From positions 1,798,001 through 1,862,000 of the forward strand of contig JACCLO010000008.1 in NCBI GenBank assembly GCA_029448655.1: DNA of 64,000 bases, written 5' to 3'. The stretch is from Wolfiporia cocos. Its lineage: Eukaryota > Basidiomycota > Agaricomycetes > Polyporales > Phaeolaceae. A program made the translations under genes and the position numbers. Position 1 is the first letter of the stretch. The number at the start of each line of letters is the position of its first letter. Below are positions 1 to 64,000 of this stretch, one piece after another. The notes beneath the pieces are model-generated. The model was not told the DNA's origin. It searched no databases and saw nothing but the letters and a program-made list of their open reading frames with translations.

Positions 1-541
1 TTACACGTTTGTGGGACTCTGTACTACAGAGGAATCCTAACGCGCCCTACAGGACGGTGCGCAACCGCAACAGCGGTGAACTTGTCGGCTGTACCCTAAA
101 GAGGGACTCCTAGAGTCGACATGTTGAGGCGCGCACAGTCAAGCAAGACGAGCTGGGCCCCCGGCCAGAGAGCGCACACAAAGAGGTGAGAGTAAGGGGC
201 TATGCCCAGTTGTCGAGAATCTTAGGAATGGGGAGTAAGCCCACATTCCGTCGTAATATATACATGAGCGATGTGCCTACTAGTACTGCCCTAAAGATGA
301 GGCCTGTGCGCCATATCTACTGGGTCATGTGCTAAGTGACGCTACATGTAACTACTGTGACCATAGTGTGAGTACCGGAGGCGCGCGCTACCCTACAGCG
401 CTAACCTAGCGACCAGGTGACCTGTAATATCTGGGAGTGACGCTGGAGGTAGCTATGGCGTAGAGGCACGGCGTACGCCTAGCGCCGCACATACAACCTA
501 TAGCGAGGGAGTCTAAATTAACAAAGGAATAATTTGTGACA
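1..541 (-). repeat. H-type LTR, 5' part outside the window
   Basis: The sequence resembles the LTRs at 60758-61318 and 62084-62644 along its length: CTGTGGGAC-like start, GAGAATCTTAGGA block, TATACATG box and a terminus ending in TTTGTGACA at 541. Those homologues are the LTRs of a minus-strand element, so the sense strand is minus. It appears to be a solo LTR inserted in a Z-type LTR, because Z sequence starts immediately after it. The left end and its TSD lie outside the window. ORFs inside it are spurious. Confidence 0.75.
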
Positions 542-1021
542 AGGAGGCCGAGCCTATAGCGATATTGCCTTGGTGCTAATATAGTGCTATTTGGCCATGT
601 TGCCATTATTATGCGAAGGCGTGGCGCGCCTGAGGTGTCATTGTGATCAAGGATCTTATGACGTGTGGGGAGCCGAGAAGGCCGACCCAATAGAACATTG
701 CCATGATGTGATGTTTGTATGTGTGGACATTATTATGCGAGCGTGCCGCGCTCGGCCTATCATTATGATCAAGGATCTATGACGTGGCTGGTCTTGCTAT
801 GGTGGGCGAGGCCATTATGATGTAGCGGTAACGTTGCTATTGGACGTGGTTGTACCGTAGCGTTATGTAAGCTAGTCATGTGGTTGATAAGCCCAGTTAA
901 GAGCTTGTCGTGTTGGCAATGGGAGTTAACCCGTAGATGACTTGTAGTTAGACGTATAAATCCCGGATAAATTGCTATAATCATAGGAAAAATGCTGTAA
1001 GCCCCAGATAAATCTGTGACA
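542..1021 (-). repeat. Z-type LTR fragment
   Basis: This stretch matches the distal half of the Z LTRs at 1393-2487 and 3090-4178, from the AGGCCGAGCCTATAGCG block to the terminus AATCTGTGACA. It is bounded on the left by an H LTR and on the right by more H-type sequence. The simplest reading is H inside Z inside H. The left half of this Z copy must lie upstream of the window. Confidence 0.75.
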
Positions 1022-1370
1022 AAAAGGGCTATGCCCATTTGTCGAGAATCTTAGGAATGGGGAGTAATCCCACATTCCATCGTAATATATACATGAGTGA
1101 TGGGACTACTAGTACTGCCCTAAAGAGAAGGCCTGTGCGCTGTATCTACTGGGTCATGTGCTAAGTGACGCATCATGTAACTACTGTGACCATAGTGTGA
1201 GTACCGGAGGCGCGCGCTACCCTACAGTGCTAACCTAACGACCAGGTGACCTGCAATAACTGGGAGTGACGCTGGAGGTGGCTATGGAGTAGAGGCGCGG
1301 TGTACGCCTAGCGCCGCACATACAACCTATAGCGAGGGAGTCTAAATTAATAAAGCAATAATTTGTGACA
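1022..1370 (-). repeat. H-type LTR fragment (right part)
   Basis: It begins in the GGGCTATGCCCA block found at about 197 in the first H copy and runs to AATTTGTGACA. It is thus the right part of an older H LTR that the Z LTR at 542-1021 had split. The sequence after 1370 is gag-like coding sequence of element J. Confidence 0.7.
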
Positions 1371-2895
1371 CAAGATATTCTTGAAACGCGACTGACACAG
1401 ATGGCTCTGTGGGACTCACCAAGCCAGTATCCTTGCGATGAACTAAGGCAACTAGGTGAGGTAGAGGTTATCAGACGCAATAGGAGGTAGGAGGTTCTTC
1501 TACGGCGTACGCCGAGAAGAATAGAACTAAGGTTATAGGCCGTCAAGGCCCTACTTATATACACAAATATAACGGGTCATGTGCTACTGTATAGTGCATG
1601 CCCGATAAGGAGTGTGGGCTTGGTTGCCATAAGGGCGACCAAGTGGAGTGTCTACTCTAAAAAGGCCGTGGCCCGCCGGTAATGGCCGGGCCAATGGTAA
1701 AATAGAGAGCGTGTGGTCTCATCGTGAGATGGACATGTGAAGACGGGCGCAGCCCGGGTATAAGGGATGCCGGTTGCCGGATACCATGAGGTATAATGGC
1801 GATTGGCCGGTCATCGTGTGCTGACCAAGGCGGAACGCCGAGGTCGTAATGCTATTGGGCCAGCAGGCACCGTAGCATGTGATATGTCCGGACCGGATGG
1901 TTACCGGAACATATGGCGGTCTTAGCCGTGAGGTGAGGACCGGTGTTTGGGCAACGCCGTGATGGCAGAAGCCCGGGACTTGGAGAACGCCGAGTCCATG
2001 GGATGGCCGAGAAGGCCGAGCCTATAGCGATATTGCCTTGGTGCTAATATAGTGCTATTTGGCCGTGTTGCCATTATTATGCGAAGGCGTGGCGCGCCTG
2101 AGGTGCCATTGTGATCGAGGATCTTATGGCGGTGGGAAGCCGGGAAGGCCGTTCCAATAGTACAAGGCCGCGAGGCACTGTTTGTACGTGTGGACATTAT
2201 TATGCGAGCGTGCCGCGCTCGGCCTATCATTATGATCTACGATCTATGATGTGGCTGGTCTTGCTCTGACGGGCGAGACCTGTATGACGTAGCTGTAGTG
2301 TTGCTATTGGACCGGAAAGTGCCGTAGCATTATGTAAGCTAGTCATGTGGTGATAAGCCCAGTTAAGAGCTTGTCGTTGTGGCAATGGGAGTTAACCCGT
2401 AGATAACTTGTAGGTAGACGTATAAATCCCAGGTAAATTGCTATAATCGTAGGAAAAATGCTGTAAGCCCCAGATAAATCTGTGACAGCGACAAAGCGTT
2501 TGTCAAGAAGAAAGCTTGGCAACCTTCGAACCAGAATAACGGACGCACTAGTGCTCCGCAGACGACACCGAAAGATCTGAACGCCATGGATGTAGATCGA
2601 ATGACCACCCAAGAAAGGGATGATCACATCAAGAAGGGCAAGTGTTTCACCTGCCATTAGCCGGGGCATATGTCGTGAGACTGCCCAAAGAAACCAAGGA
2701 AGACAGCACGCCCCAAGCAGACTACTCGGAAAACAGAAGAAGAAGAAGCCGAGCAAGAAGCTCGCATCGAGGAAGTCTCTGAGGAAGAGACTGAATACAT
2801 CACCGCGAACAGAGCGATCACAGCAATTAGGGCTCTGAAAGCCAAGAACCCTGAGCTTCTAGCACAGCTCGTAGAAGAACAGGATTTTGCCTAGG
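1371..2895 (+). pseudogene. gag remnant of chromovirus J, split by solo LTR Z1
   Basis: Coding parts are 1371-1392 and 2493 to about 2895. The frame carries a CCHC zinc knuckle (CFTCH...PGHMS..DCPKK, about 2644-2690) typical of Ty3/Gypsy nucleocapsid, followed by an acidic Glu-rich tail. Two nonsense codons lie in the knuckle: TAG at 2658-2660, where Gln is expected, and TGA at 2676-2678, where Arg is expected; both need only one C-to-T change. The N-terminal Gag core lies outside the window. Protease follows in another frame, as is usual for gag/pol. This is a dead copy. Confidence 0.75.
1393..2487 (-). repeat. Solo LTR Z1, TSD GCGAC
   Basis: A 1095-bp LTR starts TGACACAGATGG and ends AAATCTGTGACA, flanked by GCGAC at 1388-1392 and 2488-2492, which proves a single insertion into J gag. 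On the sense (minus) strand it begins TGTCACAGATTT. It contains two diverged ~60-bp internal repeats (CATTATTATGCGA... at about 2074 and 2196). The 90-110 aa ORFs in it are not supported as genes. Confidence 0.9.
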
Positions 2896-4400
2896 AGGGA
2901 AGCCCACGGTCTTACCCTCCAAGAAAGCAGCACATGTAGTTACCTCGTTCGAGAAGAATCGATCCCTCTTCATCCCGGTAATCATGACGCTGGCAAAACC
3001 CGTGAAATGCAATGCATTAATCGACTCAGGAGCAATGTCGAACCTGATCCACAGCAGAGTGGTAGAAAAGTACAAGGTGCCCACGCAACTGACACAGATG
3101 GCTCTGTGGGACTCACCAAGCCAGTATCCTGCGATGAACTAGGCGACTTAGGTGAGGTTATCAGACGCAATAGGAGGTAGGAGGTTCTTCTACGGCGTAC
3201 GCCGAGAAGAATAGAACTGAAGTTATAGAGCGCTTGGCTCCTACTTAAATACATGTGTGGCGGGAGGGCACGTGCTACTAGCTAGTACTGCCTTACCGGG
3301 TTATGTGGCTTTGCCAAGTGGCGAAGCTTATTTTATCTGATGTTTAGTTACTCTATCTAGAATGGCCGTGGAAGGCCCTAATGGCCGACCCAATCGTAAT
3401 AGAGGGATTATGTCTTTATTGTGTTACTAACGCGGGCGCAGCCCGGGTATAGGTGAAGCCGGTTGCCGGATACCTTGCGGAATAATGGCGATTGGCCGTA
3501 CTTCGCTGGATGACCAAGGCGGGACACCGAGGTCGTAATGCTATTGGACCGTAAGGTACCGTAGCATGTGTTATGTCCGGACCGGAAGGTAACCGGGACA
3601 TGTGTTGGTCTTAGCCGTGAGGCGAGGACCGGTGTTTGGGCAATGCCGTAATGGCAGAAGCCCGGGACTTGGAGAACGCCGAGTCCGTGGGATGGCCGAG
3701 AAGGCCGAGCCTATAGCAATATTGCCTTGGTGCTAATATAGTGCTATTTGGCCGTGTTGCCATTATTATGCGAAGGCGTGGCGCGCCTGAGGTGCCATTG
3801 TGATCGAGGATCTTATGGCGGTGGGAAGCCGGGAAGGCCGACCCAATAGTACAAGGCCGCGAGGCACTGTTTGTACATGTGGACATTATTATGTGAGCGT
3901 GCCGCGCTCGGCCTATCATTATGATCTAGGATCTATGACGTGGCTGGTCTTGCTCTGATGGGCGAGACCTGTATGACGTATGCTGTAGTGTTGCTATTGG
4001 ACGTGGTTGTACCGTAGCGTTACGTAAGCTAGTCATGTGGTTGATAAGCCCAGTTAAGAGCTTGTCGTGGTGGCAATGGGAGTTAACCCGTAGATAACTT
4101 GTAGGTAGACGTATAAATCCCAGGTAAATTGCTATAATCGTAGGAAAAATGCTGTAAGCCCCAGATAAATCTGTGACAGCAACCCTTGAAGAACCCGATC
4201 ATTGTCAAGAACGTTGACGGGACAGAAAACAAGGACGGATGAATAGATCGAGAAGCCACCATACTCCTACGATACCCAAAAACCCAGAAGACACGGAAAG
4301 TCCGATTCCTGGTAGGATCGATTGGCATTAAAAATATGATCCTAGGGTATGGGTGGCTGAAAGACGAAAACCCCACGATCGACTGGAGGGACCAGATGAT
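2896..4400 (+). pseudogene. Protease of chromovirus J, split by solo LTR Z2
   Basis: Retropepsin-type aspartic protease. The catalytic motif ALIDSGAMSNLIH lies at about 3016-3055 and the distal ILGYGWLKDENPTIDW motif at about 4339-4386, with solo LTR Z2 between them. TGA at 4240-4242 replaces a probable Arg codon. The reading frame continues directly into a dUTPase domain, not into RT. The frame is open from 4243 onward. Confidence 0.8.
3090..4178 (-). repeat. Solo LTR Z2, TSD GCAAC
   Basis: A 1089-bp LTR, TGACACAGATGG to AAATCTGTGACA, with GCAAC at 3085-3089 and 4179-4183. It is closely related to Z1. A short hairpin CACAGA-TGGC-TCTGTG sits at its plus-strand start, which is the U5 end on the sense strand. 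Confidence 0.92.
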
Positions 4401-4920
4401 TGACGTACGATCAGTATTAGGGGCAGAAGAAAGAAAACAGGAAACCACAATCCGTATGAATACGATGGAAATGGTAGTTTCCCCAGAAGGAAAAATTCCA
4501 ACAAGGGGAACCCAAGAAGCTGCAGGGTACGACCTTTATGCCGCAGAAGAAACCGAGATCCCTGCAGGAGGATGGAAATTAGTCTCTACAGGAGTAAAAA
4601 TGAAGATCCCAAAAGGATCATACAGAAGGTTGGCCGGACGATCAGGCAACACCCTCAGACATGGGCTGGTAGTGCAAGCCGGAGTCATAGACTCAGACTA
4701 CCGAGGAGATGTAGGAGCCATCGTCTTCAACTATTCGGACAAAACACACAGAATTATCCCGGGCATGCGAATAGCCCAGATAATATTCGAACAACACTTA
4801 ACCCCCGACATTGTAAAGGTTGAAGATCTAGACGAAACCGAAAGAGGAGAAAAAGGGTTTGGATCCACGGACCAACCAGAAGAAACAAGTCAACGATTAT
4901 ACACTCCTGACGAGTACAAA
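4387..4920 (+). CDS. dUTPase domain inside J pol (between protease and RT)
   Basis: Trimeric-type dUTPase, which hydrolyses dUTP to dUMP and PPi and so limits uracil in cDNA. Motifs in order: AAGYDLYAAEE (motif 1, about 4519-4551), a divergent motif 2 (AGRSGNTLRHGL in place of the usual APRSGLA), GVIDSDYRGDV (motif 3, about 4684), GMRIAQII (motif 4, about 4762) and RGEKGFGSTD (motif 5, about 4840-4872). It is in frame with protease upstream and with the linker to RT downstream, so it is an internal domain of the polyprotein. The altered motif 2 may weaken activity. No nonsense codon falls inside the domain. Confidence 0.88.
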
Positions 4921-6043
4921 GCAATTCGACGCTTCGCGAAGGAAGGCCCTAGGATCATAGGAAAGAAAGGGGAGATGCGAAGGAAGTTCCGAACAAAGAT
5001 ACAAATCATCAATGCTGTCAGGAAAGTGTTGACAAAATCTCAGGAATTCGCGCAGAAAACCCCCGAACCTGAACGAGCGATTGAGGAGATGGTCCCAAAA
5101 CACCTATTGGACTTCGCCAAGGTGTTCAGCAAGGAGTCTGCGGCAGCATTCCCCCCATCAAGACCATGGGACCACGCAATTGAACTAAAACCCGACTTCG
5201 TGCCAAGGGACTGCAAAGTATATGCGCTATCACCCAAAGAATAACAGGCAATGGACGAATTCCTGAAAGAAAACCTGGCCAAGGGATTCATAGTTCCTTC
5301 GAGATCCCCGATGGCGTCACCCTTCCTTTTCGTCCCAAAGAAAGACAATGGCCTACGGCCCTGTCAAGATTATCGATATCTGAACGAATGGACGATAAAG
5401 AACGTCTACCCCCTGCCACTTATCTCAGAGCTCCTGGAAAAGCTGAAGGGAGCGAAAATCTTGACGAAAATGGACCTCAGAGCAGGATACAACAACGTTC
5501 GAATCAAAGCAGGAGACGAATGGAAGGAAGCCTTCAAAACGAATCGAGGGTTATACGAACCCACGGTTATGTTTTTCGGATTATGCAATGCGCCAGGAAC
5601 CTTTCAAGCAATGATCAATGAAATCCTGAAAGAAGAAATCCTCGAAAGGTGGGTGCTTGTTTACATGGATGACATCCTTGTTTTCTCGGCAGACGAGAAA
5701 ACACACAAAGAACGAGAATGGCAGATCCTCCAGAGATCGGTGGATAATCACCTCTTTGTAAAACCCGAAAAATGCGCCTTTGGTGTCGACAGAGTCGAAT
5801 TTCTAGGGCTAGTCATCACCTCAGGAAATATCCAGATGGACCCGGCGAAACTAAACGAGTGGCCGACTCCCCGGAATCTCAAGGAAGTCAGATCCTTCCT
5901 AGGATTTGCGAACTTCTATCGGAAATTCATCGATCACTACTCAACGCACGCCCGACCCCTGGTATACCTCACAAAAACGGTCACAGGGACAGGGTTTCAG
6001 TGGACAGATAAAGAACAGAAAGTGTTCGACTACATGAAGCAGG

Positions 6044-6286
6044 TATCACAAGACGCGCAGCGGACCCAATGCAACACGCTTATGAGTGGTGTTATAGACC
6101 ACTCCCCCAAAAGGGCTACGATAACAGCTTGGCTGTTATCAAGGGTCCGGCTATATCTGCAGTTCAGATTCCCACGCTTAGCGTCTACGGGTAGCCTTGT
6201 TCAGGTTATACCCACGTATTCCCTCTGTATACCCTAGTTAATTACTCCGTAACGTCCAGATGCCTTTACAGGTATAATCTGTGACA
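6044..6286 (-). repeat. Mini-LTR copy A (243 bp), TSD GCAGG
   Basis: It starts TATCACAAGACG and ends AATCTGTGACA with GCAGG on both sides (6039-6043, 6287-6291). It interrupts J RNase H; when it is removed, the reading frame rejoins. It shares the palindrome AACAGC...GCTGTT and a GGGAATCTGAACTGCAGATATAG-like block with the copies at 10874 and 42880. It has no coding capacity. Confidence 0.88.
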
Positions 6287-6543
6287 GCAGGCATTTACAA
6301 CGGCACCCGCACTAGGAACACCAGACAAGGAGAAACCGTTCATCCTCGAAACAGACGCATCTCAGTTCGCCACGGGGGCAGTACTGAAACAGACAGATGA
6401 AACAGGGCGCGAACGGCCAGTGGGATATCTCTCACAATCCCTGACACCAGCAGAATGGAACTACAAAATCTATGATCGCGAACTACTCGGAATAGTCCGA
6501 GCATTAGAAGAATGGCGGCACCTGCTAGAAGGAGCACCGCATC

Positions 6544-7174
6544 TGTCACGGTAACCACCGTGCCACCCGCCCTAGCGGGGAACCCCTATATCCGCCCTAT
6601 CCCTAATGCCTAAAGCCCCCCACCCTCCTATGGCGGAGAACAAGAAGGCACTCCTGTTGAGGAGCCCTGTATTGCTCAGACTAGCAGGTAGAGGAATGAG
6701 AGATGAGGTAGATGCAATGAATAGAGGCCCCCACGCCCAAGTAGGACGTAGCAGGCTTTGTCGACTAGGACCCTGCACGCAAAGACAAGAGAGGCAGACG
6801 GTATTGAGAGGTTGCCAGGGGACGCGCCCCCAACGACGAGAAGATAAGTTCTGAGGAGTACCTCAGAACGCTACCTAGTATATATACATGTGGACGCAGA
6901 TTCCTATAGCTACAAGACCTGCCCTAATGGCATGGTCTGTGCACACTGTGACTACTAGTCACGCTACACATGACTAAGTAACACTGAGTGACTCCAGTGA
7001 CGTACCACGTGACCTAAGTAAGAGATAAGATATGATGAAGACTTATCTACTTTCCCATGCACGTGCAGTCCCGGGCGGCTAGGTATAACATAACCATAAC
7101 GAATGTCTGTGGATAAGCGTTAGCCAAGGGTGAGACAAAAAGATAATCCCTTTATTCAGGGATTTCTTGTGACA
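6544..7174 (-). repeat. Solo LTR K1, TSD GCATC
   Basis: A 631-bp LTR, TGTCACGGTAACC to TTTCTTGTGACA, flanked by GCATC (6539-6543, 7175-7179). It splits J RNase H. The first bases form a perfect hairpin CACGGT-AACC-ACCGTG. A TATATATACATG box near 6880 has the same orientation as in the other minus-sense LTRs, so the sense strand is probably minus. Confidence 0.9.
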
Positions 7175-8634
7175 GCATCGGATCTTGATCCGGAGTGATC
7201 ACCAGAACCTGATGTACTGGAGAAGCCCACAGCGCCTAAACCGGCGACAAGCAAGATGGCATCTATTCCTTTCGCAATTCGACCTGAAATTATAGCACGT
7301 CCCTGGAAGGAAACTGGTCATGGCCAACACACTTTCTAGGTTGTACCACCTTGACAAAAGTGACGAAGACAACAAGGGAATAACCATGATTCCGGACGAG
7401 CTTGTAGTCCATGTGATCCAGATTCCGATCATTGATCGAATCAAAAGCGCCAACGATCGAGATGTATCTGCGGAACAGGCGATCCGTGCCCTAGAAGGCA
7501 CAGATGAATTCCCCGCGAAAACCGCCGCAGATGATTGGCAGCAAACGGATGGAATATTGCTCTACAAGGGCAGGATGTACGTGCCAAAAGATGAGGGTCT
7601 TCGATGAGATGTCATCTCAAAATACCACGACTCGATCCCGGCCGGACACCCTGGGATCTGGGGAATGACAGTACAAGTCACAACCCACTTTTGGTGGCCT
7701 GACATGAGAACAATGATAGCGGAATATGTCCGGGGCTGTGCAATCTGTCAACAGATGAAACCTGATCGGAATCCGATAAAACCCCCGCTACAACTGATAC
7801 CGACGCGAGAAGACGCCCTCCCATTCTCACAATGTTCGGTCGACTTTGTCACCGATCTGCCAAGAGTTGGGAAATATGATTCCATGATGGTGATTGTCGA
7901 CCACGGCCTATCCAAGGCAATCTCTCTCACCCCATGCGACAAAACAATTACAAGTGAAGGGGCGGCAGAAATATTCCATCGAAAAATCTACTCGCAATAC
8001 GGTATTCCCCGAAAGATCATTTCGGATAGGGGACCACAATTCGCGTCAAGACTCTTCAAAGAGTTATGCAGGCTGCAGGGGACAGAATCAGCAATGAGTA
8101 CGGCATACCACCCACAGACAGACGGACAAACGGAAAGGATGAATCAACAGATCGAAGTATACCTTCGTATCTATTGCATGAACGACCCTTTCCAATGGGT
8201 ACAACGACTACCTGACGTCGAATTCGCCCACAACACCAGACGAACCGAAAACCGACCCGCGCCACTTGAAATAATCCTAGGATATGTCCTGAGAGGATTC
8301 CCAGACTATGACAGAATAGGGAACGTCCCGGCAGCACTCGAGCGGATCAATAAAAAAAAGAGGTGCAAAACATGGCATTCATCACGCACAAACTAGCACA
8401 GCAAAGAATGGCGGGACGTTTCCTCCGAGAACTTCAGAAGGGGGACAAGGTCTGGCTTGATGCAAAGAACTTGACGATACCATATGAATCAAACAAGCTA
8501 GCACCAAAAAGAGAAGGACCCTTCACCATCATGAAAAAGATGGGGCCCACAACCTATCGGCTACAGTTACCGACAAGCTGGAAGATTCACCCTGTCTTCC
8601 ATGCCGCATTACTGAAACCATTCAAGGAAACGGG

Positions 8635-10090
8635 TGACACGGATCTATCCTGTGGGACTCACCTAGTCGCTATCCTTAGGTAGTAGGGCGACTAGAGGAG
8701 GAAGATAAACCCAGTGCAGCAAGTACCATTGGAAGTAGTATTGCAGTAAGGCCAAGAGTGCTTGGGACTACCAATGGTAGTCCGCCGGGGAGTACCTATG
8801 GTACTCCACCTATGGGCACATGGTGGTGAAGACGATAGAATAGAACCGAAGTATGGAGCGCTTGGCTCCTACTTGTCACGGTAACCACCATGCCACCTGC
8901 CCCAGCGGGGAACCCCTATATCCGCCCTATGCCTAACGCCTATAGCCCCTCACCCTCCTAACGGCGGAGAACAAGGAGGCACTCCTATTGAGGAGTCCTG
9001 CCGTATTGCCCAGACTAGCAGGTAAAGGAATAAAAGACAAGATGGATGCAATGAATAGAGGCCCCCACGCCCAAGTAGGACGCAGCAGGCTTTGTCGACG
9101 AGGACCCTGCACGCAGAGACAAGCAGGCAGACGGTATAGGAAAGGTTGCCAGGGGACGCGCCCCCAACGACGAGAAGATAAGTTCTGAGGAGTACCTCAG
9201 AACGCTACCTAGTATATATACATGTGGACGCTATCTACTGTAGCTACAAGACCTGCCCTAATGGCATGGTCTGTGCACACTGTGACTACGCTGCACATGA
9301 CTAAGTAACGATCGTGACTCCAGTGACGTACCACGTGACCTATGTAAGAGATAAGATATGATGAAGACTTATCTATTTCCCATGCACGTGCAGTCCCGGG
9401 CGGCTAGGTATAACGTAGCGAATATCTGGAGAATAAAGGTGAATAAATCGTCAGGGAACCCCTTTATTCCGGGATTTCTTGTGACACTACTTAAATACAT
9501 GTATGCGGAGAGGTCATGTGCTACTGTATAGTACTACCTTTCCGGGTTATGCGGCTTTGCCAAAGGGCGAAGCTTATCTTATCTATGTGTTTATGATCCT
9601 ATCTACAATGGCCGTGTGGGCTGGTAATGGCCGCACCAATAGTAGTGAAGGAGGTTTATTATTATCTTGATTAACGCAGGCACAGCCCGGGTATCATGTA
9701 GATGTCCAGAGAATAGGCAAGAGCCGATCCAGGAGGACGGGCCGAGGAGGCCGACCCAATAGAACATTGCTTGGTGGCGATGTTTGTGATTGTGGACATA
9801 ATTATGCGAGCGTGCCACGCTCGGCCTATCATTATGATCTAAGATCTTATGATGTGGCTGGTCTTGCTCTGACGGGCGAGACTTATGACGTAGCTGTAGT
9901 GTTGCTATTGGACCGGATGGTCCCGTAGCGTTTATGTAAGCTGGTCATGTGGTTGATAAGCCCAGTTAAGAGCTTGTCGTGGTGGCAATGGGAGTTAACC
10001 CGTAGATAACATGTAGTTAGACGTATAAATCCCGGATAAATTGCTATAATCGTAGGAAAAATGCTGTAAGCCCCAGATAAATCTGTGACA
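8635..10090 (-). repeat. Solo Z-like LTR Z3, holding nested LTR K2
   Basis: The LTR runs from TGACACGGATCT to AAATCTGTGACA. About 840 bp remain once K2 (8874-9486 plus its TSD) is removed. The flanks ACGGG and ACGAT agree at only three of five bases, so the TSD has decayed or one end is rearranged. It lies between the GPF/Y module and the chromodomain of J. Confidence 0.75.
8874..9486 (-). repeat. Solo LTR K2, TSD CTACT
   Basis: A 613-bp relative of K1 (TGTCACGGTAACC to TTTCTTGTGACA) with CTACT at 8869-8873 and 9487-9491. It is inserted in solo LTR Z3, which makes it the younger of the two. Confidence 0.9.
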
Positions 10091-10426
10091 ACGATGGTGC
10101 ACGGACCCAATTATCTACGGCCGCCACCTGATATCATCAAGGGACAGGAAGAGTACGAAGTCGAAGCCATCATTGCTGGTAGATGGTGAGCAAAGCAGCA
10201 CCAGTACTTCGTCAAGTGGAAAGGCTATGCCACGGCCGACAACTCATGGGAAGACGAAGGAAATTTAGAACACTCCAGGGAACTGATAAAAGACTACCAC
10301 AAGACGAGAGTCAGAACAACCCCGACACTTGAAAACCAAACAGTAATAGTATGTCGACGACTCGCGACCAGCTCCCCTGTCGCACCACAACCCCCGGTGA
10401 TGCGGACCGACGAGAAGGCCGGCTGA
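10091..10426 (+). pseudogene. Chromodomain and C-terminus of J pol
   Basis: About 10143-10310 encodes a chromodomain: [13 protein letters not shown], then a stop, then YFVKWKGYATADNSWED and a helix NLEHSRELIKDYH. In chromoviruses this module steers integration by binding histone tails. TGA at 10187-10189 breaks it and is explained by CGA to TGA. The pol frame ends at 10424-10426, after the start of the next ORF (10351), so the two overlap by about 75 nt in different frames. There is no dUTPase at this C-terminus, unlike in F, G and I. Confidence 0.85.
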
Positions 10427-11668
10427 GAGGTACGCCACCAAGAAGGTACTCTCCCCAGCACCTGCAGATCAGACACGCCCTCCTCTGGTACAGGGCCGAG
10501 GGACCTTTTGCTGGCCGAGCCGATGGCTGGTCGGCCCTCTTCGACATCGCGCAGGACCTCACCCACGTATACAGCTCATACCAGAACATCACCGAGGACC
10601 TCGTCCGAATGGAGGGGCAGATCAGAGAGCAGAGGGAGGGACTCGAACTACTCACCGACCAACTTATCGACAGATTGGCCGCCACTACAACGGCCCGATT
10701 ACGACACGCGCTCAACGACTTCGAGGATTGGGAGCACGTTACTCCCAGTCGACCCGAATACACACCACGACCCGCCCGCTTTTTCTCCACCAACGAACGA
10801 CGCCGAGTTGCAAGGCCGTTTAATTTTATGGAACGCGATCGAGTATTATTGAGTATTATTTCCATTGCCTACCTGTCACAGATAATGCGAAAGCATAATA
10901 TCATAGACGTTATGGAGCAATAGGGTACATTACCCGTACGTGGCGCTGGCCTACACCATAGAGTGTCTAATAGGCGCCGAGCGTGGGAATATGAACTGCA
11001 GATATAGCTGGACCCTTGATAGCAGCATGAGCTGTTATCGTAGCACTTTTGGGGGAGTGGCTATTATGCTACTCATAAGCACGTTGCATTGGGTCCGCAG
11101 CGCGTCTTGTGATACTACCGAGACTCAGAGAGCCCGCCGAACAGGAGTTAGAGACCCGACGCCACGTATTCCTGGTATGGGAGGCAACGGGAGACGTGAA
11201 CCACCTGCACGCCCAACGAGCCCTAGGGCTACCCCAGCGCGACAGCGAAGAGTGAATAGCACGCCGCCTATTCGACAATCTCCATCAGTGCAAAGTATAA
11301 CCCGCGAGGAGTTTGAGCGAAGTGCGAGGGAGCAGGAACGGGACACCACCTCCTTACCCACATGGGCAGCCCGAAACCTCCATCGCGCCACGCACCACTG
11401 GAGGTACCGACATAACGAATACCTCCGAGATATCCCTTCTTTATGGGTACCAGCGAGGCCCTCACCCGAACAACCCTGTCGACAGTGCGGATCCGCCAGC
11501 CACTGGATCCTCGACTGTCCCGATTATATTTGCAGAGCTTGTGGGCTCAATCAATCAGGTCATCGACAGAATGAATGCCGCCAACACTTCGTATGGCGAA
11601 CTCCTACGACCCCGTCCCTCAGCGGGAATGGGGATATCTACAACGAACAGGACGCTGAGGCTCTCTGA
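10351..11668 (+). pseudogene. Extra ORF of J after pol, with two zinc knuckles
   Basis: The ORF opens with ATG at 10351, is interrupted by mini-LTR B (10874-11114) and ends at 11666-11668, about 355 codons when the insertion is discounted. A 10-bp tandem duplication (GAGTATTATT twice, 10841-10860) is the apparent cause of the frame change between its halves. The N-terminal half is helical and charged, the middle is Arg/Pro-rich, and the C-terminal part has CRQCGSASHWILDC (CX2CX4HX4C) followed by CRACGLNQSGHRQNEC (CX2CX6HX4C). It lies where env would lie in a retrovirus but shows no signal peptide or membrane segment. The function is unknown; nucleic-acid binding is inferred from the knuckles. 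Confidence 0.65.
10874..11114 (+). repeat. Mini-LTR copy B (241 bp), TSD CTACC
   Basis: TGTCACAGATAATG to GCGTCTTGTGATA, flanked by CTACC (10869-10873, 11115-11119). Same family as copies A and C. The palindrome-like block GATAGCAGCATGAGCTGTTATC is retained in slightly decayed form, as is GGGAATATGAACTGCAGAT. Confidence 0.88.
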
Positions 11669-11722
11669 AAGAGGGGGCTTGGAGAATTCATTGAGGACGA
11701 TGAACGCTTAGGAGGGAGCTGA

Positions 11723-12432
11723 TGTTACGGTTATTTCGAATTTTTCGAACGCTGGCGGAACTCACCATTGGGCGAATACGATACAGGGGCTTGTTGCGCA
11801 ACCAACCCCCTGGCTACTCGTGACTTGTACTGGGCGCATCCCCAGTTGTATTAGCATATAGGGCACGTTTCACCTTTGGCAGATCCAATTCTGCCCTCGT
11901 TTCATGTTTATCATTTATTAGCTGACAGATGGTGTTCAACTGCCATCATCATTCCTATCTATCGTCTCAGATATATCAATCCATACTTATCAAACGTTTG
12001 GCACTGTAGCGTAGATAGTATCGGTGACATCTGGGATAGACTTGACCCCTAATACCTCACATAGTATATAACCTCATGTATTTATTGTCGAGGCTCCTCA
12101 GCTCGACCTTGTTGTACAAACAAGAAGTCTTATACTCATTCTCAAACGTAGGAAACTACGCTCAGTATTTCTCACTCGAGCAACCGAACAACTAAGTCCC
12201 CGAAGTACACACTGGCTTCTCGGACTTAGGCGAGTCTAATATTCAACTAGACTCGCATTTAAACAGATTATATCCTCTAATGCGTATTGGATATTACACA
12301 ATCTCCTAGGGACTTCACCTAGGACTTGAAGGCATCTAACGAATATTTGCCTTGCACATGGCAACGTGCCTACGTGCAGAAGAACGTTATATTTGCGACT
12401 CGAATATATGAATGGGTATTCAACCCGTAACA
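11723..12432 (+). repeat. L-type LTR, probable 3' LTR of J
   Basis: A 710-bp LTR with termini TGTTACGG and CCCGTAACA, preceded by a purine-rich AGGAGGGAGCTGA (11710-11722) that fits a polypurine tract. TATA-like GTATATAACC at about 12064 gives plus sense. The flanks GCTGA and ACTAG differ, as expected for the 3' end of an element rather than a solo LTR. A second copy lies at 29052-29760. Assignment to J rests on adjacency only, as J's 5' LTR is outside the window. Confidence 0.65.
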
Positions 12433-12900
12433 ACTAGGTCCCTTGGCTCGCCACTGGGGTTTCTTCTTGGGGTCTCCCCGTCCCTTGATGAACTTGTTAT
12501 AATTGTTCTTGTTGATGGACGCTTGTTTCATCCAGTCAGTGAGGGTTTGGGCCCCCTCCGCCTGGTGGTCCTCCTGCGCCCAGTGGTCCTCCTGGATTGC
12601 CTCCTGCACTGCCTGTCGGATTACCACTGCCGCCTGGGGGACCTCCGCTCCCGGGGGGACCTCCCCCTCCAGGAACTCCTGCTCCGGTGGGGTTTGTTCT
12701 GCTAGTATTTCCAGATAGTGGATTATCAGTCATCTGAGGGGTATTGGCCATTCCCCCTGTGCCCTGGCTTGTGCTGCTACTTCCCAAAACAGCACTTCTG
12801 CCCAGGGTTGTACTTCCCACACCCATGCTTCCTCCCACGGGTGTGGGGTTCGTTGTCTGTCCTCTGAGTTGTCCATCTAAGTACTAAAGGGCCGTGGATT
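12433..12900 (-). pseudogene. Gag-like fragment
   Basis: The minus strand encodes a Gly/Pro-rich low-complexity segment (GGGGPPGSGGPPGG near 12640) and, in another frame, a basic tail with NKNNYNKFIKGRGDPKKKPQW (12440-12510). Such linkers are common in fungal Ty3/Gypsy Gag, but no core domain, knuckle or catalytic motif is visible. It stops at the L LTR. The family is not identified. Confidence 0.35.
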
Positions 12901-14639
12901 GCGTGGGAACTGCCATGTGCTTTTCCACGTGTGCCACATGCTGTCCGTCGTCCCATAAGGCTCGCGCCACCGACCCGGGAAGTTGGCCAGTGGATTCCCA
13001 TGCCCAGCGCCTGCAAGGCGCGCATGCCAGTTGCAAAGGTGTTACAAGTGAAGCGACGACGAGGCCGAGCGTCAGCGAGGTGGAGGAGTGGCTGAGTGAG
13101 CAGAGATAAACAACAACTCCTAAAGTACAAAATTGTGGCGAATCCACAGGTAATTAAGCTAGTCACCTGTTTGGGATATGATGATGCTTGGTGTCATTAA
13201 GTCCACGGCGGTTCCGAAGTGTTCAAAAGCGGTGCGCGTCTGCTCCCAAGGGTTGTTCGAGGATGGGGGTAGTTGTACCCACGAGGGGACGAGTTTATCT
13301 GGAGTTGGGATGGTGAGCTTTCGTGAAGAATCCAGTGGGGGGATCTCTCCACTTGTGTTTCTCTTTGTAGTAGATGTGTCTGTATATTCCGGGGAGCAGG
13401 TGGATCAACCGGTTCGGGAGATCCGGGCCAAGGCGTTGCATGGACTTGCACTTTTGATAAGTGAGTCTGTTAAGAGCTCGACCTTCTGTTACAGATCGAA
13501 TATCCATTCAGCTGAAATAACTAAGTCGAGTTACTCAGCGTATCGAGTAGCGCACTACTTGTCAGACTCGGCAGAGTCGAGCGTCGATATACTAGCTGCA
13601 GGCTTAATTGCTCAAGCCTTTGAGATCGAGTATACGGGGTTATAGTGTCCTTGGTACTGCTACCACTCAGTCCATAAGGTTAGTACGCTACGATAACTAA
13701 GCTGAAATGTTGCGGTTGAGCGCAACAGTGGCTGAAACGCAGAAGTACTGTGGTTAGACACTAGCCATCCGCTAGAACCTGATACGCTATGGGACTATGG
13801 GCACAGGGCTGTTGTATGTGAAACGAGGGTCGTTGAACAGGGAACCCTAGAAGTAAGTGCACGGCGATGCGGTTGAACGCTAAGTCCTCTTCTCCAGTGA
13901 GGCGTCAAAGATATACAAAATCATATGGACAGTAACACTCCCTGCGCTGTGCCATGGGATTTTGTAACGTAAATAGCCTGTACTGTAGATACCTGCCAAA
14001 ATATTCAGGAGGTTTTGAGGGACCACATTTGTGGACACAAGATTACAAGCTCAGCAACAGGTTGGGCGGACTCACAATTCAATATGATTAGTTATCATCC
14101 TTAAGTGACAATTGACATCAGTGGCGAAGCCGCGGGTAATCAAGCTCGTGGCGTTTGAGCGGCGTTGCAACTGGATTTTGGATGACAACGGGTTACGACG
14201 TGAAAGATAACATTACAACGGGATTTCGAAGTTTACGACATATGACTTGGGTCTATCTTATGTTCATTTGACAAATTCAGAACCCACTACTATCATAGCG
14301 GGAATTGCCATGAAGATCTCTGTTTCGTTATTGCATGACGTGCCACTAATATACTCGTACCCGGAAGAAACAGAGGAGACTCAAGGGGATAGAGTAGGAG
14401 AAAAACTGTTCCGTCAATGCTAATAGGCTCGAAGCAGTGACGAAGGGATGATGAGAGCGAGACAAAAGAGGAAGCCAAGGAAGTTTGGAGTGAGAATAGC
14501 AAAGAGAGGGCAATCGACAAGATATTGCAGGCTCGACAGCTTCTAAATCCTACCCGTTGATGATTTCAGGATCCGTTGCTGCCGACCTTCACCGCCCTGC
14601 TCCTGATGTTCCCTCGAAATCGATCGCCCAGTCGAACTC
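12901..14639. other. Degraded intergenic/repeat stretch
   Basis: No convincing gene was found. The ORF at 13178-13645 has no recognisable motif. A weak candidate minus-strand LTR could span 13468-14211 (sense start TGTTATC, end CTTAACA, 744 bp), with the Gag-like fragment downstream, but neither a TSD nor a self-complementary primer site could be confirmed. 14212-14639 is the 3' flank of the Crinkler-like gene. Confidence 0.3.
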
Positions 14640-17600
14640 CTAATCTGGTCCTATCTGAAGATCCTGTTTGATAATTTCCTCGAATTCCGGATCCTTCAGC
14701 CAGCTATAAGTGTCCTCCCTTCTCGTCGTCCACATTGGTTTGAGCCTTTGTACCGACTTCAAACTTGCGGAATTGTGGCGCGCATGTTCACTATAGAGAT
14801 TCCGACTACCGAGCAGAGCGGCGTACGAGTTGGACGCTTCAGCCGTAACAATTGGGTATTGATCCGGGGAACAGCCCTTGATATCAATGAAATAGCGGGG
14901 ATGCTGTGCATATTTCTTTGCTGCACGTTGGGGATTCATTCGGGGTTCAACGCAAGAATCGGATTTCGGACGACTGCCGAGCTGCATGAGTAGACCGATA
15001 TATGGCCGGTCGTCTTTCGAAGTTCGCGGGAAAAATCCCCTGCCACCGTTCATCTTCTCCTCCTTGATCGTCACTGCTGAGTCGCTCCGCTTGTTCTTGC
15101 ATTGGATCAATAGACCCGTCATCGCATTCTCACACAGCTTGTCCTTCGAGTTGAGGAGCACAGGAATGATGCAATCGATTACGTCTTGATTAGGGGCGCA
15201 CTGCATGGCCGCTCCTCGGGCGAGAGCTGCCCACGCACCATAGGAGTTCGAGACGGACATGTCTTCGTTCCTCACGAAATGGGTAAAATGAACAACCGCA
15301 TCTTTGAAAGCGACCTCGAAGGTCTTCGTGGGCGACGGTATGTTCTCAGGAACCTTATTCTTGACCTCCTCCAGCTTTGTAGCACCGAGTAGAGCTTCTA
15401 TAAATGCGAAGAGGCTAACAGGCTTAGAGACAGATAGCCCGTCGCCGACCCCGTATTCCTTCTTAGCTGCTGCATCGAATGCCTCTGTCAAGAGTATGCG
15501 CATAATCAGCTCTCCTCTGTTCCCTCTCTCGAGAAGGCCACAATTCACGGCTGAAGCAATTATCGATATTGCCGATTTCTTGAGCCGAGCCATGGCGCGA
15601 AAAGCCGCTTCCGCAAGAATGGGCTCCGAGGGGTATCCTGACCAAAGATATTCGCGGTGTTTGGGAACACTGTATGCGATTCGCATGTTTGACGTGACCA
15701 TATCTACCGTCGTCGTGCGTGCCATCTCTTGGGTTATATTGAAGTCCAGCAACAGCCTAACAGAAAGGATAGCAAGCCTCGCACGGTCAAGATCGGTGCT
15801 TGTGGTGGAGATTTGGTCGCTGAAGTCATTGGTGCCTGTGAGTTTGGCCATGGCAAGAGCGATCAGGCTTTCGCGAACTCCGTCATCTCCATTTTCATAG
15901 AGAGTTGCCCACCTAGTGAATCCAGCTCGTTAAGATATCAAAATGGGTTCAAATGAATGGAAGCTTACAGAGGACGGCCGAATCGACTTATGAAAGACAG
16001 CTGACACGTGTCCTCCAGTGTACATTGGCCAGCCTCTATGAGATGCTTTCGGTTAAGCAAACAGTCGAAGGGTAACTCCGTATATGGAGCTTGTAGCGAG
16101 TTGTATTCCACCTGATGCAGGCGCATTGAAGCATGCATAGCAAGGGAGGCTGCGAGTTCGTGTAGACTGGAGTTGGTCGATAGAGTGACAGCGAATAGGG
16201 TTAGGTGACGTATGCGGTTCAATGCGGATAGCAGTGCGTCATATCGCGAACGGGGACGATTCTGTGTGTCGTCCTGCGCTGCAGACTCCTCTTGTGTCTG
16301 CAACATGGACTTCGCTAGTGTTTGCGCTTCATCGAAATAGACTACAAGATCTAGCGAGGTCTGACCATCGTTTCCGTCTAGAGTTTGGCGAGGAGTCAGT
16401 GTCTTGAGATAATCTATGAGGGAAGAACCTGTGGCCACTGTGTCCAGGGCTTGGCGCTTGATCTCATCGGCAGTAGCGTGTGGAATGTACTATGTATACG
16501 CGAGTCAGGGTTACAGCAAGGAATGTCGAAACGATGAACGCACAGTAATCCGCTTTATCACGGACTCATACAAAGACGCCCTATTAGTTGTAAGGTAATC
16601 CCACCAAACCCTCGCGAGATCACATTCGTCCGTGTACTGATCCTTCGTAAGTTCCTTCATGACCTCTTCCACGCGAGAAAACAGATGCTCGAAGAATATG
16701 AGATATCGCAGCAGCACATCTTCATAATAAGCGGCGTCGTTCTTGAGCAGGAAGCTGACGACCTCTGTATCAGCCGGAGGGTATGGAAGGCCTGTACGGC
16801 CTTTGGTCGCAGCTCTTTCTGAGAGGGTGAATTTACTCACCGCTCTTGTCATTCGGCTGCCTGATACAAAAGGGAATGGTGAAGATTAGTTTGGCCATTT
16901 CGTCAACCGTACGTGATTTGCCAGTGCCTGAGCTTTGAATGATGGGTAAAGTATTTGCATAAACATATGGCTCTTGACCCTTGGGCCTGCACTCCGAATT
17001 CATCGTGCGGATTTCGTTCAGCAGCAATTCGTGCGAAGCACCCGCGTATTCTTGTTTCCATGCTTTCGCGACAGCTAATGGCATGTCAGCTGGCATGCTG
17101 CAGCGGCACAGACATCATTTCATCTCACCTACACCTGTTAAAACAGGTCACGCGTCAGCGTCGGCTGTGAACTCAAAAGTTATGATACTTACCCTGTTCA
17201 GCCCTCAGCTTGTGAGGTACGGTTTGTTTTTTTGGTTTTTTGGTCACTTCGATGTGGAGATCACCTGGTTTGGGGTGCAGAGACGAGCGGTGAAAAACAA
17301 TGCACCACACTGCTCATTTGGACGCACATTGCTCGCGGAGCTTCTGGAAAGACCACGTCTCCTTACAATCTAGGAAAACGTCCCTCAGATGTGGGTGCTT
17401 CTCCCAAGCCTCGCTCCAGGTCCCTGCTGCGATTAAAGGAGATTTGGTGTTCTTGTAGGCATCGACAGACTCCGAGAGGACATGTCGAAATAAGCCACTA
17501 TCGTCAAAAATTGACCCGAGCGCGGGGGGGATTCGTTCGTCAAGCTTTCGATGGACTTCAGGTGAGATTACAGAATGAATTTGAGAGCCTGCCGACGCTC

Positions 17601-18266
17601 TTGAACGATCGGAGTGGTTTGATTCTGGTCCAGTGACGATGAGCCCCAATTCGAGCGACCACGCCATGATCATGGCGAACGCGAGGCTCACCGCCGCTAA
17701 CTGTCCTCGGTCGATCGCCACTAACCAATTTCGGCGAACCGCCGGTTCCTATCTTCGGCCGCTTCGGGTCCTCTGGCTTGTCTTCCGTGCTGTGCCGTTT
17801 CCGAGCTGAGACGTCGTCATTACTACGACGAGATGTGAAGAAAGAGCAAAACTCACAGGGCATATTGAGCTGCACGATAATATCCACCAGTTCGACTTGG
17901 CCCTCGTTCCCAAAGGAAGCCATCTTTGTCATATCCAGCTGTGTCGCGATAGCATCGAGGCCCGGCTTCTGCAGCTCCTTCAATCTGTCCATCAGGATAT
18001 CCCATGCCTTTCGCCCTGCCCCGTCCTCCTTGGGAAGAGGCTCTTTGGGCTGTGGAAGCTGTAAGAGTCGTCAAAATGCAGCAGAGATCATGGCTACATA
18101 CCTTCCAGAGAATAATGTTCGATGCATCGACTTGTGGCCGCCTCTCATCGCCGATAGCCCTCGCAAGGGCAGTACACGAACGAGCATTGCGGTCGATGAA
18201 GACAGATAAAACCGGCTTGGGATCAGGGTCATAAAGGAGATAAGATATTTCGAGCATATCAGACAT
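14640..18266 (-). CDS. Crinkler-like P-loop NTPase, eight exons, apparently intact
   Basis: The model has exons 18266-18102, 18058-17857, 17805-17692, 17624-17328, 17089-16841, 16791-16544, 16489-15969 and 15912-14640; all introns are GT-AG and phases agree, giving 3069 nt and 1022 codons before the stop. Residues 1-60 resemble the ubiquitin-like Crinkler N-domain (SVFIDRNARS..., ending ASNIILWK). Walker A is SSGTGKS around residue 314-318; Walker B is VVYFDEAQ around 474-481. Family knowledge (Crinkler/CRN-type proteins): ubiquitin-like head plus NTPase, often with a nuclease-like tail, in oomycetes, chytrids and mushrooms. The C-terminal ~430 residues match nothing I can name. Role in this fungus unknown (effector or inter-strain conflict are inferences). 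Not broken by any transposon. Confidence 0.82.
18102..18266 (-). other. Crinkler-like N-terminal domain (exon 1)
   Basis: The first exon alone encodes the 55-residue head that begins MSDMLEISYLL and ends SNIILWK, with the pattern hydrophobic-strand, D/E-rich loop, helix, then LWK. This corresponds to the ubiquitin-like fold that defines Crinkler N-termini. The 43-nt intron follows directly after the Lys codon (GTATGT...TTACAG, 18101-18059). Confidence 0.7.
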
Positions 18267-18675
18267 GATGGAGCGAGTGAGACCTTGAGCGCCTATGCAT
18301 GTGGCGTCCTTGTTCGTGTTCGAGTTACGGGTGCCAACACTCTTGGCTCGTTACTTATGAAGAAATCTGGACGGAGTCATACTGTAACCTGCTCACCCCT
18401 ACGTTCATCACCTTTCGGAGGATAGGTCTTCTGCGGTTCCAGCAAGGCTGGAATCTGCTCCGAGAAAAATTGGGACGTAACTCACGTGCATTCGCTCACG
18501 TGCAGTCTCCCGACGCGTTCGCGCGCAACTCTAGCCTACGTTCTAAGCTCTAGCGAGAACTTGAAGATGTTTGTAGATAGTTTTCAAGTATATTTCTCAC
18601 GATCTATACTGCATTCATATTGTAAACAAACAAGCAACTATAACTGTTGCGCCGAGATCAAGAAAAGTATATCAC
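18267..18675. promoter_or_regulatory. Intergenic region upstream of the Crinkler-like gene
   Basis: About 410 nt between the minus-strand Crinkler-like start and a plus-strand small ORF, which suggests a divergent promoter region. No TATA box or known operator is clear. ORFs here lack motifs. Confidence 0.35.
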
Positions 18676-18938
18676 GTGACCCTAGAGGACAATTTCCTGC
18701 TCACCGGCTGCCTCAGCCCGTGTATGAACCTGTGCTTTCGACACGACACTGTTATTCAGATGGAAGACTCTCCTGGGGACTCTACTGTCGATCAAAACTC
18801 CGAACGAAAATGTCAGCGCTGTCGCAAGCAGAAGCTCGTTGCGGAGTTTCCTTCAAAGAAGCGCAATGACTCTAATGGCCAGGAGCAAAGTATGACCTGC
18901 CAAGTATGCACATTGGCCAAATTAGCCCACAAGCAAAA
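18676..18938 (+). pseudogene. Small CxxC/CxxC protein, 3' end cut off by element E
   Basis: The ORF from ATG 18676 contains RKCQRCRKQKLVAEFPS followed by TCQVCTLAKLAHKQN: two CxxC pairs about 30 residues apart, so a likely zinc-binding module, with a K-x2-EF-P signature between them. At 18939 the LTR of element E begins (TGTCACAAGC), so the last ten codons of the apparent ORF are LTR sequence. No family is recognised. It could be a transcription factor fragment or a recognition domain. Confidence 0.5.
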
Positions 18939-19311
18939 TGTCACAAGCCGATTTCTTTCGCCTAGCCAGTGACTAGAGCCTAAACCCTTATCTTATCTAA
19001 GCGCGCGCCTAAGCAGTCACGTGCAAGACCCCGAACACCCTATCACGTGCTGTCAGCCCCCCGGACACTCTGTGCCGTGTACCTACACCCATTATAGGGT
19101 TTACCATAGTATCGGACTCTCAGCTTACGTAATAACTATACAGTAGCCAAACAATGTACAAACAGTAGAATAGCATATATACTGGCTGACGAGCAGGGTA
19201 GCACCCCAGACTCGTCTTGGCTTTATACGCCTTGAGTAGCCTCAGACTTGGATTGCGCTGAAACGCGAGTAACAATCCCCTGAGTAGTTGCTTGAAGTGT
19301 TGCTTGTGTCA
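18939..19311 (+). repeat. 5' LTR of element E
   Basis: A 373-bp LTR with inverted termini TGTCACAAGC and GCTTGTGTCA. TATA (TATATACT) is at 19176; 32 nt downstream AGACTCGTCTT (19208-19218) is the predicted RNA start. The same bases in reverse complement, AAGACGAGTCT, lie at 19313-19323 immediately after the LTR, which fits a self-primer site. Confidence 0.8.
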
Positions 19312-20081
19312 TAAGACGAGTCTCCACCCCAAGTAGCGGTTTACCCTACACAACCCCGGCGCACTAGGGGCAAAGTGCACCTTTCCTCTGCTCTTGTTGA
19401 ACTTCAGTTCTCCGAGCACGCGATCGGTTTTCATACCCGCCACATCCCAGGGTTAAGGGATTAGAGTTCTGGGGGAATTTTGCGAACAGCGTGTAGGAGA
19501 CCTCTCCTACCATTGCTTCTAAGCTACTGGACCAACACCGTGCAACGCGGTTGTAAAGGTCTTGGGTTACAACCCCACCACAGTAACTGTGCACCCAACG
19601 CGTAATAATCAAAGGCGTTAAGGGGCCCTGTGGCAGTGTACAGAGGCACTGGTCGTCTATTTACGGGCCTTACTGCCCCGACAATACACGCATTACCGCG
19701 CCCCCGTTACTATAGAACCCAGCGCGTAACCCGCGGACTGAAGAGGCAGGAAATCGCCTAATACTGTACCGGCACTTGCCGCCATACGGTAGAACCTTTT
19801 ACACGCCCCACCACACAGGCGGATAGTTCCTGTGCCCCTGGTATCCCGGATTAGCTTCGGGGCTGGACGAGGTTTTGGAGGCTGCGTTTTCTCGCCGGCT
19901 TTGGGAAGAAAACCCCTTAGCGTTTCTTGGCACATCTCCGAAAAGAGGTGGACGCAGTTTGTAGTGGATTGAGACTTTCTAGTTACCACCCCGATAGCTC
20001 TTTGGAGGCGCCACAGTGGGCAGGTAGCGGTCTTAATCGCGACTACATCTTTTCTACACATACACATTAACTTTACGTACA
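19312..20081 (+). promoter_or_regulatory. Leader of element E with self-complementary primer site
   Basis: 770 nt from LTR end to the gag ATG. The primer site is 19313-19323. No ORF of E is recognisable in the leader; short minus-strand ORFs here lack motifs. Long leaders of this kind are shared by F, G and I. Confidence 0.6.
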
Positions 20082-21535
20082 ATGGCCGCCCAACCCCACG
20101 GCATCGAATACATCCGCAATCCTCGACCCCCGCAAAACCCGTTTGAAGCCCAAACCCCGGCAGACGTCCCGCTCCCCGCCTCGATCGACCTGTTCCACCC
20201 AGGGCAGTGGGTGAATTACCAAGTACACGGATTGCCAGAGGAGTTCTCCCTCCTCTCGGTGGCAGACAGCATACACGCTCTATGCCAACAGGTTGAGGTC
20301 GCCCCGGTCCACACCGAGACAATAGGTGAATACCGGCCTGCCCACTCACTCGTTCTCGGTGGGTCGGTGGAAGACCAAGGCCCCGGCATCGAACACCTCG
20401 AACAAGCGTTCTACCTGGCTAGAGAGCAATCCAACACCGTCTGGGGAGCGAGTCCACTCGCACATATCGACTCCCCACTGGCTTTCCAATGGGCATTCCC
20501 CCCAAACCCGACAACGGCAGACTTTGGTATACGGTGCCAGCAGGTAGCCCAGGCTATGGTAAACGCAGGAACTTGGTCACGGGACACGTCGGCGAAATTC
20601 CTACGGGAGGCACAACGGTTACAGGCTGACGGTCTCCAAGCCGGAGATGCGGCATTGCTACACAGCCAAGCACCACCCCCCATCAGGACACCAATCTCGG
20701 CAGCAGAAAGTCGGTTCCGACCGGTAGAAAACTGGGTTCGATCGGTGCACATGCACTCTCCCCAGCGGACGCCGCTCGGATCCCGACCTCTCCCCACTCC
20801 TCCGACTCGTGGAAATTCCCGGCAGACAAACCCATTCCTGCCCAGCTACACACCACCGGTACTCATGGCCCCAGCTCCCGTTCACCCCGACAACTTCGCT
20901 CAGGCAGCCCGTCCGCGGTCACCCCCTGCCAACACAGAACGTGCCCGTGAACACCTGGGGAGCCGCGCCTCTTCAGGGAACTCGTGCGTCTATGTGGAGG
21001 CCAATGAAACCGGCATCGTCGCAATGGGACGCATACTCGATACTGCCCGAACCACGGCCTGACCCCCGGTACAAGTCAAAAGTCAGGGAACCGGAGGCCT
21101 TCACCGGCACCGGATTTACGGACTGGTACATGCGGCTCCAGTTGTACATCGACGACAACGCCCCCATCCTCTTCACCGACTCGAAGAAGGTGGGCGCGGC
21201 GATCTCGTTGATCCGCGGTCCTAAGGTCGGTTCATGGGTAACAGCGTTCACCAGGGAACATTACCTGGGAGGACAATGGAGGGTCAGCTGGCAACGGTTC
21301 GTCAGGGAACTGCACCAAAAGTTCGACGACCCGGACCTGGAGAAAAAGGCAGCGGTAGTGGCAGAGCGACTCACCATGACGCTCGGTAAAGGCGAGGAAT
21401 ACTTCCAGGAGTTAGAACGACTTCTGGGAGAAGCCAAGTATGACAGGGAAAACCAGGTGGTCCACAGTTGGGTCACCAGGGCTATCCCCAAGGACATTTA
21501 TTCCTTGGTTCACCAAGCCTTTGTCGCCGCCACCG

Positions 21536-22034
21536 TGACACAGACTAATGTCAATGCTTACTTTACTAGTGACGTTGAAGGGGGTCGGGCTAGTAAAGGC
21601 TATACAAGCTAGAGACGAAGTCGATTGTAGGCAGACGCTGGTTAAGCCATAGGACTGAAAGTCGAGGTGAATAGAACTGAGGTCTTAACGCCTCAGAGCT
21701 CCAGTATATATACATGCATGGTAAGACCCCTAATATTCCGTAGGACCCGTAGTACCTAGTATCAGTAATCTACCATGTGATCTGTGTGTAAGCCCGGGTG
21801 TCGCCCGAGGCTCTCAGTCAGCCTGCACGTGACTTGTCACATGCTCAAGAATCCGGACTAATGTAATAGACCCCGATGGAACTTGCCAGAAGGTTCCAGG
21901 TCTAGAACTCATGGACCTCCAACCGTATCTAAGGTTTCGTAAGTACCTATCTACTTGGACTTATATGTGATAATGCTAGAATAATTCGTAGAAGTCTAGG
22001 AAAAATGACTAAAAATTAGGAAAAATCTGTGACA
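21536..22034 (-). repeat. 3' LTR of element I
   Basis: 499 bp; plus-strand TGACACAGACTAATG to AAAATCTGTGACA. Immediately to its right, TTACCCCCTCCTTAA (22035-22049) is the reverse complement of a polypurine tract ending GGGGGTAA. Confidence 0.92.
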
Positions 22035-22045
22035 TTACCCCCTCC

Positions 22046-25000
22046 TTAAGGTTCGACGTCCCGGCGAAGAAGTTCCATTTCTTCCGCTTCGATATCTGGT
22101 GTACTAGAGCCTACTGAAAGGATAGATTTTGTGTCGTCATCGAAGTGGCGGCCAGTATGGCCAAATCCTTGGTCCTTCCTCTCGCCTTTGTTCGCATGCC
22201 TTTCGTAACTCACATGAGTTCCGATAACTACGTCCGACTGGTCAAGTTTGATTACTAGAAGTTGGGCAATTCGGTTCCCTTCTTCTATGTCGTAAGCCTC
22301 ATGTCCTAGATTCATTATCATTACTTGGATTTCTCCCCTATAGTCCCAGTCTATAACTCCGCCGACTACTTGAAGACATTTCTTTGCCATTGACGATCTG
22401 GTGGCTAGTTGTCCATAGGTTCCATAGGGCAAAAGTATTTTTAAGCCCGTTGGAACGCTAACTAGCTGTCCAGGTGGTATGACGATGTCTTCAGTAGCGT
22501 AGATGTCGTATCCGGCTGAGTTGACTGTTCCTTTCTTTGGGTAGTAATCCGAATGTTCGGACTTGAGGGCAAACTCGATGTAGTCGTTGAAGGCTAGGCC
22601 TTCTTCTACAAAGTTACCGTTCGGGTCCCGGACGAGGTACTTTCGTTCATTAGCACGCTCTTCCGGGGTGAACTCTTCGTTTGCGAGTAGCCAGTCGTCT
22701 GGCCAAAGGTAGCGATCGCCAACTTGCCAGTCGTCGTCGTCTTCGGGGTCCGCTACGCGAACGCGGGGTTGTTTCTGTCTCGAAGATCTGCGCGGTCCAT
22801 CTTCGGTGGTCATCTTATCGCGCTTGTAATCGACAATAAGATCCTTGGCGGACTGCAGGTGTTCTTCGTTTTTCCAAGAGTCATGTTCCATAGTGAAACC
22901 CTTCCATCGTACCAGGAATTGAAGTCTTCCTTTTGCGGTCCATCAATGGTTTAGGATCCCTTCTACTTCGTACTCATCATCATCAGCCTTTTCAGGCTCG
23001 ACACTTTTGCCTGTATAGGGCACCAGTTTGGAGGCGTGGAAAACCGGGTGATAGGCGCGATACTGTTCATCCATGTGTAGTCTGAACGTGACCGGACTTA
23101 GTTTTTCAACTATCTTGAACGGTCCTATATATCGAGGGGCCAGACTCCTTTCGGTTGTCTGGTAATCCCTGACGTCTACCATGACTTTGTCTCCGACGTT
23201 GAAGGGTACATCTTGTGCTTTAAGATCATAGTACCACTTCATCCTCTCTGATGCCAGCTGTAAAGCTGCTTGTGCCTGCTGTTGGGCGTTCCATCGGTTG
23301 TGTGCGATCTCGTTGAGATCCGTGTCTTCTGTGAGGGCCAAATCTGCTGGTCCCGCTACCGGGTGCCTTCCAAGTTCCATATAGAACGGAGAGAACTTAG
23401 TGCTCTCAGATGCTACATTGTCATATGCAAACTCTGCCGTCGGGAGGTACTGTGACCAATCGTCCTTTCGGTATGAGTTAACGTAGCACCTAAGATATTG
23501 CTCTAAGTTCTGATTTGTTCTTTCGGTCTGCCCGTCTGTCTGGGGGTGATATGCGGTTGTCATAGACCTCTCGATTCCTAGTTCTTTGCACCATGCTCCG
23601 AAAAGCTGGGATGCAAATTGCACTCCTCTGTCCGATATGATTTGGCGTGGTAATCCATGTATTGGATAGAACCTGCCATAAAGGATTCTAACTAGATCCT
23701 TTGTTGCAAATCGGCTGGAGATTGGGAAGAACCGGGATCGTTTCGTGAGTCTGTCTACGACTACCATTATTGCGTCGTACACCTTGTTGTCGACTTTTGA
23801 CTTGGGCAGATACATGATGAAGTCTATGGTTATGACTTCCCATGGTGTTCCTGGAACCGGGTTGGGAATAAGCGGACCGTAAGGTTTTTGTGGCCTATTC
23901 TTCATTCGTTGACACGTGTCGCATTTCTGGACATAGTGCTTTACCGATGTCGTAAGTCCTGGCCACCAGTAGTTGCGAGCGATCAACTCGTATGTTTTCC
24001 ACCTGCCGTAATGGCCGGCGGTCGGATGATCGTGATGCATCTCTAATACCCTATTTCTAAGGTTTTCTGGTAGCTTCGGTACATATACCTTGTTACGGTA
24101 TAGTAACAAACCATTTTCATGGTTCCAGTCCTGCAATGTTTTGCCGAATTCTCGAGGTCCTGCAGCTAGAAGGTCTTTGTATCCCTTAACAACGCTTTTC
24201 TGATATCCCTTAGGAGATCGTCATCAGGTACCGTGGCCTGGTGAGAGGACTCGATTGCACGAATCGCAACTTCGTTCGTGAAATTTGCAAAAAATTCGTC
24301 TTTAAGCAAAATTTTATCACGATTGTCGAGTTCCACCCCCTCCTCATGGTCTGGCCTCCTGGACAGAGGGTCTGCTCTTAGCATTGTTTTTCCTGGCTTG
24401 TGGTGCATAGTGAAATTGAAGCGGGATAGGTAGAGAGCCCATCGCGCTTGTCGCCGTGTGAGTTTTTGTGCCGTCTTGAAGTATGTCAGATTTAGGTGGT
24501 CTGACCATACTTCGAACTTTTCCGGATGGCCTTCTAAGTAATGCCGCCATTCTTCTAATGATCGAATAATGGCAAGCATTTCTTTGTCGTAGATTTCGTA
24601 GTTACGTTCCAGGGCAGTCATACTTTTGGAGTAGTATGCACAGGGTAACCATTTTTTGGTTTCTGGGTCCCACTGTGAGAGTACTGAACCGGTTGCGAAA
24701 TCTGAGGCGTCGGCTTCGATAAGGAATTTGTTTTCCCTATCCGGAATTCGTAAGACGGGTGCGGTCGTAAATGCCCGCTTCAACTCGATAAATGCCTGCT
24801 CTTGGGCATCTCCCCAGGTCCATTTCTGGTCCTTCTTGGTCAATGTCGTTAACGGCTTTACTACTTTGGAGAAGTCCTTAATGAAGCGCCTATAGAAGTT
24901 GGCGAACCCCAAAAATGCTTGGACTTCTTTGACTTTGGACGGTCTCGGCCATGAAATTACTCCGCTTAATTTGGCGGGGTCCATTTCGATACGGCCTTTT

Positions 25001-25062
25001 GCAATTATCATGCCGGGGTACTCGATGCTACTTTGCTCGAAAAAGCATTTTTCGGGGCCTGT
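22046..25062 (-). pseudogene. Truncated pol of element I: RT C-half, RNase H, integrase, chromodomain, dUTPase
   Basis: In minus order: RT thumb PEKCFFEQSSIEYPGM (about 25060); RNase H IEADASDFATG and YDKEMLAIIRSLEEW; a frameshift near 24150-24190; integrase HHDHPTAGHYG, CDTCQRMK, TIDFIMYLP, SDRGVQFASQLF, QTDGQTERTNQ; GPF/Y APRYIGPFKIVEKL; chromodomain EYEVEGILNH, stop, FLVRWKGFTMEHDSW; then dUTPase with AGYDIYATED, ATRSSMA (motif 2), GGVIDWDYRGEI, GNRIAQLL and QGFGHTG. TGA at 22943-22945 splits the chromodomain (CGA to TGA). The dUTPase motifs are all present, with changes in motifs 2 and 5. Protease and RT palm (YxDD) are absent. Confidence 0.88.
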
Positions 25063-26593
25063 TGCGGGTTTGGTGGTACAGGGGGGCCAGATGGACCCGA
25101 TCCCTGCGTGCCGGTACCGGTCGGGGGGTTTGCACCCACACCTGCTGGTACTGCGGCTATCGCCACCTGGGCCGCGGCCAGATCTTTTTCAAGATCTCGG
25201 ATCCTCTGCTCGAACGTCTTTAGGCCGTTTATTCCGGCGGCCTGTACCGCTAGCTTGTCTTCAGCTAGCCGGAGGCGATCGTAGAGGTACTGCGAGTAAT
25301 GCGCGGCTTCCTGGATTTCTCGATGGTAGACCATCATGCGTTGGTTGTACCGGTGGCGTTGTAGCGCCGCGACTCTGTCCGTGTATGCCCTTCCTACGCC
25401 TGTTGCCATGAGATATGCATTTACGCTGCCCTGCAGCGCGTCCTCGAGGTCCTCTGGGTACTCGATCATCTCCGAGACAAATTCTCGGATGGTGTCGTGT
25501 GGGGGGTGGACCATTGGGACGTTGTCGATCGCTATTGGCTGGTAGCGACCGAGGCTTTTCGGGGCAGATGGTACCCCTAATAGGGGACTTGGGACGTGTT
25601 CGGGTATCGTCCCGTCCTCTACCAGAGGCATGGCTTCGCGGTTATGGATGGGGTATGGGATGTCTGCCGGTATTTGTCACGGATGTGCCCGGGGGGCCAC
25701 TGTACGTCTCCTCGCCTTAGTTGTATGTGCGGCGCTAGGCGTACGCCGCACCGCTACGCTAACGCTACTCTCACGTCGCGCCCAGTTACTGTATATCACC
25801 TGACCGCCTGGTTAGCGCTGTAGGGTAGCGCGCGCCTCAGGTACAGTCACTTATGGTCACAGTATGTCATGTAGCGTTACTTGTCACCTGATCCCTTAGA
25901 TACGGCGCACAGGCCATCTCTTTAGGGCAGTACTAGTAGTATCCACGCTCATGTATATAATATACGACAAGATGGGGCTTACTCCCCATCTTTAGGATTC
26001 TCGTCATTGAGCGCAAGCTCCTCTCTTACCACCAGTCTGTGTGCGCTCGGGCCCGGGGCCTCATCTTCTCTCTCTTGACTGTCTAAGTTGTGTGCGCCGC
26101 CTTCGCCGTCTGCGGGGTTAGGTGGCTGCGGGTACGCTCGCTTATGCAAACGTATGTCCGTATGAGTTCACCTCGCTGACCGTATGAGTACGACGTGGGT
26201 GTCGTTGCATGGCCTATGCAGGCCTGTGGAGGGTTGTGGGGGGTTCCCCTGTAGCCAGGGTCGCACAGACCGGTAAGTCTGTGACAGTATTCCAATCAGA
26301 GGTAGGTTGCGGGCGCGCTCAGGAGGTTGAATTTGTTGCTCTCCTGGGTGCGCGGGGTCAACCCACGGGTCTTCCATCTCCTGCTGGATGGACTGGTCGA
26401 TGCTCTGGTCGTATGCCCCTGGGGGCCTTGTGGTGGATGTGGAGCTGGCGGGTGGTGGGTTCTGGCTCGAACCAGACGCTTGGGGTGCCTCTGTAGGGGA
26501 GCGGGCGAGTCCTCGTCCCCGGAATATTCCGGATTCGAGAGCTGCCTCGCTCTCTTCACGGGCTGCCTGGCTTCTGGTGCGGGGTGGGGCCAT
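25008..26593 (-). pseudogene. gag of element I, interrupted by H LTR, 3' part deleted
   Basis: Starts at ATG 26593 (MAPPRTRSQAAREESEAA), runs to 26292, is interrupted by the H LTR at 25675-26286, and resumes at 25674 with a helical segment (KTFEQRIRDLEKDLAAAQ) and a Gly/Pro linker (PTGTGTQGSGPSGPPVPPNP). At about 25065 it joins the RT sequence out of frame. Capsid core and zinc knuckle are gone. Compared with gag of F and G, only the N-terminal third remains. Confidence 0.75.
25675..26286 (+). repeat. Solo H-type LTR in gag of I, TSD GTATT
   Basis: 612 bp, TGTCACGGATGTG to AAGTCTGTGACA, with GTATT at 25670-25674 and 26287-26291. It contains the H signature blocks in the opposite orientation to the copies at 1-541 and 60758 (GGATTCTCGTCATTGAGC, TATATAATATACGAC), so the sense strand here is plus. 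Confidence 0.88.
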
Positions 26594-26751
26594 TTTATTT
26601 TTCTAGTGGAAGGGTAAGCGTCCTATTCCTAGGTAAGAAGGATTCTAAGCCAAGTAAAAACAGAATGTTGCTTTTTGCGTAGTGGATCTTTTTCAAGATC
26701 CCTTAGTCACACGTTATGTCCAGTATACACGACCCAATGTATTTCTACATT

Positions 26752-27643
26752 TTATACACGCTCGAACGAGTAATTGTCCATGTTTTCGTACGCCCAGTCT
26801 TCCGGAATGAAGAAATTTAGATCTTTGATGCGATAGATGATGCGATCTAATTCGCTTCCGTCATTCCTGACCTGTTTGCACAATTTTATCATTCGTTTTG
26901 CGTCACGAATGAATTTGCGCTCGTCAGCGTTGGAGAACCGGTGCTCGAGGTTGCTCCGCTTCCAGGCCCTGACTCTGATCTCGAGGTCGTCGAAGAGATT
27001 TTCGACGTAGATGTATGGCGTGCCAACCCGCGCGATGCGGTAATCGGCCATTAGCTGCCAGATACGTCTACACTCTCGAACCAGGCTGAGGAGAGTCGGC
27101 CAGGCCTGAACGGCGAGCTTCCACTGCTTCTCGCTGCAGTATACGTCGCGGTGGTTACACCACGAGGGGATGGAGGCGCGGGCTTGGGAGCTCCACTCGT
27201 AGCGGACGCGGATCATGTTCATCTGGCGCTCTGTCTGTGCGTCGATGTCGTTGGCGAGTGCGCCTCGGTGATCCATGTGCCGCCACTGGGTGACTCCGTC
27301 TGCCGCGCGCTGGGCGTCGATTGCTTCGCCGATTGCCGTTTCTACCGTAGTGACGTCGCACGCCGCAAGTTGCTGGGCTAGCACGCGGGCTGCACCAGCT
27401 TCCTCACGGGCACGACGCCGCTGGAAACGGATTTCGGCGCGGTTGCGCTCTTCTGCTCCTTCCCGTCGTATCGCAGCTCGTTCTTCTGGTGTTATACGAG
27501 CCGGCATACCGTGACGTACGGTAGCCGGCTGGGTGTTGTCGACTCGGCGAGTGCACTGGTATCTCCCGCGAGAGAGGTACCTCCAGGGCCTGTCTTCGAT
27601 GACGGGCTCGCCGATGCGGTCGATCAGGGGTGTGTTGGACATT
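26752..27643 (-). CDS. ORF1 of element I (protein of unknown function upstream of gag)
   Basis: Start ATG at 27643 (MSNTPLIDRIGEPVIED), stop at 26752-26754, about 296 aa. Arg-rich helical N-half (EERAAIRREGAEERNRAEIR), then NHRDVYCSEKQWKLAV, and a C-half of predicted helices (FDDLEIRVRAWKR, ADERKFIRDAKRMIKLCKQV). The RDV-C-EKxW motif and the following helix pattern recur in ORF1 of F (52068-52883) at the same place in the element, and G ORF1 shares the C-terminal helix pattern. No known domain is recognised and no zinc or catalytic motif is visible. A coiled-coil RNA-binding or particle-associated role would be speculation. Confidence 0.7.
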
Positions 27644-28221
27644 GTGACTAAGTGTGTTACTACGTAAGCTATCTGTAATAAAACCCAGGCTAACGGGTAT
27701 CTAGGTCTTGTTTCTTGAAGCTCACACGGGTGGTACGGGAGTTGCCGCAGAGGGGATACGCAAGTCACGCTTGCTAGGCGTGCTCGGGTTCGGATTTACT
27801 GGTATTACACCAGATGGAGCCGTTACTCCCGATCTCATGTCTAGCAGCGCCGTCTTAGGGGACCATTTACGCCACCGAAGGAGACATGTTAACTCCATTC
27901 GTATCGGCTTGGACCCTCATAGCGTTATCCGCTAGACCTTCTAGGCCGAAGCCCAAAGATCGCCCCTTACGCCATTTGGGGGGAGGCATGGTTGATCATC
28001 TACCGCGCAGGTGCATGACACAGGCGGTGACTCTCTACTGCGCACGAAGGCGCCCCCTTAGCCTTGGGGATCAGGCATAATATATCCTCCAGAACCCACG
28101 CGTACCGTTTGTAACCTATCCCCCTAATCCCTAAGGAAAAGGGCGTGTGCGCATACAAGACCTGTAACAAAACAGTACCAGGGACCAAAGGTCTGGGGTA
28201 CTTTCGAAAGTTCTATTCAAA
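27644..28221 (-). promoter_or_regulatory. Leader of element I: self-primer site and conserved hairpin
   Basis: In minus sense, GAATAGAACT (plus 28209-28218) lies 3 nt after the 5' LTR and is the exact complement of AGTTCTATTC in the LTR (plus 28355-28364), 27 nt after the TATA box at 28391-28398. A hairpin with loop GTAAT (TGGT-GTAAT-ACCA in sense) is at 27800-27812. No tRNA primer site is visible. Confidence 0.7.
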
Positions 28222-28720
28222 TGACACAGACTAATGTCAATGCTTACTTTACTAGTGACGTTGAAGGGGGTCAGGCTAGTAAAGGCTATACAAGCTAGAG
28301 ACGAAGTCGATTGTAGGCAGAGGCTGGTTAAGCCGTAGGACTGAAAGTCGAGGTGAATAGAACTGAGGTCTTAACGCCTCAGAGCTCCAGTATATATACA
28401 TGCATGGTAAGACCCCTAATATTCCGTAGGACCCGTAGTACCTAGTATCAGTAATCTACCATGTGATCTGTGTGTAAGCCCGGGTGTCGCCCGAGGCTCT
28501 CAGTCAGCCTGCACGTGACTTGTCACATGCTCAAGAATCCGGACTAATGTAATAGACCCCGATGGAACTTGCCAGAAGGTTCCAGGTCTAGAACTCATGG
28601 ACCTCCAACCGTATCTAAGGTTTCGTAAGTACCTATCTACTTGGACTTATATGTGATAATGCTAGAATAATTCGTAGAAGTCTAGGAAAAATGACTAAAA
28701 ATTAGGAAAAATCTGTGACA
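28222..28720 (-). repeat. 5' LTR of element I
   Basis: 499 bp, almost identical to 21536-22034. It contains the TATA box TATATATA at 28391 (antisense view) and the predicted RNA start at about 28364. Confidence 0.92.
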
Positions 28721-29051
28721 CACCGTCAACGACAAATCGCAGCGTGGGTACAACATCCAGATCCCGGAGGATTACGAATCCTGGAAACAGGCTATCCTCC
28801 GAACTGACAACGCGATGCGTCGACTCCGGGACGAAGAAAAGCTGCGGAGCACCAAGGGTACCACGGACAAGGGCAAGGAGCATGCTAAGCCCGAGCGCGC
28901 TCCCCGAGCGGAGCCAACAGCCGAAGAAAGGGCGAACCTGCTCAAGAGGAAGTGCCACTCTTGCAGCAAGACACAGGCTGAGGCACCTGGCAAAGGATGC
29001 ACCAAGACATCCTGGCACCAGCCGAACTGGCTATCCAAGACCAACACCACC

Positions 29052-29760
29052 TCTTACGGGTCGAATACCCGTTTGTATATTCGAGTCGCGAATATAGATC
29101 GTTCTTCTGCACTTAGGCTTGTTGCCGTATGCAAGGCAAATACTCGTTAGATGCCTTCAAGTCCTAGGTGAAATTCCTAGGAGATCGTATAATATCCAAT
29201 ACGCGTTAGAGGATATAATCTGTTCAGGTGCGAGTCGAAATAGAATATAAGACTCGCCTAAGTCCGAGAAGTCAGTGTGCACTTCGAGGACTTAGTCGTT
29301 CGGTTGCTCGAGCGAAAAATACTGAGCGTAGTTTCCTACGTTTGAGAACGAGTATAAGACTTCTTGTTTGTACAACAAGGTCGAGCTGAAGAGCCTCAAC
29401 AGTAGGTACATTAGTTTATATACTACGTTGGGTTTCAGGGGTCAAGTCCGTCCCAGATGCCACCGATACTATCTACGCTATAGTACCAAACGTTTGATAG
29501 GTATGTAGTGATATACCTGAGATGATAGATAGGAATGATGGCGGTTGAACGCCATCTATCAGCTAACAAACGATGAACATGAAACGGTGGCAGAGTTGGA
29601 TCTGCCAAAGATGAAACGCGCCCTGTAGACTAGTGCAACTGGGGATGCGCCCAGTAGAGTCACGAGTAGCCAGGGGAGTTGGTTGCGCAACAAGTCCCTG
29701 TATCGTATTCGCCCAGTGGTGAGTTCTGTCGATATTCGAAAAATCAAAATAACCGTAACA
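29052..29760 (-). repeat. L-type LTR at a chimeric junction
   Basis: 709 bp, reverse orientation of the LTR at 11723-12432. The sense start TGTTACGG lies at 29760 and the distal end (CTCTTACGGG) at 29052, with a G-to-C change in the terminal TGTTACGGG. It is flanked by gag of E on the left (CCACC) and gag of F' on the right (GTACC). The flanks do not match, so it is not a simple solo LTR. Confidence 0.8.
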
Positions 29761-31072
29761 GTACCCTTCAATCTCCTTTTTGGCAATTTTCTAATCCGTC
29801 TTCTTGCCGTATACCTTCTCGATCGTTTCCGCAAACGTTTTACAGGTGTGCCCCGAGGTTTGTCCGGCAGCGATCTTATCAACTACCGGTGACATGTATT
29901 GGTAGGCCTCGCCCATGAGCCGTAGCAGGGCTTGGCGAACCTTGTCTTCCTCGAGGGTCACCTTGGCGTCTGCGAAATACATGCCCATCTTCTGGATCCA
30001 TTCCTTTGATGAGATGGAATCCTTAGGGCCCGAGAACTTCGGTGGCTGAGTCGGTTTGGTCTGTTGGAAGTTGACCATTGTGGCAGCTGCTGGCGCGGCT
30101 GCCGGTGCGTTTTTTAGAGCGGTTAACTCCGCTTCGAGTTGGTCGATTCTATTAATTAGTGCCGTGACCTGGGCACCGCTGGGTCCCGCAGTTGACACTT
30201 CCGGACGCTTCTGCAGTGTTCTGATATCTTTCTATGCGAACAAATCGATTTTCGGAAAGGGTATCCAATTGTTGCCGCAAACTCTCTGCTTCCTCTAGTG
30301 CTTCGATTCTATTTTGAAGCACCTGGTTGTGGCTCCGAATTTGGTTGGTTTTATTCCAGACCATTTCCAAATCCGTGTCCACCCGGCCTTTGTAAGCCGC
30401 GAGGTTGCTGTAGAGGTGGTTTTTGGCTTGGTACAGCGCCTCTCTGTAAGCTTCTTTTCCCACCTGCAGAACTTCGTCTGAGGCGGCCACTTCCAGAGTG
30501 CGCTGCAACCTTCCCTTTTTGCTCCTTTCCAGCTGCGCGACGATTTCCAGAGTCCACCTTTCATAGGAAGGGAGGAGATCGGGGAACGTCCCAAATAGGG
30601 GCTCCGTGTTGACCGTTTCCTCCGGTCGTGGAGTCTCGCTGCCTTCGGGGGTGACGACTGCGTGGCGTGCGGGTGTTTCCGGGTTGAAGAGCCTGGCGGC
30701 TCTCATGCATGGAGATGCTTCTTCCTCCGAGTACCAATGGACGTCACCGTATAGGACTATGAGGTCCAACAGGGGGATGGCAGTACAGTAGTTGTCCCAC
30801 CTCCACCACGATATGTGGTTCCTGGTCGAATCTTCCCCGTAGTACTTGATGTACGCCGTATGGTTCACGTTCAGGAATGGGCGCACATGCGCCGGAATTG
30901 AGTTGAAAGAGGTTACACTCCCCCTAACTCTGATGCCGAATACGACTCGCAGGTAGTCCATCAAGCAGGTTTGCTCTCCGGGCCATGCGTGCTTGCCGAC
31001 GGCGGGGCGGTAGGCCGTAGCCACCTTGTGAGTGTTGTACAAAGCGCCTTGGACAATTGTGTAAGACACCAT
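29761..31072 (-). pseudogene. gag of truncated element F'
   Basis: Closely related to gag of F (53035-55272). ATG at 31072 (MVSYTIVQGALYN), shared segments PAVGKHAWPGEQTCLMDYL and a Gag core (FSGPKDSISSKEWIQKMGMY). It is cut at 29761 by the L-type LTR, inside the core at the ...EGYFG region of F. A frame change near 30200-30240 and a stop near 29797 mark it as dead. About two thirds of gag and all of pol are missing. Confidence 0.82.
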
Positions 31073-31249
31073 TGCTGGACAGTATTCGTCAGCTTGAGTT
31101 ATTTTCTTCCTTAAACGATAATTCAAGAAAAAAGTGCCTTTTCAGGACTTTTCGCAATCAATGCCATGCACCAAAAAATAATGCCTTTTCAGGACTTCCT
31201 ATCTACTACAACTGAGGTTTGCCAAGGTCGAAGTCGAGGCCGCTATGTA

Positions 31250-32017
31250 CTAGATGGGTTTTAAGTACGTAACGTGCTGTTTCACATCTAGGTCTCCAAA
31301 AACGTGCTCCACCCTCCTGATATATTTTTCAAGGCGGCGGAGATCTTGGTTCTTCATGGAGTCCTGACGGATTCTTTGCTCCAGGTGTGTGGAGAGGTCG
31401 TCGAAGTCGGTGACGAGGGTGGTGAATTTCGCTATGATGGGGGCCGTGGTGGTTGCGTCGGGGACTTTCCATAGCCGGAAGAGGTTCTTGTGGGTGGCGT
31501 TCATCTGCTTGTCGATTTCTAAAAACCAGTCCCACTTCTTTTCCGTGCAGTGGACGTCTTTGGGGTTCGGAAGACCCCGCTTCTCAACCCACTCGGCCGG
31601 CAATCTAAGCTCCTCCACTCTCTCCAACAACGACTTCTTTGGGGGTTGAATTCGCTCCCGAAGACTCCTCACCATTCTCTCGTCCTCGACCCTCTTCCTG
31701 GCCACCTCGGCGATCAGCTGATCCAGGCTCTGTTTCTGGATCCGAGCCTCGAGCTTCTCCTTCTGTTGGAGAAGCTTGTCGAGCTTCTTCCGTCTGATAT
31801 CGGCGAGGGCGGCCTCGTGGTTGACCCTTCGGATCTCCTCCGGGTCGGCTGGCTTCCTGTAGAAGATGTTGTTGCCCTTCCGGGACTTTCCTTGCTTTGG
31901 GGCTGTGACCGCGGAAATGCGGTCTTCGAGCGATTTAGAGGAGGCAATGTGCCATTCCTCGCGCTCCCCCGTAGCGGCGTTTCTCGGAGTAACCGTGAAA
32001 CGTGGTGCTTTCGGCAT
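31250..32017 (-). CDS. ORF1 of truncated element F'
   Basis: 255 aa, ATG at 32017 (MPKAPRFTVTPRNAATGERE), the homologue of F ORF1 (271 aa) with mostly conservative changes and a shorter C-terminus. It keeps the basic N-terminus, long charged helices (QKEKLEARIQKQSLDQLIAE) and the PKDVHCTEKKWDW motif. The reading frame is open although the rest of F' is broken. Confidence 0.75.
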   Translation of the reverse strand: MPKAPRFTVTPRNAATGEREEWHIASSKSLEDRISAVTAPKQGKSRKGNNIFYRKPADPEEIRRVNHEAALADIRRKKLDKLLQQKEKLEARIQKQSLDQLIAEVARKRVEDERMVRSLRERIQPPKKSLLERVEELRLPAEWVEKRGLPNPKDVHCTEKKWDWFLEIDKQMNATHKNLFRLWKVPDATTTAPIIAKFTTLVTDFDDLSTHLEQRIRQDSMKNQDLRRLEKYIRRVEHVFGDLDVKQHVTYLKPI

Positions 32018-32714
32018 GACTACGTAAAAGAAGTCTAAGTAGGCTATTCTAGTGGAAATTCACGTGGTCTTCTGTCGGGGCTTATCGTCGCTTCTTGATG
32101 TGTCGTGCGCTTATCCTCCGGCGTCAATGGGCGCTCCGCCCTCGACCGGAGTTAGTGTCGGCGACTGGATTGCGTCTCTCTCACGCTACCAGGTGGGGGA
32201 TACAGCAGGTCGTCTTCCCTTGACGCCTGGAAATGCAGGATTTGGGGTATTACACCCCGCATGTGCCCACGCCTCACTCCAGTTAGGTGGCTGCCAGTGT
32301 TTAAACCAAACCCATGCCCTGAGGGACTTAGAGGGCGCCAAGGCCAGAACTCTATCGTTCTGAAGCCGTATCGGCAGCGGTTCTAGGCAGGGCAACTCGT
32401 GCCCACCATTCCAACTCTAAATAGAGTGGCCCCTGTACGCCTGGGGATAGGCGAGAAGGTCGTCTCCGGCCCGGTCAAGAAGTTACACCGTTGCCATCGA
32501 TTCCCAACATATGGGGAAAGGCTTGTCAGCCAGTCCCCTGTTCCGCTTAAGCCTACGGTCCGGCTATTTGCCCGAAGGCGGTCCCCCAGAACCCGCTAAG
32601 GATACCCCGCTGCCTGGCGGCGAGCAGGGGTGCGCAGACGGCGACGAAAACCCCTAAGAAGAAAAAATCCCAGACCCTCAAAGAGGGCGGGGGCGAAAGC
32701 CAGTTCTATTCATA
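32018..32714 (-). promoter_or_regulatory. Leader of F' with self-primer site
   Basis: The reverse complement of ATGAATAGAACT lies at plus 32702-32713, 1 nt from the LTR, as in F. The hairpin GGGGT-GTAAT-ACCCC (sense) is at 32244-32258. A 69-codon ORF (minus 32395-32186) encodes exactly the same peptide as the one in the F leader, but the two leaders are so similar that this says little about selection. Confidence 0.65.
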
Positions 32715-33333
32715 TAACACAAGATAACACTTACTTGTTTATCTTGGTATTGCTAGTTAGGCAAGAGATAAAGCAGATGTTAAGCAAGATACGTTGAGTG
32801 GTTAACTCGTAGTATGAATGCAATGAATAGAACTGAGGCAATAGCGCTCAGCAAGGCTAGTATATATACATGATAAATAAGACCCCTAACAGTCTTATTA
32901 GGTAATACTAATGTCCGTATTCGTATGTACAAGTCCCCAGGTACCTAAGTACTGAGTAATACGCGATAAATACATATACCGATCAAAACCGGGATATAGA
33001 AAGGCGGCGTAGGCCGCACGAATGGCGTTTTGCGCTCTTGTCATTACACAAAGACGGGGCGTGACCAAAGCCCGGTCCGCTGACGTTTATACGCTGACTG
33101 CTTCCGGACGGAATGTCCGATTGGCTGGAATTAGACATGTGACTGATGGTAACTACTAGTGATAAGATAAGACCGTCGTTACGGGAGATAACGCGGCCAT
33201 CATTTGGCACGTATGTAACCGTTAACTTATGAACCAGATAAGCTAGTTATTGGTCTAGAAAGTCGTAGATAATTCGTAGAATTGCCGGAAAAATAGTAAG
33301 AAATATAGGGAAACTAGGAGAATTCTTGTGACA
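32715..33333 (-). repeat. 5' LTR of F'
   Basis: 619 bp, plus-strand TAACACAAGATAACAC to AATTCTTGTGACA, matching the 608-bp LTRs of F. It is flanked on the right by a run of C and the dUTPase of element M. The matching TSD is absent because the other end of F' is lost. Confidence 0.88.
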
Positions 33334-34360
33334 CCCCCCCGAGCGCAAAAGCGAAGGAGCCGCGGGTTACGATTTTCACTCTGCGGAGGAAGTCATCATA
33401 CCCAACGGGAAACGTATCACCGTAGATACTGGCATAATGATCCGAATGCCACCCAGTGTATACGGCCGCATAGCTCCACAATCTGGACTCGCCTTGAAGG
33501 GAGTCGACGTGGAGGCCGGTGTAGTTGACGAAGACTACACCGGTCGGTTAAAAGTCATACTGAATAATCAAACTGGAACAGATTATCAGGTCCAGTATGG
33601 GGACAGAATCGCCCAGTCCATACTCGAATGCAACATGACACCAGACACGCGCATAGTAAAAAGCATCAGGGAAACCAGACGCGGAACACAGGGGTTCGGC
33701 TCTACTGGAGAGAAACTCAGAGGGAATGTAGTGGTAATCCAGACGGGAAAACGGGGAAGGCAGATCGAAGTACCGATCACCCTCCACCGCCCTGACGGAC
33801 GCGCCCTCTTCACAAAGGCACTGATAGACTCCGGTTCAACGGGATCGGTCATCAGTCGTGCCTACGTGGAGGAACACAAACTCGAGCAACTCCCACTAGA
33901 CCGACCCGTCAAACTGTACAACGCTGATGGAAGTGCCAACGCTGCGGGCAAAATGACACACTATGTCGAACTCCAGATGCAGATCGACACGCATTTGGAA
34001 ACGCGCAAGTTCCACGTCACCGAGCTGAGCTTGGCAGACATATTCCTTGGCTTCGATTGGTTGGAAGACCACAATCCCACCATCGACTGGAAGAAACGCC
34101 GAATCACCTTCACCTGCGACTGCGAACACGAGCAGATCGAGGACGGTGACCATATCTATTACATCTTCGCTGACGCTTGGATACGGAATAGGTAAGAGTG
34201 CCGGGCAGACATTGCCGAGCGAGTCCGCGCGACGAAGGCAACCGAGATTGCCATCGCCACCGGCAAAACCACGGAAGCCAAAACATTCGAGGAAGTGGTC
34301 CCCGAGTACTTACACGACTTTGAAGACGTGTTCAAGGAAACGGAATTCGACCAACTTCCC
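33334..34360 (+). pseudogene. pol N-terminus of element M: dUTPase then protease
   Basis: The open frame begins at the F' junction and runs to TAA at 34193-34195 (a likely former CAA), then goes on as decayed coding sequence to the solo LTR at 34361. The dUTPase is first: AAGYDFHSAEEV (about 33355), GRIAPQSGLA (motif 2 with Gln in place of the usual Arg), GVVDEDYTGRL, GDRIAQSI and RGTQGFGSTG (about 33680-33710). Protease follows at once: ALIDSGSTGSVIS (about 33820) and IFLGFDWLEDHNPTIDW (about 34040-34092). Order dUTPase-protease-RT is that of betaretroviruses, not of other elements here. The N-terminal boundary and gag of M are lost. Confidence 0.85.
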
Positions 34361-35236
34361 TGACACAGAACTAACTTGATATGCCTAAGGGTCTTGCTTA
34401 TAGCTGAATGGCTAAGGTTGGGCAAGAAGGCGGCTCAGTGATAGGGTCAATGGTCGGTTATAAGGACCAAAGACTAGAGAGTCTAAGCAAGTATAGTTGA
34501 GGTACTGAGTTGGGCCTTGCTAGGGCTTAAGTATAGCAGTGGAAACCTAAGTAGACCTTTGCAGGTACTACAAAGGGGGTTATAGACAGTGGACGTCGAA
34601 ATTAACTAGTCTGAGTCCTAAGCGACTCAGAGTACGGTATATATACATCAGGGCTAGGACCCTTGGTACTATGATGTAGGACTAATGATACCTCTATTAC
34701 AGATAGCAAAGTGGTGTCATAAGTATTGCGGCCAATAGGGCCGCAGGGCATAGGGCATACTACATAGGCATGTGATTACCGACCAGTAATGGCGGCAAGG
34801 TGATTGGGTGGTCTTAGACATGTGATGACTGAGTCATACACCGACCGGGGTATGTCTTGTGTGATGACTATGTGCTTGATAAGGCACTGGACTAGATCAT
34901 GTGATCTAAGTTGACAAAAGGGTCCGTCCTTTAGTCATGAGTACATGACCAGCTTACTAAGCGGTCTGGGCTACTCTATCAAGAGATATAGCCGAAGTAC
35001 TGTTTGGGAGCACGTGACTTATGAATGCGCGTACTCCAGATAAGATGTGTGTGTTACTACGTGATAAGATGAGATGTAACTACAGAGATAAGATACTATC
35101 TTAGATAAGATAAGGTCACGTGCTAGATGAGGCCGTAGGGCGTCAACTAGCGTAAAGCATTGATATTGAGCTAACAAATGGGATAAATTGCTAGAAATAG
35201 CAAGGAAATTGTAGGAAACAGATATAATCTGTGACA
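34361..35236. repeat. Solo LTR R, TSD TTCCC
   Basis: 876 bp, TGACACAGAACTAAC to ATATAATCTGTGACA, with TTCCC at 34356-34360 and 35237-35241. It interrupts the linker between protease and RT of element M. It is rich in CATGTGAT and GATAAGAT words. No coding capacity. Confidence 0.92.
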
Positions 35237-35241
35237 TTCCC

Positions 35242-35480
35242 AAAAGGCAACTGTGGGACCACGCCATAGAACTCCTACCCAACTCCGAACCCTACGCCGG
35301 CAAGATCTATGCCCTATCGCCCCGAGAACAAGAGGCGCTAGACGACTTCCTAGAGGAACAGTTACGAACTGGACGAATCCGACCATCCAAGTCACCATGG
35401 GGGGCACCATTCTTCTTCGTCAAGAAGAAGGATGGGAAACTGAGACCCATTCAGGATTACTGGAAGTTGAACCAGATGAC
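35242..35480 (+). pseudogene. RT N-terminus of element M
   Basis: Continues M after solo [63 protein letters not shown] and then LNQMT. RT finger motifs are clear. The expected DYRKLN reads DYWKLN (CGG to TGG). The sequence stops at the LTR of element G at 35481, so palm, RNase H and integrase are missing. Confidence 0.85.
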
Positions 35481-36171
35481 TGACACAGACTAGACTGTGG
35501 GACTCACACTATAACCTTATAACGACTTTGAAGGAGTTGTTGAGGTTGGTGAGGAAAGCTAGTAAGCGCAGTAGGAGTGATATGCAACTATGCAATAGCA
35601 GAGAACAAATCTAAGGCTTATCCGCAGTGATAGCCCTACTTATATACATGCTTTGTTTGGTTACCAGTAAGGGAGCCAAACATGTAGACGGTCTGTGCGC
35701 AGACATAACTAATACAGTACAATAGACCATGTGCGCTGGTAATAGCCGCACCAGTAAGAACGTTTGTTTTGGACCGTAGGTCCATGTTGTGGAAGTGGCT
35801 GTAGCTACGTTAGTAAGCCATGCATGTGATTCTTATATACCGATATCGGGATATGAGTAACCGTAAGGGCATTGGCATGTGATAACGAGCGGGCCGCTTA
35901 TCCCATTGTACTGACATAGCCCGGTATCGGGATATGAGTAAGACGCGTGACACCGGAGGTTAGTCCGCTGAGTCATTGACGCGTACGAGCGTGTTATGTA
36001 TGTGTTGTTATGACGGGTGGACGTATACCGCGTTGTGTACGTGTTGTTTGGTTTAGTGTACGTGTAGACGGGCGCTTAGCAGCGTAAATGTCTACAAGGT
36101 CGTAGAAATACCAGATAAATAGGTAAAAAAAAAATACGGGAAAAATAGTGGCATGTCCCAAATCTGTGACA
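35481..36171 (-). repeat. 3' LTR of element G
   Basis: 691 bp; plus-strand TGACACAGACTAGACTGTGGG to CCCAAATCTGTGACA. Next to it TTACCCCCTCTTC (36172-36184) is a polypurine tract in sense. It differs from the other G LTR by several substitutions and small indels. Confidence 0.9.
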
Positions 36172-36210
36172 TTACCCCCTCTTCAGGTTTCATTGTCCCT
36201 AATGGAACGA

Positions 36211-39200
36211 TTACTTTCCTGTGGAGCCGAATCCACCAGTACCGTGTTCGGATTTCTTATTTTCGAAGTAAGATTTTCCATGTAGCGTGATGTGCGGGTC
36301 CTTAGCAACTTCGCAGATAAGCTGGGCAATCTTATCACCGGCCCGGATATCGATTGATATGTCCGAGTGATTCCGTAAGATAATGATTACTTCGCCTTGA
36401 TAATCGTGATCGATGACGCCACCCATTACGTCTATGCCTTTTTGGGCGAGACTAGAGCGGGGGGCGATGCGTCCGTAAGTGCCAAAAGGTACTTGGATTT
36501 TCAGTTTGGTGTTGTATTCTGTCTGCCCGTGGGCTGGCAGAACATCGCCTGTTGCAGTGTACAGGTCAAAACCGACTGAGTCCTTAGTTCCTTTTTCCGG
36601 CATTCGTCCGCCTTCACCGACTACGATTTTCAAGTCCGCGTTTTGGTTGATGTCAGCTGACATCCATCCCCCATCGGGGTGTCTAACCATGCGCAGCTTA
36701 GGATCTTTCGCAAATTCCTCGCGATACTGCGGCCAGTCGTCTGGCCAGGTGCATTCGTCGGCTTCCCAGTTGTCGCTGTCAGAGTCGAAGACGTGAACTG
36801 CTTCTTTCCTTCTAGCTGATCGCCTGAGGGGAACATCCTGCATTGGAATGGCGTGTGAAGCCTTGTATTCCTGCAGAATGTCATATGCCGAGTCGAGATC
36901 GGCTTCGCGTACCCAGGAGTCGTCATTGATGCCGAATCCTTTCCATCGGATTCTGTATGCAATTCTTCCTGCACGGAGGCGATGATCTAAGATCTTCTCA
37001 ACTTCCCATAGTTCCTCGCCATCAACCATTTCTGGTTGAGGCTCTGGTTTTTTCTGATGCACCGGGTCCTTGTACATGACCAACTTGGAAGCGTGAAATA
37101 CTGGGTGATAGGCCCTGTATTGCTCGTCCATGTGTACCCTCAAGGTGACCGGAGATAATTGTTCGATTATCTTAAATGGTCCCAAATAGCGTGGACTAAG
37201 ACTTCTTTCGGAGTCTTGCCAGCTACGGGCATCAACGAGTACTTTATCGCCGACTTTAAACGGTACCGAGCGCTTGTGTTGATCGTAGTACCAAGACCAG
37301 CGTTCAGCAGCCAATTTCATAGCTGCTTTAGCTTGTTCTTGTGCTGACCATCTAGCGTAAGCAAATTGATTTAAATCCGAGTATTGTGTCGGCTTCAAAT
37401 CCGCAGGTCCTGCATTGGGATGCCTTCCTAGTTCGACGAAGAATGGGCTATTCTTGGTCGTCTCACTAGCCGCGTTGTTATACGCAAATTCTGCCGTGGG
37501 GAGATAGAACACCCAGTTATCTTTTTGGATAACGTCGATGTAGCATCGTAGGTATTGTTCCAGAATCTGGTTGATTCTCTCCGTCTGGCCATCTGCTTGC
37601 GGGTGATAGGCGGTTGTCATCGACCTCTGAATTCCCAATTGCTCGCACCATCCCTTGAATAGCTCGGAAGAGAATTGCGGTCCTCTATCCAAAACAATTT
37701 GTTTCGGAAGTCCGTGGTTCGGATAAATCCGAAGGTACAGGAGGTTTGCTGATTCTTTTGCCGAGATATTGTCTGACGTGGGAATGAAGTGTGCGCGCTT
37801 GGTCAATCGGTCCACTACTACCATAATAGCAGTGAATTGTTTGAATTCGCTGCTGGGCGGTAAGTGAACGATGAAGTCGATTGTGATTGTATCCCAAGGT
37901 GCTTCCGGTACTGGGAGCGGTTGCAGGGGTCCATACGGGGTCTGGTTGCGGTTCTTCATGCGTTGGCATGTGTCGCAACCTTCCACGTATTGCTTTACCA
38001 TTGTGGTCATTCCAGGCCACCAGTAATTACGTGATAGAAGTTCGTGAGTCTTCCATCGTCCGAAGTGTCCGGCAGTTACATGGTCATGATGTAACTCCAG
38101 TATCTTCGTGCGCAATTTTTTAGGCTCTTTTGGAACGTACACTTTTCCTCGTCTGAGGAGTAATCCAGCCTCCATGTTCCATTCCTGGAGATCTTTACCA
38201 AATTCCTTGGGACCACTTTTCAGTAGTTCCTGGTAATCTTTGGTAATCTGATCGTTCATGAGGGCTTGTCGGATTTGTCGGAGGAGGTCCTCGTCGCCTG
38301 ATTGTATCTCCTGCTGTGACGCTTCTAGCGCCCTAACCGTGAAATATTCCGGTTTCAGCAAAATTTGATCGCGATTATCGAGTTCCACCCCCTCTTCATG
38401 GTCTGGCCTCCGTGACAGAGGATCAGCCGTAAGCATTGTTTTACCGGGTTTGTGACACATGGTGAAGTTGAACCTTGTCAGGTAAAGACTCCAACGTGCC
38501 TGTCTCCAGGTTAGCCGTTGTGCCGATTTGAAATATGTCAGATTGAGATGATCCGACCATACTTCGAATTTGTGTGGATGTCCTTCCAGGTAATGTCTCC
38601 ATTCCTCTAGAGCGCGGATGATTGCAAGCAACTCCTTATCGTAAATCTCATAGTTCCTTTCAGGTGCTGATAGAGATTTCGAGTAAAAGGCTACCGGGTG
38701 CCAGAGCTTATCCTCCGAAGAGTATTGCGATAGCACCGCACCAGTTGCATAATCGGAAGAATCCGCTTCCACGCGGAACGGGGATTCCTGATCTGGGATC
38801 CGGAGTATTGGAGCCGATGTGAAAGCTTCCTTGAGAGTTTGGAAGGCTTCCGCTTGTTCGGGTCCCCAGTTCCACTGCGTGTTTTTCTTGGACAGTTCGG
38901 TTAACGGCTTAACCACTTTGGAGAAGTCCTTAATGAACCGACGGCAGTAGTTGGCGAAGCCAACAAAGGCCTGGACGTCCTTCACCTTGGCAGGTGTAGG
39001 CCAGTCCATTACGCCGGCTACCTTCTTAGGGTCCATTTCGACTTTTCCTTTGGAAATGATCATTCCCAGGTATTCAATACTGCTTTGTTCGAAGAAGCAC
39101 TTTTCAGGCTTCGCGAACAAGTCGTTGTCTTGCAAGATTTGTAATACTTGCTTGACGATACGACGGTGTTCCAGCAAGTCGTTTCCGAACACAAGGATGT

Positions 39201-39417
39201 CGTCTAGGTAGACAATGACCTTTCCTTCTCTGATAAGGTCACCTAGGATATCGTTCATCATGTGTTGGAACATGCTGGGTGCATTACAAAAACCGAAGTA
39301 CATGACTACAGCTTCGTAAAGGCCGTTAGGCGTAATGAATGCGGTCTTCCATTCATCTCCCTCCTTGATTCTTACGTTGTTGTAACCCCAACGCAAGTCG
39401 AGCTTTGTAATTATCAA
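36211..39417 (-). pseudogene. pol of G, second part: RT, RNase H, integrase, chromodomain, dUTPase
   Basis: 1068 open codons. RT palm TKLDLRWGYNNV and VIVYLDDILVFG; RNase H VEADSSDYATG and YDKELLAIIRALEEW; integrase HHDHVTAGHFG, CDTCQRMK, TIDFIVHLP, LDRGPQFSSELF (Leu in place of the usual Ser) and QADGQTERINQ; GPF/Y SPRYLGPFKIIEQL; chromodomain LWEVEKILDHRLRAG to WKGFGINDDSW; then a linker and dUTPase with VGFDLYTATGD, GRIAPRSSLA, GVIDHDYQGEV, GDKIAQLI and GTGGFGSTGK at the very C-terminus. All dUTPase motifs are intact. The frame is separated from the N-terminal part of pol by a small deletion in the RT fingers. Confidence 0.9.
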
Positions 39418-40731
39418 AGCCTGGCTAAGCTTATCGATAAGCTCGTCTTTGCGTGGGAGAGGGTACCTGTTTTAATGGTCAAGTCGTTCGACAACCATTC
39501 AGGCTCCGCCATCCTTTTTAGGGACGAAGAAGACCGGGCTCGCAATCGAGGATTTCGAGTGTCGGATGTAGCCCTTCCGTAACTCTTCCTGAATCCATTG
39601 ATCTAGTGAGTTTGCTTCCTGGGGAGACATCTTGTATGCCTTACCCGGGGGCGGTAGTACTACGTCATCGGGGAAGTCGATGGCGTGGTTGTATGGTTTC
39701 CGTTCGGGCATCCGAAAGGATGCCCGTTGAGAAAATACCGTGGGACCAAACTCCTGGTATATCTCCGGAACCAAGGATTTCCATTTCTGGAGATCCGCAT
39801 CTGTCAGGAATTCATTGTCCGACTTCTCCTTTATCGACTGAATGGCAGCGATAAGGAGTTCCGTTCCTTCGTCAAGGGTGTTCACCCAAGCGACACAGGG
39901 ATTCTCAGGCTCCTCTAAGCCGAGAAAATCTATTGGAAAGTTGTTGATGATCTGATAGATGTTGCGGGGTTCGATTTCGTCTTCTTCCTCAGAAATCGAA
40001 ACCCGTTTGCCATGTTTGCATTTTTCCGTACACCGATATGTGAAGATTCCTTCCGGCCAGTTGAAGTCCGGGTTGTGTTTCAGGAACCAATCATATCCGA
40101 GGATCACATCCGCATTCTGTACGTCCATTACGTACAAGAATTCGGTGGACTTGTGTTCCTCGTGCACCATATAAGCCTTAACTGCCATATTGATATTACC
40201 GGCGGTATTAGAGGTACCGTCGGCGTTACAAATCTTGAGGGGGGAAGGTAGTTTTTGTGTGACTAACTTCTCCTCATGGACGAGTTTCTTATCTATGACG
40301 CTTATTGATGCACCGGTGTTGATTAATGCCATGGCGGTTACTTTCTTTCCGTATACCCACAGTTCTACTTCGATGGAGAATGATTTATTGTCGTCTCGAG
40401 AATCATTTCCGTGTACATTATACAAAGTAAAAAACTTCAACGCGGTGGGGTCAGGATGAAAGTATTGTACAGGAGGGGCACGTGTAGCTAGTGTCCTTGT
40501 CCTCCGGGCAAAGTCCATTGCCGAATTTCCGAATATACCGAGGTGGGATACCGGGTGACGTACGACCGCCTTATCCTCCCACAAGATAAGGGGTCCTTGG
40601 GAAGCCCCTTCGTAGGGGTGCTCTTCTTTGGGGAGCTGTATGCTCCCAGCCACTGCGGGGCTGGTGCATTCTTCACAGGACGTCTTCGAGACGCGTGGTG
40701 GGGGCGAGGGGAACCAAGATGGTCCCGACAT
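39418..40731 (-). pseudogene. pol of G, first part: protease and RT N-terminus
   Basis: The open frame runs from 40731 to 39499. Protease motif reads ALINTGASISVI: the catalytic Asp codon is Asn (AAC, plus 40318-40320), explained by one G-to-A change, so the protease should be dead. Distal motif VILGYDWFLKHNPDFNW follows. RT starts with YNHAIDFPDDVVLPPPGKAY and SSIASPVFFVPKKDGGA. In 39418-39499 a deletion removes part of the DYRRLN region and shifts the frame. The first ~60 nt overlap the end of gag in a different frame. Confidence 0.85.
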
Positions 40732-42631
40732 TGGCGACGGTGGTGGCGGGGGCCGATGTTCCTGCTGATGTTGAGTCAGCCGTTACTTCTTCCCAGATCG
40801 TTCGGGCACGATACGTCTTGCCATCCGCGGGGGGCGCCGAGTACGGCTTCTTGCCAAAAGCCTGTCCCTTTCTACTACCCGAAGGAGCAGCCGTGGTCTT
40901 TCCAGATGCGGCAGCTGCATCCTTCGCCCTTTGTTGTTCGGCCCGCTGAGCGGCAGGCACGAACGTTCCCGCAGCCTTGTCCGCGGCAAGCTTGGGACAC
41001 TTGTTGAAATAATGTCCCGACTGCTTGCAATAGGTGCAGACGGCATCAGCGGTGTCGGCGGGGGCTTTGACGGGCGCCTTTCCCTTGTCCTTCTTTTTCT
41101 CCAACTTCTTCACAGAAGCGGAGGATGTCTCCTTCTTTTCGGCAGGGGCCGAGTCCTTTTTGCCGGCCTTCTCGAATATCGAGCCCTTGATCTTGTCTGG
41201 ATATGACGTTTGGTACATTTCCAGGGCGAAGTCAATTAGAGGTTCGATGTCGGTCGGGGCCTTGAAGAACGGGGTCTTTCTGAGGACGTTTAAGGTGTCC
41301 TTAACCTTTTCGGGGAGAGTCTCGGTGAATTCCCACACCAGAGTCTCGTTGGCGGTTTCGGAGAGACGGCCGAGGGTGCGGAACCGTTCGCAGTAATTGA
41401 AGTAGTTCGATTCTGCCAGTTCCTTGCCCTTCGTGCCGTAGTAGCCGCGAATTTCCTTCTTGGCTATCTCCTTATCCGTCATCTTGCCGTATTGCACCAT
41501 TACAGATTTGGTGAAATCCTCCCAGGTGCCGAGAGGTTCACCGTTTCCTGCCTTCTTGATGAGAGGCGAGAAAAATTTGTATGCGTCCCCTGTGACGCGG
41601 AAGAGGGCCGTGGTGATACGGTCATGGTTGTCGTAGACCCTGAGCATACCGAAGTACAGGCCCATCTTCTCCACCCATTCCTGTGCAGTCACCTTTCCAG
41701 ATGACCCAGAGAATTCGGGGGGAGGGGGAATTTTCAGGTTTTGAGGCAGACCTGGAATCTGCGGGGCGACAGCTGCGGCAGCAGCGGCTGCAGGTGGAGC
41801 GGCGGCAGCGGCCCCAGTTGTGCGGGCCGGTGCGGGTTCTTCCGGGGGTGTGCGGACGCTGGGAGGGTTGGGAACGGAGGGGTTTTTGCGACTTCTCCGG
41901 AGTTCTTCCTCAACCTTCTCCATGCGCTCCGCGAACGCGTCCTCGAGATCGTCGATCCGAGTCCGGTACTCGTCCCGGAGCTCTTTCTCCATTACGGAGA
42001 ACTTGGCGGTGTACTCCTGTTGGAGTTCCTTGCCGAGGTCCACCGCAGTGGACATGAACTCGTTGCAAACCGAATTGACCGCGTCATGCAGTTCGTCCTG
42101 GGCCATCTGTTCGATCGCCCTGGATTGCCCAACCAGGGAGTCGATTCTGCCGTGGATTCGCTCCAGGCAGGCGTACACCATTCGGCCGAGGGTATCGACC
42201 TTATCGTGGGTTATGGCTGCACTTCGTTGTACGGCGGCGTCGAGGATTGCCCCATGCAGGGGTGCATCCACCTTGTGCTGGTCCTCCTCTGGGAGGTAGG
42301 CCTTGAGGCCTCTTTCGACCTCGTCGGTGGTACGGCGAACCGGACCCGAATACTCTATTGCTAGAGTGGTGACGGGCCCGATTGGTCGGGTGTAGCGGGC
42401 CGGCGGATACTCGGCGATGGGTGTACCTGGGCGCGTACCCATTGGGTTGGCTGGGGATTCCCTTTGTGGGGGAACATCCTCGCCTTCTTCTTTCTCTTCC
42501 TCACTTAGGTGCTCTAGGGAGACCAGGGGTTGAGTCCCTGATTGCCCGGCTACCGGGGTCACTGGGCCTTCTGAGCGGAGGCGCATGCGACGGGGAGCAA
42601 GTGGGGTGCTGTTGGAGGAGGTGGAAGACAT
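40673..42631 (-). CDS. gag of element G
   Basis: 652 aa, ATG at 42631 (MSSTSSNSTPLAPRRMRL). N-terminal third acidic; a coiled-coil-like stretch around residues 190-250 (ELRDEYRTRIDDLEDAFAER); Pro/Ala linker; Gag core with FSGSSGKVTAQEWVEKMG and TLGRLSETANETLVWEF; C-terminal zinc knuckle CTYCKQSGHYFNKC (CX2CX4HX4C) at about residue 555. The core is clearly homologous to F Gag. The frame is intact from start to stop. It makes the particle shell and binds genomic RNA by family knowledge. Confidence 0.88.
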   Translation of the reverse strand: MSSTSSNSTPLAPRRMRLRSEGPVTPVAGQSGTQPLVSLEHLSEEEKEEGEDVPPQRESPANPMGTRPGTPIAEYPPARYTRPIGPVTTLAIEYSGPVRRTTDEVERGLKAYLPEEDQHKVDAPLHGAILDAAVQRSAAITHDKVDTLGRMVYACLERIHGRIDSLVGQSRAIEQMAQDELHDAVNSVCNEFMSTAVDLGKELQQEYTAKFSVMEKELRDEYRTRIDDLEDAFAERMEKVEEELRRSRKNPSVPNPPSVRTPPEEPAPARTTGAAAAAPPAAAAAAAVAPQIPGLPQNLKIPPPPEFSGSSGKVTAQEWVEKMGLYFGMLRVYDNHDRITTALFRVTGDAYKFFSPLIKKAGNGEPLGTWEDFTKSVMVQYGKMTDKEIAKKEIRGYYGTKGKELAESNYFNYCERFRTLGRLSETANETLVWEFTETLPEKVKDTLNVLRKTPFFKAPTDIEPLIDFALEMYQTSYPDKIKGSIFEKAGKKDSAPAEKKETSSASVKKLEKKKDKGKAPVKAPADTADAVCTYCKQSGHYFNKCPKLAADKAAGTFVPAAQRAEQQRAKDAAAASGKTTAAPSGSRKGQAFGKKPYSAPPADGKTYRARTIWEEVTADSTSAGTSAPATTVANVGTILVPLAPTTRLEDVL

Positions 42632-42781
42632 TTTTTGTGAATCTGTTTATGACGAATGTTAGTTTCCGGGTACTCATTGTCTTAGATTCTTAAAAAGGGG
42701 TTTTTTGGTTTGAAAGCTGCAACTTTCGTTATAGATCACACTCGCACTCTATTTCAGAGTTAAAAGATGATAGTATTTCTA

Positions 42782-43947
42782 CTATACAATCGCAAGTATA
42801 TCCTCTTCTACCGAAGTAGTTGAGGGCCCTGCTACCTTGTCAGGTGGTGTTACACCGAAGGCAAATGAAGCTTGTAGTGTGTCACAGAATATTTGGGGCT
42901 TGGAAACCCCAGTGGCACAATATACCATAAGGCATAACCGCGCAATGGTATAAGCCAAATACCTAAGGGCAAGCGCCCAGCGTGGGAATATGAACTACAC
43001 ATATAGTGAGTCCCAGCTATAACAGCAACGCTGTTATAGTGGCCCTTTTGGCTAAGGGGTGCTAGACGTATGTCTCCATAGACGCCGGTCTGGGATTGCC
43101 GGTAAAATCTGTGACATAGTGCTACACATTCTGCTATGATACGAGCCAAGTCCGTACTCCAATCCGAAAAGGAAATGTTGCCGAGCTGTTTACAGTACTT
43201 TTTCATAATTCTCCACTCTCTATTGGGGATCCTTCCCCGTCTCGCTCTATCATTAACGTTATCCACTAAATCCTCTAATTCTACTGCCATGTTATGGAAA
43301 CGAATGTCGTTTTCCATATGGAAGCCTGGGTAATTAGGGGGGTGATTGGTGAGAGGTGTGAGACGAGTGAGAGTGCCTTCTAGCATGGGAATAACTTGTG
43401 CGCATGCTTGGAGAGGCTTCTTCTTCCCGAAGACGAGGGAAGGGTCAAGAATCTGGTGGTTGGCCGGAACAGGAGGTCCGGCCGCCGGGCTGGAGAGGCG
43501 GAGGGCCAGTGAAGAAGCTGCTTGCTTGGCTTCCTTGGCGGCTTGTTTGGCGGCGATTCGCTTATTCAGCTTATCGCGGGCGAGTCGGAGCTTGTTGAGT
43601 TCGCGGAGTTCGATGAGGTTCTCCATGGCGGTAATGGAAGCTGCTAGCTTCTCTTCCTCCGTCCAGATGTGCTTGGCAAGTGGAACTGGCTTGGGAGGTC
43701 GAGGAGCGGGTTTCCCAGCCTCAGCAATGTGCTTTGGCATGTGGATGGGAATCTCCCAAAGATGGAGCTTCCCAGTGTAATCTTCCTTTACAGGAAGCGT
43801 ATAGGTGATGTCCTCTGCCCGAGGAATGTCGGCGGTGTCGATGCGGCTGAGAAGAGACTGCTTCGCCGGCTTAACGTAAGGGGCAGTGGAGGAGCCACGG
43901 GTGCGACGGGTAACGCGGGGCATGATTCTAGAAAGTGCAGCTTTCAT
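42782..43947 (-). CDS. ORF1 of element G, interrupted by mini-LTR C
   Basis: Starts at ATG 43947 or 43921 (MPRVTRRTRGSSTAPY) and, with mini-LTR C (42880-43116) and one TSD left out, ends at TAG 42782-42784. Basic N-terminus, Pro-rich segment (PRPPKPVPLAKHI), long Lys/Ala helix (RLARDKLNKRIAAKQAAKEA), then FHNMAVELEDLVDNVND and REWRIMKKYCKQLG, which line up with the C-terminal helices of I and F ORF1. Unknown function. Insertion C reads through in frame and replaces the native C-terminus with about 70 foreign residues. Confidence 0.7.
42880..43116 (-). repeat. Mini-LTR copy C (237 bp), TSD TAGTG
   Basis: Plus-strand TGTCACAGAATATT to AAAATCTGTGACA with TAGTG at 42875-42879 and 43117-43121. 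It keeps the perfect palindrome TATAACAGC-AAC-GCTGTTATA and the GGGAATATGAACTACA block of the family. It lies in ORF1 of G. Confidence 0.9.
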
Positions 43948-44942
43948 GAGAAACGAAGTTTCCCAGTGATACGTCCAAGAACAGGAATGTAAGGGATTAT
44001 GTAAGGTAGGGTAGTGGACTCCTTTTCAGGAGCAAAGAAGGTGTACTACGGGGCATAATTACTCTTATGTTGCGCGCAAACCCTGTGCCGAGATGGCACG
44101 GATATTCGCATGACCCTAACGGTCAGAGGCGCTGACTCCAGGGGTAGAGTTGCTCACTGCCAGGCCGGTTCCTGGGTCAGATGATTGGGATTCGGATACA
44201 CAACACCGCCCCGGAGGGACGATGCCGGAAAGTGGCTGGGATTTTACATCCCTTAGCCTGTCCATGCTTCAACAATGAGGTTGCCGTCTACAGACTATCA
44301 CAGGGACTTTTTCAGGACATTGGAATACCATCACGTCCACAGGTAAGTGGATTAGCCCTAAGGCGCGCAAGTGTACCCCTTTGCCCTATTTGACACCATG
44401 ATGTGCACGCCGAACTGCCCGGAGGACTTATGTTTTGTGGCTACCGCACTTGTCCTTTGGCAGGATTATCCGAAGATGATCCCCCTCACTGCTTTTCCCA
44501 TGACGGGTTCAAAGCAGGACCCTTACGCCTGGGCGGCGGCTTTGTAAAATTCCCATGCCATCATGATGATGACCCTGTGGATAGCGATGGGGCGCTGAAC
44601 AACGCTTGCCATGGCAGGGGGTTGGGCGCACACAGGCAGACCGTCCCCTCTTCTCCACAGGCGGGTCTTAACTGCTCACAGTCCAAGCTTGTCAGCAAGG
44701 ACCGTGTCTCCTTGACCCTGGAGTCCGGGTTAGGTAGGCCTCCTGCCTGAAAAGGCGGTGTGGCTTCCCTGGTTGCCAATCCTCTGCCGAGGATGGCGAT
44801 GTATCCCCCAGATTTCAACTATCACCCCAAACTCTTTGTCAAGAGTAGGGATGTGCGCAGCAACGAGCAATAGCCCCTGTAGGATAGAAACCCAGACCCC
44901 AGCGCAAGCGCAAGGGCAGGGGTAGGGGGAGATTTGTTCTTA
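43948..44942 (-). promoter_or_regulatory. Leader of element G: self-primer site and hairpin
   Basis: In sense, AGAACAAATCT (plus 44930-44940), 2 nt from the 5' LTR, is complementary to AGATTTGTTCT in the LTR (plus 45065-45075), about 29 nt after the TATATA at 45104. The hairpin GGGAT-GTAAA-ATCCC (sense) is at 44238-44252. The ~1-kb leader has short ORFs only. Confidence 0.7.
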
Positions 44943-45641
44943 TGACACAAACTAGTTGTGGGACTCACTCTATAACCTTGTTAAGCGACTTGAAGTAGTT
45001 GCTGGAGGTTGGTGAGGATACTAGTAGGCGCAAGCAGGAATGATGTGTAACTGTGCGAATGCAGAGAACAAATCTAAGGCTTATCCGCAGTGATAGCCCT
45101 ACTTATATACATGCTTTGTTTGGTTACCAGTAAGGGAGCCAAACATGTAGACGGTCTGTGCGCAGACATAACTAATACAGCTAAGTCGTAAACTACAATA
45201 GACCATGTGCGCCGGTAATGGCCGCACCAGTAAGAACGTTTGTTTGGACTGTAGGTCCATGTTGTGGAAGTGGCTGTAGCTACGTTAGTAAGCCAGGCAT
45301 GTGATAACTATATACCGGTATCGGGATATGAGTAATCATAAGGGCATTGGCATGTGATAACGAGCGGGCCGCTTATCCCATTGTACTGACATAGCCCGGT
45401 ATTGGGATATGAGTAAGACGCGTGACACCGGAGGTTAGTCCGCTGAGTCATTGACGCGTACGAGCGTGTTATGTACGTGTTGTTATGACGGGTGGACGTA
45501 TACCGCGTTGTGTACGTGTTGTTTGGTTTAGTGTACGTGTAGACGGGCGCTTAGCAGCGTAAATGTCTACAAGGTTGTAGAAATACCAGATAAATAGGTA
45601 AAGATACAGGAAAAATAGCGGCATGTCCCAAATCTGTGACA
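44943..45641 (-). repeat. 5' LTR of element G
   Basis: 699 bp; plus-strand TGACACAAACTAGTTGTGGG to CCCAAATCTGTGACA. It adjoins the leader with the self-primer site on the left and truncated Copia coding sequence on the right. Confidence 0.88.
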
Positions 45642-47269
45642 CCGTTGAGAGAGTAGAGCCGCCGTGCAGAAAGAGAACCCGAAGCGATAAGTGAGCCGCT
45701 GCGACGCAAGAGCTGAACAGAGGAATCGTCAAAGACGACTTGGGGCCGGAGAGGTGACTGACACAGCGCAGAGATAGAAACGAGTCGGACGGTAGCCTGT
45801 GGGACATATAGAACATCATCCAAGGTGAGGTGATTTCCCTTCCCAAGGGTGAGACAAATGCGACCAATGCCATGGGCATAAATGACCGACCCATTGATTC
45901 CTTGGATACCACGGGGGGCAATGGGCCGTAGCTCGAAAAAATCTGATCGAGTCGGGCTAAGGTGTGTGGAGGCTCCAGAGTCAAAGTAGAAGGGTGCAGA
46001 CCCAACGGTGGGGACACGATGTGTGCTGGCAGGGACAGGAGTTACAGCGTATGCGGAGGGGTTAACAACTGGGTGTGAGTGCACGTCCCAGTCCAGGGAG
46101 ACGGTGGTGTCCTCAGAGAGAAGGGTAACGTACTCAAAGTCGTCTGCCGGGGAGCATATGGATGCGAGCCAGGCGGGGTCTGTGTTGACAGCCATGCCAG
46201 CAAGCTCAGGAGCAACAGGCGAAGCTACAGAGCTCTCAGAAGCAAGATACACGACAGACCCAGCGGAGTCAACGATGAAAGCGCGTCCCTGTGCATCGGT
46301 GTATGTTTTGGGCACAGCTGCCGTGCGGGGGCAGTTGCGGTCACGTTTGGCATGCTTGGCTGCCAAGACTTCATCACAACGACCCTCCATCGCACCACCA
46401 GCCTGAAAGCAGTCCTTGGATAGGTGTCCAGAACGTCCACAGTTTGTGCACACGATCTTGGCCGGGGCGGCCAGGGCTCCCTTGGCAATGAGAGCATCAG
46501 GGGAGGTAACCTTCGACCCATCGATGAGCTGTTGTTCGAGGTCCAAGCGGCGGATGATATCACTAGGTTTCAGATCCTGAGGGTTTGCCGCAAAAGATGT
46601 GCCGATCTGAGACTGCAGATGCTTGAACTCGCCAGACATGGCATGCAAGAGGCTGATGGTGATGAAAGTTTCGTGCGTTGGGATCCCAATTCGAAACACT
46701 TTGTCGACTAGGTCCTGAATCTTAGTGGTGACCCCGGCAAGCCGGTCCGATCGTGAGTAGCGGATAGAGAATATCTCCATGATATACTGGACTTGCGCAT
46801 AAGGACCTTCCTTCTCGTGACGTGTGCAGAGGGCGGCCCAAGCCTTGGCAGCAGTCGCTGAGGTCGACGTGGAGGTATTGTCAACATATGGCTCGAGAAA
46901 CTTAGCTTCCTCCGCACTGCATTTCATAGCTAGAAAGTTGCACGTGACACGATTGTTGTCCACCCAGTTATGGAAAGCAATGGGCTCCGTTGTTGCGTTC
47001 GGCGCAGAAGCAGAGCCAAGGAGGTATTTGTCGAGCCGGCTCTTGCTAAGCGACTGTAAGATGTATCGACGCCATTCGGACCAATTCCCTTTGCCATGGT
47101 CGAGAATGACACCGCCAGTCAAGAATGCGTTAGCCGGAGTTAGAGGCTGGACCGATGGTGCCGTCGATGGGACTGAGACAAGGGCCGTCGCAGAGGCACT
47201 GAGGGCCTTCGAACTCAACGAACCCGAGCCCTTTGGATTAGATGGGGAAGGAGGGGTTGATTTGGTCAT
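45642..47269 (-). pseudogene. Copia-type gag-protease, truncated by element G
   Basis: ATG at 47269. Gag of the UBN2 type: VILDHGKGNWSEWRRYILQS, AWAALCTRHEKEGPYAQVQ and FRIGIPTHETFITISLLHAM; zinc knuckle CTNCGRSGHLSKDC at about residue 275; protease APFYFDSGASTHLSPTRSDF at about residue 430; then the LTLDDVLYVPQATVRLVSIS segment and the first part of a GAG-pre-integrase domain ending RRLYSLNG at 45642. The frame is open throughout. Integrase, RT and RNase H are missing because the G LTR replaces them. The apparent continuation of the ORF to 45551 is LTR sequence. Confidence 0.88.
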
Positions 47270-47464
47270 GCTAGCTGGTCAAAGAGAAGGCACACACAAG
47301 CAGAAGGAGTTCACGTGATCGGGCACAAGAATGGGATGCGACTATTTGTGCGCAGGAAGGGGAGCGACTATATGCGCGCTGAACGTACTTCTATGGACGT
47401 TTCATACCACCTGGAAGGCTTGGCTTAAGGTTCAGCGTTCTGAGGGTTCAGTCTGCCGGGACTA

Positions 47465-47476
47465 GGACTCATAACC
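47465..47476 (-). promoter_or_regulatory. Copia primer-binding site (half tRNA-iMet type)
   Basis: In minus sense GGTTATGAGTCC follows the LTR directly. It is complementary to the anticodon-arm sequence of initiator tRNA-Met (CTCATAACC core), the mode known for Drosophila copia. Inferred from base pairing only. Confidence 0.55.
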
Positions 47477-47799
47477 TGTAGAACCTAGATAGCCAATTAG
47501 CCTATCTCAGTCGTGACGGTGGTATAACGACTATATTGTAGTACCTAGATAGCCGATTAGCCTATCAACGGGTTACTACATATCAGTATGCGAGTGGTGG
47601 TGTATCGTAGCATAGGGGAACGTACCTCAGTCGTGACGGTGGTATAACGACTGAGGAAAGGAGCAAGCGACGAGAGAGAGAGGATATATAAACATGACTA
47701 CACGTGTTTCGGACAGAGCTTCAACTATGACGATATGACGTGTTCGGCAACGACACATACAACACCCAAGACTACATGTATCAGCATAGTATATCAACA
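47477..47799 (-). repeat. 5' LTR of the Copia element
   Basis: 323 bp; sense start TGTTGATATAC (plus 47799), end GGTTCTACA (plus 47477). TATATAAACATG on the plus strand near 47684 is the antisense of a TATA box. It contains two copies of CTCAGTCGTGACGGTGGTAT... (47507 and 47627), the second forming a 9-bp stem CTCAGTCGT/ACGACTGAG, and two copies of CTAGATAGCC[A/G]ATTAGCCTATC. Confidence 0.7.
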
Positions 47800-48872
47800 T
47801 TCGTCTTCTAGATATCATTGAACTGCGTATATGCATGTGCATGCTCATACATTATACCTATGATACATGTGAGGACATGCAAGTGGGTGCAACCATTGTG
47901 GCGGCATATGATGCCTTACATCAGCATGTATGGTGCTCAAACCGTTGCAACCACTTGCATGCCTTACATGTGCATAAATTTATCCCGCATTTTTGCTGAT
48001 GTCAGAGGCTGGCTGTAAAGCACACTAAAAATCAACTGGGGCTGTCTCGGACCTATAAGGCGTCGCCGACGTCACGCTCACCCTCTACCCAAGTCCCAAA
48101 TATTGTTTTCAGGTCCATATTGGTGTGTCAACTGAGGGGAAGGTGAGCGGAGAAGCCTTCACGCTGGCATGACCATCACACTCACTCATAGCCAGTTACC
48201 TGAAAGGGAATTCCCAACTTGGCGACGCGTTTTCGAAAAGTGCTTCGTGTAATTATCTTCGGGAACAGCCGTAATAGCACTCATTTTTTCAAATTCCCTA
48301 CAGAGACAATTCAGCAGTCTTTGTGAAACGAGGTCCTGTGCCAGCTGCAGACGCGACTGCCGGCTCATGTGTTTCTGCATGTGGCAGACAATTCAACGGC
48401 GGTCCATGAACTGCATATTCACTTCTTCAAATTTAGCAAGTCAATTGATGCTGTCGATCACTGTAACAGTGAATGCTGTCATCCTCGCTAATCCCATTGT
48501 GTCACTACTAATGCCACCTATATATTCCTTGGTGCATGGCGGTAGTCTTGGTTGTGCATACTTGGTGTACTCACTAGCATCAGTATGAACGCCAGCGAGG
48601 CATTTGTCGAAGAATCCGTGAGACTGGCGCAAGTGCAGACTTTCCATTACTGTAAGTGAGCTTTGAGCCGATCATTGAGAACTGTTGGTGCTGATAGAAG
48701 ACAATGTTCTGTAGCAGCAGCGACGGCCTGGCTACTGTATGATCTTGTGTACTCATTGCAAGATGAGGTTCTCTAACCTATACAGTTTATACCATTGGAG
48801 CTGAAGCTTTATCCGATTTTAGATAGCATTGATATGGAGGCAAGCATGAATCGAGTTGCTGTGCGGTGTAGT
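47800..48872. other. Probable host sequence, possible minus-strand gene fragments
   Basis: No LTR or polyprotein motif. Two minus-strand ORFs (48441-48647, MESLHLRQSHGFFDKCLAG; 48186-48380, ending SKTRRQVGNSLSGNWL) may be exons of a host gene, but splice sites were not convincing and no family is recognised. Confidence 0.3.
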
Positions 48873-49871
48873 TGACACAAGCGCAACCTTAAGACACACA
48901 CTGGGGGAAGGGGGGTCGCATGAAAGCGCCTTCCTGGTCCGGGCATCTCAAGGCACAAAAGGCCAAGACAAGTCTGAGGTTTACGCTCAAGACTGTCCGG
49001 CATATATACTCCTAATCTATTTGTACATGTTTGTGTACGGTGGCTCAGAGGCCTCTACGTACTGGTATCTAACTGGCTATGAGCTATGTGCCGGTAATGG
49101 CATCGGAGCGCTGGGGTACGCGAGAATGTCCATGGCGACGTAGCGTATAAGGGTCGGATCAAAGGAATAGCCAATCGGTCAGGTTTGATCGGTGGTTCTC
49201 GTCGATCGTAGGTGTGCCGGTAATGGCGGGGTTCTAAGTCCGTGATCGGGCGTGGTCTGCTACGATCGGGGGCTGGCTAGTACAGGCCGGGTGTAGCGTA
49301 GGTTGATCGAGCGTGATCGGCTGCGATCGGGGTGTAGCGCTCTGTGACTGGTAGGGTTCTCAGTCGTGCAGAGCCTGGAGGTATTATCCCTGCCTGTTGT
49401 ACTCGTAGGTCAGGGTGCGTACGGGGTATAGTATAGTGTCTATGCCAGTAATGGCGAGTGTCCGTGCGGTAGGGACGCGAGGTGGTAGGTTTAGTGTTCT
49501 GGGTCACGTGCGAGTGTAGGTCGTGCCCCTAGTCGGCGTATAGCGCATTGTACGGCGGCGGTTTAGCCTGGGTGTGTGCGCAAGGCGTACCGTCGTGCTA
49601 TTGTAGCCTGTTGGGCTCTAGGGGTCGACTCGTGACTCCGTGGTTTAGGGACTAGGCAGCGTATGGATCATGCTGCCGGGATTTGGACTGAGTTTAGGGT
49701 TAGACTGCTGGTGGCCTGCTAGTGCCCGTAGTGCCCTGTATAGCAGAGGGCTTCTACTAGCGTTGCCATAGTATTCCAGCTGGGCTCGAATAGAGTGCTG
49801 TAGCGTGCTTATGGCGTGAATAGGGTGTCAACCTAGGGTGTTCTACTAGGCTTTGAAATTGGCTTGTGACA
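48873..49871. repeat. Solo LTR P, TSD GTAGT
   Basis: 999 bp, TGACACAAGCGCAA to TTGGCTTGTGACA, with GTAGT at 48868-48872 and 49872-49876. It contains CATATATACTCC near 49000 and a cluster of GATCG-containing words at 49157-49330. No coding sequence. It is the only copy of its family in the window. Confidence 0.9.
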
Positions 49872-49876
49872 GTAGT

Positions 49877-50758
49877 AACTAACATTAGGTCTCTGCAGGT
49901 CGACCGATGTTCTATGTAAATTCCTATACTTCATATCCAGATACTTTGGTCTATTTGTTCTCATGTAGGTCAACGTTGCACATGATGCATACTAACTGAT
50001 GTCGGACGTACAGGCGCATGTCCTTCCAAATCTTCCCGCTAAGGTCTGTTGTTTTCCCTTAATCATCATGTCCAGTATTGAAAGGTAGAAAGCTGCCATC
50101 AGAATATACTCATAAGCCTAATGTCAGCACCTCCGCTTGCACCATATTGACCCTCGGCTAAACCTCCAGTCAACCAGCGCCATGGATGTTTTGCCACTCA
50201 GCATCGAGATTAACCTGGTATCAAGACTACACGCATTGTACGGACAGACTCGACTAGGTAATACCCAACATCAGAAATCTGCATTCCATTTAATCAAAAA
50301 TGATTCTTTCAGTACGGGTCATCCTCTCTCTCTTGTTTTGTGGTAGGTCATTTCTCTCAAATCTGCGTGAGTATCAATTAACCGAGACAAACCTAGGCCA
50401 GATCGTGGTCTGTTAGCAACACACCTTCAGATTGATCATTTCATCTAAAGCGTCACTCAGGTGTCTGTTATTCTCAGTATGCTCACTTACAAGTATCTCA
50501 ACGAGCCCTTCCCCTCTGACTGGCCCATCAAGGGTTGCTATCCTGGACGCATGCTCCCATTCTCACGTTCAAACTGGTAATTACAATGCATACGTCCACC
50601 TAACCCTGACAGAAGCTGATCAGTTGCACTGATTAAGGGTGTCGCTCATCGTGATCGATAGTACGTAACTGACAGAAGCGGGATATGCTCTGATACTAGC
50701 AGCATGCTGAAGCTCGCGCAGGTTTCCTATTTGTGATGTTATCCATAAAGTGCTTCTC
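49877..50758 (+). other. Probable host sequence with weak plus-strand ORF
   Basis: It lacks LTR features. An ORF at 50137-50346 contains MDVLPLSIEINLVSRLHALYGQTR followed by a possible GTAATA donor; the R-L-x-ALYG-x-x-R pattern recalls fungal membrane proteins with a DUF6533-type domain, but this is weak. The sequence continues at 60403 once element F is removed. Confidence 0.25.
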
Positions 50759-51366
50759 TGTCACAAGAATTCTCCTAGTTTCCCTATATTTCTTACTATT
50801 TTTCCGGCAATTCTACGACTTTCTAGACCAATAACTAGCTTATCTGGTTCATAAGTTAACGGTTACATACGTGCCGAATGATGGCCGCGTTATCTCCCGT
50901 AACGACGGTCTTATCTTATCACTAGTAGTTACCATCAGTCACATGTCTAGTTCCAGCCAATCGGACATTCCGTCCGGAAGCAGTCAGCGTATAAACGTCA
51001 GCGGACCGGGCTTTGGTCACGCCCCGTCTTTGTAATGACAAGAGCGCAAAACGCCATTCGTGCGGCCTACGCCGCCTTTCTATATCCCGGTTTTGATTGG
51101 CATATGTATTTATCGTATATTACTAAGTACTTAGGTACCTGGGGACTTGTACATACGAATACGGACACTAGTATTATCTAATAAGACTGTTAGGGGTCTT
51201 ATTTATCGTGTATATATACTGGACTTGCTGAGCGCTATTGCCTCAGTTCTATTCATTGCATTCATACTACGAGTTAACCACTCCGCGTATCCTGCTTAAC
51301 TCTTACAACTATCCTGCCTAACCAGCAAACCAAGCAACTATTACAAGTAAGTGTTATCTTGTGTTA
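50759..51366 (+). repeat. 5' LTR of F
   Basis: 608 bp. TATATATA at 51211; predicted RNA start at about 51245 (AGTTCTATTCAT, 51245-51256). The same block also provides the partner for the primer site just outside the LTR. Confidence 0.95.
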
Positions 51367-52067
51367 TATGAATAGAACTCGCTTTCGCCCCCGCCCTCTT
51401 GGAGGGTCTGGGATTTTTTCTTCTTAGGGGTTTTCGTCGCCGTCTGCGCACCCCCGCTCGCCACCAGGCAGCGGGGTATCCTTAGTGGGCTCTGGGGGAT
51501 CACCGCCTTCGGGCAAATAGCCGGACCGTAGGCTTAAGCGGAACCAGGGGACTGGCTGTCAAGCCTTTCTCCATATGTTGGGAATCGATGGCAACGGTGT
51601 AACCACTTGACCGGGCCGGAGACGACCTTCTCGCCTATCCCCAGGCGCACAGGGGCCACTCTATTTAGAGTTGGGATGGTGGGCACGAGTTGCCCTGCCT
51701 AGAACCGCTGCCGATACGGCTTCAGAACGATAGAGTTCTGGCCTTGGCGCCCTCTAAGTCCCTCAGGGCATGGGTTTGGTTTAAACACTGGCAGCCACCT
51801 AACTGGAGTGAGGCGTGGGCACATGCGGGGTGTAATACCCCAAATCCTGCATTCCCAGGCGTCAAGGGAAGACGACCTGCTGTATCCCCCACCTGGTAGC
51901 GTGAGAGAGACGCCATCCAGTCGCCGACACTAACCCCGGTCGAGGGCGGAGCGCCCATTGACGCCGGAGGATAAGCGCATGACACAGCAAGAAGCGACGA
52001 TAAGCCCCGACAGAAGACCGCGTGATTTCCACTAGAATAGCTTACTTAGACTTCTTTTTACGTAGTC
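51367..52067 (+). promoter_or_regulatory. Leader of F: self-primer site, hairpin and small upstream ORF
   Basis: ATGAATAGAACT at 51368-51379, 1 nt from the LTR, is the exact 12-nt complement of 51245-51256. A hairpin GGGGT-GTAAT-ACCCC is at 51827-51841. A 69-codon ORF (51690-51899, MPCLEPLPIRLQNDRVL...) overlaps the hairpin; coding status is unproven. The long structured leader ahead of ORF1 would obstruct plain ribosome scanning. Confidence 0.7.
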
Positions 52068-52883
52068 ATGCCGAAAGCACCACGTTTCACGGTTACTCCG
52101 AGAAACGCCGCTACGGGGGAGCGCGAGGAATGGCACATTGCCGCCTCTAAATCGCTCGAAAACCGCATCTCCGCGGTCACAGCCCCAAAGCGAGGAAAGT
52201 CCCGAAAGGGCAAAGACGTCTTCTACAGGAAGCCGAACCCCGACCCGGAGGAGATCCGAAGGGTCAACCACGAGGCCGCCCTCGACGACATCAGGCGAAA
52301 GAAGCTCAACAAGCTTCTTCGACAGAAGGAGAAGCTCGAGGCTCGGATCCAGAAACAAAGCCTGGATCAGCTAATCGCCGAGGCAGCCAGAAAGAGGGTT
52401 GAGGAAGAGAGGATGGTGAGGAGTCTTCGGGAGCGAATCGAGCCCCCAAAGAAGTCGCTGTTGGAAAGGGTGGAGGAGCTTAGGATGCCGGCCGAGTGGG
52501 TCGAGAAACGGGGTCTTGCGAACCCCAGGGACGTCCATTGCACGGAGAAAAAGTGGGACTGGTTTTTGGACGTCGACAAACAGATGAACGCCGCCCACAA
52601 GAATCTTTTCCGCCTATGGAAAGTCCCCGACGCAACCACCACGGCCCCCATCATAGCAAAATTCACCACCCTCATCACCGACTTCGACGATCTCTCCACA
52701 CACCTGGAGCAAAGGGTCCGTCAGGACTCCATGAAGAACGAAGACCTCCGCCGCCTTGAAAAATATCTCAGGAGGGTGGAGCACGTTTTTGGAGACCTAG
52801 ACGTGAAACAGCACGTTACGTACTTAAAAACACACCTAGTACATAGCGGTCTCAACTTCGACCTCGGCAAACCCCAGCTGTAG
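52068..52883 (+). CDS. ORF1 of element F (unknown function, upstream of gag)
   Basis: 271 aa, starts MPKAPRFTVTPRNAATGERE. Basic N-terminus; residues ~85-145 are long charged helices (LLRQKEKLEARIQKQSLDQ, RKRVEEERMVRSLRERI) that suggest a coiled coil; NPRDVHCTEKKWDWFLDV at about 145-162; C-terminal helices DFDDLSTHLEQRVRQDS and DLRRLEKYLRRVEHVFGDLD. Homologous to ORF1 of F' and I, and by pattern of G. It is not Gag, since a complete Gag follows. No recognised domain, signal peptide or membrane segment. Separated from gag by 151 nt with a tandem repeat. Confidence 0.75.
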   Translation: MPKAPRFTVTPRNAATGEREEWHIAASKSLENRISAVTAPKRGKSRKGKDVFYRKPNPDPEEIRRVNHEAALDDIRRKKLNKLLRQKEKLEARIQKQSLDQLIAEAARKRVEEERMVRSLRERIEPPKKSLLERVEELRMPAEWVEKRGLANPRDVHCTEKKWDWFLDVDKQMNAAHKNLFRLWKVPDATTTAPIIAKFTTLITDFDDLSTHLEQRVRQDSMKNEDLRRLEKYLRRVEHVFGDLDVKQHVTYLKTHLVHSGLNFDLGKPQL

Positions 52884-52892
52884 TAGATAGAA

Positions 52893-52973
52893 AGTCCTGA
52901 AAAGGCATTATCTTTGGTGCATGGCATTGATTGCGAAAAGCCCTGAAAAGGCATTTAAGTCCTGAAAAGGCAC
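52893..52973 (+). repeat. Intercistronic repeats between ORF1 and gag of F
   Basis: Three copies of AG[T/C]CCTGAAAAGGCA at 52893, 52939 and 52958. The equivalent spacer of F' (31130-31200, minus) has two. Copy number varies while the unit is kept. Confidence 0.7.
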
Positions 52974-53034
52974 TCTTTTCTTGAATTATCGTTTAAGGAA
53001 GAAAATAACTCAAGCTGACGAATACTGTCCAGCA

Positions 53035-55272
53035 ATGGTGTCTTACACAATCGTCCAAGGCGCTTTGTACAACACCCACAAGGTGGCTACGGCCTACCGC
53101 CCCGCCGTCGGCAAACATGCATGGCCCGGAGAGCAGACCTGCTTGATGGACTATCTGCGAGTCGTATTCGGCATCAGAGTTAGGGGGAGTGTGACCTCCT
53201 TCAACTCAATTCCGGCGCATGTGCGCCCATTCCTGAATGTAAACCATACGGCGTACATCAAGTACTATGGGGAAGATTCGACTAGGAACCACATATCGTG
53301 GTGGAGGTGGGACAACTATTGCACCGCCATCCCCCTGTCGGACCTCATAGTCCTGTACGGTGACGTCCACTGGTACTCACAGGAAGAAGCGTCGCCACGC
53401 ACGAGAGCCGCCAGGCTCTTCAACCCGGAAACACCCGTACGCCGAGCAGTCGTCACCCCCGAAGGCAGCGAGACTCCACGGCCGGAGGAACCAGTCAACA
53501 CGGAGCCCCTCTTTGGATCGCTCCCCGATCTCCTCCCCTCCTATGAAAGGGGAACCCTGGAAATAGTCGCGCAGCCGGAAAGAAGCGAAAACGAATTGAT
53601 GGGAAGGTTGCAGCGCACTCTGGAAGTGGCCGCCTCAGACGAAGTTCTGCAGGTGGGAAAAGAAGCTTACAGGGAGGCGCTGTACCAAGCCAAAAACCAC
53701 CTCTACAGCAACCTCGCGGCATACAAAAGCCGGGTAGACACGAATATGGAGATGGTCTGGAACAAGACCAACCAGATTCGGAGTCATAACCAGGTGCTTC
53801 AAAATAGAATAGAAGCACTAGAGGAAGCGGAGAGTTTGCGGCAACAATTGGATACCCTTTCCGAAAATCGGTTCGTCCGCATAGAAAAAGATATCGCAGT
53901 ACTGCAAAAGCGTCCGGCAGTCCCAACCGCGGGACCCAGCGGTGCCCAGGTCACGGCACTAATTAATAGAATTGACCAACTCGAAGCGGAGTTAACCGCT
54001 CTAAAAAACGCACCGGCAGCCGCGACAGCAGCAGCCACAACGGTCAACTTTCAACAGACCAAACCGACTCAGCCGCCCAAATTCTCGGGCCCTAAAGACT
54101 CCATCTCGTCGAAAGAATGGATCCAAAAGATGGGCATGTATTTCGCGGACGCCAAGGTGACCCTCGAGGAAGACAAGGTCCGCCAAGCCCTGCTACGGCT
54201 TACGGGCGAGGCCTACCAATACATGTCGCCGGTAGTTGATAAAATCGCCGCCGGACAAACCTCGGGGCACACCTGGAAAACGTTTGCGGAAACGATAGAG
54301 AAGGTATACGGCAAGAAGACGGACAAGGAAATTGCCGAAAAAGAGATTGAAGGGTACTTCGGAGACGAAGGGAAAAAGAAGCTCCAATCGGACTTCTTTT
54401 CTTGGGCACAGAAGCTCAGGACCCTGGCTCGCCTGGCCGAGACTGACAACAAGACGTTGTTCAGTCACATCAAACGGATCCTTCCGGAAAATGTGCGAGA
54501 AACCCTCGCTACCTTGGAATCGGTGCCTGGCTTCACAATGCCGACCGACTGGGAGGTATACCTCGATATGGCCATCGACCTCTACAAGAGGCAATACCCG
54601 GATAAACTCAAAGGCAAGATCTTTGAGGAAGAAAAGAAGAAGGAGTCGTCGGGGTCTGGCAAGACCGCCGACAAAGCTACGTCGAAGCCTGCCAAGGCGG
54701 ATGACAAAGGCAAAGGCAAGGCAAAGGAAACCGGCTCTTACGGGAAGGACTGTCGCAAGCACCCAGGACAACACAAATGGGGCGACTGTCCTGAGAACCC
54801 TAAGAACAAGCCGAAGGAAGCCAAGCCGGCCAGTAGTGGAAGCGGAACGACGAAGCCGACAGGCTCGTCGAGCGGAACGCAACAGTCGGGCCAGAAGAAA
54901 TTGGACCCGAAGAAAAAATACAAGGTCCGAATTGTCAGCACCCAGGAACTGGTGACTGACGACGAAGATGAGTCCCCCCAAGCCACCGTAGGGACTATCC
55001 GGACCAACGTTCCGAAGCAACCAGAGGTGGTTCCTCTGGCTCCCACTACGCGCATCAGCGATGAGGAGCAAAGCGGGAGTTCGGTGCGATCGGCAGAAAG
55101 CACCAGCCCCGTCCAGACCCAGTCGACTGGTTCGACTTCGACTGCGCCTACACCGTCGGGCGACTCCATCAGGACACATCTGCCCTGGCTTCGCAAGCGG
55201 ATAGCCGACTCCGCAAACACCCTGGGCATCTACGGAAGCTCTGCCTCGGGTTTTCCCACCGAGCACATGTGA
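53035..55272 (+). CDS. gag of element F
   Basis: 745 aa from ATG 53035 (MVSYTIVQGALYNTHKV); an upstream TTG is not needed. N-terminal domain with GKHAWPGEQTCLMDYL; central coiled-coil-like helix (NRIEALEEAESLRQQLDTL); Gag core FSGPKDSISSKEWIQKMGMY to IKRILPENVRETL; Lys-rich tail with DCRKHPGQHKWGDCPEN, a C-x3-H-x3-H-x4-C arrangement in place of the usual CCHC knuckle; then Ser/Thr-rich C-terminus. The stop codon TGA (55270-55272) overlaps the pol ATG (55272-55274). Confidence 0.9.
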   Translation: MVSYTIVQGALYNTHKVATAYRPAVGKHAWPGEQTCLMDYLRVVFGIRVRGSVTSFNSIPAHVRPFLNVNHTAYIKYYGEDSTRNHISWWRWDNYCTAIPLSDLIVLYGDVHWYSQEEASPRTRAARLFNPETPVRRAVVTPEGSETPRPEEPVNTEPLFGSLPDLLPSYERGTLEIVAQPERSENELMGRLQRTLEVAASDEVLQVGKEAYREALYQAKNHLYSNLAAYKSRVDTNMEMVWNKTNQIRSHNQVLQNRIEALEEAESLRQQLDTLSENRFVRIEKDIAVLQKRPAVPTAGPSGAQVTALINRIDQLEAELTALKNAPAAATAAATTVNFQQTKPTQPPKFSGPKDSISSKEWIQKMGMYFADAKVTLEEDKVRQALLRLTGEAYQYMSPVVDKIAAGQTSGHTWKTFAETIEKVYGKKTDKEIAEKEIEGYFGDEGKKKLQSDFFSWAQKLRTLARLAETDNKTLFSHIKRILPENVRETLATLESVPGFTMPTDWEVYLDMAIDLYKRQYPDKLKGKIFEEEKKKESSGSGKTADKATSKPAKADDKGKGKAKETGSYGKDCRKHPGQHKWGDCPENPKNKPKEAKPASSGSGTTKPTGSSSGTQQSGQKKLDPKKKYKVRIVSTQELVTDDEDESPQATVGTIRTNVPKQPEVVPLAPTTRISDEEQSGSSVRSAESTSPVQTQSTGSTSTAPTPSGDSIRTHLPWLRKRIADSANTLGIYGSSASGFPTEHM

Positions 55273-58200
55273 TGACCTGCCCACTTGTGCTCCCATGTAA
55301 CTTTAGTCCCGTACCCGCTGTAAAGAGTGTATTCGAGTCAATGTATCATATTTTTGGCAACGATGCGCGCGACTTCGCTCGATCATTCCGTGTCGAAGTA
55401 ACACTCTGGGTATATGGGCAAAAAGTGCAGGCTCTGGCTTTAATCGACAGCGGTGCAACCATATCGGTCATATCACAACGATTGGTCGATAAACATAAGC
55501 TGGTCACCGACAAACTAGCGTTTCCTATTACGGTTACAAACGCAGACGGAACAGAAAACGTCGCCGGCCGCTTAACGCAATCAGTAAAAGCATTCATGCA
55601 ACATGGCACACACAAGGAAAAAATAGGTCTGACGGTCATGCACCTAGAACCAGACCTAATCCTTGGCTATGACTGGTTGCGTCTCCACAATCCTACCTTT
55701 GATTGGAGGAAAGGAGAAATGGAATATGCACGCTGTACACACGACCAACCCTACGCCAGAAAAAAGGGTAACCGCCCTTCTGAGGAGGAAGCAGTTGAAC
55801 TCCCAGAAAAGGAAATCATCGAAGTAAATTCGATTTGGGACACTCCCGTGGACATATTAGGAGAGGAGGACCCCAAAAATCCTTTGATCGCTTGGGTGGC
55901 AACCCTTGACGACGAGGAAATGAACCTGCTGACACAGTTGGTAGCCGAGGTACTTGACAAAGACCTCGACGAAGCAGACGACCGTGAGGAAAACACACCA
56001 CCGATTGACATTGAAAAATGGCGATCGTTAGTGCCCGAACAATACCAAGAGTATGGGCCAACGGTGTTCTCACAAAAGGCGTCAGAGAGGATGCCGGAAC
56101 GGAAGCCCTGGGATCACGCCATAGTGCTTGAACCAGATGCGCAGCTTCCTCCCCCGGTAAAACCATACAAAATGTCTCCCCAAGAGCGTAATAGCTTGGA
56201 TGAGTGGATAGACACCGAATTACGGAAGGGTTACATTCGACCATCCGAAAGTCCGATGGCATCCCCGGTCTTCTTTGTCCATAAAAAGGACGGAGGACTG
56301 CGGATGGTTGTCGATTATAGGAGGCTAAACGAAATAACCGTAAAAAATCGTTATCCGATACCTCGGATCGATGATCTCATCGATCAACTGTCCCATGCGA
56401 CCATCTTCACCAAAATCGACCTTAGATGGGGATACAACAATGTCCGCATCAAGGAAGGTGATGAATGGAAGACGGCGTTTATTACACACCGTGGACTATA
56501 CGAGGCAACGGTGATGTATTTCGGTTTCTGCAATGCCCCCGCAACGTTCCAAGCGATGATGAATTCTATCCTCGCACCGTTCATTCGAACCGGCAAGGTG
56601 GTTGTCTACCTAGATGACATCTTGATTTTCGGGAATGATATGGAGGAACATCGGCGACTTACCAAAGGGGTGCTACAAACCCTGAAGGACTCGGACTTGT
56701 ATGCGAAGCCCGAAAAGTGCTTTTTCGAACAGTCTTCCATCGAATACCTAGGAATGATCATTTCCGACGGTAACATCATGATGGATCCGAAGAAGTACGC
56801 CGGAGTTCAGGACTGGCCTAGACCTAATAAGGTCAAAGAGGTTCAAGCTTTCCTTGGATTCGCCAACTTCTACAGGCGATTCATAGAAGGTTTCTCAAAA
56901 ATAGCCAAACCACTCACCATGCTGACCAAAAAGTCAGAAGCTTGGCATTGGGACGCCGAGCAGGAAAATGCCTTCCAAACCCTAAAGGAAGCATTTACCA
57001 AAGCGCCCGTGCTTCGGATTCCGTCGCACGATCAGCCTTTCCGCGTAGAAACAGATGCATCAGACTTCACTACCGGAGCAGTACTATCTCAGTTAGATCC
57101 TACGGATAAAAAATTCCACCCCGTGGCGTACTATAGCAAGTCGCTAAGTGCCCCGGAAAGGAACTACGAGATCTACGACAAGGAAATGTTGGCTGTCATC
57201 AGGGCTCTAGAGGAGTGGAGACACTACCTAGAGGGACACCCCGAAAAATTCGAGATATGGTCGGATCATCTGAACTTGACCTATTTCAAAACGGCGCAAA
57301 AACTGACGAGACGACAAGCCCGTTGGGCACTGTACCTCTCACGCTTCAACTTCCAAATGAAGCACAAACCTGGCAAAACAATGCTAACCGCGGATCCTCT
57401 GTCCAGGCGGCCAGACCATGAGGAGGGGGTGGATCTCGATAATCGCGACCAGGTTCTTCTGAAACCTGAGTGGTTCGAGCAAGAGTACATGGCAATGGCT
57501 CTTGATACCTCCCATGCTGCCCCACAATCGGAAGACGAATCGATACTCCGAGAGATTCGCAAAGCGTTGCTAGACGACAAGGTCACAAAAGACTACAAGG
57601 AGCTGCTCTCATCCGGCCCTCGTGAATTCAAAAAAGACCTAGCAGAATGGAACTACGAAGGAGGGTTACTCCTCCGAAGAGGCAAAGTCTACGTTCCAGC
57701 TACACCAGCGGATATCAGACGGCAAGTGGTCGAGTATCATCACGATCACAAGTCAGCTGGGCATTTCGGACGTTACAAAACGTACGAATTGCTAAGCCGC
57801 AACTATTGGTGGCCCGGAATGTTCGTTTACGTCAAAAAATACGTAGACGGATGTGACACATGCCAACGTATGAAGAACCACCCGCAGAAGCCGTACGGCC
57901 CCCTGCAACCCTTACCGGTGCCGTCAGGCCCGTGGGAAGTGGTGACAATAGACCTGATTACACAGCTACCCCCATCGGGAATGCATGACGCGATCATGGT
58001 CGTAGTGGATCGGTTGACCAAAAGAGCAAGGTTCTTCCCAATAGAAAACACCTTCTCAACAAAAGACCTAGCTACGATACTCTATCAAAAGGTATACCCC
58101 TTACATGGGTTGCCGAAACAGATAGTATCGGACAGAGGGACACAATTTGCCTCAAAACTATTTGGTGAATGGTGCACCCTGCTGGGAATTCAAAGGTCGA

Positions 58201-59699
58201 TGACTACTGCGTACCATCCGCAGGCAGACGGACAAACCGAACGAGTGAATCAAATACTCGAACAGTATCTGCGGTGCTACATCAATACGTACCAAAAAGA
58301 TAACTGGTCGGAGTTCCTGCCAACAGCGGAATTTGCGTACAACAATGCAGCCAGCGAAACTACCAAGGAATCTCCGTTCCTGGTGGAATTAGGTCGTCAT
58401 CCAATTGCAGGACCAAGCAGTTTCGAGCCAAGCCGAAACAAAGACTTAATAGAAATTGCGAACACGCGGTTCTCTGCGCAAGAGAAAGCTAAGGCAGCAA
58501 TGAAAATTGCAGCCGAAAGGTGGTCCTGGTACTATGACCAAAAGAAGCAAGTCGTTCCCTTCAAAGTGGGCGACAAAGTACTCGTGGACGTGCGAAGCTG
58601 GCAAGACACCGAAAGAAGTCTAGCCCCTCGCTACATCGGCCCATTCCGAATCACGGAGAAATTGGGACCGGTAACGTTCAAGGTGTACATGGATGCACAA
58701 TATAGGGCTTACCACCCTGTATTCCATGCTTCAAAATTGGTCATGTACAAGGAATCCACCATCGAAGGTCAGAAAGGTCACCCTCCAGCGGCCGACAGGC
58801 CAACGGAAATGGAAGACCCGGAAGAATGGGAAGTGGAAGCCATTCTCGACCATCGCAACCGACGCGGCCGGTGGGAATACCTTATCCATTGGAAAGGCAC
58901 CGGACCTGCGGAGGACACATGGGAAATCGAGGAACATCTGGCTAACGCTAAGGAGATATTGGACGAGTACAAGGCAAAATATTCAGCCCTTAGTACCGAC
59001 CCAAATCAACCCCTTCGCCGATCAACTAGACTCGGCGGAACACGGCAAACGATAGCCGTCTTCGACCCTGATTCACCAGATTGGGATTCGGACACATGTG
59101 TCTGGCCCGATGACTGGCCCCAATATCGAGACGATGTTGATCCTACACAACCGAAAGTGTACTACAAGCGCGACCCCTTTACAGGGCAATGGGTACATTC
59201 CGATGTTGAGTTCAACGAAGACATGGAAATCGAAGTAGGAGTCAATGGCAAACTACCGACCAGGGGAACAACCGATGCGATCGGCTACGATCTATACGCC
59301 GCGCAGGATATCCTAATCAATTCATGGAAATCCGCTTCGGTCCCCACAGATATTCGTATCAAAGTTCCTTATGGGACATACGGTCGGATAGCGCCAAGGT
59401 CTGGACTTGCGAAAAAGGGCATTGACGTCCTTGCAGGAGTAATAGACCATGACTACCGCGGAGAAGTCTTTGTCATGTTGATGAACCTCACTGGAGACCC
59501 GTACCAAGTAAAGAAAGGCGACAGAATTGCTCAGCTAATCTGCGAAGTAGCAATCACGCCCGAAATACAGGAATCCATGACCAAGGAGAAGTTCGAGAAA
59601 GAAATTCGACCTCACCTACATGGAAGTGGGCCCTACAACGAGCAGTTCAACAAGCCAACAAAGCGCGGTACACAAGGTTTTGGATCGACAGGACGATAA
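55272..59699 (+). CDS. pol of element F, with C-terminal chromodomain and dUTPase
   Basis: 1475 aa. Protease ALIDSGAT (catalytic Asp 59) and LILGYDWLRLHNPTFDW; RT FVHKKDGGLRMVVDYRRLN and YLDD (446-449); RNase H ETDAS (Asp 595) and YDKEMLAVIRALEEW; integrase HHCC (His 823 region, Cys 861 and 864), DDE Asp 894, Asp 954, Glu 990; GPF/Y RYIGPFRITEKL (about 1120); chromodomain 1184-1237 with WEVEAILDHRNRRG and IHWKGTGPAEDTW; dUTPase with GYDLYAAQD (about 1338), APRSGLA (about 1374), GVIDHDYRGEV (about 1389), GDRIAQLI and GTQGFGSTGR at the C-terminus. All catalytic residues are present. dUTPase would keep uracil out of the cDNA. The pol frame is -1 relative to gag. Confidence 0.95.
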   Translation: MTCPLVLPCNFSPVPAVKSVFESMYHIFGNDARDFARSFRVEVTLWVYGQKVQALALIDSGATISVISQRLVDKHKLVTDKLAFPITVTNADGTENVAGRLTQSVKAFMQHGTHKEKIGLTVMHLEPDLILGYDWLRLHNPTFDWRKGEMEYARCTHDQPYARKKGNRPSEEEAVELPEKEIIEVNSIWDTPVDILGEEDPKNPLIAWVATLDDEEMNLLTQLVAEVLDKDLDEADDREENTPPIDIEKWRSLVPEQYQEYGPTVFSQKASERMPERKPWDHAIVLEPDAQLPPPVKPYKMSPQERNSLDEWIDTELRKGYIRPSESPMASPVFFVHKKDGGLRMVVDYRRLNEITVKNRYPIPRIDDLIDQLSHATIFTKIDLRWGYNNVRIKEGDEWKTAFITHRGLYEATVMYFGFCNAPATFQAMMNSILAPFIRTGKVVVYLDDILIFGNDMEEHRRLTKGVLQTLKDSDLYAKPEKCFFEQSSIEYLGMIISDGNIMMDPKKYAGVQDWPRPNKVKEVQAFLGFANFYRRFIEGFSKIAKPLTMLTKKSEAWHWDAEQENAFQTLKEAFTKAPVLRIPSHDQPFRVETDASDFTTGAVLSQLDPTDKKFHPVAYYSKSLSAPERNYEIYDKEMLAVIRALEEWRHYLEGHPEKFEIWSDHLNLTYFKTAQKLTRRQARWALYLSRFNFQMKHKPGKTMLTADPLSRRPDHEEGVDLDNRDQVLLKPEWFEQEYMAMALDTSHAAPQSEDESILREIRKALLDDKVTKDYKELLSSGPREFKKDLAEWNYEGGLLLRRGKVYVPATPADIRRQVVEYHHDHKSAGHFGRYKTYELLSRNYWWPGMFVYVKKYVDGCDTCQRMKNHPQKPYGPLQPLPVPSGPWEVVTIDLITQLPPSGMHDAIMVVVDRLTKRARFFPIENTFSTKDLATILYQKVYPLHGLPKQIVSDRGTQFASKLFGEWCTLLGIQRSMTTAYHPQADGQTERVNQILEQYLRCYINTYQKDNWSEFLPTAEFAYNNAASETTKESPFLVELGRHPIAGPSSFEPSRNKDLIEIANTRFSAQEKAKAAMKIAAERWSWYYDQKKQVVPFKVGDKVLVDVRSWQDTERSLAPRYIGPFRITEKLGPVTFKVYMDAQYRAYHPVFHASKLVMYKESTIEGQKGHPPAADRPTEMEDPEEWEVEAILDHRNRRGRWEYLIHWKGTGPAEDTWEIEEHLANAKEILDEYKAKYSALSTDPNQPLRRSTRLGGTRQTIAVFDPDSPDWDSDTCVWPDDWPQYRDDVDPTQPKVYYKRDPFTGQWVHSDVEFNEDMEIEVGVNGKLPTRGTTDAIGYDLYAAQDILINSWKSASVPTDIRIKVPYGTYGRIAPRSGLAKKGIDVLAGVIDHDYRGEVFVMLMNLTGDPYQVKKGDRIAQLICEVAITPEIQESMTKEKFEKEIRPHLHGSGPYNEQFNKPTKRGTQGFGSTGR

Positions 59700-59776
59700 A
59701 AGTGGAAAAATCGTAAAGTCTAACCCTTCAAAGGGCTCTAGCACCATTTCTACTCTCAACGGGGTCGTTGAAATCT

Positions 59777-59789
59777 AAAGGGGGGGTAA
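59777..59789 (+). promoter_or_regulatory. Polypurine tract of F
   Basis: AAAGGGGGGGTAA immediately precedes the 3' LTR. The same GGGGG-TAA ending precedes the 3' LTRs of I, G and the non-autonomous H element. Confidence 0.85.
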
Positions 59790-60397
59790 TGTCACAAGAA
59801 TTCTCCTAGTTTCCCTATATTTCTTACTATTTTTCCGGCAATTCTACGACTTTCTAGACCAATAACTAGCTTATCTGGTTCATAAGTTAACGGTTACATA
59901 CGTGCCGAATGATGGCCGCGTTATCTCCCGTAACGACGGTCTTATCTTATCACTAGTAGTTACCATCAGTCACATGTCTAGTTCCAGCCAATCGGACATT
60001 CCGTCCGGAAGCAGTCAGCGTATAAACGTCAGCGGACCGGGCTTTGGTCACGCCCCGTCTTTGTAATGACAAGAGCGCAAAACGCCATTCGTGCGGCCTA
60101 CGCCGCCTTTCTATATCCCGGTTTTGATCGGCATATGTATTTATCGTATATTACTAAGTACTTAGGTACCTGGGGACTTGTACATACGAATACGGACACT
60201 AGTATTATCTAATAAGACTGTTAGGGGTCTTATTGCTCGTGTATATATACTGGACTTGCTGAGCGCTATTGCCTCAGTTCTATTCATTGCATTCATACTA
60301 CGAGTTAACCACTCCGCGTATCCTGCTTAACTCTTACAACTATCCTGCCTAACCAGCAAACCAAGCAACTATTACAAGTAAGTGTTATCTTGTGTTA
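59790..60397 (+). repeat. 3' LTR of F
   Basis: 608 bp, TGTCACAAGAATTCTCC to ATCTTGTGTTA, followed by TSD TTCTC. Differences from the 5' LTR seen by eye lie near 60128 and 60233-60235. Confidence 0.95.
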
Positions 60398-60402
60398 TTC
60401 TC

Positions 60403-60735
60403 ATACCGCTCTCTGCAGGAGATCCCGATCTTTCAATGCATTTGGCGGGACGGCACAATATACTATCTCACGTAAGTTGACATTAACCCGCCTATCTTCT
60501 AGTTTGACAACTAAATCTGGATTTAGATTCATGGGCAAGTAATTATATTATAGGGCTCTTTAGCAATACTCACCGGCAAGCTTCATGGTTATTTCAAAAT
60601 CAGTCGCTACAGTAGTGCGTGAAATCTCTTCCGCCGAATCTACCGTGCTCCTATCATAGATAACTTCCCTGTATGTGCACCCACCAATTCCGCATCTGTT
60701 TTCATGATGCACCACTGATGAGCCGATGATCCTGC
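60403..60735 (-). pseudogene. Host gene 3' fragment with one intron
   Basis: The minus strand reads IIGSSVVHHENRCGIGGCTY...FEITMKLA, then GTGAGT...AACTAG as a GT-AG intron (about 60573 down to about 60506), then RRVNVNLREIVYCAVPPNALK and a stop near 60411. The two exons join in frame. No family is recognised. The 5' side is lost at the junction with J2 at about 60735, and element F inserted just beyond the stop. Confidence 0.4.
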
Positions 60736-60757
60736 AGGTGCATTGCATAATCCGAAA

Positions 60758-61318
60758 TGACACAGACTTACAACGTCTGTGGGACCCTGGCTACAGGGGA
60801 GTCCCTATAAGCCTTACAAGGCGGTGTGACAAGTCGCAACGGTGACGTCGGCTGTATCCCATGGGGGAACTCCTAAGTCGACGCGTCGAGGCTGCACACA
60901 GTCAAGCAAGTCAGAGAGGGCCCCCGGGGCAGCGTCGCACACAGGCAGAATGCAAGAGAGGAGCCAGAGGCTCAGTTGCCGAGAATCCTAAAGATGGGGA
61001 AGTAAGTCCCCATCTTGTCGTACTTATACATGGGGAGCTGACCAGTAATGGTCGCCCTAAAGTTGCGGCCTGTGCGCAGTAACTAAGAGGGCACATGATA
61101 ATGTAACTACCTGTAACGACATGTGACGGTGTGACCCTAACGTGAGTACCTAAGGTGCGCGCTACCCTACAGCGCTAACCTATGGTCAGATGATCTAGAT
61201 AGAGTCCTGGACGGGCGCTGGAGGTGGCTGAGGATCAGGGAAGCGCGCGCGCACCTAGCGGCGCCTATAATACCTATAGCGAAGGAATGTAGAACCCCCC
61301 ACTGGGAATTCTGTGACA
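60758..61318 (-). repeat. 3' LTR of the non-autonomous H element
   Basis: 561 bp, plus-strand TGACACAGACTTACAACG to GGGAATTCTGTGACA. U5-end hairpin CACAGAC-TTACAAC-GTCTGTG. Confidence 0.92.
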
Positions 61319-62083
61319 TTACCCCCCCTCTCAAAAAACGTCGTCCCGACGTTGTACCTATAACCTACGACGCGACATTCCTTTGGTTGAGTTTTGATGG
61401 GTGGCCTCTGTTCGACCTACAGAGGGAAGTTCCAGTCATCGGCGGTCCTGTCCGCCAGTGGGTGTGCGAAGGAGGATAACCATGCATAGGAGCTTCTCCT
61501 TCTCTTACATGTCTGACGTGAATGGGCGAGCCGTTACCAGCGGTGAGCGTAGAGGCGCTTGGGTGATGCTCATCCATCATTCCTGGCGTGCGCCGACATA
61601 GCTTGGGGTGGCCCACCGACCTCCGACTATGCTGGGTCCTCGTCGATTAAGTACCTAGTCGATTTTCTATATTCATCTTGTTGACCGTCGGTGTGGGGTT
61701 GGGAGACCCTCGCGGGTTCCCTTCGCATACCCACAGGTCAAGGATCTTGAGCTGACTCCTGCCGCCCAGGGATAATGGCCGAGGTGCCCTAGACCTCCAC
61801 GCGCGCATGCATTCCCTTTGCAGGGGTGACGGCGGCGGGTCCTCAAACGGGGCTTACCCTGGTCGATCCCGCTACCCTGTGTTCATGGGGGGCGGTCTTG
61901 ATTTTTGCTCCTCGCGGCCGCTTTGCCAGGTGTAACGCTTAGATGGGGGCTCGTAAATCTACGGACCTCTGGGTCTTCTCCCAAGAGGCTGCCCCGCCGC
62001 GTTGCCTTGGCGACCTGCGAGTGAAAAACCCTCGGCCCCAGCGCAAGTGGCGCCGGAGGGGAGGTAAAACATCTTTAGGATTA
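61319..62083 (-). other. Internal region of the non-autonomous H element
   Basis: 765 nt without coding motifs; the ORFs of 66 and 83 codons have no support. In sense it starts with ATCCTAAAGATG (plus 62070-62081), the exact complement of CATCTTTAGGAT in its LTR (plus 62311-62322). A stretch with TTGCGCTGGGGCCGAGGG resembles the start of the G leader (TTGCGCTGGGGTCTGGG), so this is probably a leader remnant. Confidence 0.75.
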
Positions 62084-62644
62084 TGACACAGACTTACAAC
62101 GTCTGTGGGACCCTGGCTACAGGGGAGTCCCTATAAGCCTTACAAGGCGGTGTGACAAGTCGCAACGGCGACGTCGGCTGTATCCCATGGGGGAACTCCT
62201 AAGTCGACGCGTCGAGGCTGCACACAGTCAAGCAAGTCAGAGAGGGCCCCCGGGGCAGCGTCGCACACAGGCAGAATGCAAGAGAGGAGCCAGAGGCTCA
62301 GTTGCCGAGAATCCTAAAGATGGGGAAGTAAGTCCCCATCTTGTCGTACTTATACATGGGGAGCTGACCAGTAATGGTCGCCCTAAAGTTGCGGCCTGTG
62401 CGCAGTAACTAAGAGGGCACATGATAATGTAACTACCTGTAACGACATGTGACGGTGTGACCCTAACGTGAGTACCTAAGGTGCGCGCTACCCTACAGCG
62501 CTAACCTATGGTCAGATGATCTAGATAGAGTCCTGGACGGGCGCTGGAGGTGGCTGAGGATCAGGGAAGCGCGCGCGCACCTAGCGGCGCCTATAATACC
62601 TATAGCGAAGGAATGTAGAACCCCCCACTGGGAATTCTGTGACA
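62084..62644 (-). repeat. 5' LTR of the non-autonomous H element
   Basis: 561 bp, near-identical to 60758-61318; contains the ACTTATACATGG box near 62346 and the predicted RNA start at about 62322. Confidence 0.92.
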
Positions 62645-64000
62645 CGAAAAACATGACTGTGGGCTCATATAACCCTCGGTTTGTTTTGAAAGCTGCCTTC
62701 CATTCGTCTCCTTCTTTGATCCGGACGTTGTTGTACCCCGCTCTAAGGTCCATCTTCGTAAAGATCTTTTCTCCTTTTAGCTTCTCCAGGAGTTCCGAGA
62801 TAAGTGGCAGGGGGTAGATGTTTTTTATCGTCCCTTCGTTCAGATATCGATAATCCTGACACAGCCGTAAGCCGTTGTCTTTCTTTGGGACGAAAAAGAA
62901 GGGTGATGCCATTGGGAATTTTGAATGGACTATGAATCCCTTGTCCAGGTTTTCTTTCAGGAACTCATCCAATGCCTGTTGTTCTTTTGGTGATAGCGCA
63001 TAGACTTTGCAATCTCTCGGCACAAAATCGGTGTCACAGACTTACCTGTCTGTGCGACCCTGGCTACAGGGGAACCCCCACAAGCCTGCATAGTGCAAGG
63101 CAACGGCACCGCCGTACTCATAGGACAGCTATGACGAACTCATAGGTCCACTTACAAGGTGCCCAGCCATCAGCGACGAACTCATAGGTCCATCCCTGCA
63201 AGTGCCCAGCCGCCAAGGCCCCCAGACGACGATGTCGCAGACTCACAGACTAGCAGTCAAGATGGGGCCCCAGGCCAGCAGCAACGCAGACAGATGGTAA
63301 GAAAGGAGCTTGCGCTCAATGACGAGAATCCTAAAGATGGGGCTGTAAGGCCGCCATCTTGTCGTATATATACATACATGAGTGTAGTACCTACAAGTCC
63401 AGCCCTAAAGTAATGGCCTGTGCGCATTAACTACTGGGCACATGACAAGTAACGCTGTATGTGATAATGTGACCATGACGTGACAGTACCTGAGGCGCGC
63501 GCTACCCTACAGCGCTAACCGACCCGGTCAGGTGATCTATATACTCGAGTACTAACGTGAGACAAGCGTTAGTGTAGCGGAGCGGTGTACGCCTAGCGCC
63601 GCCCATACAGCTAACGTGAGTGGAGTCAGGTACCCCCCCAGGGATATCCGTGACAATCGGGTTTTAATTCGATCGCATGGTCCCATGGCCTCGATGGGGG
63701 AAACGCCACTGCGGATTTCTTGCTGAACACCTTGGCGAAGTCCAAGAGGTGTTTCGGGACCATCTCCTTGATCGTTCTTTCTGGTTCGCAATTGTTTGTG
63801 CAAATTCTTGGGATTTCGTTAATGCTTTCCGAACAGCATTTATGATCTGTATCTTCGTTCGGAACTTCCTCCGTGTTTCCCCTTTCTTTCCTATAATCTT
63901 AGGATTATCTTTCGCAAAGCGTCGGATTGCTTCGTATTCCTCGGGAGTGTAGAGTCGTTGGGCCGTTTCTTCCTGTTGATCTGTGGACCCGAACCCTTTC
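62645..64000 (-). pseudogene. pol fragment of J2 (dUTPase end, linker, RT), split by LTR
   Basis: In minus sense from 64000: KGFGSTDQQEETAQRLYTPEEY (dUTPase motif 5 and the J-type linker), RKFRTKIQIINAVRKALTKSQEF, a frameshift near 63800, then the segment before RT; after the LTR 63032-63655 the RT fingers follow ([50 protein letters not shown]). RT ends at the H element and goes on for a few codons at 60757-60735 (FGLCNAP) before host-like sequence. It confirms that the dUTPase-before-RT order is a family trait of J and not a local accident. Confidence 0.85.
63032..63655 (-). repeat. Solo H-like LTR in J2, TSD ATCGG
   Basis: 624 bp, TGTCACAGACTTACC to GATATCCGTGACA, with ATCGG at 63027-63031 and 63656-63660. 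U5-end hairpin CACAGAC...GTCTGTG. Related to the H LTRs but diverged; contains TATATATACATACATG near 63365. Confidence 0.9.

Follow-up and report, generated by a model that had tools for sequence, protein, structure and literature searches.

Three placements of a dUTPase domain in the pol genes of Ty3/gypsy elements of Wolfiporia cocos

The window (the whole 64,000-nt stretch of Wolfiporia cocos DNA under analysis) and the 64.4 Mb genome contain retrotransposons with a dUTPase domain (PF00692) at three places in pol: before the protease (PR), between the protease and the reverse transcriptase (RT), and at the C-terminus, after a chromodomain. These orders are referred to below as layout 1 (dUTPase-PR), layout 2 (PR-dUTPase-RT) and layout 3 (chromodomain, then dUTPase, C-terminal). 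Domain orders in the window were determined by a six-frame HMM scan with stops written as X, and its ORFs were searched with Pfam profiles. The features are the following.

2945-3106 and 4141-4404, + strand: protease of element J, in two pieces, interrupted and with stops
4471-4890, + strand: dUTPase of J, between PR and RT
5245-5844, + strand: reverse transcriptase of J (HMM scan, Pfam)
22049-25188, - strand: decayed layout-3 element, RH-IN-SH3-chromo-dUTPase, in more than one ORF (HMM-scan extent 25077-22133)
22133-22564, - strand: dUTPase of the 22049 element, motif 5 changed (Pfam E=1.2e-31 in ORF 22049-22942)
33320-33730, + strand: dUTPase of element M, before the protease; damaged copy with the motif 2 Arg changed
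33737-34108, + strand: aspartic protease of M, directly 3' of the dUTPase, within ORF 33332-34192
35332-35502, + strand: start of the M RT, profile positions 1-51 of 200, then cut off
36214-39471, - strand: layout-3 element, RT-RH-IN-SH3-chromo-dUTPase (Pfam; HMM-scan extent 40401-36202)
36217-36627, - strand: dUTPase of the 36214-39471 element (Pfam E=1.8e-32)
40042-40401, - strand: PR of the 36214-39471 element, in the next ORF
50759-51367, + strand: 5' LTR of the element with the 1544-aa ORF (LTR comparison)
55065-59696, + strand: intact 1544-aa ORF, PR-RT-RH-IN-SH3-chromo-dUTPase (Pfam; HMM-scan extent 55365-59672)
59229-59696, + strand: C-terminal dUTPase of the 1544-aa ORF, motif 5 immediately before the stop
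59790-60398, + strand: 3' LTR of the same element, 99.5% identical to the 5' LTR; TCTC at both flanks
62613-62978, - strand: partial RT of element J2 (HMM scan)
63961-64380, - strand: dUTPase of J2, almost entirely past the window end, read with flanking DNA (L020)
64447-64812, - strand: PR of J2, past the window end, read with flanking DNA (L020)

The five dUTPase domains of the window score 109.6 to 128.1 bits against a curated PF00692 cut-off of 22, with Pfam E-values of 2.2e-37 for J (ORF 4243-5241, +), 5.4e-34 for M (ORF 33332-34192, +) and 1.2e-33 for the 55065-59696 ORF. An earlier note on this DNA had described full sets of dUTPase motifs 1-5. In alignments and translations the motifs do follow one another in order, but motif 2 of M reads APQSG instead of the APRSG of intact copies, and motif 5 of the 22049 element is altered to GFGHTG. 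In the 55065 element, an insertion of about 25 residues precedes motif 5, and the Pfam alignment therefore ends before reaching it. The domains lie where that note had placed them, though with positions off by up to about 100 bases; its elements F, G and I, named there without coordinates, were equated with the three C-terminal-dUTPase elements of the window.

Several of the window elements are incomplete. The RT of M is truncated beside the LTR repeat of the 36214-39471 element, that of the 22049 element is a fragment only, and J2 is a broken copy with a partial RT and one stop each in PR and dUTPase. On the extended sequence (L020), J2 has the order PR-dUTPase-RT, matching J. Intact copies of each layout exist nevertheless, so that the three orders claimed for the window are borne out in contiguous ORFs. 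For layout 1, L009 (2254 aa) and L011 (2340 aa) have a gag-length N-terminus followed by dUTPase-PR-RT-RH-IN; for layout 2, L010 (1735 aa) is intact with PR-dUTPase-RT-RH-IN-chromo; layout 3 is represented by the 1544-aa ORF of the window. The PR-RT-RH-IN order by which Ty3/gypsy chromoviruses are recognized is found in the window elements and in the intact copies. The layout-1 copies L009, L011 and L013 have, like the 1544-aa-ORF element of the window, near-identical LTRs with short flanking target duplications, while the L012 ORF, with identical 300-base repeats at both sides, provides the only terminal-repeat evidence for layout 2. Among 150 genome matches listed for the dUTPase at 59229-59696, at least 20 are 100% identical, the window copy counted. 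A database protein from Wolfiporia cocos, P0092, matches layout 2 at 74% over the PR end and dUTPase, and P0062 has a second, weak partial dUTPase match. Rfam returned no match for part of one small, repeated contig.

Are all of these elements chromoviruses, as M and its neighbors had been called? A chromodomain (PF00385) is present in L010 and at 36214-39471, 55065-59696 and 22049-22942, that is, in layouts 2 and 3, but scans of three layout-1 ORFs (L009, L011, L013) found none at E<=0.01, although the layout-1 protein P0027 from Phlebia brevispora has one. For layout 1 of this genome the assignment is thus limited to membership of a common RT-RH-IN clade. In the RT-RH-IN tree of 31 elements, layout 1 (four own rows and P0027), layout 2 (four own rows) and layout 3 (three own rows with P0024, P0025 and P0057) each form a group with 100/100 support, and together with P0023, which has no dUTPase, they make up a single 100/100 clade of 16. 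Layouts 1 and 3 are also present in elements from other sources (P0027; P0024, P0025 and P0057). Since PR-dUTPase-RT elements turn up beyond these 16 as well, layout and lineage are not one-to-one in general. In an RT tree, from which 7 of 52 rows had been left out beforehand, P0023 is sister to layout 1 (99/95), but it has no resolved place in the longer RT-RH-IN alignment.

How did the domain come to occupy three places? Before the dUTPase tree proposed in the earlier note was built, 36 of 124 rows were removed: P0022, 7 layout-2 rows that were near-duplicates, and 28 of the 45 "O" rows, for the most part copia-type or without a placement. Follow-up trees used 51, 45 and 27 hand-chosen rows, from which long-branched sequences like the 22049 copy were excluded. 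The dUTPases of the three layout lineages (A, B and C) fall into three supported clades, but the backbone is without resolution and does not tell capture from shuffling. None of seven capture-or-movement constraints was rejected by the AU test; in the 45-row set, these tests used three seeds per constraint and LG+G4 only. A and C both lack one residue in the stretch from motif 2 to motif 3, but this deletion, considered as a common mark, is not present in P0075 or P0027 and is probably homoplasy.

That the three element lineages each acquired a dUTPase independently, from a cellular (or viral) source, has about an even chance of being the right account. The separate, supported clades at three separate places point in this direction, as do the RT-tree pairing of P0023 with layout 1 as sisters, lost though it is in the longer alignment, and the layout-2 elements outside the clade of 16; independent captures were also favored, from an NJ tree, in the account given in PMC2864245. 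That capture does happen is suggested by P0026, a single database protein with a fourth layout, RNase H-dUTPase-IN-chromodomain, an order resembling the lentiviral placement. In the dUTPase trees its domain is nested within the cellular enzymes of ascomycetes, and it shares 75% identity with the cellular dUTPase of Mariannaea. On the other hand, the backbone gives no supported order among the clades, and constraining A, B and C together in the 51-row set raised the likelihood by 13.65 over a free search that had missed that tree. One common transposon dUTPase clade, set against those of hosts, gave p-AU values of 0.36 and 0.64 (45 rows) and 0.27 and 0.30 (27 rows). Capture from the lineage of this host is not favored (p-AU 0.39, 0.19 and 0.17 for A, B and C) and, for B, is excluded by bp-RELL and c-ELW.

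A single capture in a common ancestor, followed by relocation within pol (or exchange between families) and some losses, can be entertained only tentatively. It would fit the presence of all three layouts in one 100/100 RT-RH-IN clade, and the common dUTPase clade was not rejected. However, none of the elements among the matches scanned had two full dUTPase domains, and two relatives have dUTPases closer to most of the cellular enzymes compared than to the same-layout domains of this genome, even though their RTs are close kin: over the best nine rows, the domain of P0027 is 59-63% identical to cellular enzymes vs 45-48% to layout 1 of this genome, and that of P0025 53-59% vs 37-49% to layout 3. 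This pattern could alternatively come from fast evolution in the elements of this genome. It seems rather unlikely, more specifically, that, against the separate captures favored in PMC2864245, one ancestral retrotransposon dUTPase moved to three pol places in sister lineages of one chromovirus clade while the P0026 layout arose independently by capture from an ascomycete. That nested insertions or assembly errors created the domain orders can be dismissed almost outright, for although M, J and J2 are all damaged and lie in a nested region, each order lies inside one uninterrupted ORF (2254, 2340, 1735 and 1544 aa for the copies above), and similar frames recur across the genome.

Why would the elements keep the domain? 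Of seven pairs of copies, five had a dUTPase dS above 1.2 or saturated, including the single layout-3 pair. For the two pairs whose dS was moderate, dUTPase dN/dS was 0.024 (layout 1) and 0.072 (layout 2), compared with 0 to 0.048 and 0.019 to 0.094, respectively, for the other pol domains; in the layout-2 pair the dUTPase value is higher than those of PR (0.019) and IN (0.034). The dUTPase is thus under purifying selection in layouts 1 and 2, within the range of other pol domains, in agreement with the suggestion that it is retained by selection, with one pair for each layout. Such low values show constraint on the protein sequence but do not single out dUTP hydrolysis as its cause.

The best explanation, and a fairly probable one, is that three old, separate Ty3/gypsy lineages of the chromovirus clade each have their own place for a dUTPase that shields their cDNA from uracil-DNA glycosylase (UNG). 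The domain would be made within (Gag-)Pol and either be released from the polyprotein or work while fused; it would form the usual trimer and hydrolyze dUTP around the particle, at the site of reverse transcription. With uracil kept out of the cDNA, the uracil-DNA glycosylase pathway of the host would leave it unbroken. The three placements presumably persist because position matters little for dUTP removal, and activity rather than position is probably what selection acts on, since retroelements keep the domain wherever it is placed.

The host has an intron-bearing dUTPase gene of its own, read in L045, which counts against this explanation by leaving the need for a second, element-borne enzyme unexplained. 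A protein search for it was swamped by element copies, and it was located with a degenerate DNA pattern, of whose 31 matches one was unlike an element copy; P0192 (Wolfiporia cocos), a candidate for the host enzyme, groups with the layout-3 family. PF03167 gave no uracil-DNA glycosylase candidate in this genome, while the control was positive in 13 of 14 genomes and thymidylate synthase was found in this one. The idea that the host lacks the glycosylase was dropped, as TIGR00628 found three exon-sized UNG-like pieces, none over the curated cut-off. Why an element needs its own dUTPase beside that of the host and an apparent UNG thus becomes testable in a fungus.

Betaretroviruses, non-primate lentiviruses and MuERV-L are not known to have a chromodomain. 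Their dUTPases are described as N-terminal of Pro, between RNase H and IN, and C-terminal of IN, respectively, with three acquisitions proposed (PMC1224870, PMC4531489); one retroviral position is worded in PMC5408684 as "between gag and RT", compatible with PR-dUTPase-RT or another order. The earlier note knew of no account with three such layouts together, but the situation is already known from another wood-rot fungus: as described by Novikova, Smyshlyaev and Blinov in 2010 (PMC2864245), PosPlaTy3-3, -4 and -5 of Postia placenta have the dUTPase at the Pol N-terminus, at the Pol C-terminus and between PR and RT, and independent acquisition was proposed. By described order alone, these are the same three orders, likewise borne by Ty3/gypsy elements within a single basidiomycete genome. 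Wolfiporia cocos is therefore another fungus with all three, in many near-identical copies, and not a new kind of system; what is added is a different genome with ML trees, AU tests and dN/dS. As cited in PMC2864245, PMC2774666 and PMC5408684, a dUTPase is likewise present in fungal LTR retrotransposons from Phanerochaete chrysosporium (Novikova and Blinov 2008) and in the Tuber element Tmt1 (Riccioni 2008). A layout-2-like placement, between PR and RT, is reported for Juno, Vesta and TelKA, which have a bdelloid rotifer host and no chromodomain (PMC5408684), and for a giant Gypsy element of planarians (PMC6431247).

Nested Ty3/gypsy elements occupy the window (contig 75, 1798001-1862000, of a 64.4 Mb genome in 76 contigs), and Pfam finds a dUTPase domain in five of its ORFs, with a sixth, in element J2, spanning the window end. 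The earlier note's observation that three dUTPase layouts stand side by side here is right, and each exists as an intact single ORF:

Layout 1 (element M): a gag-length N-terminus, then dUTPase-PR-RT-RH-IN; intact in L009 (2254 aa) and L011 (2340 aa), copies elsewhere in the genome
Layout 2 (elements J and J2): PR-dUTPase-RT-RH-IN-SH3-chromo; intact in L010 (1735 aa), also elsewhere in the genome
Layout 3: PR-RT-RH-IN-SH3-chromo-dUTPase; intact in the window, 55065-59696 (1544 aa)

The window copies of M, J, J2 and the layout-3 element at 22049 are damaged. LTR identity is 99.5% in the 55065 element and 100% in L009, L011 and L013 (layout 1), and repeats of 4-5 bases lie on both flanks of these copies, as expected of recent insertions. 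The layout-2 copy L012 is flanked on both sides by identical 300-base repeats. A genome search with PF00692 gave at least 150 matches; all 150 that were scored, out of 1428 candidates, exceeded the cut-off, so the genome's dUTPase number may be much higher. Layout-3 families are numerous. Among the 150 matches listed for the 55065 copy, at least 20 show 100% identity with it across 156 aa (its own copy included). In a separate list of 150 matches for the other type, 36214, scores are equal in all but the first eight, many sitting in a 1528-aa frame. Many small contigs between C21 and C73 hold a layout-2 dUTPase whose offset recurs from contig to contig (17265 in C35, C38 and C43; 31384 in C36, C39 and C44), and six have two copies each, about 67-79 kb apart, as if these contigs all represented the same large repeat unit. 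Rfam found no match in 4.9 kb of C35.

The belief that such a trio had gone undescribed falls to a 2010 paper, which reports these same three dUTPase positions in Ty3/gypsy elements of Postia placenta and suggests that the domain was acquired independently (PMC2864245). Other papers describe retroviral dUTPases in three positions, acquired three times (PMC1224870), the order PR-dUTPase-RT in rotifer (PMC5408684) and planarian (PMC6431247) elements, a betaretroviral dUTPase termed similar to that of fungal chromoviruses (PMC2774666), and enrichment of dUTPase domains in Entomophthora muscae (PMC11105155).

In a tree built from RT, RH and IN (31 rows, 705 columns), each layout forms a 100/100 clade: layout 1 with four own rows and P0027 of Phlebia brevispora, layout 2 with four own rows, and layout 3 with three own rows and the database proteins P0024, P0025 and P0057. 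Together with the dUTPase-less P0023 they make up a 100/100 clade of 16 rows, within which the branching order is not resolved. The RT-only tree (45 rows) supports the layout-1 (A) and layout-2 (B) clades, resolves layout 3 (C) weakly, and places P0023 beside layout 1 (99/95). The remaining PR-dUTPase-RT elements of the set (P0001 and kin, P0012, P0029 and others) lie outside the clade of 16, which contradicts a rule of one layout for one lineage in its simple form. The closest element-type proteins among named fungi are from Wolfiporia cocos (two short proteins) and P. brevispora, which makes a basidiomycete of polypore type the likely host. Since layouts 1 and 3 are also seen in other sources, and a W. 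cocos protein matches the PR end and dUTPase of layout 2 at 74%, the layouts predate this species.

Was the dUTPase captured repeatedly, or did one domain move within pol? In the tree from which the earlier note expected an answer, the A, B and C dUTPases each form a supported clade of their own, with both 88 rows (140 columns) and 51 rows, but the tree makes no choice between the two, and an AU test left all seven constraints standing. About 140 columns and a single basidiomycete host enzyme do not separate capture from movement. The backbone is not resolved in either tree; the long-branched 22049 dUTPase fell outside C with 88 rows and was omitted from later analyses, including the 51-row tree. 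A single transposon clade as against hosts gave p-AU 0.36 and 0.64, and agreement with the RT tree 0.38 (layout 1) and 0.49 (layout 3). Union with the genome's own host dUTPase gave 0.39 for A, 0.19 for B and 0.17 for C, that of B being excluded by bp-RELL and c-ELW but not by AU. With 51 rows, holding A, B and C together beat the free tree by 13.65 log units, so the free search was caught in a local optimum; with 27 rows it was 2.39 log units worse (p 0.30). By identity, the dUTPase diverges faster than RT within one layout (67% against 86% for A and A2; 46% against 74% for the 36214 and 55065 types). P0027 is about 75% identical to L009/L011 in RT and only 45-48% in dUTPase, and the P0027 dUTPase reaches 59-63% identity with the cellular enzymes nearest to it, reflecting either recapture or a rate difference.

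P0026 (915 aa, one contig) reads RH-dUTPase-IN-SH3-chromo and is a fragment of a chromodomain element with a fourth layout, between RNase H and integrase, which the PMC2864245 passage does not name. Its dUTPase shares 75% identity with a cellular enzyme from Mariannaea and 66% with the host enzyme of this genome, and in the 51-row tree it sits within the ascomycete host dUTPases (98/87). Holding it with other element dUTPases gave p-AU 0.059 (27 rows), which suggests separate capture.

Why is the domain retained? Selection, as the earlier note proposed, is supported for layouts 1 and 2, where dUTPase dN/dS (Nei-Gojobori, own script; pairs with moderate dS) is 0.024 and 0.072, respectively; the layout-3 pair is saturated in dS. 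The same pairs gave 0.048 and 0.019 for PR, 0.006 and 0.054 for RT, 0 and 0.094 for RH, and 0.008 and 0.034 for IN. Wider pairs gave dUTPase values of 0.05 to 0.22 at dS above 1.2. Made together with Pol, the domain would cleave dUTP to dUMP close to the reverse transcriptase, and lower uracil entry into cDNA could spare it UNG-started strand breaks. A review describes such a role for retroviral dUTPase, needed most in non-dividing cells (PMC4531489). The polyproteins of the 36214 and 55065 elements finish with motif 5, directly before the stop. dUTPase trimers share sites, the tail reaching a neighbouring active site, and a terminal motif 5 may leave the tail free to do so. Host loci are:

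C45:about 2396138-2396770, host dUTPase gene, with about four introns judged from the alignment
C56:1930668-1931657, three UNG-like exon pieces, below the curated cut-off

Two database proteins appear misfiled. P0091, a 172-aa dUTPase on a 622-base contig filed under Anoxybacillus flavithermus, has about 95% identity with the dUTPase of layout 2 and is probably fungal DNA contaminating that assembly. P0051, filed under a Cohaesibacter MAG, reads dUTPase-RT-RNase H and is probably a eukaryote retroelement binned with a bacterium. In the window itself, a Ty1/copia-type gag with Pol_BBD adjoins the Ty3 elements (45554-47278, minus strand).
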